From Marinomonas hwangdonensis (GTDB lineage: Bacteria > Pseudomonadota > Gammaproteobacteria > Pseudomonadales > Marinomonadaceae), in NCBI RefSeq assembly GCF_003721245.1, contig NZ_RIZG01000013.1:1-64000 (forward strand): a stretch of 64,000 bases of DNA. The letters run 5' to 3'. Under the pieces are notes generated by a model. That model worked only from the letters and a program-made list of their open reading frames with translations, was not told the DNA's origin and ran no database searches. The translations under genes and the position numbers were made by a program. Positions 1 to 64,000 of this stretch are shown here, one piece after another (position 1 is the first letter of the stretch; every line of letters starts with the position of its first letter).

Positions 1-1
1 T

Positions 2-898
2 GTTACCGACTTAATCGCATGTTCCCTAGACGAAAGAGCGGACTTGATAATTTCATCATTAAACTCATCCTCAGAAAATGAATTCAATGCCCTCAGCGCT
101 ACTGGTTTTAAAGAGCTATTTTCAACATTAAAAACGCACTTCCCAACACTTACATCAGTGTTACATCAAACTTTTGAAATTGAAGATAATGGAGAGCTAG
201 ATGTCGATAAACTTAGAGCATTAAGTATCACTCCCCACGATATTCTTTATATGCTATCAAATGAAGACATTAAATCAGTTCGTGACAATATGGGGGTGAG
301 CAGACGAGGAAATCCACGCTTAGTTATTTTAGAAAGCTTTGCTGATGCTACCGATAAGCTAATTGAAAATTACGCATTATTAGCAAAAAGAGATCTTGCA
401 GGCCTAAAGAATGAGGGAATAGAGATTTCTGAAGTTGATATTGGAGTTAAATTTGAAGAGGTAACTAAAGCTATTTTTGAACAACTTGGTCTTGACGTAG
501 ATGAAGATTTAAGAAGGTCCATCAATACTTCAAAAGATAAAGCCGATATTATTATATCATTGAGTGAGGATGATATAATCATTGGTGAAGCTAAAACTTG
601 TAAGAACGGGGATTTTGCTAAATATTCAACTACATCTCGCCAAGTTAAAGCCTACGTTAATCGCTGCGAATCTTCTGGAAAGCGTGTTGCTCAGGTATTA
701 ATTATTGCACCATCATTTTCGAATGATTTTGTAGAATCGGCCGAGATGGATACGGAAATAAACATTTCCTTATTAGAGGCATCGGGGCTTAAGCTGATAT
801 TTGATGCATTTAAATCTAGAAGAAATCCAAACTTTTCTGCTAAGCTCTTTACAAAGGGTGGTTTATTAAAAGCAGAATTAATTGCTAAAAATATTTAA
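2..898 (+). CDS. PD-(D/E)XK nuclease-like protein, 5' truncated by window edge
   Basis: The reading frame is open back to the first base, so the true start lies outside the window; a TTG at 44 is only the first in-window start-like codon. The C-terminal half carries the pattern of a PD-(D/E)XK nuclease fold: an Asp in DKADIII (about residue 167 counted from the TTG) followed about 15 residues later by IIGEAKT, giving the E-x-K pair. The N-terminal part is helical and charged without a motif I recognise. This suggests a restriction- or repair-type endonuclease. No methylase or specificity subunit is visible here; any partner would be to the left. It lies on the plus strand, opposite to the next four complete genes. 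The fold call is fairly confident; the role is unknown. Confidence 0.6.
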   Translation, partial: VTDLIACSLDERADLIISSLNSSSENEFNALSATGFKELFSTLKTHFPTLTSVLHQTFEIEDNGELDVDKLRALSITPHDILYMLSNEDIKSVRDNMGVSRRGNPRLVILESFADATDKLIENYALLAKRDLAGLKNEGIEISEVDIGVKFEEVTKAIFEQLGLDVDEDLRRSINTSKDKADIIISLSEDDIIIGEAKTCKNGDFAKYSTTSRQVKAYVNRCESSGKRVAQVLIIAPSFSNDFVESAEMDTEINISLLEASGLKLIFDAFKSRRNPNFSAKLFTKGGLLKAELIAKNI

Positions 899-977
899 GG
901 ATACATCAAGAACTGCTCTATATTGATAATATCATTTTTCTGATAACGCAGGCTAAGATCCTATATTAACATGTTGA

Positions 978-1094
978 ATATGGTATTTTAGCCTACTAAA
1001 CGAAGCGCAGCTGAAAGACATAGGCATAACCGCATCGGACGTGAATCAAGAGGCGAGAAACTGGTTTGGAATTGATTTTTTGGTTAGAGGATAA
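978..1094 (+). pseudogene. DUF1127 (YjiS-like) C-terminal remnant
   Basis: In this frame the DNA encodes a short stretch with AQLKDIGITASDVNQEAR, which matches the conserved end of the small DUF1127 proteins (pattern LxDIGLTRxDIxxEA). There is no ATG: the frame is closed by a TGA just upstream of 978, so only the C-terminal third survives. It ends with TAA at 1092-1094, directly in front of a hairpin with a T-run. It is probably a decayed or recombined gene piece. The alternative is a very small protein using a non-standard start. Confidence 0.4.
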
Positions 1095-1120
1095 GGGCAC
1101 GTGGTGCGGGTGCTCTTTTT
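1094..1120 (+). terminator. Rho-independent terminator-like hairpin
   Basis: The 7-bp stem AGGGCAC / GTGCTCT (one G-T pair) is followed by TTTTT on the plus strand. It sits immediately after the stop of the DUF1127 remnant. Confidence 0.45.
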
Positions 1121-1148
1121 GCAGGGTTGCGCTTTCTTTAAAAAAGGT

Positions 1149-1212
1149 TGTCCTCTAACACTTGCAACACACGCGAGTTTGCGAGTCGCAGTGCTTGCGA
1201 TTGTTATGACAC
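1149..1212. repeat. Imperfect inverted repeat
   Basis: The left arm TGTCCTCTAACACTTGCAA and the right arm (reverse complement TGTCATAACAATCGCAA) pair imperfectly around a GC-rich centre with repeated GCGAG. It lies just past the 3' end of the minus-strand gene at 1216-1773. It could be a terminator-like structure or an attC-like integron site, but the canonical attC ends are not clean. Confidence 0.3.
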
Positions 1213-1215
1213 ATT

Positions 1216-1773
1216 TTAAAAAGTAGGCCTCATCATCTCGTCTGGATATGGGAGACTACAATTGATATCTCTTAAAAAACCAAGATAGTTCTCTACATCT
1301 TCATAAAATTCGTATGCTGTTCCAATGGGACGGTCTTTAAATGCATGTATTGCATTTCGCCGTTGTTGGACTCTATCTAAAAAAGAGAACCACTTTTCAT
1401 TGACTAATTTCTTTTTTCTAAAAAACTGCTTTAGCTTTTCAAAAGCCAAAATATCAGGATCAATCTGATCATTAGTCTTATAATTCAAATACTTATCTTC
1501 ATCATTACTATAATCGTCAAGATAGACTGATACAAACAGTTTCATGCTACCTTCAACAAGTACCCCCAAGTTAACCCAAGCTAAAATTAGATCTCCACTT
1601 TCGTTTTCTTTGAGTGATGACCACTTTCGTAAGGAGTGTGATAAAGAGACCTGCCAATCCAATCGAGATTTCGACATTAACTTGGCAGCGTTGCTTGGCG
1701 CCCAGTCGTGGCTATTGCTCCAAAACTCTGCCAGTTGCACATTTCCGGAAATTATTTTCTCGACATTATCCAT
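1216..1773 (-). CDS. Hypothetical protein with a HEPN-type Rx4H motif
   Basis: This 185-residue soluble, mostly helical protein is not one I can name by family. About two thirds along it has QQRRNAIHAF, which contains an R-x4-H arrangement typical of HEPN ribonuclease or HEPN-like domains, with aromatic residues around it. The ATG start gives a protein beginning MDNVEKIIS. It stands alone with no obvious MNT or antitoxin partner: the upstream gap (1774-1929) has no ORF of note. HEPN proteins often act in toxin-antitoxin or phage-defence modules, but the motif is short and could be coincidental. Confidence 0.5.
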   Translation of the reverse strand: MDNVEKIISGNVQLAEFWSNSHDWAPSNAAKLMSKSRLDWQVSLSHSLRKWSSLKENESGDLILAWVNLGVLVEGSMKLFVSVYLDDYSNDEDKYLNYKTNDQIDPDILAFEKLKQFFRKKKLVNEKWFSFLDRVQQRRNAIHAFKDRPIGTAYEFYEDVENYLGFLRDINCSLPYPDEMMRPTF

Positions 1774-1849
1774 GCTCTTGTCGCTTCCTCCATTGGGTCA
1801 TAACGCCGCCAGCAGAGGGTAGAAAACGCAGTGCGGAAGTTTCTCTAGT

Positions 1850-1875
1850 GCTATTTTCATCTGACCCTAAATTCC
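1850..1875. repeat. Dispersed repeat, copy A
   Basis: The motif GCTATTTTCATCTGACCC followed by TAAATTCC recurs at 4492-4519 with only two single-T length differences. Both copies lie in gaps between accessory genes, in the same orientation. Confidence 0.55.
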
Positions 1876-1929
1876 TCTAAATTCCTAAAAAATCAGTGCT
1901 AGTTACCTAAAGACAATTTAGATTTTTTA

Positions 1930-3252
1930 TTATATCTTCAAGAACTTTGGATCCAATAAAATTTTCACACCACTTGGCATTAAGTAGAAACCTATCTTAT
2001 TCGCTTTTCTTTTCTCTAAAAAGTCTACAGCTTTTTTATTTTCTGAAATTAGTGAAGCAGAATAGAGAGTTATAGAAATAGATATCGCATTGCTATTTAA
2101 CCAAGCACCAGAGTAATAATATTTTTTATTCTTAGAATCAAAATTTTCAGCACCTGATGGTACTGTTTGATAGTATTTTTCTTCTAGAGCATCAGGAATT
2201 ATATAGCCATATTTTTTCTCCATTCCTTTCTGCATTGACTTAAAAGAGGCGCCTTTTACGATATAATCGTCAACCTCTACTGTTCTCTCTATAAAAAGTT
2301 GCCAAAATGGATAATACATCACATTAGAAAAAAGGCTTAACTTATGCTCTTCCTCTAAATCTACAGCATCTAAAGACAAAAGATATTCTAAAATTTCTTC
2401 TGGGTTTTTCTTGTTTTGATGAACCATCTCGATAATCATAGGAGATTCATACTCTGACGCTTTTTTATTGACAGAACCTAAGTCGACATTTTTCGAAGAA
2501 AACTCTTTCAGAGTATTCAGATCTCCAGAAATCAGCGACTCTTTAAGAGATTTAAAAGATAGGAATGTAGCCGCCTCAATATTTTTAGTTTTGTTATTTA
2601 TTGATATGTTATTTTCTAAATTCTTAATAGCGCTCTCGTATATATTTTTTTGAATTTCTTTTTGCTCTATAAGTGTTTTATTCGAGCTAGAAAGAACTTC
2701 ATTTATTTTAAGCTGCTCCTCAAGCGATATAGCTAAAAGATTTTTTGATTTGTTTATGGCCTCATTTATTTTTATTTGTTCATTCAGAGAATCTAATAAA
2801 GCTTCTTTTGAAACCTCTAAAGTGGTATTTGTTTTTTCATTCTCACTCAGTATCTTCTCTTGAATCTCTTTAATTATTTCTAATGAAAGAGATTGATTTT
2901 GCAACACTTCAACCACTTCTATATTAGAAGCTAGAAATCCTTTATTCTCTCCTTCTATACTTTTATATTGAATTGAATAATAGTAAGTAGTCAGACAGAC
3001 TATACTGAAAAATATAGTACTTAATGCTACTGGAGCAAACCATATCCCTTCATATCCAACTGGCGGTTTTGATGTTGGCACAGCTAATCTAAAAAGTGCC
3101 ATAATAATGAAAAGTGTTAATGAGGCTAAACCAAGCCATAAAGCAAATGGTGCAATAGGTATTAAAAAATCACTAATAAATGAAACCACAGTACCGGCAC
3201 CAATACCAACGCTTGATACTTGCTTTATGATTCTTGAACTTAAACTCTTCAA
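1930..3252 (-). CDS. Membrane-anchored coiled-coil protein, function unknown
   Basis: This 440-residue protein has about three hydrophobic segments near the N-terminus (roughly residues 14-30, 32-56 and 70-92). They are followed by a long charged, Lys/Glu/Asn-rich coiled-coil region (about 105-230) and a mixed C-terminal domain. Within the coiled coil an about 26-residue unit with LxEQxKINE occurs twice. The C-terminal part contains MQKGMEKKYGYIIPDALEEK and no catalytic motif I recognise. Base composition is very AT-rich compared with the metabolic genes to the right, consistent with acquired DNA. It is isolated, with an intergenic gap on each side, and I cannot assign a function. Confidence 0.6.
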   Translation of the reverse strand: MKSLSSRIIKQVSSVGIGAGTVVSFISDFLIPIAPFALWLGLASLTLFIIMALFRLAVPTSKPPVGYEGIWFAPVALSTIFFSIVCLTTYYYSIQYKSIEGENKGFLASNIEVVEVLQNQSLSLEIIKEIQEKILSENEKTNTTLEVSKEALLDSLNEQIKINEAINKSKNLLAISLEEQLKINEVLSSSNKTLIEQKEIQKNIYESAIKNLENNISINNKTKNIEAATFLSFKSLKESLISGDLNTLKEFSSKNVDLGSVNKKASEYESPMIIEMVHQNKKNPEEILEYLLSLDAVDLEEEHKLSLFSNVMYYPFWQLFIERTVEVDDYIVKGASFKSMQKGMEKKYGYIIPDALEEKYYQTVPSGAENFDSKNKKYYYSGAWLNSNAISISITLYSASLISENKKAVDFLEKRKANKIGFYLMPSGVKILLDPKFLKI

Positions 3253-3406
3253 TTTATAATCCTTTTTATGACTCTTAATTTTTTAGTAATAGCTTTTTCT
3301 TGCTGCTAACGCTCTAATTTTTGGCTGAATTACAGTACAGCAGAAAAGCAGCCTCAACTTGTAAAATTATGCAGTGTTAATTCATAAATTCTATTAACGC
3401 TTCTAA

Positions 3407-3445
3407 CAGGTGATCATAAAAGCGCAGCGTTTTTGGGGTCACCTG
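3407..3445 (-). terminator. Hairpin downstream of DUF2971 gene
   Basis: Inverted repeat CAGGTGA / TCACCTG with a 25-nt loop starts 11 bases after the stop of the minus-strand DUF2971 gene. There is no clear T-run, so it is only a possible terminator. Confidence 0.3.
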
Positions 3446-3455
3446 CTTACTCTTG

Positions 3456-4193
3456 TTAAAAACCTTTCCAATCCCGATGCAACCCAACGAAGTTATCTTG
3501 AGTTAGCTTTATTTCACTGCATTGCGGGCAATAGTCTTTAGTTCCTGTTCGATCTGCCATATAGATTCGAGAACCAGTTGAGATAAATTGAACGCCCTTG
3601 ACTAATCTCTGCTCACTCATTCTATACGTTTTCAATCCCGGTTTGCAGAGTTTGAGAATGTGTAAAAGCATATCAACTTTTGATTTGTCAGCTCTGCTCC
3701 CGAATGTTATCGACTTAATGCTAACTGGTAAGAATTCTTCATTTCCGTCCAATAAGCAACGACTCTCCCCCTCATACTTCCATGGCTTTTCTTTATATAT
3801 GAGTATCTCAGCTGCTTTCTCTCGAGAGATATGGCGCTCAGTTAATGAAGGCTTCTTTAAATATGAAACCTTATGAACCTCTTGACCATCTAAGAGCTGA
3901 AGCTCAATAAGACATCCTCTCGCACCATCAGCATAGTGAGACCACATTAAAGGGTTATCCTTATCTCTACTGAAGCAAACCACTCGAAAATCCTTTATTA
4001 ACTCATCCCACTCCTGTTCTTTTTCCTTAGGAATTGTTCCATCAATTTTTATCACCCCTTCCATAGGATCGTTAAGCTCATGATGTCGAGCTGCGTACAA
4101 CCTTTCTTTCAGAAGTAAATCAAGTAAGAACTCAAAATTATTTAGTGATTTATATTTATAGAAAGTTTGCACCTTACTCACGATGAATTCCAT
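3456..4193 (-). CDS. DUF2971 family protein
   Basis: The 245-residue protein shows the DUF2971 signature: an N-terminal FYKYKSL, then LYAARHHELNDPMEG, then FRVVCFSRDKDNPLMWSHYAD (about residues 68-88). The family is of unknown function and frequent in accessory and defence-type regions. Near the C-terminus there is a single CPQC pair (about residue 225) that is not part of the usual core and might hold a metal together with nearby His. The start used is the first ATG; no strong ribosome-binding site is visible in front of it. It is a single gene with no operon partner. Confidence 0.75.
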   Translation of the reverse strand: MEFIVSKVQTFYKYKSLNNFEFLLDLLLKERLYAARHHELNDPMEGVIKIDGTIPKEKEQEWDELIKDFRVVCFSRDKDNPLMWSHYADGARGCLIELQLLDGQEVHKVSYLKKPSLTERHISREKAAEILIYKEKPWKYEGESRCLLDGNEEFLPVSIKSITFGSRADKSKVDMLLHILKLCKPGLKTYRMSEQRLVKGVQFISTGSRIYMADRTGTKDYCPQCSEIKLTQDNFVGLHRDWKGF

Positions 4194-4562
4194 TCTAAGG
4201 TTTTTAACAATTAAGGGTTATACTGCAGCGTAGCTGTGGCTATAACCCACTGTTGAACGGCTGCGTTGCTATATAGGTGATTTGCTTTTTTCATGGTAGG
4301 ACTTCCCTGTTATATAACTCGCTCAATACCAAAGCCTGTTTGGACTATGCCGCTTCAGATCGTCGTTGATCGCCGCTATGTCGATTCTTTATTTGCTCTT
4401 TTTAGCGCGATTTGATCCGAGAGGCAAGTAATTCCCTAAGCCCTTATACCTGATCCGCTTTATACACTGATAGCACCAAGTGGTAACGCTTGCTATTTTT
4501 CATCTGACCCTAAATTTCCACAGAAAGAAGCGCAGCGTATTGAGATAGGATGCATTGGTTTG
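4194..4562. other. Intergenic region, 369 bp, with inverted repeat and repeat copy B
   Basis: No ORF of note. It contains an 8-bp inverted repeat GGGTTATA / TATAACCC (4215-4222 and 4241-4248) around AGCGTAGCT, and the second copy (4492-4519) of the dispersed motif seen at 1850. The rest is unremarkable. Confidence 0.4.
4492..4519. repeat. Dispersed repeat, copy B
   Basis: It matches copy A at 1850-1875 over GCTATTTTTCATCTGACCC and TAAATTTCC, with one additional T in each of two T-runs. Confidence 0.55.
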
Positions 4563-4880
4563 CTAAATACCGTAGTCGCGCTCTACTTTCGATATGCGAG
4601 TTTTGAATGATGAATACCATTTTTCATGGCCAAGTTTTTGGGCTTGTTGATGCTCTGCATGTGCTTTCCACTGCCTAATGGACTCAAGATCAGACCAATA
4701 TGAAACAGTAATTCCAACATCCTCTCGTGCCGATTCTATGCCTAAAAAACCTGGTTGTTTTAAGGCTAGTTCGACCATTCGATCTGCCATTTGACCATAA
4801 CCGCTATCACCTTCAGTGCGGTGAGATGTAAAAATTACCGCGTAGTATGGCGGATTAGGTGTGTTAGCGATGAGAGACAT
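4563..4880 (-). CDS. Antibiotic biosynthesis monooxygenase (ABM) domain protein
   Basis: This 105-residue protein has the dimeric alpha+beta ABM fold pattern: YYAVIFTSHR at the start, MVELALKQPGFLGIES in the first helix, then GITVSYWSDLESIRQWKAHAEHQQAQ. It resembles the YqjZ-like single-domain group, whose members act as small oxygenases or heme-degrading enzymes, though many have no known substrate. The start is firm: AAGGAG lies seven bases before the ATG. It is a single-gene unit. The family call is good; the substrate is unknown. Confidence 0.75.
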   Translation of the reverse strand: MSLIANTPNPPYYAVIFTSHRTEGDSGYGQMADRMVELALKQPGFLGIESAREDVGITVSYWSDLESIRQWKAHAEHQQAQKLGHEKWYSSFKTRISKVERDYGI

Positions 4881-5207
4881 CTTTGCTCCTTTAAGTACTC
4901 AACATTATGTTCATACGCATACGCGCTATTCTCTTTATCCATTGATACTAAAAGACTTTCTAACCAGCCACCAGTAAAAGCTCGCAGTTTTTGATTGCTT
5001 TTCAGACAAGGCAGAGTAAAAACTCCGAAGCGCCAAAGAACCCCATCTTCCGTCTTCCCCTTGAAGAAAGGGGAAGAAACTTGTCCGCAGTTTGAATGAG
5101 TTATTCGTTAGAACAATGGAATTTCCTTAAAAAAGCTGCTTCGCTAATCGCGCGCTACGATTGAAGATAGTGGGTGTTGTGGGGCAAGGCTAACGCCGAG
5201 AGTGAAG
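4881..5207. other. Intergenic region, 327 bp, with hairpin and dispersed repeat
   Basis: No gene is seen. A perfect 10-bp hairpin TCTTCCCCTT / AAGGGGAAGA lies at 5053-5077. A repeat unit containing GGCTAACGCCGAGAGTGA starts at 5184 and runs into the end of the toxin gene; related copies are at 5771 and 5928. Confidence 0.4.
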
Positions 5208-5213
5208 CTAATT
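5184..5213. repeat. Dispersed repeat family, copy 1
   Basis: The consensus across three copies is GCAAGGCYAACGCCRAGA followed by RYGARGYYAAA. This copy is the most divergent and overlaps the last bases of the RelE-like gene. Confidence 0.4.
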
Positions 5214-5471
5214 ATTTTTATATACAGAAGATCTGTGTGCGACTTTGATCACGTTTATGATCAATATATCATCCCTTATCTCATAGATAATCCGATATAA
5301 ACCTTGCCTTACACGATAGTTATCCAATCCCGATAGTTTGATGCAGCCTTCTGCTCTTGGGTTGTCAGCGAGACTTTCGATCTTTTGCAATATTTTGGGT
5401 ACGTCTTTTTTAGGAATATTCTTAAAATCTTTGCTAACTGACTTTTTGAAAGAAATTTTATATTTTGCCAT
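5208..5471 (-). CDS. RelE/ParE family toxin
   Basis: This 87-residue basic protein has the RelE pattern: KISFKKSVSKDFKNIPK, then IESLADNPRAEGCIKLSG, YRVRQGLYRIIYEI and VIKVAHRSSVY. RelE proteins cleave mRNA on the ribosome. The conserved Arg residues of the YRVRxGxYRIIY strand and the terminal HRxxVY are present, so it is probably active. The start overlaps the antitoxin end by 14 bp, so the two are translated as a pair, antitoxin first. The antitoxin-toxin complex normally represses its own promoter. Confidence 0.85.
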   Translation of the reverse strand: MAKYKISFKKSVSKDFKNIPKKDVPKILQKIESLADNPRAEGCIKLSGLDNYRVRQGLYRIIYEIRDDILIINVIKVAHRSSVYKNN

Positions 5472-5691
5472 TCGCTTTTAGCTCATTTAGAAAAATTTCA
5501 TAAGTCACCTCTGGCTCATTTACTCGTTCAGATATGGCAGCAAGGTCTTCTTGATCTTCTCTCATCAGCAAGCGTACCGCTTCATCAATTAGTTCTGAAA
5601 TAGAAACATCTGATGATGCCGCTCGCATTTTTAGCGCTTGATGGATCGCAGGCTCAAAGTAAATGGTTGAACGTTTTGATAAATTACTCAT
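5458..5691 (-). CDS. Ribbon-helix-helix antitoxin
   Basis: The 77-residue acidic protein starts LSKRSTIYFEPAIHQALKMRAA, the beta-strand/helix of a CopG/RHH DNA-binding domain, followed by SISELIDEAVRLLM. The C-terminal part (VTYEIFLNELKANGK) should wrap the toxin. It is the first gene of the pair with the RelE-like gene (14-bp overlap). It is expected to bind an operator just upstream and neutralise the toxin. Confidence 0.85.
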   Translation of the reverse strand: MSNLSKRSTIYFEPAIHQALKMRAASSDVSISELIDEAVRLLMREDQEDLAAISERVNEPEVTYEIFLNELKANGKI

Positions 5692-5770
5692 GTCATACCT
5701 CGACGATTTTTTTGGAGTCTCAACATTGTAGCGCTATAACGTTAAAACATCAAAAAGCTAATTTATACGA

Positions 5771-5800
5771 GCAAAACGAACGCCAAGAGCGAGGTCAAAC
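5771..5800. repeat. Dispersed repeat family, copy 2
   Basis: It shares AACGCCAAGA, CGAGGTCAAA and the leading GCAA with the copy at 5928, with one mismatch in the core. Confidence 0.5.
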
Positions 5801-5824
5801 GGCTAGGCAATAACCCCTCCCTCG

Positions 5825-5853
5825 CCCTCCCCTTGGAAGGCATAAGGGGAGGG
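5825..5853. repeat. GC-rich perfect hairpin
   Basis: CCCTCCCCTT and AAGGGGAGGG form a 10-bp stem with a 9-nt loop. It resembles the hairpin at 5053-5077 in sequence, so the two may belong to one intergenic palindrome family. Confidence 0.5.
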
Positions 5854-5927
5854 AAAAATTACGTTGTCGGGCTAAAGCCGCGACCTAAAAAAAAATTTAA
5901 ATCAACAACTTACAAGGTTGATGCGGA

Positions 5928-5957
5928 GCAAGGCCAACGCCAAGAACGAGGTCAAAA
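5928..5957. repeat. Dispersed repeat family, copy 3
   Basis: GCAAGGCCAACGCCAAGAAC followed by GAGGTCAAAA; nearly the same as copy 2 and related to copy 1. Confidence 0.5.
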
Positions 5958-5983
5958 GACTTTAACCACCGCTAAACAAGCTA

Positions 5984-6067
5984 GAATTGAAAAATGACAT
6001 TCCTACGAGGTAGGCGGTACTTTTCTTTAAAAATACAGCGAAGGAGGAATGTCATTTGTTTCAATTC
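5984..6067. repeat. Long imperfect inverted repeat (MITE-like or structured RNA)
   Basis: The left arm GAATTGAAAAATGACATTCCT (5984-6004) pairs with 6045-6067, with a 2-nt bulge, around a 40-nt interior that contains a second small hairpin (CCTAC-GAG-GTAGG). It lies just downstream of xdhC, so it could also end that transcript, but there is no T-run. The terminal inverted repeats and small size suggest a non-autonomous element. No target-site duplication is evident. Confidence 0.5.
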
Positions 6068-6096
6068 AACCCCAAAAGCTCATTTTAATCTGCTAA

Positions 6097-6969
6097 CTAA
6101 ACCACTGAGCTTTCTTTCACGTCACTTAAAGCGTTGTTGATTTCTTTCCAAGTCAGTCCGCTGCCCTTTTTCGTTTCTGCTTTGGTTTGGGTGATTTGGA
6201 TGATTTGCCCTGCGATGGAGATGGCGATTTCGAAGGGTTTCTTGCCTGCGATTTCGTTTAAACCCACTGGGCAATGTACTGAGTCGATTTCCGCTTGGCT
6301 AAAGGAAGCGCTGACGAGGCGTTTTTTGAAGCGCAGGGCTTTGGTTTTCGAGCCGATTAGGCCGATGAATCGGCAGTCTTTTCGATCCAATAACGCTTCC
6401 ACTAGCTGATAGTCCAATGCGTGGTCGTGGGTCATGACTAAGGCGATTTCGTTATGGCCCATGTGGTCGATGTGATCTAACATGGATTCATACAAAAACG
6501 GTGTGACGTTACTCGGTAAGCCTTTGATGTTGTGGTCTTGAGCGAGATTCTCACGGCTGTCGACCCATGAGATTTTTGCCTGCATGTTTCCCAATACACT
6601 CACTAAAGTGCTTGCTACGTGTCCCATGCCAAAGATGGTGATTTTGTTGGCTGGCTCTGGAAAATATTCCAACAATACGCTGACTGTGCCGCCGCAACAT
6701 TGGTTGGTCTTGGCGGCGAGCGGAAAGTTTTCCAACACATGAGAAGGCGAAGACGCATCTTGCAACATCGCGCGGGCTTTTTGGCAAACAGCGTATTCCA
6801 GCTGTCCGCCGCCGATGGTGTCGAAGCTGTGTTCCTCAGTAATGATCATCTTGCTCGATGATTCCCGAGGCGCAGAACCTTGGGTGCCGATCACGGTGGC
6901 AATCACCCAAGCTTGCCCTGCTTTTTCTACTTCCTGTAAAGCATGAACCCAACTCATGGAAGACATCAT
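6097..6969 (-). CDS. xdhC: Xanthine dehydrogenase accessory protein XdhC
   Basis: The 290-residue protein has the XdhC N-terminal domain (VIATVIGTQGSAPRESSSKM, then TIGGGQLE, about residues 22-56) and a C-terminal Rossmann-like domain with IFGMGHVAS and RFIGLIGSKTKALRFKKRL. XdhC binds molybdenum cofactor, helps its sulfuration and inserts it into the XdhB subunit. It is the last gene of xdhABC and its ATG overlaps the xdhB stop (ATGATG), indicating coupled translation. It is not followed by a guanine deaminase gene as in some relatives; the next DNA is the repeat-rich gap. Confidence 0.95.
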   Translation of the reverse strand: MMSSMSWVHALQEVEKAGQAWVIATVIGTQGSAPRESSSKMIITEEHSFDTIGGGQLEYAVCQKARAMLQDASSPSHVLENFPLAAKTNQCCGGTVSVLLEYFPEPANKITIFGMGHVASTLVSVLGNMQAKISWVDSRENLAQDHNIKGLPSNVTPFLYESMLDHIDHMGHNEIALVMTHDHALDYQLVEALLDRKDCRFIGLIGSKTKALRFKKRLVSASFSQAEIDSVHCPVGLNEIAGKKPFEIAISIAGQIIQITQTKAETKKGSGLTWKEINNALSDVKESSVV

Positions 6970-9332
6970 AGGCTTGCTTCCTTCGCTACTTCTCCATTAA
7001 CTCCTGCTTTATGATTTTGCGCGGCTTGCATGGCGTAAAAAACCGCTTCTGGTGTAGCTGGTACAGCTAATGGTGGCGAGATCTTGTGATCGGCAACCGA
7101 AGCACAGGCGTCTTTTAACGCACACCAAACGGAAATCCCTAACATCAATGGCGGTTCACCTACGGCTTTAGAACGATAAACCGATTCTTCACTGTTGGAA
7201 CGATCAAACAGTTTGACGGTGAATTTTTCAGGAATATCCGCTGAAGTTGGAATCTTGTAATTCGCAGGGCTGTTGGTGGTAATGCGGCCTTTGTCATCCC
7301 AGCTTAATTCTTCTGAGGTGAGCCAGCCCATGCCTTGTACAAACGCGCCTTCGATTTGGCCGATGTCGATATCCGCGTTAATCGAATCACCCACATCGTG
7401 CAAGATATCAACCTGCGTGACTTTGTATTCGCCGGTAAAAGTATCGACGATCACTTCGGCCACAGCGGCGCCATTGGCAAAGTACAAAAATGGTCGGCCT
7501 TTGGCCGCTTTGCGGTCGTAGCCAATTTTGGGTGTCTTATAAAAACCCGTAGACGACAAAGACACGCGGTTCATGTACGCCAATTTGATGAATTCAGGAA
7601 AGCTCATTATCTCGCTGCCTAGAATGACTTGATCGTCTTCAATAGCGAAGGCATCGGCGGCGATAGCAAAATGCTCCATGGCGAATTCTTGCAAGCGACC
7701 TTTAATCGTCATTGCGGCATCCAGTGCCGCCATGCCGTTCAAATCCGTTCCTGCTGATGCCGCGGTTGGCGATGCGTTTGGCACTTTGTCAGTACGAGTA
7801 GAACCCACGTTGACACGTTGGTAATCAATGCCAAAGGCTTTGGCAACAATCTGCGCCACCTTGGTATAAAGTCCCTGCCCCATTTCCGTTCCGCCGTGAC
7901 TTACATGCACACTGCCATCAGTATAGATATGCAGCAAAGCGCCCCCTTGGTTTAAGTGTTTCGAGGTAAAGGAAATACCGAACTTAACAGGCGTGAGCGC
8001 TAGACCTTTTTTCAGGAAAGGATTCTGTTTGTTGAAGGCGTTAATCGCCTCGCGACGAGCGCGATAATCTGAGCTTGTTTCCAATTCTTCGATAAGCGTC
8101 AGCAGCACATCTTCGTCAATTTTTTGCCCATACGGCGTGGTGTCTTTATCCGTTTGATAACAATTGAGTTTGCGAATATCCAACGAATCTTTGCCTACCG
8201 CGCAGGCGATTTCTTCGATGACATTTTCCGCCAGTAAAACACCTTTAGGTCCGCCAAAGCCTCGAAAAGCGGTATTAGACACCGTGTGGGTTTTGCCGCG
8301 ATAGCCGCTGATGCGAGCGTTCGGCAAGAAGTAAGCATTGTCCGCATGGAACATAGCACGATCGACGACGCCGTCTGACAAATCTGCGGTACAGCCACAT
8401 TTGCCCACCATGTCGTATTCTGCCGCGAGGATTTCCCCTGCATCAGAAAAGCCCACTTGGTAGCTGTTCCAGAAGTCATGACGTTTGCCAGTTTGCACCA
8501 TGTCATCTTGGCGTGGCATGCGATATTTCACCGGACAACGGTTACGTACGGCGAGCACTGCTGCCATACAACCTAAAACAGCCGCTTGAGATTCTTTACC
8601 ACCAAAGCCGCCGCCCATGCGTCGTACTTCGACAAGAACTTGTGCCACTGGCAATCCCAGCACACGCGCCACCAGCTTTTGCACTTCGGCAGGATGCTGA
8701 GACGAAGCGAATACTTGAACGCCGCCATCTTCATTGGGAGTCGCGACACTGATCTGCCCTTCCAAATAAAAATGCTCTTGGCCTTTGATGTACATGTCCG
8801 ATTTAAGCTTGTTTGGCGCGCTTTCTAGTGCGCCCTTGGCATCGCCACAGCTGATGGTGTGAGTTGGCAAGACAAACTCTTGGCGCTCTAACGATTGACG
8901 AGGATGCAAGGTTGCTTCTCGCGGTTTATATTCAATCTGCGCCAGCGCAACCGCTTGTTTGGCAGCGCGTAGACTGGTGGCTGCGACCGCAAAAATCGAT
9001 TGCCCGATGAAGTGTACAAAATCGCCAGCCAGCAGCAAGTCGCCACTCAAAACAGGCGATACATCAATTTCGCCGGGAATATCTGCCTGAACGATTACAT
9101 CCACCACGCCTGGATAGGCGCGAACTTTGTCCAAATTAATCGACACAATATCGGCGTGTGCTTCGGTCGATAACCCCGTCGCCACATGCAATTCATTTGG
9201 CCATTCAGGCATGTCGTCAATGTAAACCGCTTGCCCAGTTACGTGTTTGATAGCCGATTCATGTACGGGCAACAGTCTATTATTAGCAGCGTTTTTTGCG
9301 CCTAAAGTAAAATCTTGTGGAAGTTTACGCAT
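6966..9332 (-). CDS. xdhB: Xanthine dehydrogenase, molybdopterin-binding subunit
   Basis: This large subunit (about 788 residues) holds the molybdenum cofactor and oxidises hypoxanthine to xanthine and urate. Visible family motifs include VTGQAVYIDDMPEWPNELH at the start, RRMGGGFGGKES, TAFRGFGGPKG, GTEMGQGLYTKVAQI and, near the C-terminus, KAVGEPPLMLGISVW with the catalytic Glu. I use the ATG at 9332 (protein MRKLPQDF) because GGAGG lies nine bases upstream; a further upstream GTG/TTG would overlap xdhA by 56 bases. With this start the overlap with the xdhA stop is 8 bases. It acts as the heterodimer partner of XdhA in purine catabolism. Confidence 0.95.
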   Translation of the reverse strand: MRKLPQDFTLGAKNAANNRLLPVHESAIKHVTGQAVYIDDMPEWPNELHVATGLSTEAHADIVSINLDKVRAYPGVVDVIVQADIPGEIDVSPVLSGDLLLAGDFVHFIGQSIFAVAATSLRAAKQAVALAQIEYKPREATLHPRQSLERQEFVLPTHTISCGDAKGALESAPNKLKSDMYIKGQEHFYLEGQISVATPNEDGGVQVFASSQHPAEVQKLVARVLGLPVAQVLVEVRRMGGGFGGKESQAAVLGCMAAVLAVRNRCPVKYRMPRQDDMVQTGKRHDFWNSYQVGFSDAGEILAAEYDMVGKCGCTADLSDGVVDRAMFHADNAYFLPNARISGYRGKTHTVSNTAFRGFGGPKGVLLAENVIEEIACAVGKDSLDIRKLNCYQTDKDTTPYGQKIDEDVLLTLIEELETSSDYRARREAINAFNKQNPFLKKGLALTPVKFGISFTSKHLNQGGALLHIYTDGSVHVSHGGTEMGQGLYTKVAQIVAKAFGIDYQRVNVGSTRTDKVPNASPTAASAGTDLNGMAALDAAMTIKGRLQEFAMEHFAIAADAFAIEDDQVILGSEIMSFPEFIKLAYMNRVSLSSTGFYKTPKIGYDRKAAKGRPFLYFANGAAVAEVIVDTFTGEYKVTQVDILHDVGDSINADIDIGQIEGAFVQGMGWLTSEELSWDDKGRITTNSPANYKIPTSADIPEKFTVKLFDRSNSEESVYRSKAVGEPPLMLGISVWCALKDACASVADHKISPPLAVPATPEAVFYAMQAAQNHKAGVNGEVAKEASL

Positions 9333-10863
9333 GATTGCTTGCCTCCGAACCAGTCGATAAAATTGAGTCGCTGACAGCATGACCTGAGAAAGTCACCACG
9401 TCGGTGCCGTTCAGTTCCAGCCACGCTTTGCGGATCAGGTTACAGGCCATATCCAATCGATAATTTGAGCTGGCTCGCATGTCACTCATTGGCGTTAATT
9501 CACTGCGCAATGCTTCGATGGATTGGTTTAACGCTTGCTCGTCATTGATCAGTTTACCTGTCAACGCCGCTTCGGCTTTTAATCCACGAATCGGTGTGGC
9601 TGCCATGCCACCAAATGCCAAACGCACGTCAGTTAACGTACCATTTTTCTCTTCAAATCGAACCGCCAACATGACACTGGAAATATCGTCTTCCATGCGT
9701 TTCGAGACTTTATAAAAACGATGGAATTGCGCGAGCTTATCGAGAGATACGTCAAACGAGGCGATCATCTCATCTTTCGCTAGTTGCGTTTGTTTGTAGC
9801 CTTGGTAAAAGTCCGCGATATTCACCACTCTTGTACTGCCGTCGTTTTTAAGCAATTGAATGTCTGCATCAAACGCCAATAATAATGGCGGTAAATCGGC
9901 AATCGGTGAGGCATTCGCGACGTTGCCGCCAATCGTGCCGCGGTTACGAATTTGTCTAGAGGCAATGCGACTTAGCAAAGCATTCATCTGCGGGTAAAGC
10001 GTCTTGCTGAAATCTTCCAACTCGCTGTAAGTCACCGAGGCGCCGATGGTCAAGGATGTTTCACCAATGTGTAAATGTTTTAGCTCGGCCACGCAAGATA
10101 CATCGATCAAGGCGTCAAAATCACGATAGCGTTGAGTGTTTTCTAGCATCAAGTCTGTGCCACCGGCGATCAAGGTCGCTGCTGGATTGGATTTCAACGC
10201 GTGCGCGAGTTGCTCTAAATCGGTAGGTTGTAAATAGTTGCTGCTGTCATGTGGTTCTGTTTGTAAACCTTCAAGCTGAGTTTTGATACTGTCGTTTTTA
10301 CTCATCAGCTCGACATAAGGCGTTTCATTAGAGCCTTCAATCATCGGCTCTTTAACCATTGACTCTTTAAACATGGACTCTTTAAACATGGACAAGCCCG
10401 CATCAATGATCGGGCGATAGCCAGTGCAACGACATAAGTTGCCAGAGATCGCATCGCAAACCGCTTCACGGTCGATTGGCTGTTCGCTGCTCTGTTTATT
10501 TTCATAAAGCCCAGCCAAGGACAATACAAAACCTGGCGTACAAAAACCGCACTGAGAGCCATGAGATTCTACCATGGCTTGCTGCGCTGGGTGCAATTCA
10601 CCCGTCTTGGACAAATACTCAACCGAGACAACATGCTTTCCCGTCAAAGATTGCATTGGTGTGATGCACGAATTTAGCGTCGAATACGTCAGTTCACCGT
10701 CCTCCAATGCTCCAACAAGAAGCGTGCATGCACCGCAATCGCCAGATGCACAGCCTTCTTTTGTCCCCGTTAATCCACGCTTCTCTCTTAGGTAACGCAA
10801 AGCGGTAAAGTCGCTAGGGAGCGTGTTCTCTTCGATGAGCTCATCGTTTAGTATCAATTTCAA
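9325..10863 (-). CDS. xdhA: Xanthine dehydrogenase, Fe-S/FAD subunit
   Basis: The small subunit (about 512 residues) has an N-terminal plant-type 2Fe-2S domain (GCASGDCGACTLLVG), a second 2Fe-2S helical domain (GSQCGFCTPGFV and NLCRCTGYRPI), and a C-terminal FAD domain (ATLIAGGTDLML; NRGTIGGNVANASPIAD). It passes electrons from XdhB to NAD. The start is TTG at 10861-10863 because AAGGAG lies six bases before it and the protein then begins KLILNDELIEE as in relatives; upstream residues in the frame look non-coding. An in-frame 15-bp repeat codes SMFKE units in the linker between the Fe-S and FAD domains (10346-10390). It is the first gene of the operon. Confidence 0.93.
   Translation of the reverse strand: MKLILNDELIEENTLPSDFTALRYLREKRGLTGTKEGCASGDCGACTLLVGALEDGELTYSTLNSCITPMQSLTGKHVVSVEYLSKTGELHPAQQAMVESHGSQCGFCTPGFVLSLAGLYENKQSSEQPIDREAVCDAISGNLCRCTGYRPIIDAGLSMFKESMFKESMVKEPMIEGSNETPYVELMSKNDSIKTQLEGLQTEPHDSSNYLQPTDLEQLAHALKSNPAATLIAGGTDLMLENTQRYRDFDALIDVSCVAELKHLHIGETSLTIGASVTYSELEDFSKTLYPQMNALLSRIASRQIRNRGTIGGNVANASPIADLPPLLLAFDADIQLLKNDGSTRVVNIADFYQGYKQTQLAKDEMIASFDVSLDKLAQFHRFYKVSKRMEDDISSVMLAVRFEEKNGTLTDVRLAFGGMAATPIRGLKAEAALTGKLINDEQALNQSIEALRSELTPMSDMRASSNYRLDMACNLIRKAWLELNGTDVVTFSGHAVSDSILSTGSEASNHA
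10346..10390. repeat. In-frame 15-bp tandem repeat within xdhA
   Basis: Two identical units GACTCTTTAAACATG and one near-identical unit lie head to tail, with a weaker fourth at 10331-10345. They encode SMFKE-SMFKE-SMVKE in a linker, so length changes would be tolerated. Confidence 0.75.
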
Positions 10864-11100
10864 AGCGCTCTCCTTATTGAAAATAGTGTCTATGATGGTG
10901 GCTGTAATAATAGTTGAAATGCAAAAAGCTGACCAATCGTACAAGGTTTTAATTAAAAACTAATAATACTGACCTAACAAGCAATCTAGCACTTTTTATC
11001 TGCATTTTTTACGCTGGAGATCATCACAGTCTGCAATTTTGCGAACGCAATGTCGTGGCCGTTAGATACAAAAAGTCGCGAGCTTGCCTTTCACAGAGCC
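10864..11100 (-). promoter_or_regulatory. xdhABC upstream region (promoter region inferred)
   Basis: This 237-bp non-coding stretch lies between the terminator of the upstream operon and xdhA and must hold the xdh promoter. On the minus strand a weak candidate is TTGGTC, an 18-bp spacer and TATTAT about 35-60 bases before the start. No clear operator palindrome was found. Confidence 0.35.
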
Positions 11101-11143
11101 AAAAAAAACCAGCCTTAAACCCATAATAAAGGTTTAAGGCTGG
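11101..11143 (-). terminator. Rho-independent terminator of the 2-oxoacid dehydrogenase operon
   Basis: CCAGCCTTAAACC and GGTTTAAGGCTGG form a perfect 13-bp stem with a 9-nt loop, and on the minus strand the stem is followed by eight T residues. It is 75 bases past the stop of the E3 gene. Confidence 0.92.
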
Positions 11144-11217
11144 TAAAAGACACTCATAGAGAGAGGTTAGATTAGGTAGATCGTAAGAAAACGAGCGTGA
11201 TTTCGATCGTTACAGTA

Positions 11218-12585
11218 CTATAGATCGGTCAAAGTACCGAGCGCTCTTTCAGCAGCAAAAGCTAGGGTTTCTGACAGTGTCGGATGAGCATGAACAACAA
11301 GGGCAAGGTCTTCTAGTGTGGCACACATCTCTATTGCCAATGTGAGTTCTGCTAACAATTCACCCGCATTCATACCAATGATGGTACCACCCAAAATACG
11401 ATGTGATTCCGTACAGTAGACAATCTTAGTCAAACCGTCATGGCCGCCAGACGCCAGATTTCGACCACTGGCAAGCCAAGGAAAGGACGTTGTTTTCGGC
11501 TGATAACCCTGTTCTTTTGCCTCTTCTAGATTTAATCCAATCCAAGCCAATTCGGGATCGGTATAAGCCACAGAAGGAATCAAAGAGGTATTCATTTGCA
11601 CTTTATGACCGCAAATAACCTCGGCTGCGACTTTGCCCTGATGCGTCGCTCTATGCGCTAACATTGGCATGCCGGTGACGTCTCCAATGGCAAAAATGTT
11701 CGGTACAGACGTACGACATTGATCGTCTATGGTAATAATGTCTTGCTGATTACGATGAATGCCAGCCGCATCACAATCAATCCCATCAGCATTTGAACGC
11801 CGACCAACCGATGAAATAACCACATCATAATCTCTGCTGTGCCCGTCGCTAAATGCCAGAGAAACCCCTGTATCCGAAGGAGTCACTTGGTCAACTGAAG
11901 TACCCAAAAGAAATTCACAACCAAAGTTACTAAGCTGTTGACGGAGTATTTTTACCGCCTCTTTATCCACCATGGGCAACAGATCTTTACTAAGCTCAAC
12001 CAATGTGACCTTTGAGCCAAGAGCGCTGTAAATGGTCGCCATTTCCAAGCCAATAATGCCCGCCCCAACAATAGCAAGATTTTCAGGCACCTCAGGCATT
12101 TCCAAAGCGCGAGTAGAATCCCAAATTCGTTTGTGTGTTGGCCAGTTAGCTAACGCAACAGTGCGTGAACCCACGGCAATAATGGCATGCTCAAATGTAA
12201 AAACATCGTTCCCTGCTTGTAAGGTATTAGGCCCAATAAATACCCCTTTTTCATGAACCACTTTCACTTTTCGACGAGAAGCTAATCCGCCCAATCCACC
12301 CGTTAAATTGCCTACTATTTGATCCTTACTGTTGATCAACTTTTTAATATCAATTTTAGGAGGCTGGAACACAACACCATAATGTTCAGCCTGTTTGGCT
12401 TCGCGAATAATTTTCGCAACATGCAGTAAGGCTTTAGAAGGAATGCAGCCTTCATTAAGACAGACACCGCCTAGGGTATCTCTCCCTTCAACGATTAAAA
12501 CATTTAGCCCAAGGTCTGCTGCACGAAAAGCGGCCGCATAACCTCCTGGTCCGCCACCGAGTACTAATAATTGAACGTCTGCCAT
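11218..12585 (-). CDS. lpdA: Dihydrolipoyl dehydrogenase (E3)
   Basis: The 455-residue flavoprotein re-oxidises the dihydrolipoyl arm with NAD. It shows the N-terminal FAD fold (LVLGGGPGGYAAAFRAADLG), the redox disulfide GGVCLNEGCIPSKALLH (about residues 40-56), the NAD-binding GAGIIGLEMATIYSALG, the second FAD motif IFAIGDVTGMPMLAHRA, and a dimer-interface segment VHAHPTLSETLAFAAE with the His-Glu pair. It is the last gene of the operon, three bases after the E2 catalytic gene, and is followed by a strong terminator. As the operon also has E1 and E2, this E3 is probably dedicated to that complex. Length is slightly below the usual 465-475. Confidence 0.95.
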   Translation of the reverse strand: MADVQLLVLGGGPGGYAAAFRAADLGLNVLIVEGRDTLGGVCLNEGCIPSKALLHVAKIIREAKQAEHYGVVFQPPKIDIKKLINSKDQIVGNLTGGLGGLASRRKVKVVHEKGVFIGPNTLQAGNDVFTFEHAIIAVGSRTVALANWPTHKRIWDSTRALEMPEVPENLAIVGAGIIGLEMATIYSALGSKVTLVELSKDLLPMVDKEAVKILRQQLSNFGCEFLLGTSVDQVTPSDTGVSLAFSDGHSRDYDVVISSVGRRSNADGIDCDAAGIHRNQQDIITIDDQCRTSVPNIFAIGDVTGMPMLAHRATHQGKVAAEVICGHKVQMNTSLIPSVAYTDPELAWIGLNLEEAKEQGYQPKTTSFPWLASGRNLASGGHDGLTKIVYCTESHRILGGTIIGMNAGELLAELTLAIEMCATLEDLALVVHAHPTLSETLAFAAERALGTLTDL

Positions 12586-12588
12586 GAT

Positions 12589-13425
12589 TTACACCATCAG
12601 TCTTTTTGGCTCATCAAGTAGAGAGCAAAAATATTTAAGGAATTTGGCGGCTTCTGCCCCATTGATCACACGGTGGTCGTACGTTAAATCAAGGGGCAGC
12701 TTGCTTTCGGGTAAAAACACTTCACCATTCCACACAGGCTCCACTACCGTTTTTGTAATACCGAGAATAGCCACCTCTGGTGGATTAACGATCGGTGTGA
12801 AGTGTGTCCCTGAAATACCACCAAGGCTTGAAATCGTTATTGAGGCACCACCAAAATGGCTACTCTTCAACTTTTTCTCTCTCGCTGCAGTCGATAATTC
12901 AATGATTTCATTAGCAATTTCAACAAGGCCTTTTTTGTCTGCGTTTCGAATAACTGGCACAACCAAACCATAGTCCGTGTCGACCGCAATACCAATATGA
13001 ACGTAACTTTTTAGTACTAACGACGAAAAGTCTGGGGTCAATGAACTGTTAAAGCGAGGGAATTGCTTCAATGCTTTTGCCAACGCTTTAACAAAAAACG
13101 CCAATGACGATAGCTTGACGTTTAACGACAGCATTTCATCTTTTAAGGAACGCCTAAAAGCTTCGAGTTGATCCACATTCGCTTTATCACCATGGGTAAC
13201 TGTTGGAATCGTTTGAGAAGCGACCAACAGATTCTCTGCCGCCAATAAAGCAATTTTACTCAAAGGCTCTTGCGTCACTTCACCATAAGCACTGTGATCA
13301 ACTTGCCAATATTTAGCCGCATTTGAAGCCGGATTTGATTGTGATGTACCCGTCGATTCTACATCGCCACCAGCAAAAGCCTGCGCTCGCTTGGAAGGCG
13401 TCGTATTGGGAATGAGTGTTTTCAT
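12589..13425 (-). CDS. Free-standing E2 acyltransferase catalytic domain
   Basis: The 278-residue protein aligns to the C-terminal catalytic domain of 2-oxoacid dehydrogenase E2 (pyruvate-type): VTQEPLSKIALLAAENLL, TIPTVTHGDKANVDQLEAF, ITISSLGGISGTHFTPIVNPPEVAILGI and the active-site DHRVINGAEAAKF. It has no lipoyl or E3-binding domain; those are on a separate gene (14877-15881). Asn in DHRxxNG is normal for some E2p proteins. A roughly 35-residue Ser/Ala/Gly-rich N-terminal tail could be the linker end. It should form the trimer-based E2 core. It lies between the aldehyde dehydrogenase and E3 genes with gaps of 3-4 bases, so is translated from the same mRNA. Confidence 0.88.
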   Translation of the reverse strand: MKTLIPNTTPSKRAQAFAGGDVESTGTSQSNPASNAAKYWQVDHSAYGEVTQEPLSKIALLAAENLLVASQTIPTVTHGDKANVDQLEAFRRSLKDEMLSLNVKLSSLAFFVKALAKALKQFPRFNSSLTPDFSSLVLKSYVHIGIAVDTDYGLVVPVIRNADKKGLVEIANEIIELSTAAREKKLKSSHFGGASITISSLGGISGTHFTPIVNPPEVAILGITKTVVEPVWNGEVFLPESKLPLDLTYDHRVINGAEAAKFLKYFCSLLDEPKRLMV

Positions 13426-13429
13426 CTGA

Positions 13430-14866
13430 TCACCACACCGTTGAAATATATTGTGATTCCATGAATTCTAATAGACCTTCATGACCGCCTTCACGACCTA
13501 ACCCTGACTGTTTTACGCCACCAAATGGCGCGGCTGGATCAGATACTAAACCGCGGTTTAAACCGACCATACCAAATTCAAGTTGTTCGCATATCTGCAA
13601 GCCACGCTTCATGTCTTCTGTAAAGACATAAGCGACCAATCCATACTCCGTATCGTTGGCTCTTTTTATGACATCCGCTTCGTCACTAAAAGTTTGAATA
13701 ACAGCAACCGGACCGAAAATCTCATCGGATAAACACTCTGCGCCCTCTGGCACATTGCTTAGGACCGTTGGCGGATAAAAGAAGCCAGATCCGGTTGGTA
13801 ATTCACCGCCCAACTCAACTTTCGCGCCACGTTGCACAGCATCGTTAACAAAGTGACTCACCTTGTCTCTCGTAGCCGCATTCACCAGTGGCCCAACATC
13901 CACACCCGTTTCTAAACCGTTGCCCATTTTCAACTTGGACATGGCTTGAGTGAATTTTTCTGTAAACACATCCGCAATAGATTCATGCACATAGAAACGA
14001 TTTGCCGCTGTACAGGCCTCGCCTAAATTGCGCATTTTTGCCAGCATAGCGCCCGTCACCGCAACATCGATGTCGGCGTCATGAGCCACAATGAGTGGCG
14101 CATTGCCGCCTAATTCCATAGCAGGCTTTAAGACTTGATTAGCAGACTGCTTGAGTAAGTTTCTGCCAACCGCGGTTGATCCAGTAAAAGAAACCACTCT
14201 TACTCTAGGGTCATTCATAATGACCTCAGAAACCTCTCTGGGGTGTTGAGTTGGGATAACATTAACCACCCCTTTTGGCACACCCGCTTCTTCTAGTAAG
14301 GCAACCAACGCCAATAAGGTTAATGGCGTTTCCGTCGCTGGCTTAACGATAACGGTGCAGCCTGCGGCTAATGCAGGGGCGATTTTTCTTGTGCCCATTG
14401 CTGCAGGGTAGTTCCATGGTGTGATCAAATACGCGATCCCCGCCGGTTTATGGTGAACAAGAATTCGAGCACCACTCGACGGCGCGGTAGATAAAATACC
14501 ATCTGCTCTCACCGCTTCTTCGGCAAACCAACGAAAGAACTCAGCAGCGTAAACCGCTTCACCCATGGCGTCGTTACTCGCTTTGCCATTTTCTAAGGTA
14601 ATAAGTTTGGCAAACTCTGGCAAACGCGCCGTCATTAATTCAAACGCTTTGCGAAGAATCTCACTACGCTCACGTGGTGTTTTTCCGCGCCATGCTGGCG
14701 CCGCATTGGCCGCTGCGTCTAATGCCAAAGAGGCATCTTCTGTCTCCGCGGATGCACAATGGGTTAACACCGTCTCATCAGCAGGGTTGATCACATCAAA
14801 CACCTTCTTCGAAGATGAATCACGCCATTCGCCATTGATGTACAGCTGATTTTTAAAAATAGTCAT
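13430..14866 (-). CDS. NAD(P)-dependent aldehyde dehydrogenase, succinate-semialdehyde dehydrogenase-like
   Basis: This 478-residue enzyme has the ALDH hallmarks: NYPAAMGTRKIAPALAAGCT, VVSFTGSTAVGRNL (NAD contact), the general-base Glu in MELGGNAPLIV (about residue 253) and the nucleophile Cys in GEACTAANRFYV (about residue 287). The C-terminal NRGLVSDPAAPFGGVKQSGL is typical of the GabD/SSADH group, which oxidises succinate semialdehyde and similar short omega-oxo acids. Its place inside the 2-oxoacid dehydrogenase operon, between the lipoyl-carrier and E2 genes, suggests it oxidises an aldehyde made in the same pathway. The substrate cannot be read from the sequence. Confidence 0.9.
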   Translation of the reverse strand: MTIFKNQLYINGEWRDSSSKKVFDVINPADETVLTHCASAETEDASLALDAAANAAPAWRGKTPRERSEILRKAFELMTARLPEFAKLITLENGKASNDAMGEAVYAAEFFRWFAEEAVRADGILSTAPSSGARILVHHKPAGIAYLITPWNYPAAMGTRKIAPALAAGCTVIVKPATETPLTLLALVALLEEAGVPKGVVNVIPTQHPREVSEVIMNDPRVRVVSFTGSTAVGRNLLKQSANQVLKPAMELGGNAPLIVAHDADIDVAVTGAMLAKMRNLGEACTAANRFYVHESIADVFTEKFTQAMSKLKMGNGLETGVDVGPLVNAATRDKVSHFVNDAVQRGAKVELGGELPTGSGFFYPPTVLSNVPEGAECLSDEIFGPVAVIQTFSDEADVIKRANDTEYGLVAYVFTEDMKRGLQICEQLEFGMVGLNRGLVSDPAAPFGGVKQSGLGREGGHEGLLEFMESQYISTVW

Positions 14867-14876
14867 AACCAGATTC

Positions 14877-15881
14877 CTATAGCAATTGACGAAGAGGCTG
14901 CGAAATTCGACGTGTTATTTCAGATAACAACACAATGGCTTGTTTCGGACGAATAACGTTCGTATCAAAACGCAATTCAACCGTCCACTGCTCCCCGCCA
15001 AACACACTGATATTCAACTTAGCGTCGCTGTCTAATTCAAACCCGGCAATGGATGACTCGGTAAAATCCCAAAGACTGACAAAACCGTTTTCATCCTGTG
15101 ATTTTTGCAAATCCCCCAACCCCACAAGATCAGGATTAAGCAGACAACAATCATCAGCTGGAATGACCACACTGCAGTCGAGATCAGACTCAATGACCTT
15201 GGTATAACGCAATGCACCAGCGACCAACACCGCAAGCAATTCGGCACGAGATACAGACAATTCATCCGACGCTAACCACTGTTCTGTTACGACTATCGCA
15301 TCTGGACTGACGACACTGTGTACTTTCCCCATACTAGATGCGACGTGTTTTTGTCGGATTTTTGGCTCATAAGCCATCACGTCAGCCGCATGGATCGGTT
15401 GTTGTACCCCGTCATCCGTCAGATCCGATATCGCTATGCCGCGGTCTCTTAACAAGGATTTCGCTTTAGGAGACGCGAGAATTTTCCCACCAACGGACGG
15501 CAATTCTGTTTTTACCAATCCCGTATTATGAGATGGTTGTGGCGTTGTCACTTGAACAGGCGCTTTTTCAGCGACAGGGGCTTCAGTAGTGACCGCCTTG
15601 CTGGTATCTACTTCTGGGCTAGCTGAGTCAAGATCTGACTCAGGCTGCGCGGTAAGTTGAGCAATAACATCTCCAACGGGCACTTCCGCACCCGCCTCGT
15701 ATTTCACATGAGACAGGTAACCTTCATACCTAGATTCAATGTCTTGAACGGCTTTGTCTGTCTCAACAGACATAACCACATCACCTGAAGCGACCCACTC
15801 TCCTGGCTGTTTAAGCCATTCAGCTATAATCCCGGTATCTTGGTTCATGCCAAGAACAGGCATAATAATATCGTGTGACAT
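14877..15881 (-). CDS. Lipoyl/E3-binding protein with degenerate acyltransferase domain (E3BP-like)
   Basis: Domains in order: a lipoyl domain (residues 1-78) with the lipoyl-Lys in VETDKAVQDIES; a Pro/Thr/Ala linker (about 80-125); a peripheral-subunit-binding domain (ILASPKAKSLLRDRGIAISD, about 131-165); and a C-terminal domain (about 180-334). The last 32 residues align with the E2 catalytic end encoded at 12589-13425 (LTYDHRVINGAEAAKFL), but here the motif reads FDTNVIRPKQAIVLL: the catalytic His is Thr and the following N-G is R-P. It is therefore probably inactive as an acyltransferase and resembles eukaryotic E3BP (protein X). Its start codon overlaps the E1 beta stop. It probably carries the swinging arm and docks E3 while the free-standing E2 supplies catalysis. 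Confidence 0.85.
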   Translation of the reverse strand: MSHDIIMPVLGMNQDTGIIAEWLKQPGEWVASGDVVMSVETDKAVQDIESRYEGYLSHVKYEAGAEVPVGDVIAQLTAQPESDLDSASPEVDTSKAVTTEAPVAEKAPVQVTTPQPSHNTGLVKTELPSVGGKILASPKAKSLLRDRGIAISDLTDDGVQQPIHAADVMAYEPKIRQKHVASSMGKVHSVVSPDAIVVTEQWLASDELSVSRAELLAVLVAGALRYTKVIESDLDCSVVIPADDCCLLNPDLVGLGDLQKSQDENGFVSLWDFTESSIAGFELDSDAKLNISVFGGEQWTVELRFDTNVIRPKQAIVLLSEITRRISQPLRQLL

Positions 15882-16864
15882 TAGCGTTCTCCCGTTACAA
15901 GCTTAACCGCTTTATCGGCCACTCCAGCAGCCGTTGGTACGGTGAGATCTTCTAATGCTGGAGAAAATGGAATAGGTACATCCATCGCGCCCATTCGAGT
16001 CAACGGGGCATCTAAATAGTAAAATGCTTGTTCATTTAATCGAGCCACAATCTCTGAGGTGACACCAAAACTTTGATGACCTTCATCCACCACGATGGCA
16101 CGTCCTGTTTTCTTAACAGATTCAACCAAAGTGTGTTCATCTAATGGTGCGATGGTACGGACGTCAATGACTTCGGCACTGATGCCTTTTTCTGCTAGGA
16201 TTAAGGCCGCTTCTTCACAAACCTGCACCATTGATGATGTGCCGATCAGTGTAATGTCTGTGCCTTGTGAAATAACATTAGCTTGTCCAAACGGAATGAA
16301 ATATTCCTCTTCAGGAACAGGACCTTTCATTTGATATGACAGCTTATCTTCAAAAATAACCACTGGGTTGTTATCGCGAATGGCTGTTTTCATCAAGCCT
16401 TTAACTTCATAAGGCGTAGATGGCATCGCAACTTTAATACCAGGAATATGTGCAACAAGGGCTTGTAGACTTTGACTGTGTTGAGCCGCACTTCGTCGCG
16501 TAGCACCCATATTCGTGCGCACGACCAAAGGAACAGTCAGCTTACCCCCAGACATGTAATGCTGTTTAGCGGCTTGGTTAGCGAGCTGATCCATGATCAA
16601 GTAAATGAAATCCCCAAACATCAAATCCACAATGGGTCTCATACCTGTTAAAGACGCACCTACGGCCATTCCCATAAATCCGGGCTCTGAAATTGGCGTA
16701 TCTAGAACGCGCTGTGTACCAAACTCTTCTACTAAGCCTGATGTAACTTTGAACGGCGTGCCCGCTTCAGCAACATCTTCGCCCATAATAAAAACCGTTT
16801 CATCGTGTCGCATCTCTTCAGCAATGGCTTCGTTCATTGCTTGCGACCATGTAATATTTCTCAT
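15881..16864 (-). CDS. 2-oxoacid dehydrogenase E1 component, beta subunit
   Basis: The 327-residue protein has the E1-beta pattern: EEMRHDETVFIMGEDVAEAGTPFKVT, GFMGMAVGASLTGMRPIVDLMFGDF, and the C-terminal VIDVRTIAPLDEHTLVESVKKTGRAIVVDEGHQ with the TPP/E2-docking residues. It pairs with E1 alpha in an alpha2-beta2 decarboxylase that transfers the acyl group to lipoyl-Lys. I chose the ATG at 16864 (MRNITWSQAMNEA), which has GGAG at good spacing; the 27 residues upstream in frame look spurious. The pyruvate/acetoin branch cannot be separated by eye. The gap from E1 alpha is 19 bases. Confidence 0.93.
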   Translation of the reverse strand: MRNITWSQAMNEAIAEEMRHDETVFIMGEDVAEAGTPFKVTSGLVEEFGTQRVLDTPISEPGFMGMAVGASLTGMRPIVDLMFGDFIYLIMDQLANQAAKQHYMSGGKLTVPLVVRTNMGATRRSAAQHSQSLQALVAHIPGIKVAMPSTPYEVKGLMKTAIRDNNPVVIFEDKLSYQMKGPVPEEEYFIPFGQANVISQGTDITLIGTSSMVQVCEEAALILAEKGISAEVIDVRTIAPLDEHTLVESVKKTGRAIVVDEGHQSFGVTSEIVARLNEQAFYYLDAPLTRMGAMDVPIPFSPALEDLTVPTAAGVADKAVKLVTGER

Positions 16865-16883
16865 TAAAATTCTCCAGTCTCTA

Positions 16884-17864
16884 TTAATCGACGAACACGT
16901 GCATATCGACTTCGGATTCATCTGGATATGGAGCATCCAGCGCATAACTCACGGCATCGGCAGCCTCTTTTTTTATTGCCGCTTTGAACTCATCCAACTC
17001 TTGCTGAGTCGCCCATTCATTGGAAACAAGCACCTCGGCCAAAAGCAAAATGGGGTCACGCTCCGTTTTCCAATGCTGCTCTTCTTCTTTGCTGCGGTAA
17101 TAGGTTCTATTAACATCACCAACGTGGTGACCATGATAACGATAAGTATCCAAGACAATAAAAAATGGACCTTCTCCTTCGCGAGCACGTGCCACTAATT
17201 TTTCTGACAGCGCATTCACTGCAACAAAATCTTGACCATCGACTCTATGTGTCTCAATGCCAAACGCCTCAGCTCTGGCTGTCAAAGAGCCAGCCGCCAT
17301 CTCGTCAACATGCGTGTATTCCCCATACATGTTGTTTTCACAAGCATATATAACAGGGAGACTCCACAGCGCGGCCATGTTCATTACTTCATAGAGCAAG
17401 CCTTGCCCTAGGGCACCATCGCCAAAGAAACACACAGTAACATCGTCTTTGCCTAACATTTTAGAGCGAAGTGCTGCGCCCGTTGCTATCCCCGCACTGC
17501 CCCCAACAATCGCATTTGCCCCCAAATTACCGTTACTTTGGTCAGCAATATGCATTGAGCCACCTTTGCCTCGGCAGTAGCCTTCTTCTTTTCCAAGCAG
17601 CTCACAAAACATCAATTTAAGGTTGGCCCCTTTAGCAACACAATGACCGTGCCCTCGGTGCGTACTGGTGATATAATCAGTACTTTTTAAAGCCTCACAA
17701 ATCCCTACGGCAACCGCTTCTTGGCCGCTGTACATGTGAGTTAAACCTGGCATTTTTGCGGTTAGGTATAATTCATTCGCATTGTCTTCAAATTCTCGAA
17801 TGGTCACCATTTGTCGATAAGCTTGCAGTAAGCGTGGTATGTCTTTTGTTGTTAGATTTGTCAT
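16884..17864 (-). CDS. 2-oxoacid dehydrogenase E1 component, alpha subunit
   Basis: This 326-residue TPP-dependent subunit shows MYSGQEAVAVGICEAL, HRGHGHCVAKGA, GKGGSMHIAD, and the thiamine-binding GDGALGQGLLYEVMNMAALW ending in ENNMYGEYT (about residues 150-190), plus TYRYHGHHVGD of the phosphorylation-loop region. Members of this short E1-alpha group include acetoin dehydrogenase and pyruvate dehydrogenase. The presence of an ABC importer, SDR, M24 protein and ALDH in the same cluster argues for a dedicated catabolic 2-oxoacid or alpha-hydroxyketone substrate rather than housekeeping pyruvate dehydrogenase. It is first of the complex genes, preceded by the FmdB-like gene 21 bases upstream. 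Confidence 0.93.
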   Translation of the reverse strand: MTNLTTKDIPRLLQAYRQMVTIREFEDNANELYLTAKMPGLTHMYSGQEAVAVGICEALKSTDYITSTHRGHGHCVAKGANLKLMFCELLGKEEGYCRGKGGSMHIADQSNGNLGANAIVGGSAGIATGAALRSKMLGKDDVTVCFFGDGALGQGLLYEVMNMAALWSLPVIYACENNMYGEYTHVDEMAAGSLTARAEAFGIETHRVDGQDFVAVNALSEKLVARAREGEGPFFIVLDTYRYHGHHVGDVNRTYYRSKEEEQHWKTERDPILLLAEVLVSNEWATQQELDEFKAAIKKEAADAVSYALDAPYPDESEVDMHVFVD

Positions 17865-17885
17865 TTTCCACTCTCTCTAATTAAA

Positions 17886-18278
17886 TTAATGATTGTGACC
17901 ACAGCTTGAACCATGACTATGACTATGTCCGCAACCAGAACCATGACTGTGACTGCTGTGCTTTTGCTCACTGACACCGCCAGTTACTGTACGACGACTA
18001 TCAATCGAGCCGTAGCGTGGCGTTTCACGAGAATTGGCAAACATTTGCTGTGCAAGCGCACTGTTTGATGCGCATCCACATGCTGTGGCGGCAGGGGATT
18101 TTTTATTCACCTTGACGTGCTCTCTGATTCCGTTGTAACGAATCGAAACACCTGGAACAATCACTCTAACGAGCTCTTCGCCCGTTTCTGGGTGTTGCGT
18201 GTATCGCGGATCGGCCATTTTTTGCATGAAGTCAAAGCGTTCGCCTGTTGCTGTAGATTCGTAGGTATAGATAGGCAT
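17886..18278 (-). CDS. FmdB-like protein lacking zinc-ribbon Cys, with His-rich tail
   Basis: The 130-residue protein begins MPIYTYESTATGERFDFMQ, the shape of the FmdB zinc-ribbon family (MPIYEYxCxxCG), but the four zinc Cys are replaced: YESTATG and HPETGE stand where CxxCG and CPxCG are expected. The middle has a single ACGCA cluster (about residue 67), and the last about 25 residues are a His/Ser/Gly/Cys tail with HSHGSGCGHSHSHG, a probable metal-binding tail. The start has AAGGAGG six bases upstream. It lies between the M24 gene and E1 alpha. FmdB proteins were linked to amidase regulation; a metal-delivery role for the neighbouring enzymes is my inference. Confidence 0.7.
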   Translation of the reverse strand: MPIYTYESTATGERFDFMQKMADPRYTQHPETGEELVRVIVPGVSIRYNGIREHVKVNKKSPAATACGCASNSALAQQMFANSRETPRYGSIDSRRTVTGGVSEQKHSSHSHGSGCGHSHSHGSSCGHNH

Positions 18279-18346
18279 AAAGCCTCCTTAAAAAAAATCG
18301 ACGGCCAAAGAACCGAAAGGTCAATCAGCCGTACAGAAGCTCATGT

Positions 18347-19648
18347 TTAGTATGGATTCGCCACAAACAAATCTTGCGCAGGAAACAGGGTAATCACTCG
18401 ACAACCCGTCGCCGTTACCACAATTTCTTCTTCAATTCGCGCGGCGCCGTTACCATCAGCAGCAGGGCAATAGGTTTCCAAAGCAAACACCATCCCTTCT
18501 TTAAGCTCAAATGGGTTACCGAAAGACACAAGACGACTAATAATCGGCCGTTCGTGCAACGCAAGTCCCAAACCATGTCCGAACTGCAAACCAAAGGCTT
18601 CCATTTCAGAATCAAAACCAAACTCTTGTGCTCGCGGCCAAACAGCGGCGATTTTGTCGGTTGTCATACCAGGTCTTACTAATGCAATGGCATTGTCAAT
18701 CCATTCTCTTGCTTTAGCATAAGCGTCCACCTGAGCCTGTGTTTTGCTACCAACATTTAATGTGCGGTAATAACAGGTGCGATAACCCATGTACGACTGG
18801 ATGATATCGAAAAACGCTTGATCACCAGGGCGATACATGCGATCGGTGAAATTGTGAGGGTGTGGTGAACAACGCTCACCTGAGACGGCGTTGATTGCCT
18901 CAACATCATCTGAACCATTGTCATAAAGAAACTTATTGGCAATGGCCACTAACTCGTTTTCACGTTTGCCAGGTTTTAGTTCGTCTGCAATCAACTGATA
19001 CGCCCCATCGACCATAGAGGCAGATTGGTTGAGTAAGATGATTTCATCCATACTTTTAATTTGGCGTGCATTCAACATCACTTGCTGAACATCACGAACC
19101 TCAATACCCTCTTTCTGTAATGCAAACAGCATGGGGGGCTCACATACGTCGACACCGATTGGCATACCGAAGACGCCTTCCTGTTTTAGCAAGTCGGCAA
19201 TCTCTTTCGCGGCATTGGCAAACAATCCTGCCTCTTCACCAACCGAACCACGCAACCCCAACATACCAGCACGCCAGTGGTCTGTTTCAAACCATGGATT
19301 GTGTAAACGGTGATGAGCGGCGGCGCTACCAAAGTCCCAAAGATAAGGATCTGAATTACCAGTAAATAACGCATAACGACAAAATTTGTCCCGCGACCAC
19401 TCACCAATAACGCTGCTGGTTAAATAACGGATATTGTTATTATCGAAACACAACATTGCACCAAGATCTGACTCTTGTAGTGCCTTGCGTGCTCTGGCAA
19501 CTCGATAACGATGAAGCCGTCTAAAGTCGACACGCTCTTCAAAGTCGACATTCATCCGACCTGGGGCAGGAATGGGAACATCCCAATTCCAACGAGGGTC
19601 TAGATCAGAAGTGATTATTTCTTTGTTGCCTGGAGTAATAATTGTCAT
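18347..19648 (-). CDS. M24 family (creatinase/aminopeptidase P-fold) protein with altered metal site
   Basis: The 433-residue protein has a creatinase N-terminal domain (about 50-190, with LGAMLCFDNNNIRYLTS) and a C-terminal pita-bread domain. Counting canonical M24 ligands: Asp281 is present (FFDIIQSYMGYR), the second Asp position is Cys292 (RTCYYRT), His358 is present in FGHGLGLALHE, Glu391 in ALETY, and a Glu in RIEEEIVV (406-408). So four of five ligands remain and one is Cys. M24 members include prolidase, creatinase (no metal) and the DMSP lyase DddP; this one fits none fully. The cluster context suggests hydrolysis or lyase action on the imported compound. About 430 residues is usual for the family. 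Confidence 0.82.
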   Translation of the reverse strand: MTIITPGNKEIITSDLDPRWNWDVPIPAPGRMNVDFEERVDFRRLHRYRVARARKALQESDLGAMLCFDNNNIRYLTSSVIGEWSRDKFCRYALFTGNSDPYLWDFGSAAAHHRLHNPWFETDHWRAGMLGLRGSVGEEAGLFANAAKEIADLLKQEGVFGMPIGVDVCEPPMLFALQKEGIEVRDVQQVMLNARQIKSMDEIILLNQSASMVDGAYQLIADELKPGKRENELVAIANKFLYDNGSDDVEAINAVSGERCSPHPHNFTDRMYRPGDQAFFDIIQSYMGYRTCYYRTLNVGSKTQAQVDAYAKAREWIDNAIALVRPGMTTDKIAAVWPRAQEFGFDSEMEAFGLQFGHGLGLALHERPIISRLVSFGNPFELKEGMVFALETYCPAADGNGAARIEEEIVVTATGCRVITLFPAQDLFVANPY

Positions 19649-19679
19649 AAATTCACCGTTATTTTTATTTTTGTAGCCG

Positions 19680-20480
19680 CTACTGCATTATCATGCCGCC
19701 GTCGATCATTAATAACTGACCAGTCATGTAGTCAGAATCCGGTGCTGCTAAGAATACAGCGGTACCCACAACATCTTTCGGATAGGAATAGCGCTTCATC
19801 AGAATCATGTCAGCCGCTAACTGATCCATTGAATCGCCTTCTTTCTCGAATTTACCGATGGCTACTAAGTCTTTATCTAGTTGTTCCCACAGCTCAGTTC
19901 TCACAACACCTGGACCATAGCCATTGACCGTAATGTTATGATCAACCAAGGCTTTGGCACCGCCATTGATCATGGCTAGCACAGCGTGCTTAGAGCAAGA
20001 ATACGGAACCACATCATCAAAAGCTTGGCGCGAAAGAATAGAGCCCACGTTGATGATTTTATAAGGGCCATTTTCTTTACCCTGCGCAATCATCTGTTTT
20101 GCGGCTTCTTGCATACCCACTAAAACGCCCCAGGCGTTTACTTTCATGATCTGATTCCAGTTTTCTTCAGTGATATCTAAAAACATTAACGGTTTGTTGA
20201 TGCCGGCATTATTGACGATGACATTTAAGCTGCCGAACGCGTCCACAGTAGCCTTTACCGCCGCAACCATTTGCTCTCGGTTAGTCACATCAAGTGACAC
20301 TGCAATCGCTTCACCACCTTCAGATTGAATTCTTTTTACTACTTCTTCGCAGCCGCTAACATTCAAGTCAGCCACACATACTTTTGCACCTTGCTTTGCG
20401 TACTCTTCTGCAACCGCAGCCCCCATCCCTTGAGCAGCGCCTGTGATCAATACATTTTTTCCAGCTAAACGTTGAGACAT
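19680..20480 (-). CDS. Short-chain dehydrogenase/reductase (SDR)
   Basis: The 266-residue classical SDR has the NAD-binding TGAAQGMGAAVAEEYAKQG, the NNAGI motif, a Ser in NVGSILSRQAF and the catalytic YSCSK (Tyr-x3-Lys, about residues 160-164). The end YMTGQLLMIDGGM is typical. Enzymes of this type oxidise sugar alcohols, acetoin/butanediol or similar secondary alcohols. The ATG at 20480 is chosen because GAGG lies eight bases upstream; an in-frame codon 20 residues further up lacks a site. It is the first structural gene after the LacI gene, and two LacI-type operators lie in the 471-bp gap in front of it. Confidence 0.9.
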   Translation of the reverse strand: MSQRLAGKNVLITGAAQGMGAAVAEEYAKQGAKVCVADLNVSGCEEVVKRIQSEGGEAIAVSLDVTNREQMVAAVKATVDAFGSLNVIVNNAGINKPLMFLDITEENWNQIMKVNAWGVLVGMQEAAKQMIAQGKENGPYKIINVGSILSRQAFDDVVPYSCSKHAVLAMINGGAKALVDHNITVNGYGPGVVRTELWEQLDKDLVAIGKFEKEGDSMDQLAADMILMKRYSYPKDVVGTAVFLAAPDSDYMTGQLLMIDGGMIMQ

Positions 20481-20708
20481 TTTGTTTTCCTCACTATTTT
20501 TATTAATTATCGTTTTATGTAGCCGTTGCTCTTTAATCACTTCAGAAATAAAGAAAGGCTAACTGCTTTTCTTGTCGCGGTTTCTTCGCTTAGAAACACT
20601 TAGGCAAAAAAAGGGGTTTGCAACTGCATGAAAGACCAATTTCACTTCAGAATTTCATAATCTAATAACACAACTCTGTACTGGTGATTAATTATACACC
20701 CAAATTCA

Positions 20709-20722
20709 TGCAATCGATTACA
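20709..20722. promoter_or_regulatory. LacI-family operator, proximal
   Basis: TGCAATCGATTACA is a one-mismatch copy of the perfect palindrome 170 bases further upstream, with the same CAATCGATT core. Confidence 0.65.
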
Positions 20723-20879
20723 CCAGCATTATGCTAAACGGTCAACCTTGATTTGGCTTTTTCATTAAAAAAACACTAGATAAATACCAATTTTTGAGTA
20801 TTTATTAATCTAATTAGCGCTTTTGCCAATAAAACTAAACAAAGCTAGCTACTTTGAACAAATCAATCAAAAATCATTT

Positions 20880-20897
20880 AATGCAATCGATTGCATT
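20880..20897. promoter_or_regulatory. LacI-family operator, distal, perfect palindrome
   Basis: AATGCAATCGATTGCATT is a perfect 18-bp palindrome with the central CG typical of LacI/PurR operators. It lies 55 bases past the stop of the LacI gene and about 400 bases upstream of the SDR start. The spacing to the second site would allow looping. Confidence 0.8.
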
Positions 20898-20951
20898 GGA
20901 ATTTAAATTTTTACTAATCCCGCAATCAAGCAGACCAAACAACAGAAGCGC

Positions 20952-21998
20952 TCAACGCTTACTGCCGTTTGCAGCGGCCGTCGACTGTCGAACAACCAAG
21001 TGCGGTGACATCAATAGTCGCTGTTTGCTGGGCCATGGTGCATTAATTTCTTGCAACAGCATTTTAGCCGCTTGAACACCAATTTCCTGAAAAGGCACCG
21101 ATATCGTTGTAATGGATGGGTTCACTATGTCAGTCAGTGGCATATTGTTAAATCCGCAGATTGAAATATCCTCAGGGATTCTCAAATTCACTTTTCGACA
21201 CGCTTCAATCGCACCCAATGCCATCAAATCATTTGCCGCAATCCAACCTGTTGCAGCACATCCTGAACGCAAATACTTTTCGGCCGCATCTCGCCCTGCC
21301 TCAACACTAAACGCGTAGGTATCGTCTTGATCATAATCGACGATATCAAAGGCGATATTTCTTTGTAAGCAGAAACCTTCAAACGCCTCACGACGCCTCA
21401 AACTTTGTAAAATTGTATTCGGGCCTGACAAATACACTAGGTGCTTATGTCCTAGTGAAAGCAAATGATTAACCGCTAAATCAATACCGTGCTGCTCATC
21501 GCTTAACACTTGATGAACTAACTCGCCTTTACGTATAGAACGATTAACCAAAACAAGTGGCACATTTTGTGAGATACACTCGTTAACACTCTCATCCTCT
21601 AAAAACGCGCTGGCAATAATAAGACCATCGACGTTGCGCATAATAAGACGCCTTACTTCTTCTAAAGCCTCGTCCTGATTGTTGTTGCTGGCAACAAAAA
21701 TAGTCACGTAACCTTTACTGGACAAGTAACTCTGAATGCCTTTAATCATGGGTGGAAAGATAGGGTTGAGAATATCCGGAATCACAACCCCTATCGTGTT
21801 TGTCACCTGAGTTCTTAGTGAGGCTGCACCAATGTTGGGGATATAACCCAGCTTTTGTGCCATCTCACGTACACGTTTTATCTGGTCTTTTCCGATCAAA
21901 CTTTCAGTCTTTGGGTTTAGAGCACGAGATACTGTTGCCGAGCTAATGCCCAACTTATCTGCTATGTCTTTAATTCGTACCCGTTCGCGCTTAGACAT
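20952..21998 (-). CDS. LacI family transcriptional regulator of the catabolic locus
   Basis: The 348-residue repressor has an N-terminal LacI helix-turn-helix (RIKDIADKLGISSATVSRALN, residues 8-28), a hinge helix, and a periplasmic-binding-protein-like ligand domain (NTIGVVIPDILNPIFPPMIKGI; VDGLIIASAFLED; AANDLMALGAIEACRK). AAAGG precedes the ATG at 21998. It sits between the ABC transporter operon and the SDR-E3 operon, both read in the same direction. Operators with CAATCGATTG are found in front of the SDR gene, so it probably represses that operon until the imported substrate or a product binds. Confidence 0.92.
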   Translation of the reverse strand: MSKRERVRIKDIADKLGISSATVSRALNPKTESLIGKDQIKRVREMAQKLGYIPNIGAASLRTQVTNTIGVVIPDILNPIFPPMIKGIQSYLSSKGYVTIFVASNNNQDEALEEVRRLIMRNVDGLIIASAFLEDESVNECISQNVPLVLVNRSIRKGELVHQVLSDEQHGIDLAVNHLLSLGHKHLVYLSGPNTILQSLRRREAFEGFCLQRNIAFDIVDYDQDDTYAFSVEAGRDAAEKYLRSGCAATGWIAANDLMALGAIEACRKVNLRIPEDISICGFNNMPLTDIVNPSITTISVPFQEIGVQAAKMLLQEINAPWPSKQRLLMSPHLVVRQSTAAANGSKR

Positions 21999-22196
21999 CT
22001 ACCTTTGCCCCATTAGAGTTTTTCCAGCCGTCCATATTATGCAAACACAATCTGCATGATTCGGTTTACAGGCCGCTATTTTCATATACAACTCTTTCTT
22101 TGTCGCGCATTTCTAGTCGATCAAACCATTTTATTCGTGTAGAAACACCGCTATTTTTGAGTATTCGCTCTACATACAACCAACTATTCGACGCCA

Positions 22197-23702
22197 TCAA
22201 GCTAATTTGGAAACCCCCGAAATCGCTTGAACTAGGTTATCTTCTGTTACTTCTCCACATTCAAATGTCCTGGTAACGCGGCCCGAATACATGGCAACAA
22301 TACGATCAGACACATGCATCACTTCAGGCATTTCTGAACTAATCACAATAACTGCAAGCCCTTTTGACGCCAGTTTACGCAATAATTTGTGGATCTCTGA
22401 CTTAGAGCCAACATCAATCCCACGAGTGGGTTCATCCACTATTAATACGTTAGGCTTCATGGACAGCCATTTTGCAATAACGATTTTTTGTTGGTTGCCA
22501 CCAGAAAGGTTACCAACATCCTGCTTCCATCCTGGCGTGCGTATGTCCAAGCTGTCTCGATACTGATCGAAGATCGCAATTTCAGCGCCCTCAGCCACAA
22601 AAGGACCCGCCGTAATATCGTCGACTTGTGGCAAGGTCATATTGTCACGACAGTTCATCCCTAACACCAAGCCTTGCCCCTTGCGGTCTTCAGGTACTAA
22701 AGAGATCCCTTTTTCAATCGCGTCCCGCGGTGATTTAACGTCAATGACTTCGCCATTTAACAAAATCTCACCGCTACTCTTGTTACGTAAACCAAACAAG
22801 GTCTCAGCAATCTCTGTTCTACCCGCACCAACCAGTCCGTAAAACCCCACCACTTCACCACTGCGTACTTGAAAAGACACATCGTTGAAGGCTTTACCTG
22901 AACTAAGATTGCGCACTTCTAAGGCTATTTTTCCGAGTTCGTGGTTTGACTCTTTTCTGGTTAGATCAAGCTTACGCCCAATCATCATTTGAGTAACACC
23001 TTCTTCATCGGTGTCTTTGGTCGCGACAGATCCTTGGTATTGGCCATCACGAAGCACAGAAATACGATCTGTAATTTTAAAAATTTCTTCCATACGATGG
23101 GAAATGTAGACCACGCCAACATCATTTGCCTGCAAATCAGAAATCACGTCAAAGAGTACGCGTTTCTCAGCATCGGTGAGAGACGCCGTTGGCTCATCAA
23201 AAATAACGACTTTAGCCTCAACCGTAAGCGCACGCGCTATTTCCACCATCTGCTGATTCGCAATCGATAGATCTTTAACTAGCGTCTTTGCATCAAATCC
23301 CACTTTAAGCTTCGCCAAAATCGCGTCGGTCTTTTGATAAAGCTCATGCCAATCAACTCGGCCAAAGCCTTTTGTAGGCAGCTCGCCAAGGTACACGTTT
23401 TCAGCAACACTCAACTCTTCAGCAAGACTCAACTCTTGATGAATAAATACGATGCCTAATGCCTTTGCTTCAAGCGGACCATTCATTACCACTGGACGTT
23501 CGTTAACAATTACTTGGCCTTCATCTGGCTGGTGAATACCGCCCAAAACCTTCATCAACGTCGATTTACCCGCACCATTTTCACCCATTAGTGCGTGAAC
23601 TTCGCCAGGAAGGACAGACAAGGAAACACCATCTAGCGCTCTAACTCCCGGAAAAGTCTTAACAATATTTTCCAGTCGTAAAACAGGGGTTGGAGTATTC
23701 AT
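22197..23702 (-). CDS. Sugar ABC transporter ATP-binding protein (RbsA-like)
   Basis: The 501-residue protein has two fused nucleotide-binding domains as in RbsA/XylG/MglA. The first has an intact Walker A GENGAGKSTLMK (about 40), signature LSIANQQMVEIARAL and Walker B VVIFDEPTASLT. The second has the usual degenerate GLVGAGRTE and a good LSGGNQQKIVIAKWL signature with NVLIVDEPTRGID. It energises import through the two permeases encoded just upstream; its start overlaps the end of the first of these by 4 bases. It is the last gene of the transporter operon, followed by a 198-bp gap and then the LacI gene. Confidence 0.93.
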   Translation of the reverse strand: MNTPTPVLRLENIVKTFPGVRALDGVSLSVLPGEVHALMGENGAGKSTLMKVLGGIHQPDEGQVIVNERPVVMNGPLEAKALGIVFIHQELSLAEELSVAENVYLGELPTKGFGRVDWHELYQKTDAILAKLKVGFDAKTLVKDLSIANQQMVEIARALTVEAKVVIFDEPTASLTDAEKRVLFDVISDLQANDVGVVYISHRMEEIFKITDRISVLRDGQYQGSVATKDTDEEGVTQMMIGRKLDLTRKESNHELGKIALEVRNLSSGKAFNDVSFQVRSGEVVGFYGLVGAGRTEIAETLFGLRNKSSGEILLNGEVIDVKSPRDAIEKGISLVPEDRKGQGLVLGMNCRDNMTLPQVDDITAGPFVAEGAEIAIFDQYRDSLDIRTPGWKQDVGNLSGGNQQKIVIAKWLSMKPNVLIVDEPTRGIDVGSKSEIHKLLRKLASKGLAVIVISSEMPEVMHVSDRIVAMYSGRVTRTFECGEVTEDNLVQAISGVSKLA

Positions 23703-24700
23703 ACTTTTAATTCCTCTCGTCCTTTGATATTAATCTGACGATCTAAAAAGAGCACAAGAATCAAAATACTGCCGATTACCAAATTAACAGTGGAAGTATC
23801 CGCTCCAATATGACCAAGCCCTTTTCGTAGTAGCTGAATAGCAATGACGCCGCCTAACGTAGACAGAATAGAACCTGAGCCACCTGTCAGTTTGGTCCCT
23901 CCTAACACGACCGCTGTAATAATCCACAACTCATAGAGCTGTCCATCATTGGGATTAACCGAACCACTTTCAGAATAAAAAACGACAGCGGATAACGCAG
24001 CTAAAAAGCCGATCAACATAAAGTTGATCATCATGTGAGGCCCAACACGTATACCTGCATTGACTGCCGCTTCACGATTGTTACCAATAGCATAGGCGTT
24101 TCGTCCGTGCACTGTGCGGTTCATTAGGTACCAAATGGCCGCCGTCACAACGAGTAGAAACCAAGTGGCCGTGTGCAAACCTAAAAACTGAGCTTCTGCA
24201 AAATCTACTAACGTCCAATTCAAATGCGACGTCGGATTTTCCCCATTGAACATGAAAACCAATCCACGAAAGCCCAGCATAGAGCCAAGGGTAACAATAA
24301 AAGCGTCAACCCCTGTCTTCCAAGCGATGAGTCCGTTGATCGCACCAAGGAGCGTACCGACTAGTAATGCGGCCCCCCAAGCGATAGGAATAACCCAGTC
24401 CCCAAGTCCTTCGAACATAGGAGAAGACATCGTCTCTAAGAGAACGATCGCTGCGATAGCAAAGGTCGCTCCTACACTAAGATCGATATTACCGTTTATC
24501 ATTATGATGGCCATGCCCATCGCTATGATGCCTATGGGAGCAGACTGTTTAAGCAATAACAGCATGTTGTCTACATCCATAAAAGCCTTATCACTTAAAG
24601 ATAAGTAACTACCAGCAACACTAAAGAACACCAACTCAAAAAGAATAAAGATCCAAATGGGGCTGGCTTTCAGGAGTACTTTTACATTAATTGATTTCAT
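23699..24700 (-). CDS. Sugar ABC transporter permease 2 (RbsC-like)
   Basis: The 333-residue membrane protein of the ribose/xylose permease family (BPD_transp_2) has about eight to ten hydrophobic segments. It includes IMINGNIDLSVGATFAIAA (about residues 65-83), the conserved AAVNAGIRVGPHMMINFMLIGFLAALSAV loop region and VVLGGTKLTGGSGSILSTLGGV. It forms a heterodimeric channel with the permease encoded immediately upstream (13-bp gap). The presence of two different permeases, unlike the E. coli ribose system, is typical of sugar-alcohol or rhamnose-type importers. Confidence 0.92.
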   Translation of the reverse strand: MKSINVKVLLKASPIWIFILFELVFFSVAGSYLSLSDKAFMDVDNMLLLLKQSAPIGIIAMGMAIIMINGNIDLSVGATFAIAAIVLLETMSSPMFEGLGDWVIPIAWGAALLVGTLLGAINGLIAWKTGVDAFIVTLGSMLGFRGLVFMFNGENPTSHLNWTLVDFAEAQFLGLHTATWFLLVVTAAIWYLMNRTVHGRNAYAIGNNREAAVNAGIRVGPHMMINFMLIGFLAALSAVVFYSESGSVNPNDGQLYELWIITAVVLGGTKLTGGSGSILSTLGGVIAIQLLRKGLGHIGADTSTVNLVIGSILILVLFLDRQINIKGREELKV

Positions 24701-24713
24701 AACTACTCCCTAC

Positions 24714-25685
24714 CTACGCCAGAGGTGACCACAATTTGCCTCGTTTACCCGCAATATCGAGCCAGACAGCCAAAATAATAATGACCCAGGTAACCACAAA
24801 CTGCACATAGAACTGCAAACCCATTAACAACAGGCCATTCTGAATAAAACCTAACATCAAGACACCTACTACCGTTTTCGCTATCGTACCTGCACCGCCT
24901 AGTAACGAAGCTCCCCCCAAAATAACGGCTGCTAGCACTTCTAGTTCTAAACCCTGACCAACCGTATTTTGACTCCCCAATGAACGGCTCGCTTGAATCA
25001 AGCCTGCCGTAGCCACACAAAAAGAAGAGATTAAATAACAGAAAAACACGGTTTTACTGCGGCTAATGCCTGAAAATGTAGCAGCAGTACCATTACCACC
25101 AACGGCATAGATTTTTCGACCAAAAGGCGTTTTCGACAGAATAATACCGAGCAAGGCCGCCAGTAACGCAAATATCAGGATCGGCACTGGAATGCCCATA
25201 ACACTGTCCTGCCCAAAAAAGCTGAACCAAGAGCTCTTATCTGAGATGTCCATATTTTTGCCGCCAGAATACGTCAGCGTAAGACCATGTATTGCGGACA
25301 ACATCCCAAGAGTCACTATTAACGAATTGAGGCGAAGATAACCGACTAAGAAACCGATTAAAGCGCCTAATAAAAGAGTGAGGCTGAACATGGCAAGAAT
25401 GGCGAGTACAGGGCCAATTTTGTCATGGAGATCTAACACAACGATAGTGGAGAAGGACATCATCGAGCCAATCGATAAATCTAGATTCCCACTCACTACC
25501 ACGAACGTGACACCAAGCGCCATGACACCAATAATAGCGGATGAACGAATAACACTAAGTACATTGTCAGCCGATATGAATTTTGCTTCTGCCAGCGCAA
25601 AAACGAGCATAAAGATTACAAAGGCTGCGAGTATTCCCTGTTTACCGAGAAAACGTATCGCCTCATCTTTACTGAGTCTCAACAT
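24714..25685 (-). CDS. Sugar ABC transporter permease 1 (RbsC-like)
   Basis: This 323-residue inner-membrane permease belongs to the same family as the next gene: MALGVTFVVVSGNLDLSIGSMMSFSTIVVL, AATFSGISRSKTVFFCYLISSF, and AVILGGASLLGGAGTIAKTVVGV. I use the ATG at 25685 (MLRLSKDEA) because GGAGG lies six bases upstream; a GTG seven codons earlier lacks one. Two hairpins separate it from the binding-protein gene, which should lower its expression relative to the binding protein, as in many such operons. Confidence 0.9.
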   Translation of the reverse strand: MLRLSKDEAIRFLGKQGILAAFVIFMLVFALAEAKFISADNVLSVIRSSAIIGVMALGVTFVVVSGNLDLSIGSMMSFSTIVVLDLHDKIGPVLAILAMFSLTLLLGALIGFLVGYLRLNSLIVTLGMLSAIHGLTLTYSGGKNMDISDKSSWFSFFGQDSVMGIPVPILIFALLAALLGIILSKTPFGRKIYAVGGNGTAATFSGISRSKTVFFCYLISSFCVATAGLIQASRSLGSQNTVGQGLELEVLAAVILGGASLLGGAGTIAKTVVGVLMLGFIQNGLLLMGLQFYVQFVVTWVIIILAVWLDIAGKRGKLWSPLA

Positions 25686-25770
25686 CCGATCCTCCAGTGA
25701 GTGCACATTATTTAATTTTTATTATTAAAACTGACCAGCACACTAATCAGCAACAAGATTATTAGGCCTT

Positions 25771-25803
25771 GCGTAGTTGATAACTAAGGGGGTCCAACTA
25801 CGC
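25771..25803 (-). terminator. Intercistronic stem-loop 2
   Basis: GCGTAGTTG and CAACTACGC form a 9-bp stem between the binding-protein and permease genes. No T-run follows; an mRNA-processing or attenuation role is likely. Confidence 0.45.
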
Positions 25804-25842
25804 TCGCCTTAATAAATAAAAAGCTAAAAACACAAAAGCCTA

Positions 25843-25878
25843 GGTAACAGTCATAAGCAAACGCCATAGACTGTTACC
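25843..25878 (-). terminator. Intercistronic stem-loop 1 after binding-protein gene
   Basis: GGTAACAGTC and GACTGTTACC form a perfect 10-bp stem nine bases after the binding-protein stop, with a CTAGGCTTTTG stretch beyond it. Such hairpins often protect the highly expressed binding-protein mRNA or attenuate readthrough. Confidence 0.6.
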
Positions 25879-25886
25879 GATTATTT

Positions 25887-26837
25887 TTAAAAAACAGGCT
25901 TGGTATAGTTACTCATATTATCTTGCGTGATCTTAGGAGTATCGAAATAGTTCAAGAAGGGAACGTCTTTGCCATTGAGAACATCAACCGCAGTCTGCAA
26001 TGCTGCTTTAGCATCATCGACAGGTGACTGATAAATTGAGCCCCAGTATTCACCGGCTGCCATGGCTTCATATCCAACCGCGAAATTAGTGGCGCCAACA
26101 AAAATAATACCATCACGACCAGCGGCTTTCGCTGCATTCAACGCACCCACGCCCATGTTGTCGTCACCAGCGTAAACACCATCAATGTTGTCGTATTTAA
26201 CCAGGAACGCTTCCATCACCTGTTGTGATTTTTCACGGTTCCAGTCACCTGGTTGTGTATCAATCACTGTGACTTGAGGGCACACTTCAGGTAAACGATT
26301 TTCAAAACCTTCCGCTCGCTCAGTAGCTGTTGTGTAACCAGGTTGACCTGTAATGTGAACGACCTTTGCCGTACTGGCGATGCCCATTGACTTGAACTTG
26401 TCGCACATAATTTCAGCGGAACGCTTACCTTGAGTGACGTTGTCAGGGCCAGAGAAAGCACTTATAAAATCAAAACCCGCTTTAGAAATATTAGAATTCG
26501 TCACGATGACCGGAATACCCGCACGTTTCGCTTTACGTACCGCAGGCACAACCGCTTCGCCATTGGTCGGCCAGATAATGATCGCATCCACACCTTGCTG
26601 GATTAAGTCTTCTACCTGAGCAATTTGACGTGCCACGTCACCGCCCGCATCCAACACAACCGCGTCAATGTTAGGATTCGCTCGTGCCGCTTCAGTAAAC
26701 GCTTTGTCATAAGTTGTCTGATAGCTATCAACGCCAACGTTGTTTTGAGTAATACCGATTGTCATGGCTGCAGCACCACCACTAAGAACCAAACTTGCCG
26801 TTGCTACCGCAGTAGCCAAAGATGTTTTAAATTTCAC
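25887..26837 (-). CDS. Periplasmic sugar-binding protein of ABC transporter
   Basis: The 316-residue protein has an N-terminal signal peptide (MKFKTSLATAVATASLVLSG, likely cleaved after the AAA near residue 24) and a type-1 periplasmic binding fold: VLDAGGDVARQIAQVEDLIQQGVDAIIIWPTN, GIPVIVTNSNI, GVYAGDDNMGVGALNAAKAAGR. It captures the substrate in the periplasm for the two permeases and ATPase encoded after it. It is the first gene of the operon, divergent from the unusual regulator gene at 27001. The ligand cannot be read from the sequence; the family covers ribose, xylose, sugar alcohols and autoinducer-type ligands. Confidence 0.93.
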   Translation of the reverse strand: MKFKTSLATAVATASLVLSGGAAAMTIGITQNNVGVDSYQTTYDKAFTEAARANPNIDAVVLDAGGDVARQIAQVEDLIQQGVDAIIIWPTNGEAVVPAVRKAKRAGIPVIVTNSNISKAGFDFISAFSGPDNVTQGKRSAEIMCDKFKSMGIASTAKVVHITGQPGYTTATERAEGFENRLPEVCPQVTVIDTQPGDWNREKSQQVMEAFLVKYDNIDGVYAGDDNMGVGALNAAKAAGRDGIIFVGATNFAVGYEAMAAGEYWGSIYQSPVDDAKAALQTAVDVLNGKDVPFLNYFDTPKITQDNMSNYTKPVF

Positions 26838-26953
26838 AGTGAATTCTCCCAGTTTATTGTTTTATATTTCGGGGTCGGTCTGATTAGAAACGCTTTGTTC
26901 CTGACCGTTGTATTAAACTAAAGCAAACACACACAGCAAGTCTCCCTGCCAGA

Positions 26954-26989
26954 TATCCAAAATGAACACATAAATATCCATTTTGGATA
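26954..26989. promoter_or_regulatory. Inverted-repeat operator in the divergent promoter region
   Basis: TATCCAAAATG (26954-26964) is repeated in perfect inverted form as CATTTTGGATA (26979-26989). The right half is itself a palindrome TATCCA-TTT-TGGATA (26975-26989). It lies between the divergent binding-protein gene and the HTH-solute-binding regulator gene and is the best candidate target of that regulator. Confidence 0.65.
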
Positions 26990-27000
26990 AAATTAGTGGT

Positions 27001-28809
27001 ATGCTCGAAAATGATGAAGAAATCCCTTTAAGAACAAACGCTAACAGCATAGGGCATAAAAACCAAAATAGCCTTGAAACATTCCCTTTTGTTGGCTTTA
27101 AACAAGATGGTACAGACAACATGGCAAAAGTAGTCACTTTTATAGAGGATATTCTGGAAGAGCTGCTGGAAGTATCAGAGCTTTTTTCACCCGATCCACG
27201 CTTAAAAATGTCACTGGTTATCCTGACCCGTCATTTTGAGGCAAAAAACACGACAGCCACTTTTTTAATTAATAGCAGCGGAGCGCCCTATGCAACGGCC
27301 TCTCGAAAATTAAAAGAGCTTATCGACGCAGGTTTAATCGAAAAGCGTGCACGCAAGGGCTTAGCCAATAGCTTCACCATGCACCCAAGCGAACTGTTGC
27401 TAGCCAAGTACAATCAAGTCTCAAGACGCATAGAACGATTAGTCGGTGATAACTTCGCCTCCAGCAAAAGCAGTGATTACTATTTTGGCAACACCTATCG
27501 CCGAGATAACGCAATACAGCCGTTAAATGTACTCCAAGAACCGCTTGGACTCGCGGGCGGCTTACGTGTCATGGTGCACGGCGATCCCACCTTTATGGTC
27601 ATCGCAGACCTTAATAAGCATTTCGAGCAAGCTTTCGGCTGCTCGGTTCATCAAAAAGCCTTCTCTTTGGATGAGCTCTACCGAGAAAGTTGCAGCAATG
27701 CTGCTCGTAAACGCAGTCTTTTCGATATCGTTGCGGTTAACCTACCTTGGGTCGGAGAATTTGTCGAAAAAGACATGTTAATACCACTGGATGAAGTGGT
27801 CGATGTAGCAAAGCTTAACCCTGAAGATTTTTACCCTGAAGGCTGGAAAGCCGCTCATTGGGGCGGTCGATGTTATGGTATTCCAGCACAAACAACCACT
27901 GAAATGCTCTTCTATCGCACAGACTTATTTGAACAAGCCGATATACGCCCCCCTAACACAACCGATGAATTGCTAGACGCCGCTAAAGCCTTGCATGACC
28001 CAGAAAATAAACGCTATGGCATCGCTTGGAATGCCTCGCGAGGTACAGCACTTGGTCACACTTTTTTAACCATAATGGCCGATTTTGGGCAACCCATTAT
28101 TTCACTCAGTAAAACACCTGGTGGTTACGATACGTGGAATTTACACAGTATCGAACCAAAACCCATGATAAACACACAAGCCGGAAGAAAAGCCGCAGAA
28201 TTTCTATTAGAACTCATGAAGTACTCGCCACCATCCATTCTCTCAATGGCTTGGTATGAACGGGTAACCCAATACGCAGAAGGCAGCTGCGCAATGGCAT
28301 ACGGATACACACAAATTACCCCCTACTTCGAAACGAATGAAAACTCCCCCGCTAAAGGGAAAACAGGGTATCTAGCTCACCCGTCTGGCTGCGGATCAAA
28401 AGGAATCTCACCCGTCGGCGGCTACATTTTAGCTATTCCATCCAACATATCACCAGAAAGAATAGAAGCAGCAGGTCGAGCGTTAGCTCACTTGACCTCG
28501 CCACAAGCGCAAAAACTATACATTCAACATGGAAGCTGCGGCACACCCCGATATTCGGTTGTAGAAGATGCCGAAGTACAGGGCGTCTCTCCCATATTCG
28601 AAGTATTCGACAAGCTTTCACAAGACGATCTAATACAGAGCTGGCCAAGACCCGCAATTCCAGAATTAGAAGCCATCATACAAGCCTGCGGAACCTCCAT
28701 ACACGACCTACTGCGCGGTCAAATATCGATAGATGAAGCCCTAACAAGAGCGCAAGACGCCGCCTGCGAGGCAATAAAAAACAACAGACGTAATAGTCCA
28801 TTTATGTAA
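27001..28809 (+). CDS. Winged-helix regulator fused to a family-1 solute-binding domain
   Basis: This protein of about 602 residues has no signal peptide. An N-terminal winged-helix domain spans about residues 64-130 (RLKMSLVILTRHFEA; SSGAPYATASRKLKELIDAG; LIEKRARKG, the wing). A linker follows, and then a complete family-1 extracellular solute-binding domain from about residue 187 to the end (GLRVMVHGDP; FDIVAVNLPWVGEF; YGIPAQTTTEMLFYRTDLF; YAEGSCAMAYGY; SPVGGYILAIPSN). It is thus predicted to be a cytoplasmic one-component sensor using an importer-type domain for ligand sensing. The start is uncertain: ATG at 27001 is the first ATG, a TTG at 26983 lies inside the palindrome, and ATG 27121 is possible. 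It diverges from the ABC operon, which it probably controls. Confidence 0.85.
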   Translation: MLENDEEIPLRTNANSIGHKNQNSLETFPFVGFKQDGTDNMAKVVTFIEDILEELLEVSELFSPDPRLKMSLVILTRHFEAKNTTATFLINSSGAPYATASRKLKELIDAGLIEKRARKGLANSFTMHPSELLLAKYNQVSRRIERLVGDNFASSKSSDYYFGNTYRRDNAIQPLNVLQEPLGLAGGLRVMVHGDPTFMVIADLNKHFEQAFGCSVHQKAFSLDELYRESCSNAARKRSLFDIVAVNLPWVGEFVEKDMLIPLDEVVDVAKLNPEDFYPEGWKAAHWGGRCYGIPAQTTTEMLFYRTDLFEQADIRPPNTTDELLDAAKALHDPENKRYGIAWNASRGTALGHTFLTIMADFGQPIISLSKTPGGYDTWNLHSIEPKPMINTQAGRKAAEFLLELMKYSPPSILSMAWYERVTQYAEGSCAMAYGYTQITPYFETNENSPAKGKTGYLAHPSGCGSKGISPVGGYILAIPSNISPERIEAAGRALAHLTSPQAQKLYIQHGSCGTPRYSVVEDAEVQGVSPIFEVFDKLSQDDLIQSWPRPAIPELEAIIQACGTSIHDLLRGQISIDEALTRAQDAACEAIKNNRRNSPFM

Positions 28810-28828
28810 CACCAACATGCTTAGCCAT

Positions 28829-28864
28829 TGTGCCCAATTACATTAATCCATTACGTTGGGCACA
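28829..28864 (+). terminator. Hairpin between convergent genes
   Basis: TGTGCCCAA and TTGGGCACA form a perfect 9-bp stem, 20 bases after the stop of the regulator gene and before the convergent ndvB remnant. No T-run follows, so termination strength is uncertain. Confidence 0.5.
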
Positions 28865-28938
28865 GTTAAGATTAAACAAGGTCAAATTTCATCCCCAAAA
28901 AAGCAAACAGAAGTGCACAAAGACACAATGTTGCATGC

Positions 28939-30891
28939 TTAATCGCTTTGAATTTTAACCACGCTTTTTATCTTATTTGATAGATGAATGTTTAATCTGT
29001 GCGCCCCACCATCTAGCGGTACACGCACTATGTTTTTGGTGATTTGAATATCCATACCGTCTACCACCGCTCTTACTCCGCTCCTGTCTGCCCTTTCGAG
29101 AGTATTTTTCTTTTTCAACAATTGAGTCTGATCACCCACTTGTTTGACAGAAATAAAGTATTCGGTCTTGTCGATTTTTACCGATGCTTCAAATCCCGGC
29201 CAATCTGACGGAATACAAGGCTGGATCGTCAGTTCTTTGCCTTCTCGGTGAATACCAAGAATGCCTTCCATGCCAGCTCGATACATCCAACCTGCCGAGC
29301 CTGTGTACCAAGTCCAACCGCCGCGGCCTGTGTGAGGCGCAACCGAATATACATCCGCTGCGACCACATAAGGTTCGACTTTATAACGCTCTGTGTCTTC
29401 CGCATTCAGTGCGTGATTGATCGGGTTAAGCAAATTAAACAAGTCACTGGCTTTGTTGCCATCCCCCAGTTTAGTGTAGGCCAAAATCGCCCACATAGCC
29501 GCATGACTATATTGCCCGCCGTTTTCCCGTAAACCCGGTGGATAGCCTTTGATATAACCCGGATCATGGCTGGTTTTATCAAATGGCGGCGTAAACAATA
29601 ACGCCAGTTTTGACTCGGGTTGGATCAAGTATTGCTCGACCGACGCCATGGCTTTCGCGGCGCGTTCTGGTTCGCCCGCTTCAGACAATACCGCCCAAGA
29701 TTGCACGATAGAATCAATTCGGCATTCATCGTTGTCTTTAGACCCTAACCAACTGCCGTCGTCGAAGTTTGCTCGACGATACCATTCGCCATCCCACGCT
29801 TTTTCTTCAATGGCTTCTCGTACTTTACTGGCATGCGTCACCCAGTTTTGCACTCGTTCGTCTTCATCACGAATTTGCGCCATGGGCGAGAATAAATTGA
29901 TGGTACGAATCAGCAGCCAACCTAACCAAACACTTTCCCCTTGGCCGCCTTCGCCAACACGGTTCATGCCATCGTTCCAATCGCCTGTGCCCATTAATGG
30001 CAGGCCATTTTCGCCCGTCAGTTCAAGACATTGATCCGACCCGCGAGCACAATGTTCAAACAAGGTTGCCGACTCGTCCGATTCCGTAGGATGAAAATAC
30101 GCGTCATGCTGATCCGCCGCCAATAATGGCCCTTCGATAAAGGCGATTTTTTCGTCCAAAATAGACACATCACCCGGGGTTTCAATGTAGGTCGCCGTTG
30201 CATACGCTAGCCAGACTCTATCGTCGGAAATATGCGTACGCACACCCTGACCGGTATGAGGCAACCACCAATGCTGCACATCGCCCTCGACAAACTGGCG
30301 ACTCGCCGCACGCAAAATATGCGCTCTGGTCATATCCGGTCGGCGGAATGTCATCGACATACCATCTTGTAATTGATCTCGAAAGCCATACGCGCCGCTG
30401 GCTTGATAAAACGCCGAGCGCGCCCACATACGACACGCCACCGTCTGATATAGCAGCCAACCATTGAGCATAATATCCATCGCTCGATCTGGTGTTTTCA
30501 CCTGAACCGCGCCTAACAAGGTATCCCAATGCTGTGTCACGTCAGCCAACACTTGATCCAAATCCTCATGGCGATATTGTTCGATCAAATCACGAGCTTT
30601 GCCAACTGAAGCACATTGCCCCAGCAAGATCACCACTTCCACCGATTCATCTGGTTCAAGCTCAACAATAGATTGTTGTGCGGTACAAGGATCCTGCCCC
30701 GCGCCAATGCTGCCAGACAAAGACGAATCCCTAAGCAAAGCCGCTGGTGCATTCATGCGACCATTGCGTCCCGCCCATATCGGCAAAAGCCACACGCCCC
30801 GGAAACGCCACATTCCAGCGATTACAAATAAATAAGGCGTTTGAACCAGCCGAATCCAAATCCGTGGTAATAAATGGCGCAGACGTTCCAC
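28939..30891 (-). CDS. ndvB fragment 3: GH94 phosphorylase catalytic end
   Basis: This frame encodes the C-terminal part of the glucan synthase. The recognisable sequence starts at GRNGRMNAPAALLRD (about residue 41); the residues before it are out-of-frame noise from the frameshift. It includes the substrate-site YGFRDQLQDGM and the GH94 acid motif GTGDWNDGMNRVGEGGQGESVWLGW, PGLRENGGQYSHAAMWAI and GWTWYTGSAGWMYR, all intact. This domain sets glucan chain length by phosphorolysis in intact enzymes. On its own it lacks a translation start, so it is unlikely to be made. Confidence 0.8.
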   Translation of the reverse strand: MERLRHLLPRIWIRLVQTPYLFVIAGMWRFRGVWLLPIWAGRNGRMNAPAALLRDSSLSGSIGAGQDPCTAQQSIVELEPDESVEVVILLGQCASVGKARDLIEQYRHEDLDQVLADVTQHWDTLLGAVQVKTPDRAMDIMLNGWLLYQTVACRMWARSAFYQASGAYGFRDQLQDGMSMTFRRPDMTRAHILRAASRQFVEGDVQHWWLPHTGQGVRTHISDDRVWLAYATATYIETPGDVSILDEKIAFIEGPLLAADQHDAYFHPTESDESATLFEHCARGSDQCLELTGENGLPLMGTGDWNDGMNRVGEGGQGESVWLGWLLIRTINLFSPMAQIRDEDERVQNWVTHASKVREAIEEKAWDGEWYRRANFDDGSWLGSKDNDECRIDSIVQSWAVLSEAGEPERAAKAMASVEQYLIQPESKLALLFTPPFDKTSHDPGYIKGYPPGLRENGGQYSHAAMWAILAYTKLGDGNKASDLFNLLNPINHALNAEDTERYKVEPYVVAADVYSVAPHTGRGGWTWYTGSAGWMYRAGMEGILGIHREGKELTIQPCIPSDWPGFEASVKIDKTEYFISVKQVGDQTQLLKKKNTLERADRSGVRAVVDGMDIQITKNIVRVPLDGGAHRLNIHLSNKIKSVVKIQSD

Positions 30892-33800
30892 GAGCCGTGC
30901 CTAACACCCATTCGGCGTAAGACGTAACGGAAAATCGACGACGTCGGCCCGTTTGGATATGCAAGGTTAAACGTGAAATTTTAATCGGATCTACCAAAGG
31001 CACATATTGCAATAATGTCAGCGCCAAACCATCCGCTTGATGTTCAAAACAGCTATAACCACGACCATGATGAGCAACAAACGCACTTGGATTAGCTTTG
31101 TTATTCGCTTGATTAATAGAACGAAGTGGCTGAGCCGTGGCGCCAAACAATTCCAAAGTGTCTTCATCGCGCACGTAAATCGCTTCGCCAGACGGATTAG
31201 AAACTGGATCATTACACCAAGGTGTTAATTGATTTTCACGGCTGTTTTCCGCCCAAGTATAACCACTGCCTTCGGCCGACACATGAAAGCCAAAACTCGC
31301 GTTGGCAATGACATTAATCCAAGGCGCAGGCGTCGAGGCTCCGTTTTCAAGAATCATCGTATATTCCCTACCATCTAAACCAAAACCGCCCAAGCCATTG
31401 AAGAACTCTAGCCCTTGTTTCAGTTCATCTAACTTTGCGGTGTCTCTTGAACTCTTCGCTTTAAATGGCGTAATTTCATCGCCAGTCGATTCATTCTTAG
31501 AGCGAATCTTCGGCGGCCAAGTCGACGCTGGCGACAAGCGATGAATGTGTTTACCAATGGATCCTCGACGAGCAATAAGCACCACCCGAGCAACCGATTT
31601 GAGCAAATCACGAACCGGCACATCCACCAAGTCTGCACGCAAAACATACACAGCGCCTTGTACATGATCACCGTTAGATTTATCGATTAATCGAGGTCGC
31701 GACTGGCTACTCCGCACTGCCGTTTCAATGGCAATTTGCAAATCTTGTAAATAAGAACACGCATGCTCGTTGATGATCACCAGATCCACCGCCAACCGCT
31801 TCATGCGCCAGTATTCATGGGCGCGCAATAATTGCTTCACTTGATCAATGTCTTCGACGTCATCAATGCGCAACAGCACAATGGGCAAATCACCACTAAT
31901 CGAATGCGGCCAAAGCACAGACTGACCCGCCATGCCGCGATGAATGGCGTCGGCTGAAACACGAAAACGCGGATCAGCGTAAATAATCGGCGCAGCAAGT
32001 CGTTGGAAATCGCCCGCCTCGGTTGGGCTAATATCCAAATGGCGCAATTGCACTTGCGCCTGTGTCCACGCCAAGGTTTTCGCTCTGTCGTAGGCACTGC
32101 GGTCATGATGTCGATCAATAAGATCCATTAATTCTTCACGAGAAGACGCCACAACTGTCCAAAACGCCACTTTTGCCACACTGCCTGCTGGCACATGAAC
32201 GGCATAGCGCAAAGAGAAAATAGGATCTAACACAGTCCCGATTGAATTGTTCAGGTCGACACTTTCAACGGACGAATCGTCACAATCAAACGCTGCGGCG
32301 GTGGCAATGGAATTACCTCGTCCAATAAACAAGGCGGTGGCAATGGAATTACCTCGTCCAATAAACAAGGCGCGGTTGGTTTCATATTGAGGATCGGCCG
32401 TCACTTCCCCTTCTACAATGGCAAAATGCGCTGCCCAAATTGAAGGTTCCTGCGCAGCACGTTTGCGTCGAGTCGCGATTAGCGCATTGTATTCAGGGAC
32501 ATATTCCGTTTGCACAAACATCTTGGCAAAGGCCGGATGAGCGTTGTCCGTGGCTGGCGTCGTTAATACCAATTCAAGGTAAGAAGTCAGTTCAATGTCA
32601 TGAGCCGCTCGACCATTATTACTCAAAGAAATACGACGCACTTCGCCATCGTCTTCACCGGAAACCAAAACGTCCATCGTCGTGGTTAAATCGCCATCAT
32701 GACGCACAAATTCCGCATGATCTTCTTCAAACACAACGGCTGGATAATGACCTTCGTCTTGCAAAGGCTGAGCAGAACTCGACCAAAGCTGACCTGTATT
32801 TTTATCACGCAAGAAAATGAAACTGCCATAATGATCGCATGTGGTGTCTTCCAGCCAGCGGGTCACCGCTATGTCGCGCCAACGGCTGTAGCCCGCACCA
32901 GTGGCGGTTAACATCACCACATAGCGACCGTTCGATAACAAATGCGTAATGGGCGAGCCTGCAGCTGTTGGACTTAGTCGTCGAACGATCGGCGCAATCA
33001 CCGTTAAAGAAGAGGCAAAGGTTTTCACTTCTTCTGCCCGTGGATGACTAATACAAACATCCCTTGGCATACGTTCGTGCAATAAGAGTTCGCACGCCTG
33101 AATCATAGGTTCTTGCTGAAAGCGTTGTCTAAACACGCCTTCCAGCAAAGTATTGGCAATGGCCACAATGGTCATGCCCTGATGATGTGCCATGAAACTG
33201 CGCACAATGGCAACATGGCTTTCAACGGGTAAACGCGTCGGCGTGAAATCCAGCGCCTCGTAAAAGCCATAACACCCACAAGCGCCCATGCTGTTTAAGC
33301 GCTCATAATTATCAACCGCCGCCTGAGGATCAATCATGGTGGCAAGCCCTGTAGCGTAAGGCGCGATGACTCTATTTTCCGCCAAGCCGCGTTTTAGACC
33401 GAGTCCCGGCACACCAAAGTTGGAATATTGATAAGTAAACTCGATGTCACGGGCATTATAAGAAGACTCCGACACGCCCCAAGGAATGCCAAGCTGTTTG
33501 CCGTATTCCTGCTGACGTTCAACGATCAGCCGATTAGTCTGTTCAAGTAAACTGCCCGTTGGCGCTCGCATGATAAGCGATGGCATCAAATATTCGAACA
33601 TGGAACCCGACCAAGAAATCAGCGCCGAGCCATTGCCCATGGGCGTTGCTGCACGACCAAGACGGAACCAATGTTTCGTCGCCACATCACCTTTGGCAAT
33701 AGCAAACAAACTTGCCAATCTGGCTTCCGAAGCCAATAAATCGTAACAGCTTGGATCGAGACTGTTTTCGGCAAGAGAATAACCAATCGACAAAAGTTTG

Positions 33801-35350
33801 CGCTCAGGGTCGATGAGAAACGCAAAGTCCATGTCTAACGCCATATTACGCGCCGTGCTCGCCAGCGCATTTAATCTAGCCAGCAAAGAGTCGGGAGAAT
33901 TACGCTGTTCAAGCGTATCGCGCTGCTGTTCAACCATCACTTTATTGGCGGCTTCAATCCAATAAATGAAATCAGCATGACGCCCTTGTTCAATCTCTTC
34001 GCCCGAACCCAATGGTCGCTCACGAGCCAATTTTGCGGCTTTATCAGTCAATCGAATTAAAATCGGCGTTAACACCTCGATAGTCTGTCGGCTGTTTAAT
34101 CGACTCTCCATATCATCCAAGGTTGCCAACAATGGATGTTCGCTGTCCGTTGCAGTAACACTCAAATCTGGACTAACAGAATGGATTGCTTGTTTTGATT
34201 CAGCCACTAAGGATTGTCGAGCCAATGCAATGTTGTCCATAAACCCCGAGCGCACTGTGGAGCTTGGCTTAGCGATTAAAGTGTCTTGAGATAGTCCATC
34301 AGATACTCCAACCACAGATTCCTCGTGCCATTGCTCGCAACTGTTTGCCAGCGCAATCAAATGCCCCGCGAGGTTGCCGCTGTCCACCGAAGAAATGTAT
34401 TCCGGCAACAAGGTATGCAAGCTTTGCGTGCCGTACCAATTGAAAAAATGCCCGTTGTGTTTTGGTAGTTTTTCCAGCGTAACAAAGGTCGTTTCCAGTC
34501 GCTCAATCGTTTCAATTAAACCTGTCCAGCCAAAATCTCGCGCCGCCACTGAAGACAACAAATACAAACCAATATTGGTCGGCGAAGTTCGATGCGCCAC
34601 CACAGGCTCTGGGTCTTCTTGGAAATTATCAGGTGGTAAAAAATTGTCTTCCTCGGTGACAAAGGTTTCAAAATAGCGCCACGTTTTGCGCGCAGTAAGG
34701 CGTAAAGTCACCGCGCCAACATCCAGCTCATCAGGTCGCAAGACTTCCGGTGAACGACTAACAAACACGGCGACCAAAGGTGCAAGAGACCAAAGCAAAG
34801 CAAACGGCAACACCAGTAGCCACACTGCCGGATTCACCACGATGACATACAAGCAAACCGCCAAGGCAAGCAAGGTGCCACAGGCCATGTTTTGATAAAA
34901 ACCCATCACCTTGAGTCGTGGGCTCGCATTAATCTGCGCCGCGGTTGCCCATTCCAAACAACGCCGATGTGTCACACCTAAACGCAACAAGGTGCGCGTG
35001 ATCGCATCCAATGAACGCCAGCTTTGATCAGGCAGAAAGGCGATAGATAAAAAAGTCTGACTTAAGGCAAGACGTAAATCCCCTAGCCAAAGTCGAAAAT
35101 GGTTGCTGGTATCCACGCCAGAACGGCGAGGAATCATTGAAAAAAGACACGGCAACAAAGGCGGAATCGCCATGACGGCCAATAATACAGCGCTAAAAAA
35201 TAACGCCGACGACGGAAACAACAACCAACTTAACGCCAAGGCTAACAAGGTTGTTGGCGCCACCAGCGAACGCCTTAAATTGTCGAGTAGCTTCCAACGC
35301 CCCAAACTGGAAACGCCCTGCTCTGTTGGCTTGCTCATAATCCACGGCAA
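30731..35350 (-). CDS. ndvB fragment 2: membrane segments and central glucan synthase domains
   Basis: This 1,539-residue frame is in the same register as fragment 1, from which it is separated only by the TGA codon. It starts with two hydrophobic hairpins (about residues 33-70 and 155-195) and the glycoamylase-like domain (TNIGLYLLSSVAARDFGWTG; HFFNWYGTQSL; AHHQGMTIVAIAN), and runs through GH94 N-terminal modules (SGYTWAENSRENQLTPWCND) to GRVAFADMGG, after which the frame is lost. Residues coded by 32297-32368 repeat the 12-residue unit ALFIGRGNSIAT. Its first ATG has no ribosome-binding site of note. Confidence 0.8.
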   Translation of the reverse strand: MPWIMSKPTEQGVSSLGRWKLLDNLRRSLVAPTTLLALALSWLLFPSSALFFSAVLLAVMAIPPLLPCLFSMIPRRSGVDTSNHFRLWLGDLRLALSQTFLSIAFLPDQSWRSLDAITRTLLRLGVTHRRCLEWATAAQINASPRLKVMGFYQNMACGTLLALAVCLYVIVVNPAVWLLVLPFALLWSLAPLVAVFVSRSPEVLRPDELDVGAVTLRLTARKTWRYFETFVTEEDNFLPPDNFQEDPEPVVAHRTSPTNIGLYLLSSVAARDFGWTGLIETIERLETTFVTLEKLPKHNGHFFNWYGTQSLHTLLPEYISSVDSGNLAGHLIALANSCEQWHEESVVGVSDGLSQDTLIAKPSSTVRSGFMDNIALARQSLVAESKQAIHSVSPDLSVTATDSEHPLLATLDDMESRLNSRQTIEVLTPILIRLTDKAAKLARERPLGSGEEIEQGRHADFIYWIEAANKVMVEQQRDTLEQRNSPDSLLARLNALASTARNMALDMDFAFLIDPERKLLSIGYSLAENSLDPSCYDLLASEARLASLFAIAKGDVATKHWFRLGRAATPMGNGSALISWSGSMFEYLMPSLIMRAPTGSLLEQTNRLIVERQQEYGKQLGIPWGVSESSYNARDIEFTYQYSNFGVPGLGLKRGLAENRVIAPYATGLATMIDPQAAVDNYERLNSMGACGCYGFYEALDFTPTRLPVESHVAIVRSFMAHHQGMTIVAIANTLLEGVFRQRFQQEPMIQACELLLHERMPRDVCISHPRAEEVKTFASSLTVIAPIVRRLSPTAAGSPITHLLSNGRYVVMLTATGAGYSRWRDIAVTRWLEDTTCDHYGSFIFLRDKNTGQLWSSSAQPLQDEGHYPAVVFEEDHAEFVRHDGDLTTTMDVLVSGEDDGEVRRISLSNNGRAAHDIELTSYLELVLTTPATDNAHPAFAKMFVQTEYVPEYNALIATRRKRAAQEPSIWAAHFAIVEGEVTADPQYETNRALFIGRGNSIATALFIGRGNSIATAAAFDCDDSSVESVDLNNSIGTVLDPIFSLRYAVHVPAGSVAKVAFWTVVASSREELMDLIDRHHDRSAYDRAKTLAWTQAQVQLRHLDISPTEAGDFQRLAAPIIYADPRFRVSADAIHRGMAGQSVLWPHSISGDLPIVLLRIDDVEDIDQVKQLLRAHEYWRMKRLAVDLVIINEHACSYLQDLQIAIETAVRSSQSRPRLIDKSNGDHVQGAVYVLRADLVDVPVRDLLKSVARVVLIARRGSIGKHIHRLSPASTWPPKIRSKNESTGDEITPFKAKSSRDTAKLDELKQGLEFFNGLGGFGLDGREYTMILENGASTPAPWINVIANASFGFHVSAEGSGYTWAENSRENQLTPWCNDPVSNPSGEAIYVRDEDTLELFGATAQPLRSINQANNKANPSAFVAHHGRGYSCFEHQADGLALTLLQYVPLVDPIKISRLTLHIQTGRRRRFSVTSYAEWVLGTARGTSAPFITTDLDSAGSNALFICNRWNVAFPGRVAFADMGGTQWSHECTSGFA
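32297..32368. repeat. Perfect 36-bp tandem duplication in ndvB
   Basis: The unit starting GGCGGTGGCAATGGAATTAC occurs twice head to tail (32297-32332, 32333-32368). It keeps frame and doubles a 12-residue segment containing FIGRG, a conserved site present once in relatives. Confidence 0.9.
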
Positions 35351-35365
35351 CAGCTGCCAATCGCC

Positions 35366-37786
35366 TCACATCCAACGATGTTGACGTTTCGCAGCGGCAT
35401 CGTATCGGGCTGGAAACTCTTCCACCACTTCCACATCTGACACCAAACCGGCGCGTGCAAAAATGCCTTCGAACAAATCGTGGCTCAGCATGGTGTTATT
35501 CGGCACACGATCCGCCAGCGCAGCTTCGAACATATCGACATCATAAATGCCTTTGCCAGTGAAAGAGCCTTCACCGAAAAGATCTTGATAAACATCGGAA
35601 ATCGCTGCGGCATAAGGATCCATACCACCGGGAGCAGAAAATATACGCTGGAACAAAGAACCTTCCGCGCCCACCGACAAAGACGGTGTAACACGAGGTT
35701 GAAGAATGCCGTAACCCGCGACAACTCGCTGTTTGACTTTATCCAAACGTGGACGATTCAACGGATGCGCCATTTTACCGATTAATCGCAGCGCCGCTTC
35801 TCGTGGTAAACGCGTGTCGGCGTCAAGAGTAATCACGTAGCGAACATCACTCGGCACACTGGGTGCTTTGCCCTGAATGGCCATAAACGTGGTGTCCGTT
35901 GCGCCGCGTAATAATCGGTTCAGCTCATGCAACTTGCCGCGTTTACGCTCCCAGCCCATCCACACATTTTCGCTTGGATTAAATAATCTACGGCGATGCA
36001 ACAAGATAAAACGCGGGCCGGATGGACCTTCTCCGTAACGTTGGTTTAATCGCTCTATTTCCAAAGTCGCCCGTTCTAACAATAAGGCGTCGCTTTCTAA
36101 TTCTTCCAAATCAGCATCTTTGCCGTCAGTTAATAAGGCAAAGCTTACATCGCCGTCGATACCGCTCAGATAATGCACTTCCAAGCGTTCAGTTTGCTCT
36201 AATAAATCCGCTTCAGAGGTGAGCAAAGTCGGCACGGCGATTAAGGTTCGTAACGAGGTCGGCACGCCCGCTTTTAGTTCAAGTCCCGGCAACATTACCG
36301 CGCCAAAGCGCCAGGTCACTAAACGATTAACGATGGCAAACGCCACTTCTGTGGCGGGAATAAAAGCCACCACCGCCCACAACAACCAAGATTGCGCAGG
36401 AAACGCCATGAATCCCGCGAAAACAATACTCATGGCAAGAAAAGCCAAGGCAACAATGGCAATCGTGCCGCTGTAACCCGCGACGCCTAGACGCATATGA
36501 AAACGCCGGACTCTTAAGCGCATGGTGGGTTTATAGGCGATGGATTTTTCGAAAGCCAATCGGCCCTCTTCAATCAAATAATAACCTGGGTCACCAAGAC
36601 GACTTTTTTCTACCTTGGCTTCTTCCGAAAGCACTTGTGCCGACTCATCATTCTTTAATTCCGCACTCTTTAATTCCGCATTCTTAGATTCAAAAGGCTT
36701 TACGCTGTCTTTCGCCATTTCTACGGCGCGCTGGGCAATGTCTATTTCCGAATAGTCACAACCTCGCGCCAGTTCTTCCACGGCGCTGCGGTACAAGTTA
36801 CGTGGCGGGAAATCCATTTGGGCAAACAGGTCATAACGGTAAAATTCTTGATCGACCAGACTGACTTTCTCAAACAATTCCGACCAATCAATGTCGGAAA
36901 TCAACCGCATGCTAGTGATCACATTTCGGATAGTGACGTTCGATGCGCCTTGGCGTTGCTGAGCATGTTGCACCACTTCTTCAACTGAAAGACCTTGCAG
37001 TTGTAAACGCTGCTCTAGCCAGTCGAGCGCGGGTGTAGTTTTCGGATCTTGGTCTCGTAATCGCTTCGCCAATTGCGCAGCAAACACTTCAGACAGCGGT
37101 TCCGATGAACGGGATGCGATGTCTTCTTGTAACGCTGAATGAGCACAACCTGCCACCAAAAGCCGCTCGGTGAAATGATCGGCATCGTGGCGAGCTTCAC
37201 GTCCGACGGCAATTTGATCGGCCAAACGTCGCAGGTTTTCAATCAACACAATGCGCAGCGTAATCGCCACCGCCCATAATTCACCAATGGTGAGCGGTTG
37301 AACTTTTTGATAAGCATGAATAAAACGAACCAGAACATCAGGATCAATATGGCTATCGGTGTGCGCTACAAACGCCCAGGTTAAACCAAATACCCGCGGA
37401 TAACCGGCAAAAGGTCCATCAGCTAGCTTAGGTAATTGTCGATAATAACTGTCCGGCAAATCATCTCGGATCTCGCGAATCTGCTCTTCCACCAAATGAT
37501 AATTATCAAGCAGCCATTCCGCGGCGGGAACCACATTTCCGCCACGTTCTAACTCAGCAGCACTTTCACGATAGGATGCCAAAAGCGCCGTGGCATTTTC
37601 ATCCAAACGCGTTTGCAAAGGCAACACGGAAGGCTCGGAACCGAATACTTGCTGAGCCATAGCCAAACTTTCTGCATGCTCTTCAAGCCGTTCTAAGCCA
37701 AACAACTCCTCTCGAACAGGAATCGTGCTGTCCCAAAGCGAGTGAGAAAATCGTCGTCCAAGTAGAGTGGAAAAAGTGTTTAACAT
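35366..37786 (-). CDS. ndvB fragment 1: GT84 glycosyltransferase part
   Basis: This 806-residue N-terminal piece would still be translated. It has a hydrophobic pair (about 435-475) and the GT84 core VRYVITLDADTRLPREAA (DxD), GSLFQRIFSAPGGMDPY, and ends KRQHRWM, i.e. just after the QxxRW motif, where a TGA replaces the Arg codon expected in RGDWQLLPW. Without the remaining membrane anchor and cyclising/phosphorylase domains, activity is doubtful. SD AAGG precedes the ATG at 37786. There are also short in-frame repeats NAELKSAELKNDESA near residue 375. Confidence 0.8.
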   Translation of the reverse strand: MLNTFSTLLGRRFSHSLWDSTIPVREELFGLERLEEHAESLAMAQQVFGSEPSVLPLQTRLDENATALLASYRESAAELERGGNVVPAAEWLLDNYHLVEEQIREIRDDLPDSYYRQLPKLADGPFAGYPRVFGLTWAFVAHTDSHIDPDVLVRFIHAYQKVQPLTIGELWAVAITLRIVLIENLRRLADQIAVGREARHDADHFTERLLVAGCAHSALQEDIASRSSEPLSEVFAAQLAKRLRDQDPKTTPALDWLEQRLQLQGLSVEEVVQHAQQRQGASNVTIRNVITSMRLISDIDWSELFEKVSLVDQEFYRYDLFAQMDFPPRNLYRSAVEELARGCDYSEIDIAQRAVEMAKDSVKPFESKNAELKSAELKNDESAQVLSEEAKVEKSRLGDPGYYLIEEGRLAFEKSIAYKPTMRLRVRRFHMRLGVAGYSGTIAIVALAFLAMSIVFAGFMAFPAQSWLLWAVVAFIPATEVAFAIVNRLVTWRFGAVMLPGLELKAGVPTSLRTLIAVPTLLTSEADLLEQTERLEVHYLSGIDGDVSFALLTDGKDADLEELESDALLLERATLEIERLNQRYGEGPSGPRFILLHRRRLFNPSENVWMGWERKRGKLHELNRLLRGATDTTFMAIQGKAPSVPSDVRYVITLDADTRLPREAALRLIGKMAHPLNRPRLDKVKQRVVAGYGILQPRVTPSLSVGAEGSLFQRIFSAPGGMDPYAAAISDVYQDLFGEGSFTGKGIYDVDMFEAALADRVPNNTMLSHDLFEGIFARAGLVSDVEVVEEFPARYDAAAKRQHRWM

Positions 37787-37949
37787 AATCGCCTTAAAAT
37801 CATCTGATGAATGGCGCAATCAAGCGTCTTTTCATCTTAATGAAACAAGCGGTCTAGCGTCTGTACGCCAGCGAACTGACACCATAAGGCAGGAAGGTTA
37901 GTTTAATAGGAAGACAAATCCGTCAGACAAGACAAAAGGACAATCAATT

Positions 37950-38777
37950 ATGTTACGCAGCATGCACGACTTAGAGAACTACACCATTGCCGCCACAGAT
38001 GGCAATGTGGGCGAAGTGACAGATTTCTTGTTTGATGACGAGGAATGGGTCGTACGTTATTTCGTGGTTGAAACCGGCAGCTGGCTATCGAGTCGCAAGG
38101 TACTGATTTCCCCTATCGGAATAGAAAAAGCCAACTGGCGAGAAAAAGTTTTTCCCGTAGCCATCACCAAAGAACAAGTGAAGAACAGCCCTAAAGTTGA
38201 TACAGACCAACCCGTTTCCCGCCAACACGAGATCGATCATCTAGGCTACTACGGCTATCCGTATTATTGGGGCGGCACCGGCTTTTGGGGCGGCGGCATG
38301 TATCCATATTCGTTGTATCCAGGCTTTGGCCATTACCCAGACACCAAAGAAGAGTCAGACAGTGCAACGCTTGCTCATGAAAAAGCCAAACGCGAGTTAC
38401 ATCAAAACGATGATCCAAACCTACGCAGCTGCAAAGCCATCATCGGCTATAAAATCCACGCCATCGATGGTGAAATGGGGCATGTTTCTGGTCTATTAAT
38501 TGAAGACAACACCATGGCGGTTCGCTACTTCATGGTCGACACTACCAATTGGTTTGGTGGTCACAAAGTGCTTATCTCGCCAGAGTGGATAGAAGACATG
38601 GATTGGACCGATAATTCCGTGACCATCAACTTAACTCGCCATCAGATAAAAGAAGCACCCGAGTACCACACTACCAAGGACCTAAACCGAGAGCACGAGC
38701 TAGCGGTTTACGATCATTATGGTTTAACTGGCTACTGGGCGAGAGGCGAAAAAGCCAATCTAGTAAAGCAAGATTAA
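37950..38777 (+). CDS. PRC-barrel domain protein with two barrels
   Basis: The 275-residue soluble protein has two PRC-barrel repeats: residues 1-75 (IAATDGNVGEVTDFLFDDEEW, WLSSRKVLISPIGI) and about 160-235 (IHAIDGEMGHVSGLLIEDN, WFGGHKVLISPEWI). They are separated by a Gly/Tyr-rich linker with YYGYPYYWGGTGFWGGGMY. Each barrel is followed by a matching C-terminal tail (QHEIDHLGYYGYP; EHELAVYDHYGLTGYW). Such double-PRC proteins are common in stress gene clusters; their molecular role is unclear. It diverges from ndvB and is followed by a terminator. Confidence 0.85.
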   Translation: MLRSMHDLENYTIAATDGNVGEVTDFLFDDEEWVVRYFVVETGSWLSSRKVLISPIGIEKANWREKVFPVAITKEQVKNSPKVDTDQPVSRQHEIDHLGYYGYPYYWGGTGFWGGGMYPYSLYPGFGHYPDTKEESDSATLAHEKAKRELHQNDDPNLRSCKAIIGYKIHAIDGEMGHVSGLLIEDNTMAVRYFMVDTTNWFGGHKVLISPEWIEDMDWTDNSVTINLTRHQIKEAPEYHTTKDLNREHELAVYDHYGLTGYWARGEKANLVKQD

Positions 38778-38805
38778 CCCTTAGAAAACCTATTATCTAA
38801 GCTCT

Positions 38806-38834
38806 AAAAAATGGACTGCACAATGCAGTCCATT
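38806..38834 (+). terminator. Terminator hairpin after PRC-barrel gene
   Basis: AATGGACTGCA and TGCAGTCCATT form a perfect 11-bp stem with a CAA loop; A-rich on the left side and T-containing on the right, so it may work in both directions. Confidence 0.75.
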
Positions 38835-39048
38835 TCATCTCGACAAGCAGTCCAAGTAATACTAAAGCAATATCGTATCTATAAAATCTATCGTTCATGT
38901 CTCGCTCAATTTTTTAACGAAAGTACACAAAATTGTTGCATTGAGTAGCCATTATTTGCTCGTAGACTGACTTTAACTATGGTTAATTAGTACGCGCAGA
39001 AAAACAAGAAAACACGCACAAATGATAAAAAAGAGAGGTTTCAACGAA

Positions 39049-39459
39049 ATGTCAATGGAATTACTAAGTGTCGTAATTTACGCTGTGCTCATCTTTATAA
39101 TGGTGCTTTTACAGTCAACTTATATGGCTAAAACTGCTGGCTTGGTCTTTAGTTTTGGCAACAGAGAAAAAGCGCAGCCCAGTAAAAAACCTTTGGGTAA
39201 TCGTATCGATAGAACGCTAGAAAATTTAAAGGAAGGCGGCATCATGTATGTACCGCTGGCAGTTTTAGCTGTCAGTACCGATGTCTCCAATCCTTGGACG
39301 TATTATGCCGCGCTGGCCACCATCATTTCACGAGTTCTGTATGTACCAGTCTATATTTTCGGTGTGCGGATTGTCCGTTCTCTCGTCTTTGCACCTAGCT
39401 TAATCGCTATCCCGGTTATGGCTTACGGTGTTATTTCAGGCCTTGCTGGTGCCATCTAA
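39049..39459 (+). CDS. MAPEG family membrane protein
   Basis: The 136-residue integral membrane protein has four hydrophobic segments: VVIYAVLIFIMVLLQSTY, MYVPLAVLAVS, YYAALATIISRVLYVPVYIF and LIAIPVMAYGVISGLAGA. Between them lies the MAPEG-type loop NRIDRTLENLKEGG, where E/N-rich residues contact glutathione in characterised members. The ATG at 39049 (MSMELLSV) is preferred: GAGAGG lies ten bases upstream; a codon nine residues earlier is possible. Bacterial MAPEG proteins may be glutathione transferase-like. It is monocistronic with its own terminator. Confidence 0.82.
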   Translation: MSMELLSVVIYAVLIFIMVLLQSTYMAKTAGLVFSFGNREKAQPSKKPLGNRIDRTLENLKEGGIMYVPLAVLAVSTDVSNPWTYYAALATIISRVLYVPVYIFGVRIVRSLVFAPSLIAIPVMAYGVISGLAGAI

Positions 39460-39503
39460 CTATCTGAATTGTTAAAAATATTGATACTTTAAAAACGATT
39501 AAC

Positions 39504-39531
39504 AAAGGACTGTATCTCGCAGTCCTTTTTT
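39504..39531 (+). terminator. Rho-independent terminator after MAPEG gene
   Basis: AAGGACTG / CAGTCCTT stem with a 7-nt loop followed by TTTTT; the A-run on the other side lets it also serve the convergent VIT gene. Confidence 0.9.
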
Positions 39532-39551
39532 AAAACCCTTTTACTCAATTC

Positions 39552-40280
39552 TTAAACCGCGACATCAAAAGCAATTCCAACCAATGCCGTCGTCGCCATG
39601 GCTAATGCGCCCCAAAAACCGACCCGCACTATGCCAGTAAGCATTTTTGCACCACTCAAATACGATGACATTGCCCCTAAAATAGCGAGAAACACCAGAG
39701 ACAACACAGCGGTAACGACGGATAAATTGGCATCATCATGATAAAAATACGCCGTCATCAAGGGCAATGCCGCACCCAAGGTAAAACTCAACGCTGAGGA
39801 AAAAGCGGCTGTAATGGGTTGTGCTGCTGATAAGTCAGAAATCCCGATTTCATCTCGAGAATGCGCCGCCAGCGCATCGTGCGCCATCAGTTGTCGCGCC
39901 ACAGTGACCGACAATTCTGGCTCCAAACCTCGTTGCTGATAAATTTCCGCTAACTCGATTACCTCTTCTTCATAGTGCTGTTCAAGCGCCTGCTTCTCTT
40001 GTAGCAAATCTGACTTCTCTGTATCGGCCTGAGAACTCACCGACACATATTCTCCCGCCGCCATAGAAATAGCGCCAGCCACTAAACCTGCCGTACCTGC
40101 GACCATGATCGCCGTGTGTCCAGAATTGGCCGACGCCACACCAATAATCAAACTTGCCGTAGACACAATGCCGTCATTCGCGCCTAAAACAGCGGCCCTT
40201 AACCAACCCACGCGATGTTGACGGTGGTGTTCTTGATGAGACCCAGTGGTTTGATTAGACCCTGTCACTTGATGAGACAT
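39552..40280 (-). CDS. VIT1/CCC1 family divalent metal (Fe/Mn) transporter
   Basis: The 242-residue protein has a His-rich N-terminal tail, then the VIT signature LRAAVLGANDGIVSTASLIIGVASA (about 27-51), AGAISMAAGEYVSVSSQADTE with the metal-site Glu, a cytoplasmic helical segment (about 90-150), and three C-terminal membrane helices. It has five membrane segments in all, as expected. The family moves Fe2+ or Mn2+ out of the cytoplasm. AGAGGA precedes the ATG by about eleven bases. It is a single gene, converging on the MAPEG gene. Confidence 0.9.
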   Translation of the reverse strand: MSHQVTGSNQTTGSHQEHHRQHRVGWLRAAVLGANDGIVSTASLIIGVASANSGHTAIMVAGTAGLVAGAISMAAGEYVSVSSQADTEKSDLLQEKQALEQHYEEEVIELAEIYQQRGLEPELSVTVARQLMAHDALAAHSRDEIGISDLSAAQPITAAFSSALSFTLGAALPLMTAYFYHDDANLSVVTAVLSLVFLAILGAMSSYLSGAKMLTGIVRVGFWGALAMATTALVGIAFDVAV

Positions 40281-40544
40281 AAAAACTTTATTCCTCTGGC
40301 TATGCGCCTACCATTTATCCCTACAATTAGGATATTCGACTGAAGAAGAAAATTAAGTGAAAAAGTCCATACATAGTCACAGAGTAAGGGGATATTCCAC
40401 TCGGATACTCTCTCAAGCTTCTTAACCTAAACGTTGGAAAGAGAGATTTGCATTCTATCCGCCACACCCGTAGTGTAATGATCAGAAACAAGTAGCGTGG
40501 TGATTAAAAACAAGCTAAACCTTTAATTTAACTAAAGAGGAAGC

Positions 40545-40766
40545 ATGAAAATGGAAACTGACAATACTCACAAGCACAACCAAAGCATCGCCAACTTTGC
40601 CGCGATTAAAACCGCCATCGTCAATAATGAAGCAGCATTACTCAAAGAATTGCTAGCAAACCAAGCCATACCAGAACTCGAAAAAAGCTACCTCATTGAC
40701 CTAGCAGGGCTCAGCAATGATCCTGCGATCTTGAAAATAATCAAAGACATTCCGTTAGAGAAATAA
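40545..40766 (+). CDS. Small conserved-type hypothetical protein
   Basis: This 73-residue protein has a good ribosome-binding site (AGAGGAAG just before the ATG), so it is probably real. It is helical, with two repeats of an ankyrin-like or TPR-like half pattern: IANFAAIKTAIVNNEAALLKELL and YLIDLAGLSNDPAILKII. No signal or membrane segment is visible. It lies alone between the VIT and soxR genes. I do not recognise the family. Confidence 0.6.
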   Translation: MKMETDNTHKHNQSIANFAAIKTAIVNNEAALLKELLANQAIPELEKSYLIDLAGLSNDPAILKIIKDIPLEK

Positions 40767-40786
40767 GCGTTAACAAGTCGATTGGG

Positions 40787-41236
40787 TTATTCGGTCATCA
40801 GTCGTGGGCCAGTGCCTTTTTCGCCCAGTTCATCGTATGGGTTGAGAAGCCGGCACCTTTCAAGGGACAAACAACCACAGCCAATACAATCGGCCATCAT
40901 GTTTTTCAATTCCGTTAATTGAGTAATCTTCCTATCCAGCTCGCTTTGCCATCGGGAACCCAACGCTTCCCAATCTTCTAGGGTGACGCGAGTTCGGTTT
41001 GGTAACCCTTCAAGTTCTAACAAAATGTCTTCCAAGGAAAATCCTGTCCGCTGAGCAACCTGAATCAGAGAAACTATCCGAATAACATGTTTTGGGTATT
41101 GCCGATGGTTGGATGTGTTTCTTTGACTCTTGATCAAGCCTTTCCTTTCATAGAAATGCAACGCCGACACAGATACGCCGGTCCTTTCACTTAACACGCC
41201 CACCGAAATCCACTCAGGCATTATTATTTTTCGCAT
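40787..41236 (-). CDS. soxR: Redox-sensitive transcriptional activator SoxR
   Basis: The 149-residue MerR-family protein has the HTH VGVLSERTGVSVSALHFYERKGLI (about residues 12-35), a dimerisation helix and the 2Fe-2S motif CIGCGCLSLERC (about residues 116-127), the four-Cys SoxR signature. It senses redox-cycling compounds and activates a target promoter by untwisting a long spacer. Here no soxS follows; instead the divergent promoter for the MFS pump/FMN reductase operon carries the SoxR box, as in many non-enteric bacteria. The start could also be five codons later. Confidence 0.95.
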   Translation of the reverse strand: MRKIIMPEWISVGVLSERTGVSVSALHFYERKGLIKSQRNTSNHRQYPKHVIRIVSLIQVAQRTGFSLEDILLELEGLPNRTRVTLEDWEALGSRWQSELDRKITQLTELKNMMADCIGCGCLSLERCRLLNPYDELGEKGTGPRLMTE

Positions 41237-41243
41237 TTTTCGC

Positions 41244-41274
41244 TTGACCTCAACTTAAGTTTAGGGAGCAGAAT
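41244..41274 (+). promoter_or_regulatory. SoxR-dependent promoter with SoxR box
   Basis: -35 TTGACC (41244-41249) and -10 CAGAAT (41269-41274) are 19 bp apart, the long spacer used by MerR-type activators. The spacer contains CCTCAACTTAAGTTTAGG (41248-41265), a near-palindrome matching the E. coli soxS SoxR box CCTCAAGTTAACTTGAGG at 14 of 18 positions. It points towards the MFS gene. Confidence 0.88.
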
Positions 41275-41367
41275 AGACTCAAATTCAAATCAGCTCAAGT
41301 TCAGCACTTATTAAAACCGCTGATAGAGCCGTGAAAAATACTATTTATGCCTAAAAAGAGAGCCTTA

Positions 41368-42561
41368 ATGAAAACCAATCTATTAGAATCCAGAGCAGTT
41401 TGCCTGCTGCTGATTTCCACACTGACCGTCATGTCCAATGCCACTATTGCTCCGGCGTTACCTAGTTTAGCGAATGAATTCTCAGGAACACCCTCAGCCG
41501 ATTTTTGGGTAAAAATGCTATTGCCCATCCCAGCTTTGTTTGTGGTGATTTTTGCGCCGATCTTAGGCTGGACAGCGGATAAATTCGGTCGTCGAAATCA
41601 AATAATCATTGCGACTACCGTCTTTGCCATCGCCGGTGCTGCTGGCGCACAGCTGCAAGACTTAGAAGCCATTATTATCAGCCGAGCCATTCTGGGTATA
41701 TGTGTCGCTGGACTTATGGCCGCTGTAACAGCGTTAATAACCGATTATTATTCTGGTCCGAAAAGAAGCCAATTTATGGGACTGCAACAAGCTTTCTCTA
41801 ATATTGGCGGCATTCTTTTCATCGTTACAGCGGGCTATCTAGCAGGCATCAGCGCTCGACTGCCTTTTTATATCTACGCAATCGCTATTCTGTTGCTTCC
41901 GCTTATATTCCTGTCTATTCGTGACAGCAAGCAAACCAATCAGCCAAGCGATAACCCGCAAGACGATACCAATACCAGCTGGACACTACCGCTCATTGGC
42001 TGTTCTATTCTCGTTTTCTGCCACTTAATCGTCTTTTATGTCCTACCAACACAAATTCCATTTTTTATGGCAGATATTGGTATCACGGATCCAAGTAAAT
42101 CAGGCTTGGCAATCGGAATGGGAACATTAATCGCCGCGATAACAGGCGTATTCTTTGGCAAACTGGTTGCCAAAATCCAAAGCTATGGCGTCGCACTCAT
42201 CGGCTTTATTGCCATGAGTATTGGCATGCTCGTGCTATCACAAGCCACATCGTTCAGCTTGGTGATTCTCGGTTGCGGCCTGATGGGCGCTTGCATGGGA
42301 TTGGTAATGCCAAATTTCATGGTAAAAGGCATGGAGCTTGTGCCAAGCCACAAACGCGGACTCGCTTCTGGCGTACTGACCAGCAGCATCTTCATTGGGC
42401 AATTTGTTTCACCTTTTGTCACCTCAGCTCTTATCGCCAAATTGGGATACAGCGATTTTTACTTATTAGCAGGGGCTTTTACTTTAGTACTAGCCATTGC
42501 AGGCGCCGCCACCCTGAAAAAACAATCTACTCTCACTACAAACGTTAACAAAGGAAACTAA
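41368..42561 (+). CDS. MFS transporter, SoxR-regulated
   Basis: The 397-residue protein has twelve hydrophobic segments and the MFS loop motif GWTADKFGRRNQIIIATTV (about residues 68-86). A drug-efflux role fits SoxR control. I use the ATG at 41368 (MKTNLLESRAV), with a GAGAG element in front; an ATG seven codons upstream has none. It is followed after one base by the FMN reductase gene, so they form an operon under the SoxR promoter. The substrate is unknown but probably a redox-active or aromatic compound. Confidence 0.9.
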   Translation: MKTNLLESRAVCLLLISTLTVMSNATIAPALPSLANEFSGTPSADFWVKMLLPIPALFVVIFAPILGWTADKFGRRNQIIIATTVFAIAGAAGAQLQDLEAIIISRAILGICVAGLMAAVTALITDYYSGPKRSQFMGLQQAFSNIGGILFIVTAGYLAGISARLPFYIYAIAILLLPLIFLSIRDSKQTNQPSDNPQDDTNTSWTLPLIGCSILVFCHLIVFYVLPTQIPFFMADIGITDPSKSGLAIGMGTLIAAITGVFFGKLVAKIQSYGVALIGFIAMSIGMLVLSQATSFSLVILGCGLMGACMGLVMPNFMVKGMELVPSHKRGLASGVLTSSIFIGQFVSPFVTSALIAKLGYSDFYLLAGAFTLVLAIAGAATLKKQSTLTTNVNKGN

Positions 42562-42562
42562 A

Positions 42563-43084
42563 ATGAAAGTACTGACCTTCAGCACAAGCAACAGCAAAAA
42601 CTCTATCAACAAGAAACTGGCTTTTTATGCTGCCCAGCAAATCAACAACGCACACGTGTCGCGAATCGACATTAACGACTTTGAAATGCCAATCTATAGC
42701 GAAGACAGAGAAAAAGAATCAGGCATTCCACAATTAGCACACGACTTTTATAAAGCCATTGGCGAAGCCGATAGCATCGTGATGTCATTCGCTGAATACA
42801 ACGGTTCTTATACTTCTGCCTATAAAAACCTATTCGATTGGACATCCCGAATAGACATGAAAGTCTTTCAGAATAAACCCGTTCTTATGCTATCAACCTC
42901 ACCTGGCCCCAGTGGAGCGCAAAGCGTTTTGGCTGCCGCACAAGCCTCAGCACCCTACTTCGCCGCAAACGTCATCGGTGCGATCTCGTTACCCAGCTTC
43001 TATGACAATTTCGATGCGGAGAAAAACGTCGTGACGAATGAAACATTCAACCAAAGCTTACTTGCTGCCATTAGCAAGCTATAA
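42563..43084 (+). CDS. NADPH-dependent FMN reductase family protein
   Basis: The 173-residue flavodoxin-like enzyme begins VLTFSTSNSKNSINKKLAFYA (the STSxxxxSxN phosphate-binding loop for FMN). It has SFAEYNGSYTSAYKNLFDW, equivalent to the family P-E-Y-N-G-S motif, and STSPGPSGAQSVLAAA. It should reduce quinones or azo compounds with NADPH. It is the second gene of the SoxR operon, one base after the MFS gene, which fits detoxification of redox-cycling agents. Confidence 0.9.
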   Translation: MKVLTFSTSNSKNSINKKLAFYAAQQINNAHVSRIDINDFEMPIYSEDREKESGIPQLAHDFYKAIGEADSIVMSFAEYNGSYTSAYKNLFDWTSRIDMKVFQNKPVLMLSTSPGPSGAQSVLAAAQASAPYFAANVIGAISLPSFYDNFDAEKNVVTNETFNQSLLAAISKL

Positions 43085-43167
43085 CCTTGCCTGAGTTAAA
43101 AGGGATATTTTTGTCTAATAAATGGCAAGATCTAGGACTTAGAGCTTCGTAGAGGCATCTTATTATG

Positions 43168-43199
43168 ATTTGATGAACACGCTGAAGTGTTCATCAAAT
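43168..43199. terminator. Bidirectional terminator hairpin
   Basis: ATTTGATGAACAC and GTGTTCATCAAAT form a perfect 13-bp stem with a GCTGAA loop between the convergent FMN reductase and cbpM genes. Confidence 0.75.
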
Positions 43200-43251
43200 T
43201 AAGTGCGATCTGATTTCCAACCATCTCCAATATTTTTTGATTTAAAAAGCA

Positions 43252-43572
43252 TCAAGGCAACTGATTTCTAAGAACAACGATGTGCTTTTGCAAGCCGTCA
43301 ATTTCATCCAATAACTCTAAGCTGAACGCGACCCCAGACAAGTTTAGTTTCAGTCCATCCATGAGTCGTTGAGCACGCTGCAAGCGCATTAAAGCTTGGC
43401 TATTAAAATACCAAATATCTAATAAAGACTTTTCAACCGGATCAACGATACCATACTCCACCATTTCAATAATCATTTCAGTATGGACATTACAGCGTTC
43501 ACAAACCTCTTCTAAGGTAAATAATATATGCTCATGTTGGGAGTCAATTATCACTATCTCTGATTTAGACAT
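43252..43572 (-). CDS. cbpM: Chaperone modulator CbpM
   Basis: The 106-residue protein matches CbpM: FTLEEVCERCNVHTEMIIEMVEYGIVDP is the MerR-like helix region, then WYFNSQALMRLQRAQRLMDGLKLNLSGVAFSLELLDEI. It binds the J-domain of CbpA and inhibits it. It follows cbpA by three bases, with GAGGTAGG before its ATG. The pair lies next to the decayed arc genes. Confidence 0.92.
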   Translation of the reverse strand: MSKSEIVIIDSQHEHILFTLEEVCERCNVHTEMIIEMVEYGIVDPVEKSLLDIWYFNSQALMRLQRAQRLMDGLKLNLSGVAFSLELLDEIDGLQKHIVVLRNQLP

Positions 43573-43575
43573 TAC

Positions 43576-44547
43576 CTACCTCTCGAAAGCTTGGCGTGGA
43601 TTAAAGTGAGATTCACACTCAGCTAGTTGTCGGTAAAGCGCTTTAGCTTCACTGCTGCGCTCTTTTGGTAAACTGACCTGCAGGGTCACAATTTGATCAC
43701 CAGATATTTCCCCACCCTTACTAATCAAACCTTTGCCTTTGATACGCAGCTTATTACCACTATTCGCTGCTTGAGGGATTTTTAATTTTACTTTACCTCT
43801 GAGGGTTGGCACTTCCACCGTTGAACCTAATGCAGCCTCCCAACACGTAACGGGCAACGTCAGTAAAATATTCATCCCGTCGACCGTAAAGTAAGGATGT
43901 GGGGCAAACTCAATTTCTAGTAGCAAATCACCAGCTTTACCGCCACCAATACCTAGCTCTCCCTGACCAGTCAAACGAATATGCTGACCTTCTGTTACTC
44001 CTGCTGGAATTTTTACGTTTAATGTTTTGTCTCTTTGTTTTATCGATCCATTTTGGTCTGGTTCGGAAACTCGCAAAGCTATTTGTCGTTGACAACCAAC
44101 AAACGCCTCCTCAAGAAACAAAGCGATTTTATAATGTAAGTCTCGTCCACGGCGATTCGTCGACCTTTGAAAATCCTCTGCTTGACGAAAGTCGCTGCCA
44201 TGAGCGCCAAAAATCGAATCAAAGAAATCACTAAAATTCTCATCAGTCCTCTGACTGTGTGTTCGATTGCCTGCATGAGAAGATTGCCAATCTGGTGGTG
44301 GCTGATAGCTGCCACCAGCAGATCTATACGTTCCTTGTGCTCGCAATAAATCGTATTCGGCACGTTTTTCTGGATCTTTTAAAACGGCATAAGCTTCACC
44401 TACTTCTTTAAATTGTGCTTCCGCGTTTTCTTCTTTACTAACATCTGGATGATATTTTCTAGCAAGTTTTCGATAGCTTGCCTTGATAACGGAAGCATTT
44501 GCTTTTTCATCGATGGCCAAAATTTTGTAATAGTCTTTAAACTCCAT
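43576..44547 (-). CDS. cbpA: Curved DNA-binding protein / DnaJ homologue CbpA
   Basis: The 323-residue protein has a J-domain (residues 1-70, with KYHPDVS), a G/Q-rich linker with FSDFFDSIFGAHG, and the two DnaJ C-terminal beta domains (LNVKIPAGVTEGQHIRLTGQG; GGKAGDLLLEIEFAPHPYF), without a zinc-finger. It is a DnaK co-chaperone and nucleoid protein used in stationary phase. Its ATG overlaps the end of the arcC reading frame (stop at 44537-44539), so it was formerly coupled to arcC translation. Confidence 0.95.
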   Translation of the reverse strand: MEFKDYYKILAIDEKANASVIKASYRKLARKYHPDVSKEENAEAQFKEVGEAYAVLKDPEKRAEYDLLRAQGTYRSAGGSYQPPPDWQSSHAGNRTHSQRTDENFSDFFDSIFGAHGSDFRQAEDFQRSTNRRGRDLHYKIALFLEEAFVGCQRQIALRVSEPDQNGSIKQRDKTLNVKIPAGVTEGQHIRLTGQGELGIGGGKAGDLLLEIEFAPHPYFTVDGMNILLTLPVTCWEAALGSTVEVPTLRGKVKLKIPQAANSGNKLRIKGKGLISKGGEISGDQIVTLQVSLPKERSSEAKALYRQLAECESHFNPRQAFER

Positions 44548-45481
44548 GCTGCCTCATCTCCATCGCCCCAACCAGCTTGCTTACTCGTGTCCCAGCTTCG
44601 CCTTTAACAATTTGTTCTAGCTCTTCCAACGACCCAATGGCGGCGACTTTGCCGGTCTTCTCAGCAAACTGCCTGGCGGCGTTAACTTTCGGCCCCATGG
44701 AACCAGTAGCGAAGTCGTAGTTGGCGAGATTGGCAGGATTAATGCTTTTAATGCCGCGCTATTGTGGCATTGCCCAGTCCAGATACACCGCCTGAACATC
44801 GGTCGCCATGATGTATAAATCGGCCCCCAGTTCCCGCGCGAGCAGTTTGCTGGATAAGTCTTTGTCTATTACGGCTTCGACGCCTTTTAGATGATGATCC
44901 GCGTCATACATGGTAGGAATTCCGCCACCACCACTGGCAATAACGATGGTGTTTTTTTCTAATAACCAACGAATCGGACGAATTTCAAAAATACGCTTTG
45001 GCAAGGGCGACGCCACGACTCGACGCCATTTTTTGCCGTCAGATTTTATCGTCCAGTTATTGTCTTTGGCGAGTTTATTGGCTTCCGCTTCTTCGTAAAC
45101 AGGACCAATAAACTTTGTAGGATGGTTAAACGCCGGATCTTTTGGGTCGACTTCTATCATGGTTAAAAGCGTTGCCAATGGTCGTTCTGCGGGAACGAGA
45201 TTGCCCATTTCTTGTTCTATCATGTAACCGATCATACCCTCAGTTTCGGTACCGAGAACATCCAGCGGATAAAGCTCATCCGGCTTATAGGCGTTGCCTT
45301 GCAATGCTAACAAGCCGACTTGCGGGCCATTGCCGTGAGTAATAATTAACTCATTATTGATGGCAATTTTTGCCAAAGCTTGTGCTGCAATTTTAATGTT
45401 CGCACGCTGAGCTTGCGCCGTTAATGGCTCGCCACGTTTCAACAAGGCGTTACCACCCAAAGCCACGATATTCAATCGCAT
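44537..45481 (-). pseudogene. arcC: Carbamate kinase with in-frame TAG
   Basis: The frame encodes a carbamate kinase of normal length (about 314 codons): [41 protein letters not shown], and [21 protein letters not shown]. It is interrupted by TAG at 44759-44761, after YLDWAMPQ, while the DNA beyond continues in frame (RGIKSINPANLANYDFATGS, then GPKVNAARQFAEKTGKVAAIGSLEE). The product would lack the last about 74 residues, including part of the nucleotide site, so it is probably inactive. Carbamate kinase makes ATP from carbamoyl phosphate in the arginine deiminase pathway; arcA is absent and arcB is a stub, so loss of selection is expected. Confidence 0.88.
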
Positions 45482-45710
45482 CGAACATCCTACCCAACAC
45501 TCGAGCGGTGTCTTTTATGGATTCTTTCTTACCGATTTGCGAACCAGAAGGGCCTAAATAAGTGATCTGAGTTCCTTGATCAAACGACGCCACTTCAAAT
45601 GCACACAGAGTACGAGTTGAGGACTTCTCAAAAATCAGACAGATGTTCTTGCCCTTCAAGCCCTGCTGTTCCATGCCTGAGTACTTTGCACGCTTTAAAT
45701 CGCGGGACAA
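45450..45710 (-). pseudogene. arcB: Catabolic ornithine carbamoyltransferase stub
   Basis: Only residues equivalent to about 27-105 of ArcB remain: [33 protein letters not shown] (the STRTR carbamoyl-phosphate site with Arg changed to Leu), [20 protein letters not shown] and [10 protein letters not shown]. Both ends are deleted. The upstream end is joined to a truncated carrier gene and the downstream end runs straight into the first codons of arcC, sharing bases with them (45450-45481). It cannot make an active enzyme. Confidence 0.88.
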
Positions 45711-46279
45711 GTATTGGCGGCAATAACGGTCGCAAATGGATTAATGGTGGAACCAAGCGTTCCTATGCCAGCACCCAACAAAATAATGCCCACCACCACG
45801 ACCGAGTCGTAACCTGCGGCGATCATCACTGGAATCAACAAGGCATAAAATGCCAGCGATTCTTCCGCCATTCCATAGGTGCTGCCGCCGATAGCAAACA
45901 GCGACATCAGAATCGGAATCATCCATTTTTCATGGCCTTTAAGCTTCACCATTGCGCGGGAAATGCCCGTATCAATCGCACCGGTTTTGGTGACGACACC
46001 TAAGAACCCACCAATGATTAACACGAACAAAGCCACATCAATGGCCGCTGCTTCGTAACTGTCTGGATTATAAAAACCGGCAATCGGTGCAAGGAAAACA
46101 ACCACACCTTGCGGGTTTGAATCCACTTGCTGATACGTACCGGGAACCGGTACTTCCTTACCCAGTGTCACGTTTTCGACGCGGTCATACTGCCCTGCTG
46201 GCACCACCCAAGTACCAGCTGCTACCAAAGCGATTAGCAAAAACAGAATGGTATAAGCGGTTGGAAATTTAAATGTCAT
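45695..46279 (-). pseudogene. YfcC/ArcD-type membrane carrier, C-terminally truncated
   Basis: The frame encodes the first about 195 residues of a YfcC-family transporter, which normally has about 470-500 residues: FKFPTAYTILFLLIALVAAGTWVVPAGQYDR, VIIGGFLGVVTKTGAID, GSTYGMAEESLAFYALLIPVMIAAGYD and [16 protein letters not shown]. It ends in a stop shortly after, where it joins the arcB stub. The location in the arc cluster suggests an arginine/ornithine exchange carrier. ATG at 46279 is the better start. Confidence 0.85.
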
Positions 46280-46499
46280 TGTTAACGTCCCGTCCAAAAC
46301 GAAATGCTTTCAGAATAAAAGCCTCGAAGAGCTGGCGCTCACTCTACATGGCTTGTTTCAGGCTTGTATGTACGCCAACACACAGAGGCGATTGATCCAA
46401 AAATAGCGGACAAATAAGCTCTGTTCGCAAACGCACTGACGAGATGAATTAATAGGAATAGGCTTTGGTCAAATCTAAATCAACAAAACGGATTTCATT

Positions 46500-47534
46500 A
46501 TGACTAAAAAAATGCAAGCGGCTGTCGTCGAACAATTCGGCGAAGGCCTCGTTCTTAAAGAAATGGACATTCCGACTCCAGGTCCAGGGCAAATTTTGGT
46601 TAAAACCGAAGCCTGTGGGGTCTGTCACACCGATTTGCACGCTGAAGCGGGCGACTGGCCAGTAAAACCCTCTCTTCCGTTTATTCCCGGTCATGAAGGC
46701 ATCGGGATTGTGGTGGCATTGGGCGAAGGCGTTACCGCGGTAAAAGAAGGCGATCGTGTCGGTGTGCCTTGGCTCTATTCTGCCTGTGGTCACTGTGAAC
46801 ATTGTCTTGCTGCTTGGGAAACCGTGTGTGGCGAAGCCGAGTTCGGCGGCTACACCAAAAACGGCGGTTTCGCTGAATACATACTCGCTAACCCAAATTA
46901 CGTGGCTCACATTCCTGCTGGCTTATCTGCCACAGAAGCTGCACCGCTGATCTGCGCGGGCATTACCACTTACAAAGGCCTTAAAGAAACCAAAGCGCAT
47001 CCAGGCGATTGGGTAGTTATTTCGGGTATCGGTGGCCTTGGTCATTTGGCGGTTCAATACGCTAAAGCAATGGGCTTGCACGTTTGTGCGGTTGATATTG
47101 ATGATAAAAAGCTCGAACACGCCACCCAACTTGGCGCGGATGCAGTGGTCAATGCCAAACAGGAAGGTGCAATTGAGGCCGTGGTCAAAGCAACAGGCGG
47201 CGGTGGTCATGGCGTATTAATCACAGCACCTTCACTGATTGCTTTTAATCAAGGGGTTGCCATGACACGTAAACGCGGCATTTGTGTATTGGTTGGTTTG
47301 CCACCGGGTGAATTCCCAGTGCCGTTATTCGATGTGGTTGCTAACTGCGTCACCATTCGCGGCTCGTTCGTGGGCACACGCCAAGATATGGCCGAAGCAT
47401 TAGCCTTTGCCGCCGAAGGCAAAGTAAAAGCTGACATTGAGCTACAGCCATTGTCTGCCATTAACGATGTCTTTAAACGTCTGGAAAACGGTGATGTTCC
47501 GTCAAGAGTGGTCATTGATTTCGCAACGATTTAA
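46500..47534 (+). CDS. adhP: Zinc-dependent alcohol dehydrogenase AdhP
   Basis: The 344-residue medium-chain dehydrogenase has the catalytic zinc ligands in ACGVCHTDLHA (Cys about 40) and PGHEGIG (His), the structural zinc motif CGHCEHCLAAWETVC (about 95-109), and the NAD fold GIGGLGHLAVQYAKAMG. It is close to the propanol-preferring AdhP group and would interconvert ethanol and acetaldehyde or similar. It fits a fermentative/micro-oxic gene set with arc genes, phosphoketolase and N-ATPase. The ribosome-binding site is weak. Confidence 0.93.
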   Translation: MTKKMQAAVVEQFGEGLVLKEMDIPTPGPGQILVKTEACGVCHTDLHAEAGDWPVKPSLPFIPGHEGIGIVVALGEGVTAVKEGDRVGVPWLYSACGHCEHCLAAWETVCGEAEFGGYTKNGGFAEYILANPNYVAHIPAGLSATEAAPLICAGITTYKGLKETKAHPGDWVVISGIGGLGHLAVQYAKAMGLHVCAVDIDDKKLEHATQLGADAVVNAKQEGAIEAVVKATGGGGHGVLITAPSLIAFNQGVAMTRKRGICVLVGLPPGEFPVPLFDVVANCVTIRGSFVGTRQDMAEALAFAAEGKVKADIELQPLSAINDVFKRLENGDVPSRVVIDFATI

Positions 47535-47577
47535 TAAATATTTGAGTTCATCTTTCTAAATAGATAGGAGACTAACC

Positions 47578-47823
47578 ATGCCATTCAATGATTATTATAA
47601 AACCTTAGAAGTTGAACTCACCGCATCGGCGAAAGAAATAAGAGAGTCTTATCGCAAACTCGCCCATAAATATCATCCAGATATTTCTGAGCAAACGAAT
47701 TGCGAACCCTTGTTCAAAGAAATTACCGAAGCCTATGCGGTACTCAAACCAGTAAACAAACAATCAGCTCACAGAAGCTCGTCAATGAATGATGTAATCA
47801 CACTAAAACATCATTTCAGATGA
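47578..47823 (+). pseudogene. Truncated DnaJ-like gene: J-domain only
   Basis: The 81-residue product is a J-domain (residues 3-62: YYKTLEVELTASAKEIRESYRKLAHKYHPDIS with the HPD motif) that ends in non-homologous sequence right after AYAVLKPVNK, where DPEKRxxYD is expected. The linker and C-terminal substrate domains are missing. AGGAG stands before the ATG, so a small J-protein could still be made and might stimulate DnaK or bind CbpM. It is related to but distinct from cbpA 3 kb to the left. Confidence 0.65.
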
Positions 47824-47828
47824 GCGAA

Positions 47829-48569
47829 TCAGGCTGACTTTTTAGGCAATGCATAGGGCAATAAGCGATCCGTTTCTGTTTTCACCACGTCGTAACATTC
47901 GCAGCTCAATTCTTCAAGTTTTGATCTGTCTAACACGGTGATATGACCTCGGTGATAATCGATCACCCCGAGCTTTTGCAATTTTCCTGCGGCTTCGGTA
48001 ACACCTTCACGGCGCACGCCTAACATATTGGCAATCAATTCTTGGGGCATGGTGAGATGGTTATCGGGCAAACGATCAAGTGACAATAGCAACCAGCGAC
48101 ACAATTGCTGGTCAATCGAATGATGACGATTACAGACAGCGGTTTGCGCCATTTGCGTGATCAAGGATTGCGTATAGCGCAGCATCAGTTCTAGCAGCTT
48201 ACCGTGGCGATTAAATTCTTCCGTTAACATACTGCCTTTTAGGCGATACGCATGTCCCGCGCTTTGCACCACCGCTCGGCTCGACGTACTTTCGCCGCCC
48301 ATAAACAAGGCAACGCCAATCAAACCTTCATTGCCCACCACGGAAATCTCGGCAGACGCGCCACTCTCCATGACGTAAAGCAAAGAAACGATGGCATCAA
48401 CAGGAAAGTGTACATAGGCCAGTTTGCCACCCGCTTCGTATATCACCTGCCCTAATTCCAGTTTTTCCAACTCAAGAAAAGGAAATATTCGCGTTTGTAC
48501 TTCCTCAGGAAGCGCAACTAATAAATGATTCTGTAACGGCGAAAAAGTCGTATCGATTGCATCATGCAT
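47829..48569 (-). CDS. Crp/Fnr family transcriptional regulator
   Basis: The 246-residue protein has a cyclic-nucleotide-binding-fold domain (residues about 20-130: LELGQVIYEAGGKLAYVHFPVDAIVSLLY, VGNEGLIGVALFMGG) and a C-terminal HTH (MPQELIANMLGVRREGVTEAAGKLQKLG, about 180-207). It has no N-terminal Cys cluster as in FNR, and the cAMP-contact residues of Crp are not obvious, so the signal is unknown. It lies directly past the N-ATPase operon, in the same orientation, and may control the surrounding energy genes. Confidence 0.9.
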   Translation of the reverse strand: MHDAIDTTFSPLQNHLLVALPEEVQTRIFPFLELEKLELGQVIYEAGGKLAYVHFPVDAIVSLLYVMESGASAEISVVGNEGLIGVALFMGGESTSSRAVVQSAGHAYRLKGSMLTEEFNRHGKLLELMLRYTQSLITQMAQTAVCNRHHSIDQQLCRWLLLSLDRLPDNHLTMPQELIANMLGVRREGVTEAAGKLQKLGVIDYHRGHITVLDRSKLEELSCECYDVVKTETDRLLPYALPKKSA

Positions 48570-48656
48570 AAGATAATTCTTAAGTTTTTTTCAAGTGAAA
48601 ATCAGGTCGCAATAAAGCGAGAGAATGACATATTCATCTTTTTGCTACTCAAAGTT

Positions 48657-48673
48657 CTGTGCGCTAGCGAACA
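48657..48673. repeat. 17-bp direct repeat flanking the N-ATPase operon, right-hand partner at 55694
   Basis: CTGTGCGCTAGCGAACA differs by one base from CTGTGCACTAGCGAACA at 55694-55710. This copy lies about 50 bases past the atpG stop; the other lies about 80 bases before atpD, in the same orientation. Confidence 0.6.
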
Positions 48674-48721
48674 CACTACTCTTTATTTTATGAATTACTC
48701 ACTGAAATCATGATCTAAATT

Positions 48722-49609
48722 CTAACTTAACGCATTAAATCCAGATAAAACATCGGATAACTCTTCATCGATGTCACTTTGACGCAGACGGTGAAAGGTT
48801 TGATTGAGGTTTTCTTGTATTTCATCGATGTTTTTTTCGGCTCGCTGCATGGCGGCAAGTCGGCTGGCGTTCTCACTGGCAAGCGATTCCGCACAGGCTC
48901 GAAAAAGACTAACAAACAGATATTCACGTACAAAAGAACGACGTGTTTGATCTTGATCTGGCATCACTTCCACAAGGTTATTACTTGGCCAATCAATCGC
49001 TACAAGCTCTTGTTGCCAAGCCGCGTCCAAAGGCAAAAGTTGCTGACTCACGGGGCGAGAAACCGAATTGACCTCTGGTTTATGATGAAACAAAAATACT
49101 TGGTCAATCAGTCCTTGATCTCGTTTTGCTTCCAGTTCGATTAAAATCTCGCCTACCAAAGCCGTAATCGTATTGATCGAATGAGGTAACTCAAAGCTTG
49201 CTTCGGTCTTTAAATCCGTCTCTATCAAGCGAGACTCAACCCGCTCGCCTACGGCCCAAAGCATTTTATTACCCGATAATTTTGCCAAAGAATCGACCAC
49301 AAACTCGACCATGACTTCATTGAATTGGCCGACTAGACCTTGATCCGAGCCAAATACAATCGCGCCGATGGCGGGTGCATGTTTCTGAGATCGATTAACG
49401 ATCACCGCAGGCTGCTCTAATTGGGTACTTTGCGACAAACACGCCGACAATCCCAATTGCACGTTTTGATAATAATCATCCAGCGAATGCACGGCTTTTT
49501 CATATTGACCAATGCTCGATGACGCAATGGTTTTCATACTGCGCACTACAGATTCTAAGTCTTGTGCGCTGGTAATTTTGTGACGCAAACTGGCGATACT
49601 GTCTGTCAT
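48722..49609 (-). CDS. atpG: N-type ATPase gamma subunit
   Basis: The 295-residue gamma subunit is the rotating shaft. The N-terminal [30 protein letters not shown] and the C-terminal helix [36 protein letters not shown] are both present, as in the F1 coiled-coil stalk, with the usual E-x3-R-x2-AM element as ENASRLAAM. It is the last gene of the atpDCQRBEFAG operon and overlaps atpA by 4 bases. Sequence between the two helices is divergent, as usual for N-ATPases. Confidence 0.92.
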
Positions 49610-51138
49610 CTTGGCTCACCTGAATCTGTGTCAGTGTTAAAGGTTTCAAGCGCTTGGCGTGCAAGTTCTAAAATCACGGTTTTATCTTCTTTGCTTAATT
49701 TGTCGGTGCTTTCTAAACGCTCAACCATATCATCAGTAATACTAGCGGCGGCATCCCGAACGGCTTGCTCTGCGGCGGGCATATTGTCTAAGTCAATGTC
49801 ATCAAACAAATCTGCAGTCAAGGCGACTAACACGGCGATTTGCTCCGCCATAGACACGGGCGCAAATTCAGGCTGCTTCAAGCAGGCTCGAATGCGTCGA
49901 CCATGTTCAATGATTTTCAGCGTATCGTCGTCTAACCTCGCGCCAAAACGCGCGAAGGTTTCTAGTTCCTCGAACTGGGCATAAGCCAATTTAAGGTCCA
50001 CCGTCACGCCTCGATACGCGGCTCTTTGCGCTTTACCGCCCACACGAGACACTGATTTCCCTACATCAACCGCGGGTAAAATGCCCAGCTCAAACAACCC
50101 CGGCGAAAGGTAAATCTGCCCATCGGTAATAGAGATAAGATTGGTCGGAATGTACGCCGAAATATCCTGCGCTTCAGTTTCGATAATTGGCAACGCCGTC
50201 AATGAACCGCCGCCGAGTTCCTCACTCAGATGGGTCGCTCTTTCTAACAAGCGCGAATGAATATAAAAAATATCACCGGGAAAGGCTTCTCGCCCTGGTG
50301 GACGACGCAACAACAAAGACAATTCACGATAAGCGCGAGCGTGATGCGTCAAATCATCGTAGACAATCAGTACATCACGGCCCTGTTCCATAAAATATTC
50401 CGCGATGCTGGTCGCGGCATAAGGCGCAACATAGGCCAAGCCCGGTGGCTCGTTGCCTTCTGTCACTACCACAACCGTATATTCCATCGCGCCTTGTTCG
50501 CGCAACGTGGCAATAACTTTGGCAACACCAGACGCGCGCTGACCAATAGCACAATACACACACAAAACGTTTTTGCCACGCTGATTGAGAATCGTGTCCA
50601 TGGCAATCGCTGTCTTGCCGGTTTGTCGGTCGCCAAGAATCAATTCTCGCTGCCCGCGTCCCACGGGTATCAAGGCGTCAATTACCTTAATGCCCGTTTG
50701 CAACGGCACACTCACGCCAGCTCGATCCATAATGGCTGGCGAAGGTCGTTCGATGGGCAAACGCTCGGTAGTTCCCAGATTGCCCTTGCCATCCAAAGGT
50801 TTACCGATTGGATTAATAATACGGCCAATCAAGCTATCACCAACCGGCACATCGACCACGTGACCAAGCCGTTCGACTTCATCACCGGCTTGCAAATGCC
50901 AGTATTCGCCAAGCAACACCACGCCAATTTCGTCTTCATCGACATTAAACGCGATGCCATAAATGTCACCGGAAAAAAGCAATAACTCGTCGTAGCCAAC
51001 ATTGGGCAAGCCAGATACTTTGGCAATCCCCGTGGCGACACTGGTAATCTTGCCGATTTCTCGTAGTGACAAAGCGGGTTCGAAGGATTCCCGAGCCTGT
51101 TTTAAATCAGCAAATAACCCGTCAAACATCGACATCAT
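49606..51138 (-). CDS. atpA: N-type ATPase alpha subunit
   Basis: The 510-residue subunit has the Walker [12 protein letters not shown] (about residue 173), [15 protein letters not shown], the arginine-finger region [36 protein letters not shown] and the C-terminal helices. It forms the catalytic hexamer with AtpD. The N-terminus is shortened and divergent relative to housekeeping AtpA, in line with the absence of a separate delta subunit gene. It overlaps atpF and atpG by 4 bases each. Confidence 0.94.
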
Positions 51139-51947
51139 GAAGCCTGCTCTTGGCTTTTCTCAAGCTCAGGGCTTTGATCTTGAACGGCATTATGAGAAAG
51201 CATCACGTCATTGACTCGCTTGGTCAGCGTGGTCAGGTAATCAGCGATGCTCCAGCCAATTTTCTGGCCGTGGGAATTGATCTCAATCCCGCTAATCAAG
51301 TGAGCATCCGTGGCAAATTCAATCGCCACACCATCGCCCAATAAGCCATGTAACGCCTTGGTAATCTGGATGCTTTGTTTTTTAGGCAGATCAAACGCCG
51401 TATGCACGATTAATGCTTCAGTCGACTCTTGAAAAGCCGTTTGCAAACTGGTCTTTTCAGCGTCCGTTAATGCGTCTAAACGCTTCACAAAAACATCGGC
51501 CATACTGGCTTCCAAACTGGTGCCAGCCAGATCACTAAGCGCTTTGCGGACGATAGCAAACACTTCTTCTCGTGCTCGTTGACTTAGGGAATCTTTCAAA
51601 CTCAGTTGTTCGTTTTTAAGCGCCAGCTCTAGTTTGTTGCGCAGCGCGTCGGACTCTTGTCGCACTTCTTCAAGCAATCGCGTCCGCTCGGCTTTCACTT
51701 CCTCGCAGACTTTGTTCATCTGCGTCGTACGTTGTTGGTCGAATTCCGCGTTCTTTTGTTGGAACGCTTCACGCTGTTGTTCCGCCTCGGCTCTTTTGCT
51801 ATCGGCGTCGGCCAGTTCATCTGCAATGCGTTTTTCACGAGCGTCAATCGTATTCAGAATAGGACGGTATAAGAAATGCTTAAGCAACCAAACGAGGACC
51901 AGAAAATTGATCAGTTGCGCAATGACGGTAAACCAATCGATCAGCAT
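51135..51947 (-). CDS. atpF: N-type ATPase b subunit with C-terminal delta-like domain
   Basis: The 270-residue protein is much longer than a usual b subunit (about 156). It starts with one membrane helix ([24 protein letters not shown]), then a long charged coiled coil (about 35-135). The C-terminal part ends with [32 protein letters not shown], which resembles the end of the delta subunit. This fits N-ATPases, which lack atpH and have an enlarged AtpF. It forms the stator connecting subunit a to alpha/beta. Confidence 0.92.
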
Positions 51948-51950
51948 AAT

Positions 51951-52232
51951 TTATTGGCCTGCCGCTTGAGCAATGCCGTAATTCCAAAAAGGATTGGCGA
52001 ATAGCAAAATCATCGATACGACAAAACAATAAATCGCCGTCGACTCGATCATCGCCAAACCAACAAACAAGGTTCGCGTAATCGTCGCCGAGGCATCCGG
52101 TTGTTGAGCTAAAGAGGTTAACGCCGTCGCCACCGCTTTACCTTCCCCTAATGATGGCCCGATTACACCGATGGCAATTGTTAGCCCTGCCGTAATAATC
52201 GAAACCATTGCAATCATTGTCATGCTGTCCAT
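51951..52232 (-). CDS. atpE: N-type ATPase c subunit
   Basis: The 93-residue ring subunit is a helical hairpin: IITAGLTIAIGVIGPSLGEGKAVATAL, the polar loop AQQPDAS, and LFVGLAMIESTAIYCFVVSMILLFANPF. Ion-site residues are E30 (in place of the Gln of Na+-binding rings), E63, S64, T65 and Y68, so helix 2 has the ESTxxY pattern of Na+-type rings with two carboxylates per hairpin. N-ATPases were proposed to be Na+ pumps, although the Burkholderia pseudomallei N-ATPase ring was reported to be H+ specific, so ion choice is open. The ATG at 52232 has GGAGT upstream and is preferred to an ATG seven codons earlier. Confidence 0.93.
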   Translation of the reverse strand: MDSMTMIAMVSIITAGLTIAIGVIGPSLGEGKAVATALTSLAQQPDASATITRTLFVGLAMIESTAIYCFVVSMILLFANPFWNYGIAQAAGQ

Positions 52233-52249
52233 AGTTACTCCGTAAATGT

Positions 52250-52981
52250 TCATAGGTTTGATTCGTTTGTTTTTTGGGTTTCTGGTTGTTGAGCGGCTTT
52301 TTTCTGCGTTTGTGTTTTGGAGGAGTGAGTCGCCGCGGCGATGTACACGGTGGCGAGAATGAAAAAGATGTAAGCCTGCACAATGCCCGTTAGCAAACCG
52401 AGCAAGGTCATCACAATCGGAAATAAGAACGGTGTAATAGTCAGCAGAATCGCGATGATCATCGCACCACTCATCATGTTGCCGAACAATCGCACCGCCA
52501 ACGCCAAGGTCCGCGATACTTCGCTGATAATATTAAACGGCAGCATAATGATGGTCGGCTGAGTATAGGAAGACAGATAACCACCCAAGCCCGTTTCCTG
52601 AATACCAAACAAAGGCACCGCAACTAACACACACAGAGCCAACGCTGCTGTGGTAGAAAGCGAACCTGTTGGTGGTTCAAAGCCCGGAATAATGGTGCCA
52701 AGAGCAGACACGGCGATAAACAAAAATAAGGTTCCCAGAAAACCGATGTATTTTTGCGGTTGGCTTAAACCTACTTCTTCGATTTGTTTATTAATGGTGA
52801 TCACCACCACTTCTAGTGCATTTTGCCAGCGCGAGCGTTGCAAATTGTTGGACAGATTTCGAGTAATTAGAATCGACCCAACCACCAGCACTAACATCAC
52901 CAACCAAGTAAACACTATGGTGGCATTAAGCTTTAGAAAACCCATTTGCCAATACACAATTAGATCTGGAGTCAGGTTCAT
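52250..52981 (-). CDS. atpB: N-type ATPase a subunit
   Basis: The 243-residue membrane subunit has five or six helices and forms the ion half-channels. The essential Arg is in SEVSRTLALAVRLFGNMMSG (about residues 155-174), and the last helix IVQAYIFFILATVYIAAAT carries the Gln expected at the channel. A Lys/Gln/Thr-rich polar tail follows. It overlaps atpR by 4 bases at its start. Confidence 0.93.
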   Translation of the reverse strand: MNLTPDLIVYWQMGFLKLNATIVFTWLVMLVLVVGSILITRNLSNNLQRSRWQNALEVVVITINKQIEEVGLSQPQKYIGFLGTLFLFIAVSALGTIIPGFEPPTGSLSTTAALALCVLVAVPLFGIQETGLGGYLSSYTQPTIIMLPFNIISEVSRTLALAVRLFGNMMSGAMIIAILLTITPFLFPIVMTLLGLLTGIVQAYIFFILATVYIAAATHSSKTQTQKKAAQQPETQKTNESNL

Positions 52982-53337
52982 AAACGCTCTTCTGTGTGAG
53001 AATGTTTTTCTTTAAGGGTATGAATCGGCTTGATAATGACTGGGTTGTCTTTCAAACGAATCAGCCGAGTCGCGAACAAACGCAAGATTATGAAGCCAAG
53101 CAAACCTAACAATAATTTCTGCCAATCATTGCCCAGAAACACATAAAAACTCACCATCACGACACTGATTCGAAACAACATGCTGAACAAAAACAAAGGC
53201 GCGACCACGCGACTGGAACCCAATCGGCGCACTGTCCACCACAATCCTGCAAAATAAAAAATCCCTAATAGCACGCCAACCAAGATTGCATAGGCAACGC
53301 CACCCCAAAAGTTGTCACCAAAATCAATTAACATCAT
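52978..53337 (-). CDS. atpR: N-type ATPase-specific subunit AtpR
   Basis: The 119-residue protein has three membrane segments (YAILVGVLLGIFYFAGLWW; VVAPLFLFSMLFRISVVMVSFYVFLG; LLLGLLGFIILRLFA), and its position between atpQ and atpB identifies AtpR, a subunit found only in N-ATPase operons. Conserved basic residues (WTVRRLG, RISVV) may interact with the c-ring carboxylates; AtpR is proposed to help c-ring assembly. ATG at 53337 is chosen because GGAGG lies six bases upstream. It overlaps the atpQ end. Confidence 0.88.
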   Translation of the reverse strand: MMLIDFGDNFWGGVAYAILVGVLLGIFYFAGLWWTVRRLGSSRVVAPLFLFSMLFRISVVMVSFYVFLGNDWQKLLLGLLGFIILRLFATRLIRLKDNPVIIKPIHTLKEKHSHTEERL

Positions 53338-53712
53338 CGCTGTCCTCCGGTTGGTGAATGTCTTTGTCTTCTTTTTGCACCCAATGCCACGCATTGAAGC
53401 AGCCTAAACACAGGCCCAAGACCAGCAACGCCAGCGTCCACGAACGATCACTTGGGTAAGTATCATCCAACCAAATGCCCAACGCCGCGCCAAGCACAGT
53501 TGGAATCGCAACCGACCAGCCAACCAAGCCCATCATCCCCAAACCAGACCAAACGGTTTTAGTCACATGTCGCTGTGCTTTTAGCTTACGCGCCGCGACC
53601 GAGCCCACTTGCTTGCTGTAGTTATTCTTCGCTTTCTGATTTAGAGAGCGATTTAGATTGCCCTCTAAATTGCGCTCCGTTTTGGGCGCGCTTTTGTCTT
53701 CATCATCGTCTT

Positions 53713-53716
<4 letters not shown>
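53324..53716 (-). CDS. atpQ: N-type ATPase subunit AtpQ (AtpI-like)
   Basis: The 130-residue protein has a charged N-terminal region (about 1-55, DDDEDKSAPK... then many Lys/Arg) and two membrane helices (GLGMMGLVGWSVAIPTVLGAALGIWL; WTLALLVLGLCLGCFNAWHWV). The pair with a short loop DDTYPSDRSW is typical of the AtpI/AtpZ family; in N-ATPase operons this gene is atpQ and is implicated in ring assembly or Mg/Ca transport. The N-terminal charged extension is longer than usual. It overlaps atpC by 4 bases. Confidence 0.88.
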
Positions 53717-55636
<1,920 letters not shown>

Positions 55637-55680
55637 CTAAGAATGGAGACAGAGAAATGCCAACACAGTGTAATAAAAAA

Positions 55681-55715
55681 GCCTTTGTTCGCTCTGTGCA
55701 CTAGCGAACAAAGGC
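55681..55715 (-). terminator. Strong terminator upstream of atpD
   Basis: GCCTTTGTTCGCT and AGCGAACAAAGGC form a perfect 13-bp stem with a 9-nt loop, followed on the minus strand by TTTTTTATTA. It would stop transcription from the phosphoketolase remnant on its right and insulate atpD. Confidence 0.92.
55694..55710. repeat. 17-bp direct repeat flanking the N-ATPase operon, partner of 48657
   Basis: CTGTGCACTAGCGAACA lies in the loop and right arm of the terminator and matches the copy at 48657-48673 with one substitution. Confidence 0.6.
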
Positions 55716-55814
55716 ACGGTTTACTCGTGATATTTAACGGATCGTCATGACGCACATTGCGCCAAGATGCTTCGCTGGTGATGAGTTGCCCTGTCATCTT
55801 CCAAGCGACCCTGT

Positions 55815-56188
55815 GATGGTTTTCACGCCGGTTTGCAGTAGTCGGTCAATCACGCCCATAACAAGATGAAAATGTTTCCAGCGTTAACACAACATCACAA
55901 CAGGCCATCCACCACGTCCGTTTGGTTATGTCGATTTAAACCTATGTCGTTGCCCGCCTGCTGCCGGATGAATCAATTAAGGATCGCTTCCTTCAACAAA
56001 AATAGGTTTACCACCATAACCGCGCAATAACTGTTCTAACTCTTGGTGACTGATTTGAACCAGAACTGTTGTGCACGTAGATAGAATTTTGACCGGGCGT
56101 CGTACCCAAGATTCGTTTGATATCGGCAAGCAGCAAAGGCCGCGACAATAGCGGGTTATCGTGAAGGTAAATTTGACCAACTGACTAT
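55815..56188 (-). pseudogene. Phosphoketolase remnant with large internal deletions
   Basis: On the minus strand three separate pieces of a phosphoketolase of about 800 residues can be read in order. An N-terminal piece [20 protein letters not shown]...[14 protein letters not shown] comes first; then, in another frame, [25 protein letters not shown] (normally about 200 residues further on); then HFHLVMGVIDRLLQTGVK (normally near the C-terminus). Frames change and stops intervene. The terminator at 55681-55715 is probably the original end of this gene. Phosphoketolase splits xylulose-5-phosphate to acetyl phosphate; neighbours of this kind are common beside N-ATPase genes. The identification rests on short but characteristic motifs. 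Confidence 0.78.
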
Positions 56189-56445
56189 GGCAGAAATAAT
56201 AGAGTTAAAATCGTGGCTTTAGGCTTAATAAGGGGGGGTGATCATTTATAACGCGTATTTATTTAAATGCACACCAGATTGAATGCTTTTATAAAATCTA
56301 TTGTGATAATTTATACTGAAAAGCCTTATTATAGAAAGGTATGTATTAACTGTGCCATGTAAATAACAAATTTAATATCATAATTTGGATAGGATTTACT
56401 TAAGAGGATTTTATTAACATCAACAAACTATTAACCGTTTAAAAA
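56189..56445. other. Intergenic region between phosphoketolase remnant and tRNA cluster
   Basis: AT-rich, no ORF of note. It may contain the 3' end processing region of the tRNA transcript, but I see no distinct hairpin. Confidence 0.3.
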
Positions 56446-56522
56446 TGGCGGAATGGACGGGACTCGAACCCGCGACCCCCTGCGTGACAGGCAGGTATTC
56501 TAACCAACTGAACTACCACTCC
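56446..56522 (-). tRNA. tRNA-Asp (GTC), third in cluster
   Basis: 77 nt including encoded CCA; acceptor GGAGTGG / CCATTCC, anticodon loop CTGTCAC with GTC, T-loop GGTTCGAGTCC. Identical to the copy at 56683-56759. Confidence 0.96.
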
Positions 56523-56574
56523 AACACATTGTGCGTTTAACGTCTCAACAGACGTACTTTTTACATCAGCAAGA

Positions 56575-56650
56575 TGGTGGGTGTGGAGGGGTTCGAACCC
56601 CCGACATTCGCCTTGTAAGGGCGACGCTCTCCCAACTGAGCTACACACCC
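56575..56650 (-). tRNA. tRNA-Val (TAC)
   Basis: 76 nt with encoded CCA; acceptor GGGTGTG / CACACCC, anticodon arm CGCCCTTACAAGGCG with TAC, T-loop GGGTTCGAACCCC. Confidence 0.96.
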
Positions 56651-56682
56651 GCTCGTAAGTTTTACATCCTCTGAGAGGAAGA

Positions 56683-56759
56683 TGGCGGAATGGACGGGAC
56701 TCGAACCCGCGACCCCCTGCGTGACAGGCAGGTATTCTAACCAACTGAACTACCACTCC
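56683..56759 (-). tRNA. tRNA-Asp (GTC), first in cluster
   Basis: Same 77-nt sequence as the other tRNA-Asp. Transcription order is Asp-Val-Asp with spacers of 32 and 52 nt. Confidence 0.96.
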
Positions 56760-56844
56760 AACACTTAACATCACATGTTGTCACAACACGGTCAACAAAC
56801 AATTAGTACAACTCGCTAAGCAAGATGCCCTTCACTTGAAGACG

Positions 56845-56878
56845 GAGCGTATAATACATCAACCAAAAGTAATGTCTA
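56845..56878 (-). promoter_or_regulatory. tRNA cluster promoter
   Basis: On the minus strand TAGACA (-35, complement of 56873-56878), a 16-bp spacer, and TATTAT (-10, complement of 56851-56856), followed by the GC-rich discriminator ACGCTCCG typical of stringently controlled tRNA promoters. It lies about 90 bases before the first tRNA-Asp. Confidence 0.65.
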
Positions 56879-56973
56879 ATCTTTTTTTGAAAAAATTCAA
56901 TTTTTTATTAGAAACAAGCATTTAACCAAGTCTGCGGTGTATTTTAGACAACCCATATTGTCAAGAACCTCGA

Positions 56974-57675
56974 TTAACGATGAAAAGACGCGACTTCACT
57001 TTTTGATAAATAGCGCCACTGCCCAATATCAAGATCAAGGTTAATTTCGCCTATCTGTTCGCGGTGCAAACCGACCACTCGATTTCCAACAGCCGCAAAC
57101 ATACGTTTCACTTGATGAAACCTACCTTCGGTAATGGTTAACAGCACTTCTTTGGGGGCTACTTGCTCAAGCTTGGCTGGTCGCGTTAGCTCTGACTCCC
57201 CTTGAAGCAAAAGACCATGTTTGAACTGCATAATTAAACCATCAATGGCTTCTAAAGGAATCGCTCTCGACAGCTGGACACGATATACCTTGCAACAATC
57301 GCTACTAGGCTGTGTGACAGCAAAAGACCAACGCCCGTCATCGGTAATCAACACTAAACCGGTGGTGTCTGCGTCTAAACGACCGGCAATATGCAGTTCA
57401 GAAACTTTATCGACATTAAGGTGGTGAAATAGAGAGGGATACACTTCGTCGATATTAGAGCAAACGGTACTGGCAGGCTTATTCATCACTATATAACGAA
57501 AATCGCGCGGTGTTAGCCTGACACCATTTAAAAGCACTGTATTGTTCTCATGCACTTGCATCGACTCATTCGTTGCGGTTACCCCATTCACGAGAACAGC
57601 ACCGCTACAGATACACTGAACGGCTTCTTGTCTGCTCAACTCGGTACTTTTACAAACAAACTTATCAAGACGCAT
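56974..57675 (-). CDS. rsuA: 16S rRNA pseudouridine-516 synthase RsuA
   Basis: The 233-residue enzyme has an N-terminal S4 RNA-binding domain (MRLDKFVCKSTELSRQEAVQCICSGAVLVNG) and the catalytic domain with GRLDADTTGLVLITDDG containing the catalytic Asp (about residue 102), then LTITEGRFHQVKRMFAAVGNRVVGLHRE. This arrangement is that of RsuA. The ATG at 57675 (MRLDKF) matches the family N-terminus; an upstream start would add ten residues. It is a monocistronic housekeeping gene preceded by the terminator of the sugar operon. Confidence 0.92.
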   Translation of the reverse strand: MRLDKFVCKSTELSRQEAVQCICSGAVLVNGVTATNESMQVHENNTVLLNGVRLTPRDFRYIVMNKPASTVCSNIDEVYPSLFHHLNVDKVSELHIAGRLDADTTGLVLITDDGRWSFAVTQPSSDCCKVYRVQLSRAIPLEAIDGLIMQFKHGLLLQGESELTRPAKLEQVAPKEVLLTITEGRFHQVKRMFAAVGNRVVGLHREQIGEINLDLDIGQWRYLSKSEVASFHR

Positions 57676-57690
57676 AAAAACGGATCCACG

Positions 57691-57730
57691 AATAAAAAAA
57701 TGCACAGGCCAGCGTAAAGCTGACCTGTGC
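57691..57730 (-). terminator. Terminator of the second sugar operon
   Basis: GCACAGGCCAGC and GCTGACCTGTGC form a 12-bp stem with one mismatch, followed on the minus strand by ATTTTTTTATT. It lies 28 bases past the RbsD/FucU-like stop. Confidence 0.9.
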
Positions 57731-57757
57731 CATTAACACGCAACATGTTAAACACTT

Positions 57758-58198
57758 TTAAGAAAAGATCACGCCTTTCTTCAATAGAAAGCAGCCGTAA
57801 CCTCTCCCTTCTCCAGTCACAACAAAAGCGTAGGCTTTTTTTGCCGCGTCATAAAAAGCGAAACGCTCTAACGACCCCATTTCCGCATTGTCACTGTCAG
57901 CGGCTTTTAGTACAGCGGCGAATTCTTGCTGCACTTCTGGCATCACAGATTCGTCTTCGCCTACCACTTGCATACGAGTCACAGGCTGCTCAACAAAGGT
58001 ATCCAACGGCAATACCGATAAAATTGCCTTAGCCGCTTGAATGACGTTCACGCCATCTAAACGAATAACTGGTTTTCCAGCCGCCATCGAAGCCGCTGGA
58101 AAATTACGATCGACCAGAACGATGTCATCACCGTGCCCCATGGTGCGTAGCACGTTCAGTAATTCACCACTTAGCAAAGGATCTATATTTTTTAGCAT
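57758..58198 (-). CDS. RbsD/FucU family sugar mutarotase
   Basis: The 146-residue protein begins MLKNIDPLLSGELLNVLRTMGHGDDIVLVD, the RbsD/FucU N-terminus with the catalytic-site His in GHGD. It continues VIRLDGVNVIQAAKAILSVLPLD and ends FVVTGEGRGYGCFLLKKGVI. The pattern is closer to L-fucose mutarotase FucU than to D-ribose pyranase RbsD. It interconverts ring anomers of the imported sugar. It is the last gene of the operon, and its identity hints that the substrate may not be ribose. Confidence 0.88.
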   Translation of the reverse strand: MLKNIDPLLSGELLNVLRTMGHGDDIVLVDRNFPAASMAAGKPVIRLDGVNVIQAAKAILSVLPLDTFVEQPVTRMQVVGEDESVMPEVQQEFAAVLKAADSDNAEMGSLERFAFYDAAKKAYAFVVTGEGRGYGCFLLKKGVIFS

Positions 58199-58243
58199 GT
58201 TTTTTCCCTAATCACAGATAGGCTGAAAGCAAATATTGATAAT

Positions 58244-59308
58244 CTATTTTTGCTGCACGATAGCGGCTTTATGCTGTAAGCGGCTTTGCTTTTGGTCGAT
58301 GATGACAGCAAGAATAATCACCACCCCTTTAATGACCATTTGCCAAAATTCGCTCACGCCCATCATCACTAAGCCATCGGCCAAAATACCAATAACGAAA
58401 GCGCCAATCAGCGTCCCCATAATGGTGCCGCGACCACCAGCCAATGAAGTTCCACCCAATACCACGGCGGCAATGGCGTTCATTTCAAAAGAGACACCCG
58501 TTGCTGGATGACTGGCCACCAGTTGTGAAGACACCACAATGCCCGCAATCGCTGCACAAAAACCAGAAATGGTGTAAACCCAAACTTTGACGCTACGCAC
58601 TTTCACACCAGACAATTCGGCAGAATGTTCGTTATCCCCAATGGCAAACACATGACGGCCAAATTGCGTTCTTTTGGCAATGTAGGCAATCACAGCGGCA
58701 AGGATAAACATCATCCAAATGGCGTAAGGTAAACCCAAAAGTTTCGCAGATCCAATTAACTCAAACCCCGTATTGCCCAGCTGTTCATTACCGGATAAAC
58801 CCGTAAAGGTTTCACCGCCAGACAACAACATGGACGCACCACGCACAACATACATGGTGCCCAAGGTACAAATAAAAGGCGCGACGTTATAACGGGTGAT
58901 CAAAACACCGTTAACAGCGCCTATCAAACCACCAATAACCAAAACGATAGGCACAATCAGCCAAACACTAGGAAAAATAGCGATGCCAAACATTGGCAAG
59001 ACGATTCCCTTAGTAATCAGCCAACCCGCGACCATGCCACAAAACCCCAGAATCGCACCAATAGAAAGGTCGATACCTGCGGTGATAATGACGAAGGTGA
59101 TACCAAGTGCCAAAAAGGCGTTGATGGCGATGTGCTTCACCATGATAACCACACTACTCGGTGCCAAGAACCCAGGCACCATAAAGGTGAAGAAAGCGAG
59201 GATTAAAAACAACGCAATAAAGGTACGCATTTTTAACGCCAGTAATAACAGACTCTCGCCAGAGAAAACCGACGATGGTTGAGATGCAATATTTTGAGAA
59301 GTTTTCAT
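58244..59308 (-). CDS. Sugar ABC transporter permease (RbsC-like)
   Basis: The 354-residue permease of the ribose/xylose family has about ten hydrophobic segments, with FVIITAGIDLSIGAILGFCGMVAG, AELSGVKVRSVKVWVYTISGFCAAIAGIV and AAVVLGGTSLAGGRGTIMGTLIGA. The ATG at 59308 (MKTSQNIAS) is preceded by AAGGA at good spacing and directly follows the ATPase stop; upstream codons would overlap it. The N-terminal about 30 residues are cytoplasmic. Confidence 0.92.
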   Translation of the reverse strand: MKTSQNIASQPSSVFSGESLLLLALKMRTFIALFLILAFFTFMVPGFLAPSSVVIMVKHIAINAFLALGITFVIITAGIDLSIGAILGFCGMVAGWLITKGIVLPMFGIAIFPSVWLIVPIVLVIGGLIGAVNGVLITRYNVAPFICTLGTMYVVRGASMLLSGGETFTGLSGNEQLGNTGFELIGSAKLLGLPYAIWMMFILAAVIAYIAKRTQFGRHVFAIGDNEHSAELSGVKVRSVKVWVYTISGFCAAIAGIVVSSQLVASHPATGVSFEMNAIAAVVLGGTSLAGGRGTIMGTLIGAFVIGILADGLVMMGVSEFWQMVIKGVVIILAVIIDQKQSRLQHKAAIVQQK

Positions 59309-59309
59309 A

Positions 59310-60833
59310 TTAAAGTCCTTGCGCGCTTGCTGACACAAGTGCAGATTCTGTGGCTTCAGATCGAAGTATATTGGCGGTTAGTTTGCCTCCGGACATCACC
59401 AGAATGCGATCAGAAACCGCCATGATTTCTTTCAGGTCAGAGGTTGAGAACAATACCCCTATTCCCTGTTCTGAAAGTGTCACCATCATGTTAAACACGT
59501 CGCCTTTGGCACCGATATCGATGCCGCGAGTCGGCTCATCCAATAACAACACTTTCGGACTGGTTAACAAAGTTCGACCAATCACCACTTTTTGTTGGTT
59601 ACCACCGCTCAATGCGCGTATTTCAATATCAGGAGACGATACCTTGATGGATAAATCGCCAATGGCGGACGTCACCGCCTCGGCTTCGGCTTTTTCATCG
59701 ATGGAAAAACGATGTTTAAGTCGACGCCACAAGCTCGAAATCGTCATGTTATTGCTCACTGACGAAATGGGGAAAATGCCGTTCTTTTTTCGATCTTCTG
59801 GTACCAAACAAATGCCCAATTTAATGCGTTCACTGGTGTCCATGTTGCCAGGCACTTTATGCCCCGCAATCTCCACCTCGCCTGAGTATTCTTGCAAACC
59901 CAGTAAACATTCCATTAGCTCGGTTCGACCTGCGCCCATGAGTCCATACACGCCCACAATTTCACCGGATTTCACATTCATCGACACGTCATCAACCAAG
60001 GTAAGACCCATTTCGTTGATCAGCTTAATGTTTTTGACATTGAGCACCGGCTCGCCAAATTCACGACCTGGTTTTAAGAAAGTAGACACAGGATCGCTAC
60101 CCAGCATTTCTCTGACGATCCACGGCACATCGATGTCTTTGACCTGCGCTTCAGACTGGAAATGCCCATCGCGTAAAATCGCAATGTAATCACCAATCGC
60201 CATCAGCTCTTCTAAGCGATGGGAGATATAGATGATAGAAACACCTTGAGCGGTTAAATCTCGAATCACTTTGAACAGCAACTCGACTTCGGTTTTACTC
60301 AACGCCGAAGTGGGCTCATCCAAAATCAGCACATCCGCTTCATCGGCCAAGGCTTTGGCGATTTCAATCAACTGCTGCTGACCAACTTTCAAGTTAGACA
60401 GCAATTCAGATGGCGCGATGTCTTGATCAAGACGTGCCATTAGCTCAGCAGTCACTCGGTGTTGCTCCGCTGTGTCTAGCGGCATCAGGCCATGCTGTTT
60501 TTCTCGTCCCAAGAAGATATTTTCTGCCACCGTGAGATTACCAAACAGGTTCAGCTCCTGGTGAACCATACCAATACCTTTGGCGGCGGCATCACGAGTA
60601 TGCTGAAAAGACACGGCTTCATCGTTTAAATAAATGGCGCCTTTGCTTGGCTGCTGAACACCGGCCAGAATTTTCATCAAGGTGGATTTACCCGCACCGT
60701 TTTCACCTATGATGACGTTCACCTTGCCACGATAAACTCGGTAATCCACTTCGTTTAACGCGATCGTGCCTGGGTAAATCATGGAGATTTTTTCAGCGCG
60801 AATGACGATGTCTGCGTTAGCTTGGCTCATCAT
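59310..60833 (-). CDS. Sugar ABC transporter ATP-binding protein (RbsA-like)
   Basis: The 507-residue double ATPase has Walker A GENGAGKSTLMKILAG, LKVGQQQLIEIAKALADEADVLILDEPTSALS in the first half, and in the second half the degenerate GLMGAGRTELME, LSGGNQQKVVIGRTLL and VLLLDEPTRGIDIGA. The start overlaps the DUF2291 gene end by 4 bases. It works with the single permease that follows, unlike the two-permease system in region 3. Confidence 0.93.
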   Translation of the reverse strand: MMSQANADIVIRAEKISMIYPGTIALNEVDYRVYRGKVNVIIGENGAGKSTLMKILAGVQQPSKGAIYLNDEAVSFQHTRDAAAKGIGMVHQELNLFGNLTVAENIFLGREKQHGLMPLDTAEQHRVTAELMARLDQDIAPSELLSNLKVGQQQLIEIAKALADEADVLILDEPTSALSKTEVELLFKVIRDLTAQGVSIIYISHRLEELMAIGDYIAILRDGHFQSEAQVKDIDVPWIVREMLGSDPVSTFLKPGREFGEPVLNVKNIKLINEMGLTLVDDVSMNVKSGEIVGVYGLMGAGRTELMECLLGLQEYSGEVEIAGHKVPGNMDTSERIKLGICLVPEDRKKNGIFPISSVSNNMTISSLWRRLKHRFSIDEKAEAEAVTSAIGDLSIKVSSPDIEIRALSGGNQQKVVIGRTLLTSPKVLLLDEPTRGIDIGAKGDVFNMMVTLSEQGIGVLFSTSDLKEIMAVSDRILVMSGGKLTANILRSEATESALVSASAQGL

Positions 60834-61444
60834 TTGCCTCCACGAGTAATCTGCATTGGCACAGCGTCACTGATGACATTTTGATCTATGGTAATTGCAG
60901 CAATAACAGAAGCTGTTTCACCGACCCAGCTAGCATCGGGCTCACCAATAGCCGCCATGGCGCGATTATTAAACTCTCGGGAGATTTGAGCGAAACGAAT
61001 CTGATTTTTGAAATCATCAAACAACACATATTGAGAGGCATCACGAATCGCATTACCTTTGATGATGCGGCCAACTTGTAAGTCGATATCGGTCTCGCCT
61101 ACTTTCAGCTTAACCACGCCTTTCATTTTGCCTAAATCCACGCTTTCGATGGTGCCATCTAAACGCACAAAAAAGCTTTGCTTGGTGTTAATTTGCTGCG
61201 CATCCAACTGGGATTTAATACTTTCCCACGGGGTGAATGCTTGTGTTGCTTCAGGCAAGACTTTTGGCTGCCAAAGCTGATCGGCTACTTCCGACAAAGT
61301 AAAGTCTGCAAAGCTAACCACGGCATTTGGATCTTTAGGGATAATAGGATTGCCTTCAGCATCTAAGTCCGTAACAGTACAGGCTGTCAGCAGATTAAGG
61401 CAGGCAATAAGCCCGATACAGTGAAAGAGTTTTTTATAAGACAT
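60830..61444 (-). CDS. DUF2291 family lipoprotein
   Basis: The 204-residue protein has a lipoprotein signal peptide with lipobox LLTAC (Cys about 22) and then a conserved soluble domain: DPNAVVSFADFTLSEVADQLWQPKVLP, SFFVRLDGTIESVD, GVVKLKVG, FAQISREFNNRAM. The family is found next to ribose-type ABC genes and is of unknown function; an envelope accessory to uptake is a reasonable guess. The ATG at 61444 (MSYKKLF) gives a normal signal peptide; a TTG four codons earlier lacks a ribosome-binding site. It sits between the binding-protein and ATPase genes. Confidence 0.85.
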   Translation of the reverse strand: MSYKKLFHCIGLIACLNLLTACTVTDLDAEGNPIIPKDPNAVVSFADFTLSEVADQLWQPKVLPEATQAFTPWESIKSQLDAQQINTKQSFFVRLDGTIESVDLGKMKGVVKLKVGETDIDLQVGRIIKGNAIRDASQYVLFDDFKNQIRFAQISREFNNRAMAAIGEPDASWVGETASVIAAITIDQNVISDAVPMQITRGGK

Positions 61445-61458
61445 AATGATACCCAAGG

Positions 61459-61488
61459 AGCCGGAACAACGAGTACGTCATTCCGGTT
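61459..61488 (-). terminator. Attenuator hairpin after binding-protein gene
   Basis: AGCCGGAA and TTCCGGTT form an 8-bp stem with one G-U pair, in the 51-bp gap between the binding-protein gene and the DUF2291 gene. No T-run; probably an mRNA stability element. Confidence 0.5.
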
Positions 61489-61495
61489 CTGGTGA

Positions 61496-62780
<1,285 letters not shown>

Positions 62781-63794
62781 CTATCTTGTCAAAACAGCAG
62801 CGACCGACGAACGAACCACTAGGTTGGGCTCCAACATAATCATCCTGCCCTCTTGGCGTGGATTTTCAATCCGCTCAATCATGGTACTGATCGCTAACTC
62901 GGCTAATTGCTCTTTAGGTTGATTGATAGTGGTTAAAGGCGGGCTAAAATAGGCAGAATACAGACAGTTATCATAACCAATGACAGACAATTGCTGCGGG
63001 ATCTTAATACCAGATAACTGCGCTTCGCTCATGGCCCCCATTGCCATGGCATCATTACCGATAAATACCGCACTCGGCAAATTCGCACAAGATAACAGTT
63101 GGCGCATCCCTAATTTACCGCCTTCAAATTCGAAATCAGACTCAATCACCCAGTCGTCTTGAACGCCCAGATTTGCTTGCTCCATAGCCTCAATAAAACC
63201 GTCCAAACGCTGCTTCGCAGGCAACTTTTCTAACGGACCACCAATGTAGGCAATGCGTTTATGACCTTGCTCTATAAGGTGCTGAATGGCCAGATGCGCG
63301 CCTTTTACCGAGTTGTCTTGAATGCGATCAACATAGTCATCAGAGGGACCCCAATCCATTACCACCATAGGCAAATTACGCTGGCCGATCAAAGAGCTAA
63401 ACAACGAGTCGTCATAGGCGGAACACATGACCAAAATGCCATCAACACGTTTTTGCGTCAGCATTCGTAGATAAGAATTGGTTTTTTCGAGCTCGCCATC
63501 GGTATTACAAAGCACAAGATTGTAACCTTCTCGATAACAACACTTCTCGACTTCGTTGACCAATTCAGCAAAAAAGGGATTCAAGGTGGTGGTGACTAAC
63601 ATACCAAGGCTTTTGGTATTTTTTACCTTTAAGCTGCGAGCCACGGCACTGGGCGCATAGTTGAGCTCCTCAGCGGCTTGGAGAACCCGTTCTTGTGTCG
63701 CTTTCGCCACAAAGCGCGTTTTATTCAAAACATGAGAGACTGTGGTAGTTGATACTCCAGCCAGCAACGCAACGTCTTTGATAGTCGCAGACAA
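62781..63794 (-). CDS. LacI family regulator of the second sugar operon (RbsR-like)
   Basis: The 337-residue repressor has the LacI HTH (TIKDVALLAGVSTTTVSHVLNKTRFV, residues 4-29), hinge AVARSLKVKNT, and ligand domain with GMLVTTTLNPFFAELVNEVE, RVDGILVMCSAYD, HKRIAYIGGP and FIGNDAMAMGAMSEAQL. The start is TTG (complement of 63792-63794): GGGAG lies eight bases upstream and the protein begins exactly where LacI proteins do. It reads in the same direction as the operon it precedes, which it probably represses at the 62481 palindrome. Confidence 0.93.
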   Translation of the reverse strand: MSATIKDVALLAGVSTTTVSHVLNKTRFVAKATQERVLQAAEELNYAPSAVARSLKVKNTKSLGMLVTTTLNPFFAELVNEVEKCCYREGYNLVLCNTDGELEKTNSYLRMLTQKRVDGILVMCSAYDDSLFSSLIGQRNLPMVVMDWGPSDDYVDRIQDNSVKGAHLAIQHLIEQGHKRIAYIGGPLEKLPAKQRLDGFIEAMEQANLGVQDDWVIESDFEFEGGKLGMRQLLSCANLPSAVFIGNDAMAMGAMSEAQLSGIKIPQQLSVIGYDNCLYSAYFSPPLTTINQPKEQLAELAISTMIERIENPRQEGRMIMLEPNLVVRSSVAAVLTR

Positions 63795-64000
63795 ACTTAT
63801 ACTCCCTTTTGATCTATCTCAAGAAGAAACCAAAACATCAAATTCTATAAAAAAACACATCAAATTCAATCTCAGTAGAAAATACAAAAACTCAGCACTA
63901 AAAATACGCTTAACAAATTTGTTAAAGTACAAAACTGAATTTTTTAACTTTCGTGACTAATGAGTTTAAACTAAAACACGGATCTTGATTTAGATTAAAA
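63795..64000. other. Upstream region of the RbsR-like gene
   Basis: AT-rich, no gene seen before the window edge. It should contain the promoter of the regulator gene; no distinct box was recognised. Confidence 0.3.

Follow-up and report, generated by a model that had tools for sequence, protein, structure and literature searches.

Which compound is broken down by a gene cluster that joins a sugar-type importer to a 2-oxoacid dehydrogenase complex of its own? The question is raised by 14 minus-strand genes at positions 11218-26837 of the window, the 64,000-nucleotide stretch of Marinomonas hwangdonensis DNA analysed here, each product of which was identified by open reading frame calling and Pfam/NCBIfam profiles (Table 1). 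From the 5′ end, the genes encode a solute-binding protein (SBP), two permeases and the ATPase of a CUT2 importer, a LacI regulator, a short-chain dehydrogenase (SDR), an M24-fold protein, an FmdB-type zinc ribbon, E1 alpha, E1 beta, a lipoyl carrier, an aldehyde dehydrogenase (ALDH), the E2 catalytic protein and, last, E3, confirming the one-strand gene list of a preliminary description of this DNA. That description knew of no pathway with this set, and none was found in the open-licence literature searched in full text, including limited term searches within a LacI regulon paper (PMC4052901) and a sulfoquinovose review (PMC12890257), a scope that makes the absence of a description of this locus weak evidence. 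The answer that we favor, and believe about as much as we doubt, is a catabolic module dedicated to a single small marine metabolite that is hydroxylated and probably anionic, with the general chemistry set out below and under LacI control in the window. The sequence itself shows which genes are present and that the set is conserved, as well as the operators and the hairpin that follows E3; from these we infer the pathway steps.

Table 1. Positions, strands and identifying evidence for features of the locus.
Feature	Position	Strand	Evidence
Terminator-like hairpin, 15-pair stem then seven T	11108-11144	-	3′ of E3
E3, dihydrolipoyl dehydrogenase	11218-12585	-	TIGR01350, 469.4 over equivalog cut-off 408.8
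E2 catalytic protein, PDH acetyltransferase type, motif DHRVING	12589-13425	-	PF00198
SSADH-type ALDH, Arg160/Arg279 anion-binding pair	13430-14866	-	PF00171
Lipoyl carrier, E3BP-like	14877-15881	-	PF00364
E1 beta	15881-16945	-	NF006667 (PDH-type subfamily), 387.4 over 321
E1 alpha of 2-oxoacid dehydrogenase complex	16884-17864	-	PF00676
FmdB-type zinc ribbon, His/Cys-rich tail	17886-18278	-	TIGR02605, 33.1 over 31.3
M24-fold protein, candidate C-X lyase or hydrolase	18347-19648	-	Profiles, alignments, fold comparison
SDR, butanediol/polyol dehydrogenase group	19680-20540	-	TIGR02415; PDB 3wye, 1geg
Second LacI operator, one mismatch	20709-20722		Upstream of SDR operon
LacI operator TGCAATCGATTGCA	20882-20895		Upstream of SDR operon
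LacI-family repressor	20952-21998	-	PF00356 + PF13377; operator conservation
CUT2 ATPase, RbsA-like, two ABC domains	22197-23702	-	Profile matches
CUT2 permease 2	23699-24700	-	PF02653
CUT2 permease 1	24714-25706	-	PF02653
CUT2-type periplasmic SBP	25887-26837	-	PF13407
Paired palindromes, ATCCATTTTGGAT type, 21 bp apart	26955-26988		Operator candidate of divergent gene
Divergent probable regulator, N-terminal winged-helix-like region + SBP_bac_1 domain	26983-28809	+	PF01547

A genome scan with the M24 protein found 103 relatives, the best 80 of which were kept as loci. A TPP-dependent E1 accompanies M24 in 55 of these 80 best loci and in 30 of the 44 whose stretch reaches 21 kb or more; among the 25 in which E1 was not seen, 14 are stretches of at least 21 kb, and the missing genes are partly a matter of stretch ends, the Marinobacter E1/E2 genes lying just beyond locus L031. 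Given the five E1_dh matches (three strong) in the 3.46-Mb genome of the window, a random 21-kb stretch would contain one with a probability of roughly 2-3%; the M24 + E1 gene set is far beyond chance. Across the 80 best loci (of 103), M24 is linked to E1 of three types, FmdB is present in 38, TauE in 11, an ALDH resembling that of the window in 53 and a close SDR or HIBADH-family dehydrogenase also in 53, the HIBADH and ALDH counts being family-level since similarity was taken at a loose threshold. Within the 80 best stretches SDR (at least 60%) and HIBADH are mutually exclusive, an exclusion that fails in roseobacter plasmid loci L089, L090 and L093, with HIBADH and a more distant SDR, and in the extended Grimontia and Vibrio stretches L138 and L140, with HIBADH and a close SDR together. 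The module was seen in Saccharospirillum, Marinobacter, Vibrio relatives, roseobacter plasmids, Woeseiaceae, SAR324 and some actinobacteria, so that the synteny of M24 with E1/E2, ALDH, FmdB and importer genes, whose absence elsewhere the preliminary description had named as evidence against itself, is conserved. Given this recurrence in lineages of which many are marine, the substrate is probably a common compound, the breakdown of which has no gene marker yet. Some lineages carry IolG-, ThuA-, Mo-hydroxylase-, LLM- or flavin-reductase-type neighbors, which fit substrates other than the one favored here.

Both LacI operator sites in the genome of the window lie upstream of the SDR-to-E3 operon. 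Counted on the 80 best loci alone (extra, partly overlapping stretches were left out), the operator TGCAAWCGWTTGCA was found at 109 sites, spread over 44 loci, and 93 of these sites are just upstream of a pathway gene, compared to 0-3 for each scrambled palindrome (n = 20). It precedes the M24 gene in 33 and TauE in seven of the 80 best loci (of 103), and in other lineages TauE, GroEL and TonB receptors also stand under it. In the window genome and eight others, the operator stands before the genes and is rare elsewhere in the genome, as in a local LacI regulon. It is absent from 36 of the 80 best loci, among them those of SAR324 (0/3) and of the closest relatives (L005-L008), and from all nine plasmid loci. 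The view of the locus as one catabolic unit is supported, and roughly half of the loci are co-regulated by way of LacI operators. One transcript is improbable: the few gaps previously described hold within each block, but three intergenic gaps exceed 150 bases (25707-25886, 21999-22196 and 20541-20951), and because the last contains both operators, at least two transcription units are probable. The hairpin behind E3 has the longest stem among 20 candidates of a hairpin scan that was overall near chance (20 found versus 16.4 ± 4.0 in shuffles).

The complex appears to be of the PDH kind, its E2 being split. The solved chains nearest to E1 alpha are PDH E1 alpha; the window protein scores 339.9 bits against the equivalog TIGR03182, below the cut-off of 393.85. 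The listed start of E1 beta overlaps E1 alpha, the true start by eye lying ~27 codons downstream. In the lipoyl carrier, a single lipoyl domain is joined to a subunit-binding region, and the C-terminal part does not contain the E2 catalytic motif. Rather than an E2 with its own lipoyl domain, Pfam sees the catalytic domain alone, the lipoyl domain being elsewhere; since the catalytic E2 lacks this domain in the window, L142, L073, L085 and L089, the lipoyl arm must come from a partner protein.

The sugar-type importer of the preliminary description is present as a CUT2 system, but sugar as its cargo is not established, because the importer type is exchangeable between loci (CUT2, TRAP or a polar-amino-acid-type ABC system). 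The likely binding loops of the SBP are near-identical by eye between alpha- and gammaproteobacterial relatives in a 16-row alignment in which L085 was entered twice. The SDR scores 234.9 bits against TIGR02415, below the cut-off of 304.35, with a likelier start by eye ~20 codons downstream of that listed. The ALDH scores 551.7 against the SSADH subfamily model TIGR01780 (cut-off 646.35), and its anion-binding pair (R160, R279) is kept in 42 of 43 ALDH frames examined, window included, so that its substrate is very probably an anionic aldehyde; the pair is no guide to carboxylate versus sulfonate, and its place is taken by His/Asn in some sulfolactaldehyde dehydrogenases. An ALDH of this kind may act before the complex, not on an aldehyde released by it. 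Of the order proposed earlier (import, SDR, M24, complex, ALDH), the sequence SDR, M24, complex is compatible with these data, while the final place of the ALDH is not favored.

The M24 protein, the central enzyme, probably cleaves a bond that peptidases do not, although it resembles them. Its metal-ligand positions are D281, C292, H358, E391 and E406, and the Cys is invariant in 33 of 33 sequences, which appears to set the subfamily apart by a Cys in place of a metal-binding Asp. The protein is 21-22% identical to DddP and scores 99.8 bits against the DddP model NF043017 (cut-off 600). Aligned with the DddP ligand set, which we take to be Asp/Asp/Asp/His/Glu/Glu, it shows D281, Ile, C292, H358, E391 and E406, the other metal Asp residues being lost; the DddP catalytic base is presumably not kept either. 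A DMSP lyase was rejected on the model score and the ligand residues. Against solved sequences, the M24 profile finds a prolidase best (108 bits versus 104 for DddP), with alignments across nearly its full length for two weaker prolidases as well. The Xaa-Pro peptidase model PepQ_Arch (NF040821) gives 86.8 bits against an equivalog cut-off of 630, and in the peptidase ligand set, presumably Asp/Asp/His/Glu/Glu, the second Asp is Cys292. The ectoine hydrolase DoeA model TIGR02993 gives 64.2 bits (cut-off 613). The FmdB-type protein, at 33.4 slightly below the 34.4 of Pfam PF09723, may be a metal-handling partner of the enzyme. No relative of the M24 protein was found in viral contigs.

In the favored module, the substrate would enter through the CUT2 importer (TRAP or other importers in other lineages), the SDR (or HIBADH-family enzyme elsewhere) would oxidize an alcohol to an anionic aldehyde, and the SSADH-type ALDH would convert this to an acid. 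The M24 enzyme, probably metal-dependent and of a fold common to DddP, ectoine hydrolase and prolidases, would eliminate or hydrolyze a C-X group near the new carboxylate to give a short 2-oxoacid, with FmdB probably aiding metal supply. The PDH-like E1/E2/E3, its lipoyl arm on a separate carrier, would turn the 2-oxoacid into an acyl-CoA, most likely acetyl-CoA, and the released anion X would be exported in TauE-bearing lineages. Three further E2 genes, one frame being of AceF length, occur in the window genome, so that pyruvate would need no complex of its own, which counts against a dedicated pyruvate complex and hence against this explanation. The DddP residues not kept in M24, the prolidase as its best-scoring solved sequence, the loci that lack the operator, those in which E1 was not seen and the neighbors that fit other substrates also speak against it. 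The leading guess for X is sulfite, with M24 filling the SuyAB slot of dihydroxypropanesulfonate/sulfolactate breakdown; a sulfonated C3 polyol as substrate is the foremost candidate, yet an unlikely one. Confidence is kept low because the alignment separating DddP from prolidases is weak; moreover, neither TauE nor any sulfur-specific gene was seen in the window locus, and the usual cargo of CUT2 importers is a neutral sugar or polyol. A search for SuyA by its SAF domain (PF08666) matched in 10 of 10 member genomes and did not distinguish it from other SAF proteins; nearly all matches lie in frames of more than 230 residues, and one is in a frame of 101. An acetolactate-synthase-like TPP enzyme that forms a protein cluster in six loci was rejected as a sulfoacetaldehyde acetyltransferase (253 bits versus 676, one member scanned). 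The boldest extension, that the M24 subfamily forms a new C-S (or C-N) lyase class that desulfonates or cleaves a widespread marine metabolite and feeds a dedicated acetyl-CoA-forming complex, with the shared LacI operator controlling the module in many proteobacteria and some actinobacteria, is as a whole tentative and somewhat improbable; a function would then follow for a group now annotated as Xaa-Pro peptidases.

An acetoin/butanediol-type route would have the SDR make an alpha-hydroxyketone from a vicinal diol prepared by M24, the TPP complex split it into acyl-CoA and an aldehyde, and the ALDH oxidize the latter. The best models of the SDR are indeed acetoin reductase/butanediol dehydrogenase, and in the window, as at loci of the Vibrio/Enterovibrio type, E1 beta and E2 flank the ALDH gene, much as aldehyde dehydrogenase genes occur near aco operons; this route is nevertheless doubtful, as the Arg pair argues against acetaldehyde, stretches from other lineages contain a HIBADH-family enzyme without a close SDR, and plain diols need no hydrolase or lyase. 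The core set contains no recognisable aminotransferase or other gene for amines, neither E1 nor E2 is annotated in the stretches shown for the actinobacterial and archaeal plasmid loci (the Streptomyces plasmid excepted), and the ectoine hydrolase score is far under its cut-off, all of which makes improbable a nitrogen-compound pathway in which M24 acts as a creatinase/ectoine-hydrolase-like C-N hydrolase amid oxidation steps. It would fit DoeA and creatinases as near structural neighbors of M24, a Streptomyces relative with LLM oxidoreductase and flavin reductase plus E1, E2, ALDH and LacI genes, Paenarthrobacter relatives with RidA or amidase, a haloarchaeal relative with LLM, a flavin reductase near one gammaproteobacterial locus and a polar-amino-acid-type importer inside the Grimontia block.

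Far less credible is an ordinary sugar or cyclitol pathway with M24 as a passenger peptidase, despite the CUT2 importer, LacI, the genes of IolG, ThuA and GFO type at some loci and the affinity of the divergent gene's binding domain to polyol/sugar-binding proteins: M24 stands behind the LacI operator in the 33 of the 80 best loci noted above and is linked to three E1 types, and a scan of the genes at 6097-30891 revealed no recognisable sugar kinase, isomerase or aldolase.

This divergent gene, overlooked in the preliminary description, probably encodes a second, DNA-binding regulator, as suggested by its sequence, secondary structure and palindromes; its likelier start by eye is the ATG at about 27001. 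With two mismatches allowed, ATCCATTTTGGAT is not rare in the window genome (76 forward matches versus 45 for the control), and the only exact match there is the one before this gene. The predicted structure is poor (mean pLDDT 59.5; block means of 57-83 in the winged-helix region), and its fold search listed mainly binding proteins. Polyol/sugar-binding proteins are nearest to the SBP domain.

Compared to SgrR-type one-component regulators, which we take as its reference system, the divergent gene product likewise fuses an N-terminal DNA-binding region to a cytoplasmic binding-protein domain, here of the SBP_bac_1 (MalE/polyol) group and with a paired palindrome 21 bp apart as operator candidate. 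The complex shares with PDH containing an E3-binding protein its E1 alpha/beta and E2 type and a lipoyl-bearing, catalytically empty E2-like partner, but its catalytic E2 has no lipoyl domain. With acetoin dehydrogenase, using what we take to be the aco gene content, the locus has in common E1 alpha/beta, E2 and E3 alongside an aldehyde dehydrogenase and a butanediol-type SDR; it differs in the added M24, FmdB, LacI and importer genes, the anionic-aldehyde ALDH and an E2 split over two proteins. Unlike DddP, the M24 protein has Ile and Cys in place of two Asp ligands by alignment and sits with a 2-oxoacid dehydrogenase module, and prolidases and DoeA are equally close to it by Z. The dihydroxypropanesulfonate/sulfolactate pathway (HpsO, GabD-2, SuyAB, TauE), whose HpsO is presumably an SDR, resembles the module in its SDR, SSADH-family ALDH with anion-binding Args and TauE in some lineages; in contrast, the module described here, a candidate for sulfonate use, would place M24 in the SuyAB slot, adds a PDH-like complex and has a CUT2 importer and LacI.

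ORF calling placed 14 genes between 26837 and 11218, all on the minus strand, and their assignments in the preliminary description were borne out by Pfam and NCBIfam searches; that list overlooked the divergent plus-strand gene. The module is real, widely distributed, and endowed with several unusual parts. Its components are of known kinds and their combination is new; the preliminary description knew of no described pathway with this set, and none was found in the literature searches made. Three gaps, each of >150 bases, set the gene blocks apart; one of them, 411 bases long and just upstream of the SDR gene, contains two LacI operators. On the 3′ side of E3, a hairpin scan found a stem of 15 pairs with a run of seven T after it. 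Directly past this hairpin come the genes of a canonical xanthine dehydrogenase, namely its two subunits and XdhC. On the other flank, two ORFs of 650 and 1539 aa, the first a GH94 protein, overlap in different frames; they may be one split gene, at a guess from its length of the cyclic-glucan-synthase type.

Features of the catabolic locus and its flanks
Feature	Position	Strand	Evidence
CUT2 importer (binding protein, two permeases, ATPase)	within 11218-26837	-	Pfam, NCBIfam
LacI repressor	within 11218-26837	-	Pfam, NCBIfam
SDR	within 11218-26837	-	Pfam, NCBIfam
M24-fold protein	18347-19648	-	Pfam, NCBIfam
FmdB-type zinc ribbon, tail rich in His/Cys	within 11218-26837	-	Pfam, NCBIfam
E1 alpha, E1 beta, lipoyl protein	within 11218-26837 (lipoyl protein 14877-15881)	-	Pfam, NCBIfam
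SSADH-type aldehyde dehydrogenase (ALDH)	within 11218-26837	-	Pfam, NCBIfam
E2 catalytic protein	12589-13425	-	Pfam, NCBIfam
E3, last gene of the locus	within 11218-26837	-	Pfam, NCBIfam
Divergent HTH-SBP gene	26983-28809	+	
Xanthine dehydrogenase set	6097-10944	-	
Two overlapping ORFs	28939-35350	-	

Conserved synteny, which the preliminary description had proposed to look for, was found by scripted tblastn over 80 M24 loci (the best 80 of 103 M24 relatives from a genome scan, at 50-91% identity). E1 was present in 55/80 of these, ALDH in 53, E2 or the lipoyl protein in 47, FmdB in 38, LacI in 32, a TRAP importer in 23, a close CUT2 ATPase in 13, GroEL in 12, TauE in 11, and the HTH-SBP gene in 8. 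A HIBADH-family dehydrogenase (35/80) and a close SDR (18/80) never occurred together in this count (0/80); their exclusion is not strict, since both co-occur in roseobacter plasmid loci and two extended stretches. Three types of E1 were found in these 80 loci: that of the window (8), a second one (27), and a fused alpha-beta form (19); a 2-oxoacid dehydrogenase was therefore recruited or exchanged on more than one occasion, an argument for a functional link. Among the loci of at least 21 kb, E1 was present in 30 of 44, and some of those lacking it still end too early to include the complex genes. In one Marinobacter genome, genes for TRAP, E1 alpha, E1 beta, carrier, and E2 lie just past the original stretch, behind a LacI site and in the same block. 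Genome G000 has genes for a fused E1 alpha-beta and for E2 (L105, G000:C1:556000-574000), and no M24 gene was recognised near them.

Among 35 Marinomonas genomes searched (the window's own and 34 others), the full-strength M24 gene was confined to the window's genome, and three others carried M24 relatives at 29%. The best 80 of 103 relatives came from gamma- and alphaproteobacteria, SAR324, actinobacteria, Chloroflexota, Clostridiales, and a Ureibacillus. Most of the gene set is on annotated plasmids in Phaeobacter, Tritonibacter, Pacificitalea, and one further roseobacter, where LacI and FmdB genes were not seen. This taxonomic and plasmid distribution points to horizontal spread of the module. 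On a Paenarthrobacter plasmid (L091), a RidA gene adjoins the M24 relative, and a flavin reductase gene with a sulfonamide-class annotation is close by.

Judging by operator sequence, about half of the loci have the module under a dedicated LacI operator. The operator, TGCAAWCGWTTGCA, allowing at most one mismatch, had 109 sites (60 exact) in 44 of the 80 loci, with a recognised pathway gene beginning within 450 bases of 93/109; 20 scrambled palindromes gave 0-3 matches each. Across the 80 loci, a site preceded M24 in 33, LacI in 15, FmdB in 14, SDR in 12, HIBADH in 9, GroEL and the binding protein in 8 each, TauE in 7, a Marinobacter porin-like protein in 5, and DctP in 4, and 29/32 loci with a LacI gene had a site. 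Within eight whole genomes, the exact pattern occurred 26 times versus none for the reversed control; 24 sites were either inside the M24 stretch or next to genes of the pathway, and the other two (G061:C4:350812 and G063:C19:8686) were unassigned. In the window's genome, the two operator sites are the only matches at up to one mismatch. At that threshold, no site was found in 36/80 loci, including the nearest relatives (L005-L008), SAR324 (0/3), and the three Firmicutes loci, nor in any of the nine plasmid loci. In L005, L006, and the roseobacter plasmids, the HTH-SBP gene is present in place of the operator; the window has both. Sites without a listed pathway gene behind them included those at TonB-dependent receptors in L014, L030, L041, and L059, of which the first three were confirmed by Pfam and the last was read by eye; a further site in L059 is at the gene for a Mo-hydroxylase 2Fe-2S subunit. 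In L034, a LacI-type site with one mismatch lies 77 bases from the start of a chemoreceptor (MCP) gene at 2507-4594 (-). In L031, L039, L137, L138, and L142 (Marinobacter and Enterovibrio/Grimontia/Vibrio relatives), GroEL lies inside the module, with the operator in front; the only GroEL copy of the window's genome is away from the locus.

Relatives of the divergent gene are annotated 'extracellular solute-binding protein'; its product is probably a cytoplasmic regulator in which a winged-helix-like region is joined to a MalE-type domain. By eye, the first ~190 residues had no visible signal peptide and a winged-helix pattern at 72-135; the winged-helix blocks were modelled at confidence 57-83, the rest of the structure model being poor. 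Pfam placed an SBP_bac_1 domain C-terminal to this region, and residues 195-592 match sugar/polyol-binding proteins (best 5iai; 4rya is named a sorbitol-binding protein). The alignment of the window's protein with five others spans both parts. Upstream lie two ATCCATTTTGGAT-type palindromes at a spacing of 21 bp. One or more sites of this type precede 9/11 HTH-SBP genes (window included; L046 and L048 are from one species), and the 21-bp pair precedes 5/11, with none upstream of the genes in L019 and L028; of random stretches from the same loci, 9% had one or more sites and 0.9% had two or more. At two mismatches, ATCCATTTTGGAT is not rare across the window's genome (76 matches versus 45 for the control), and its sole exact match there is the one before the divergent gene.

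The window's E2 is of PDH acetyltransferase-like type (315 bits versus 174 for SucB) and has the motif DHRVING; no lipoyl domain was found in it. In the lipoyl protein, one or two lipoyl domains can be made out by eye, and its E2-like end is missing the catalytic motif. This split was checked in four further loci (L142, L073, L085, and L089) and was present in all four. The ALDH has the SSADH-type Arg pair (R160 and R279), retained in 42 of 43 frames examined (the window's and 42 from one cluster), the exception being a distant paralogue, L006_15. According to PMC10599462, this pair binds carboxylate in human SSADH and is the proposed sulfonate binder in sulfolactaldehyde dehydrogenase.

Most likely, the substrate would be imported, the SDR would oxidise an alcohol, the ALDH would oxidise an anionic aldehyde, the M24 protein would cleave a C-X bond, and the PDH-like complex would form an acyl-CoA, in that order. 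In seven loci, TauE has the LacI operator in front of it, suggesting export of an anion from the cell. A sulfonate is the leading guess for the substrate, though at low confidence. Against it, the window locus lacks a sulfur-specific gene and the window's genome has other 2-oxoacid dehydrogenase complexes; some neighbouring genes also fit N-compounds, namely LLM and flavin reductase genes on a Streptomyces plasmid, where they adjoin a module that is nearly complete, and genes for RidA, amidase, or LLM near M24 relatives elsewhere. The idea comes by analogy from the dihydroxypropanesulfonate pathway, in which, according to PMC11131964, sulfolactate is made by HpsO and GabD-2 and the sulfolyase is SuyAB, and from sulfite export: in a related pathway, TauE is the proposed sulfite exporter (PMC12421959), and TauE is likewise present in some M24 loci.
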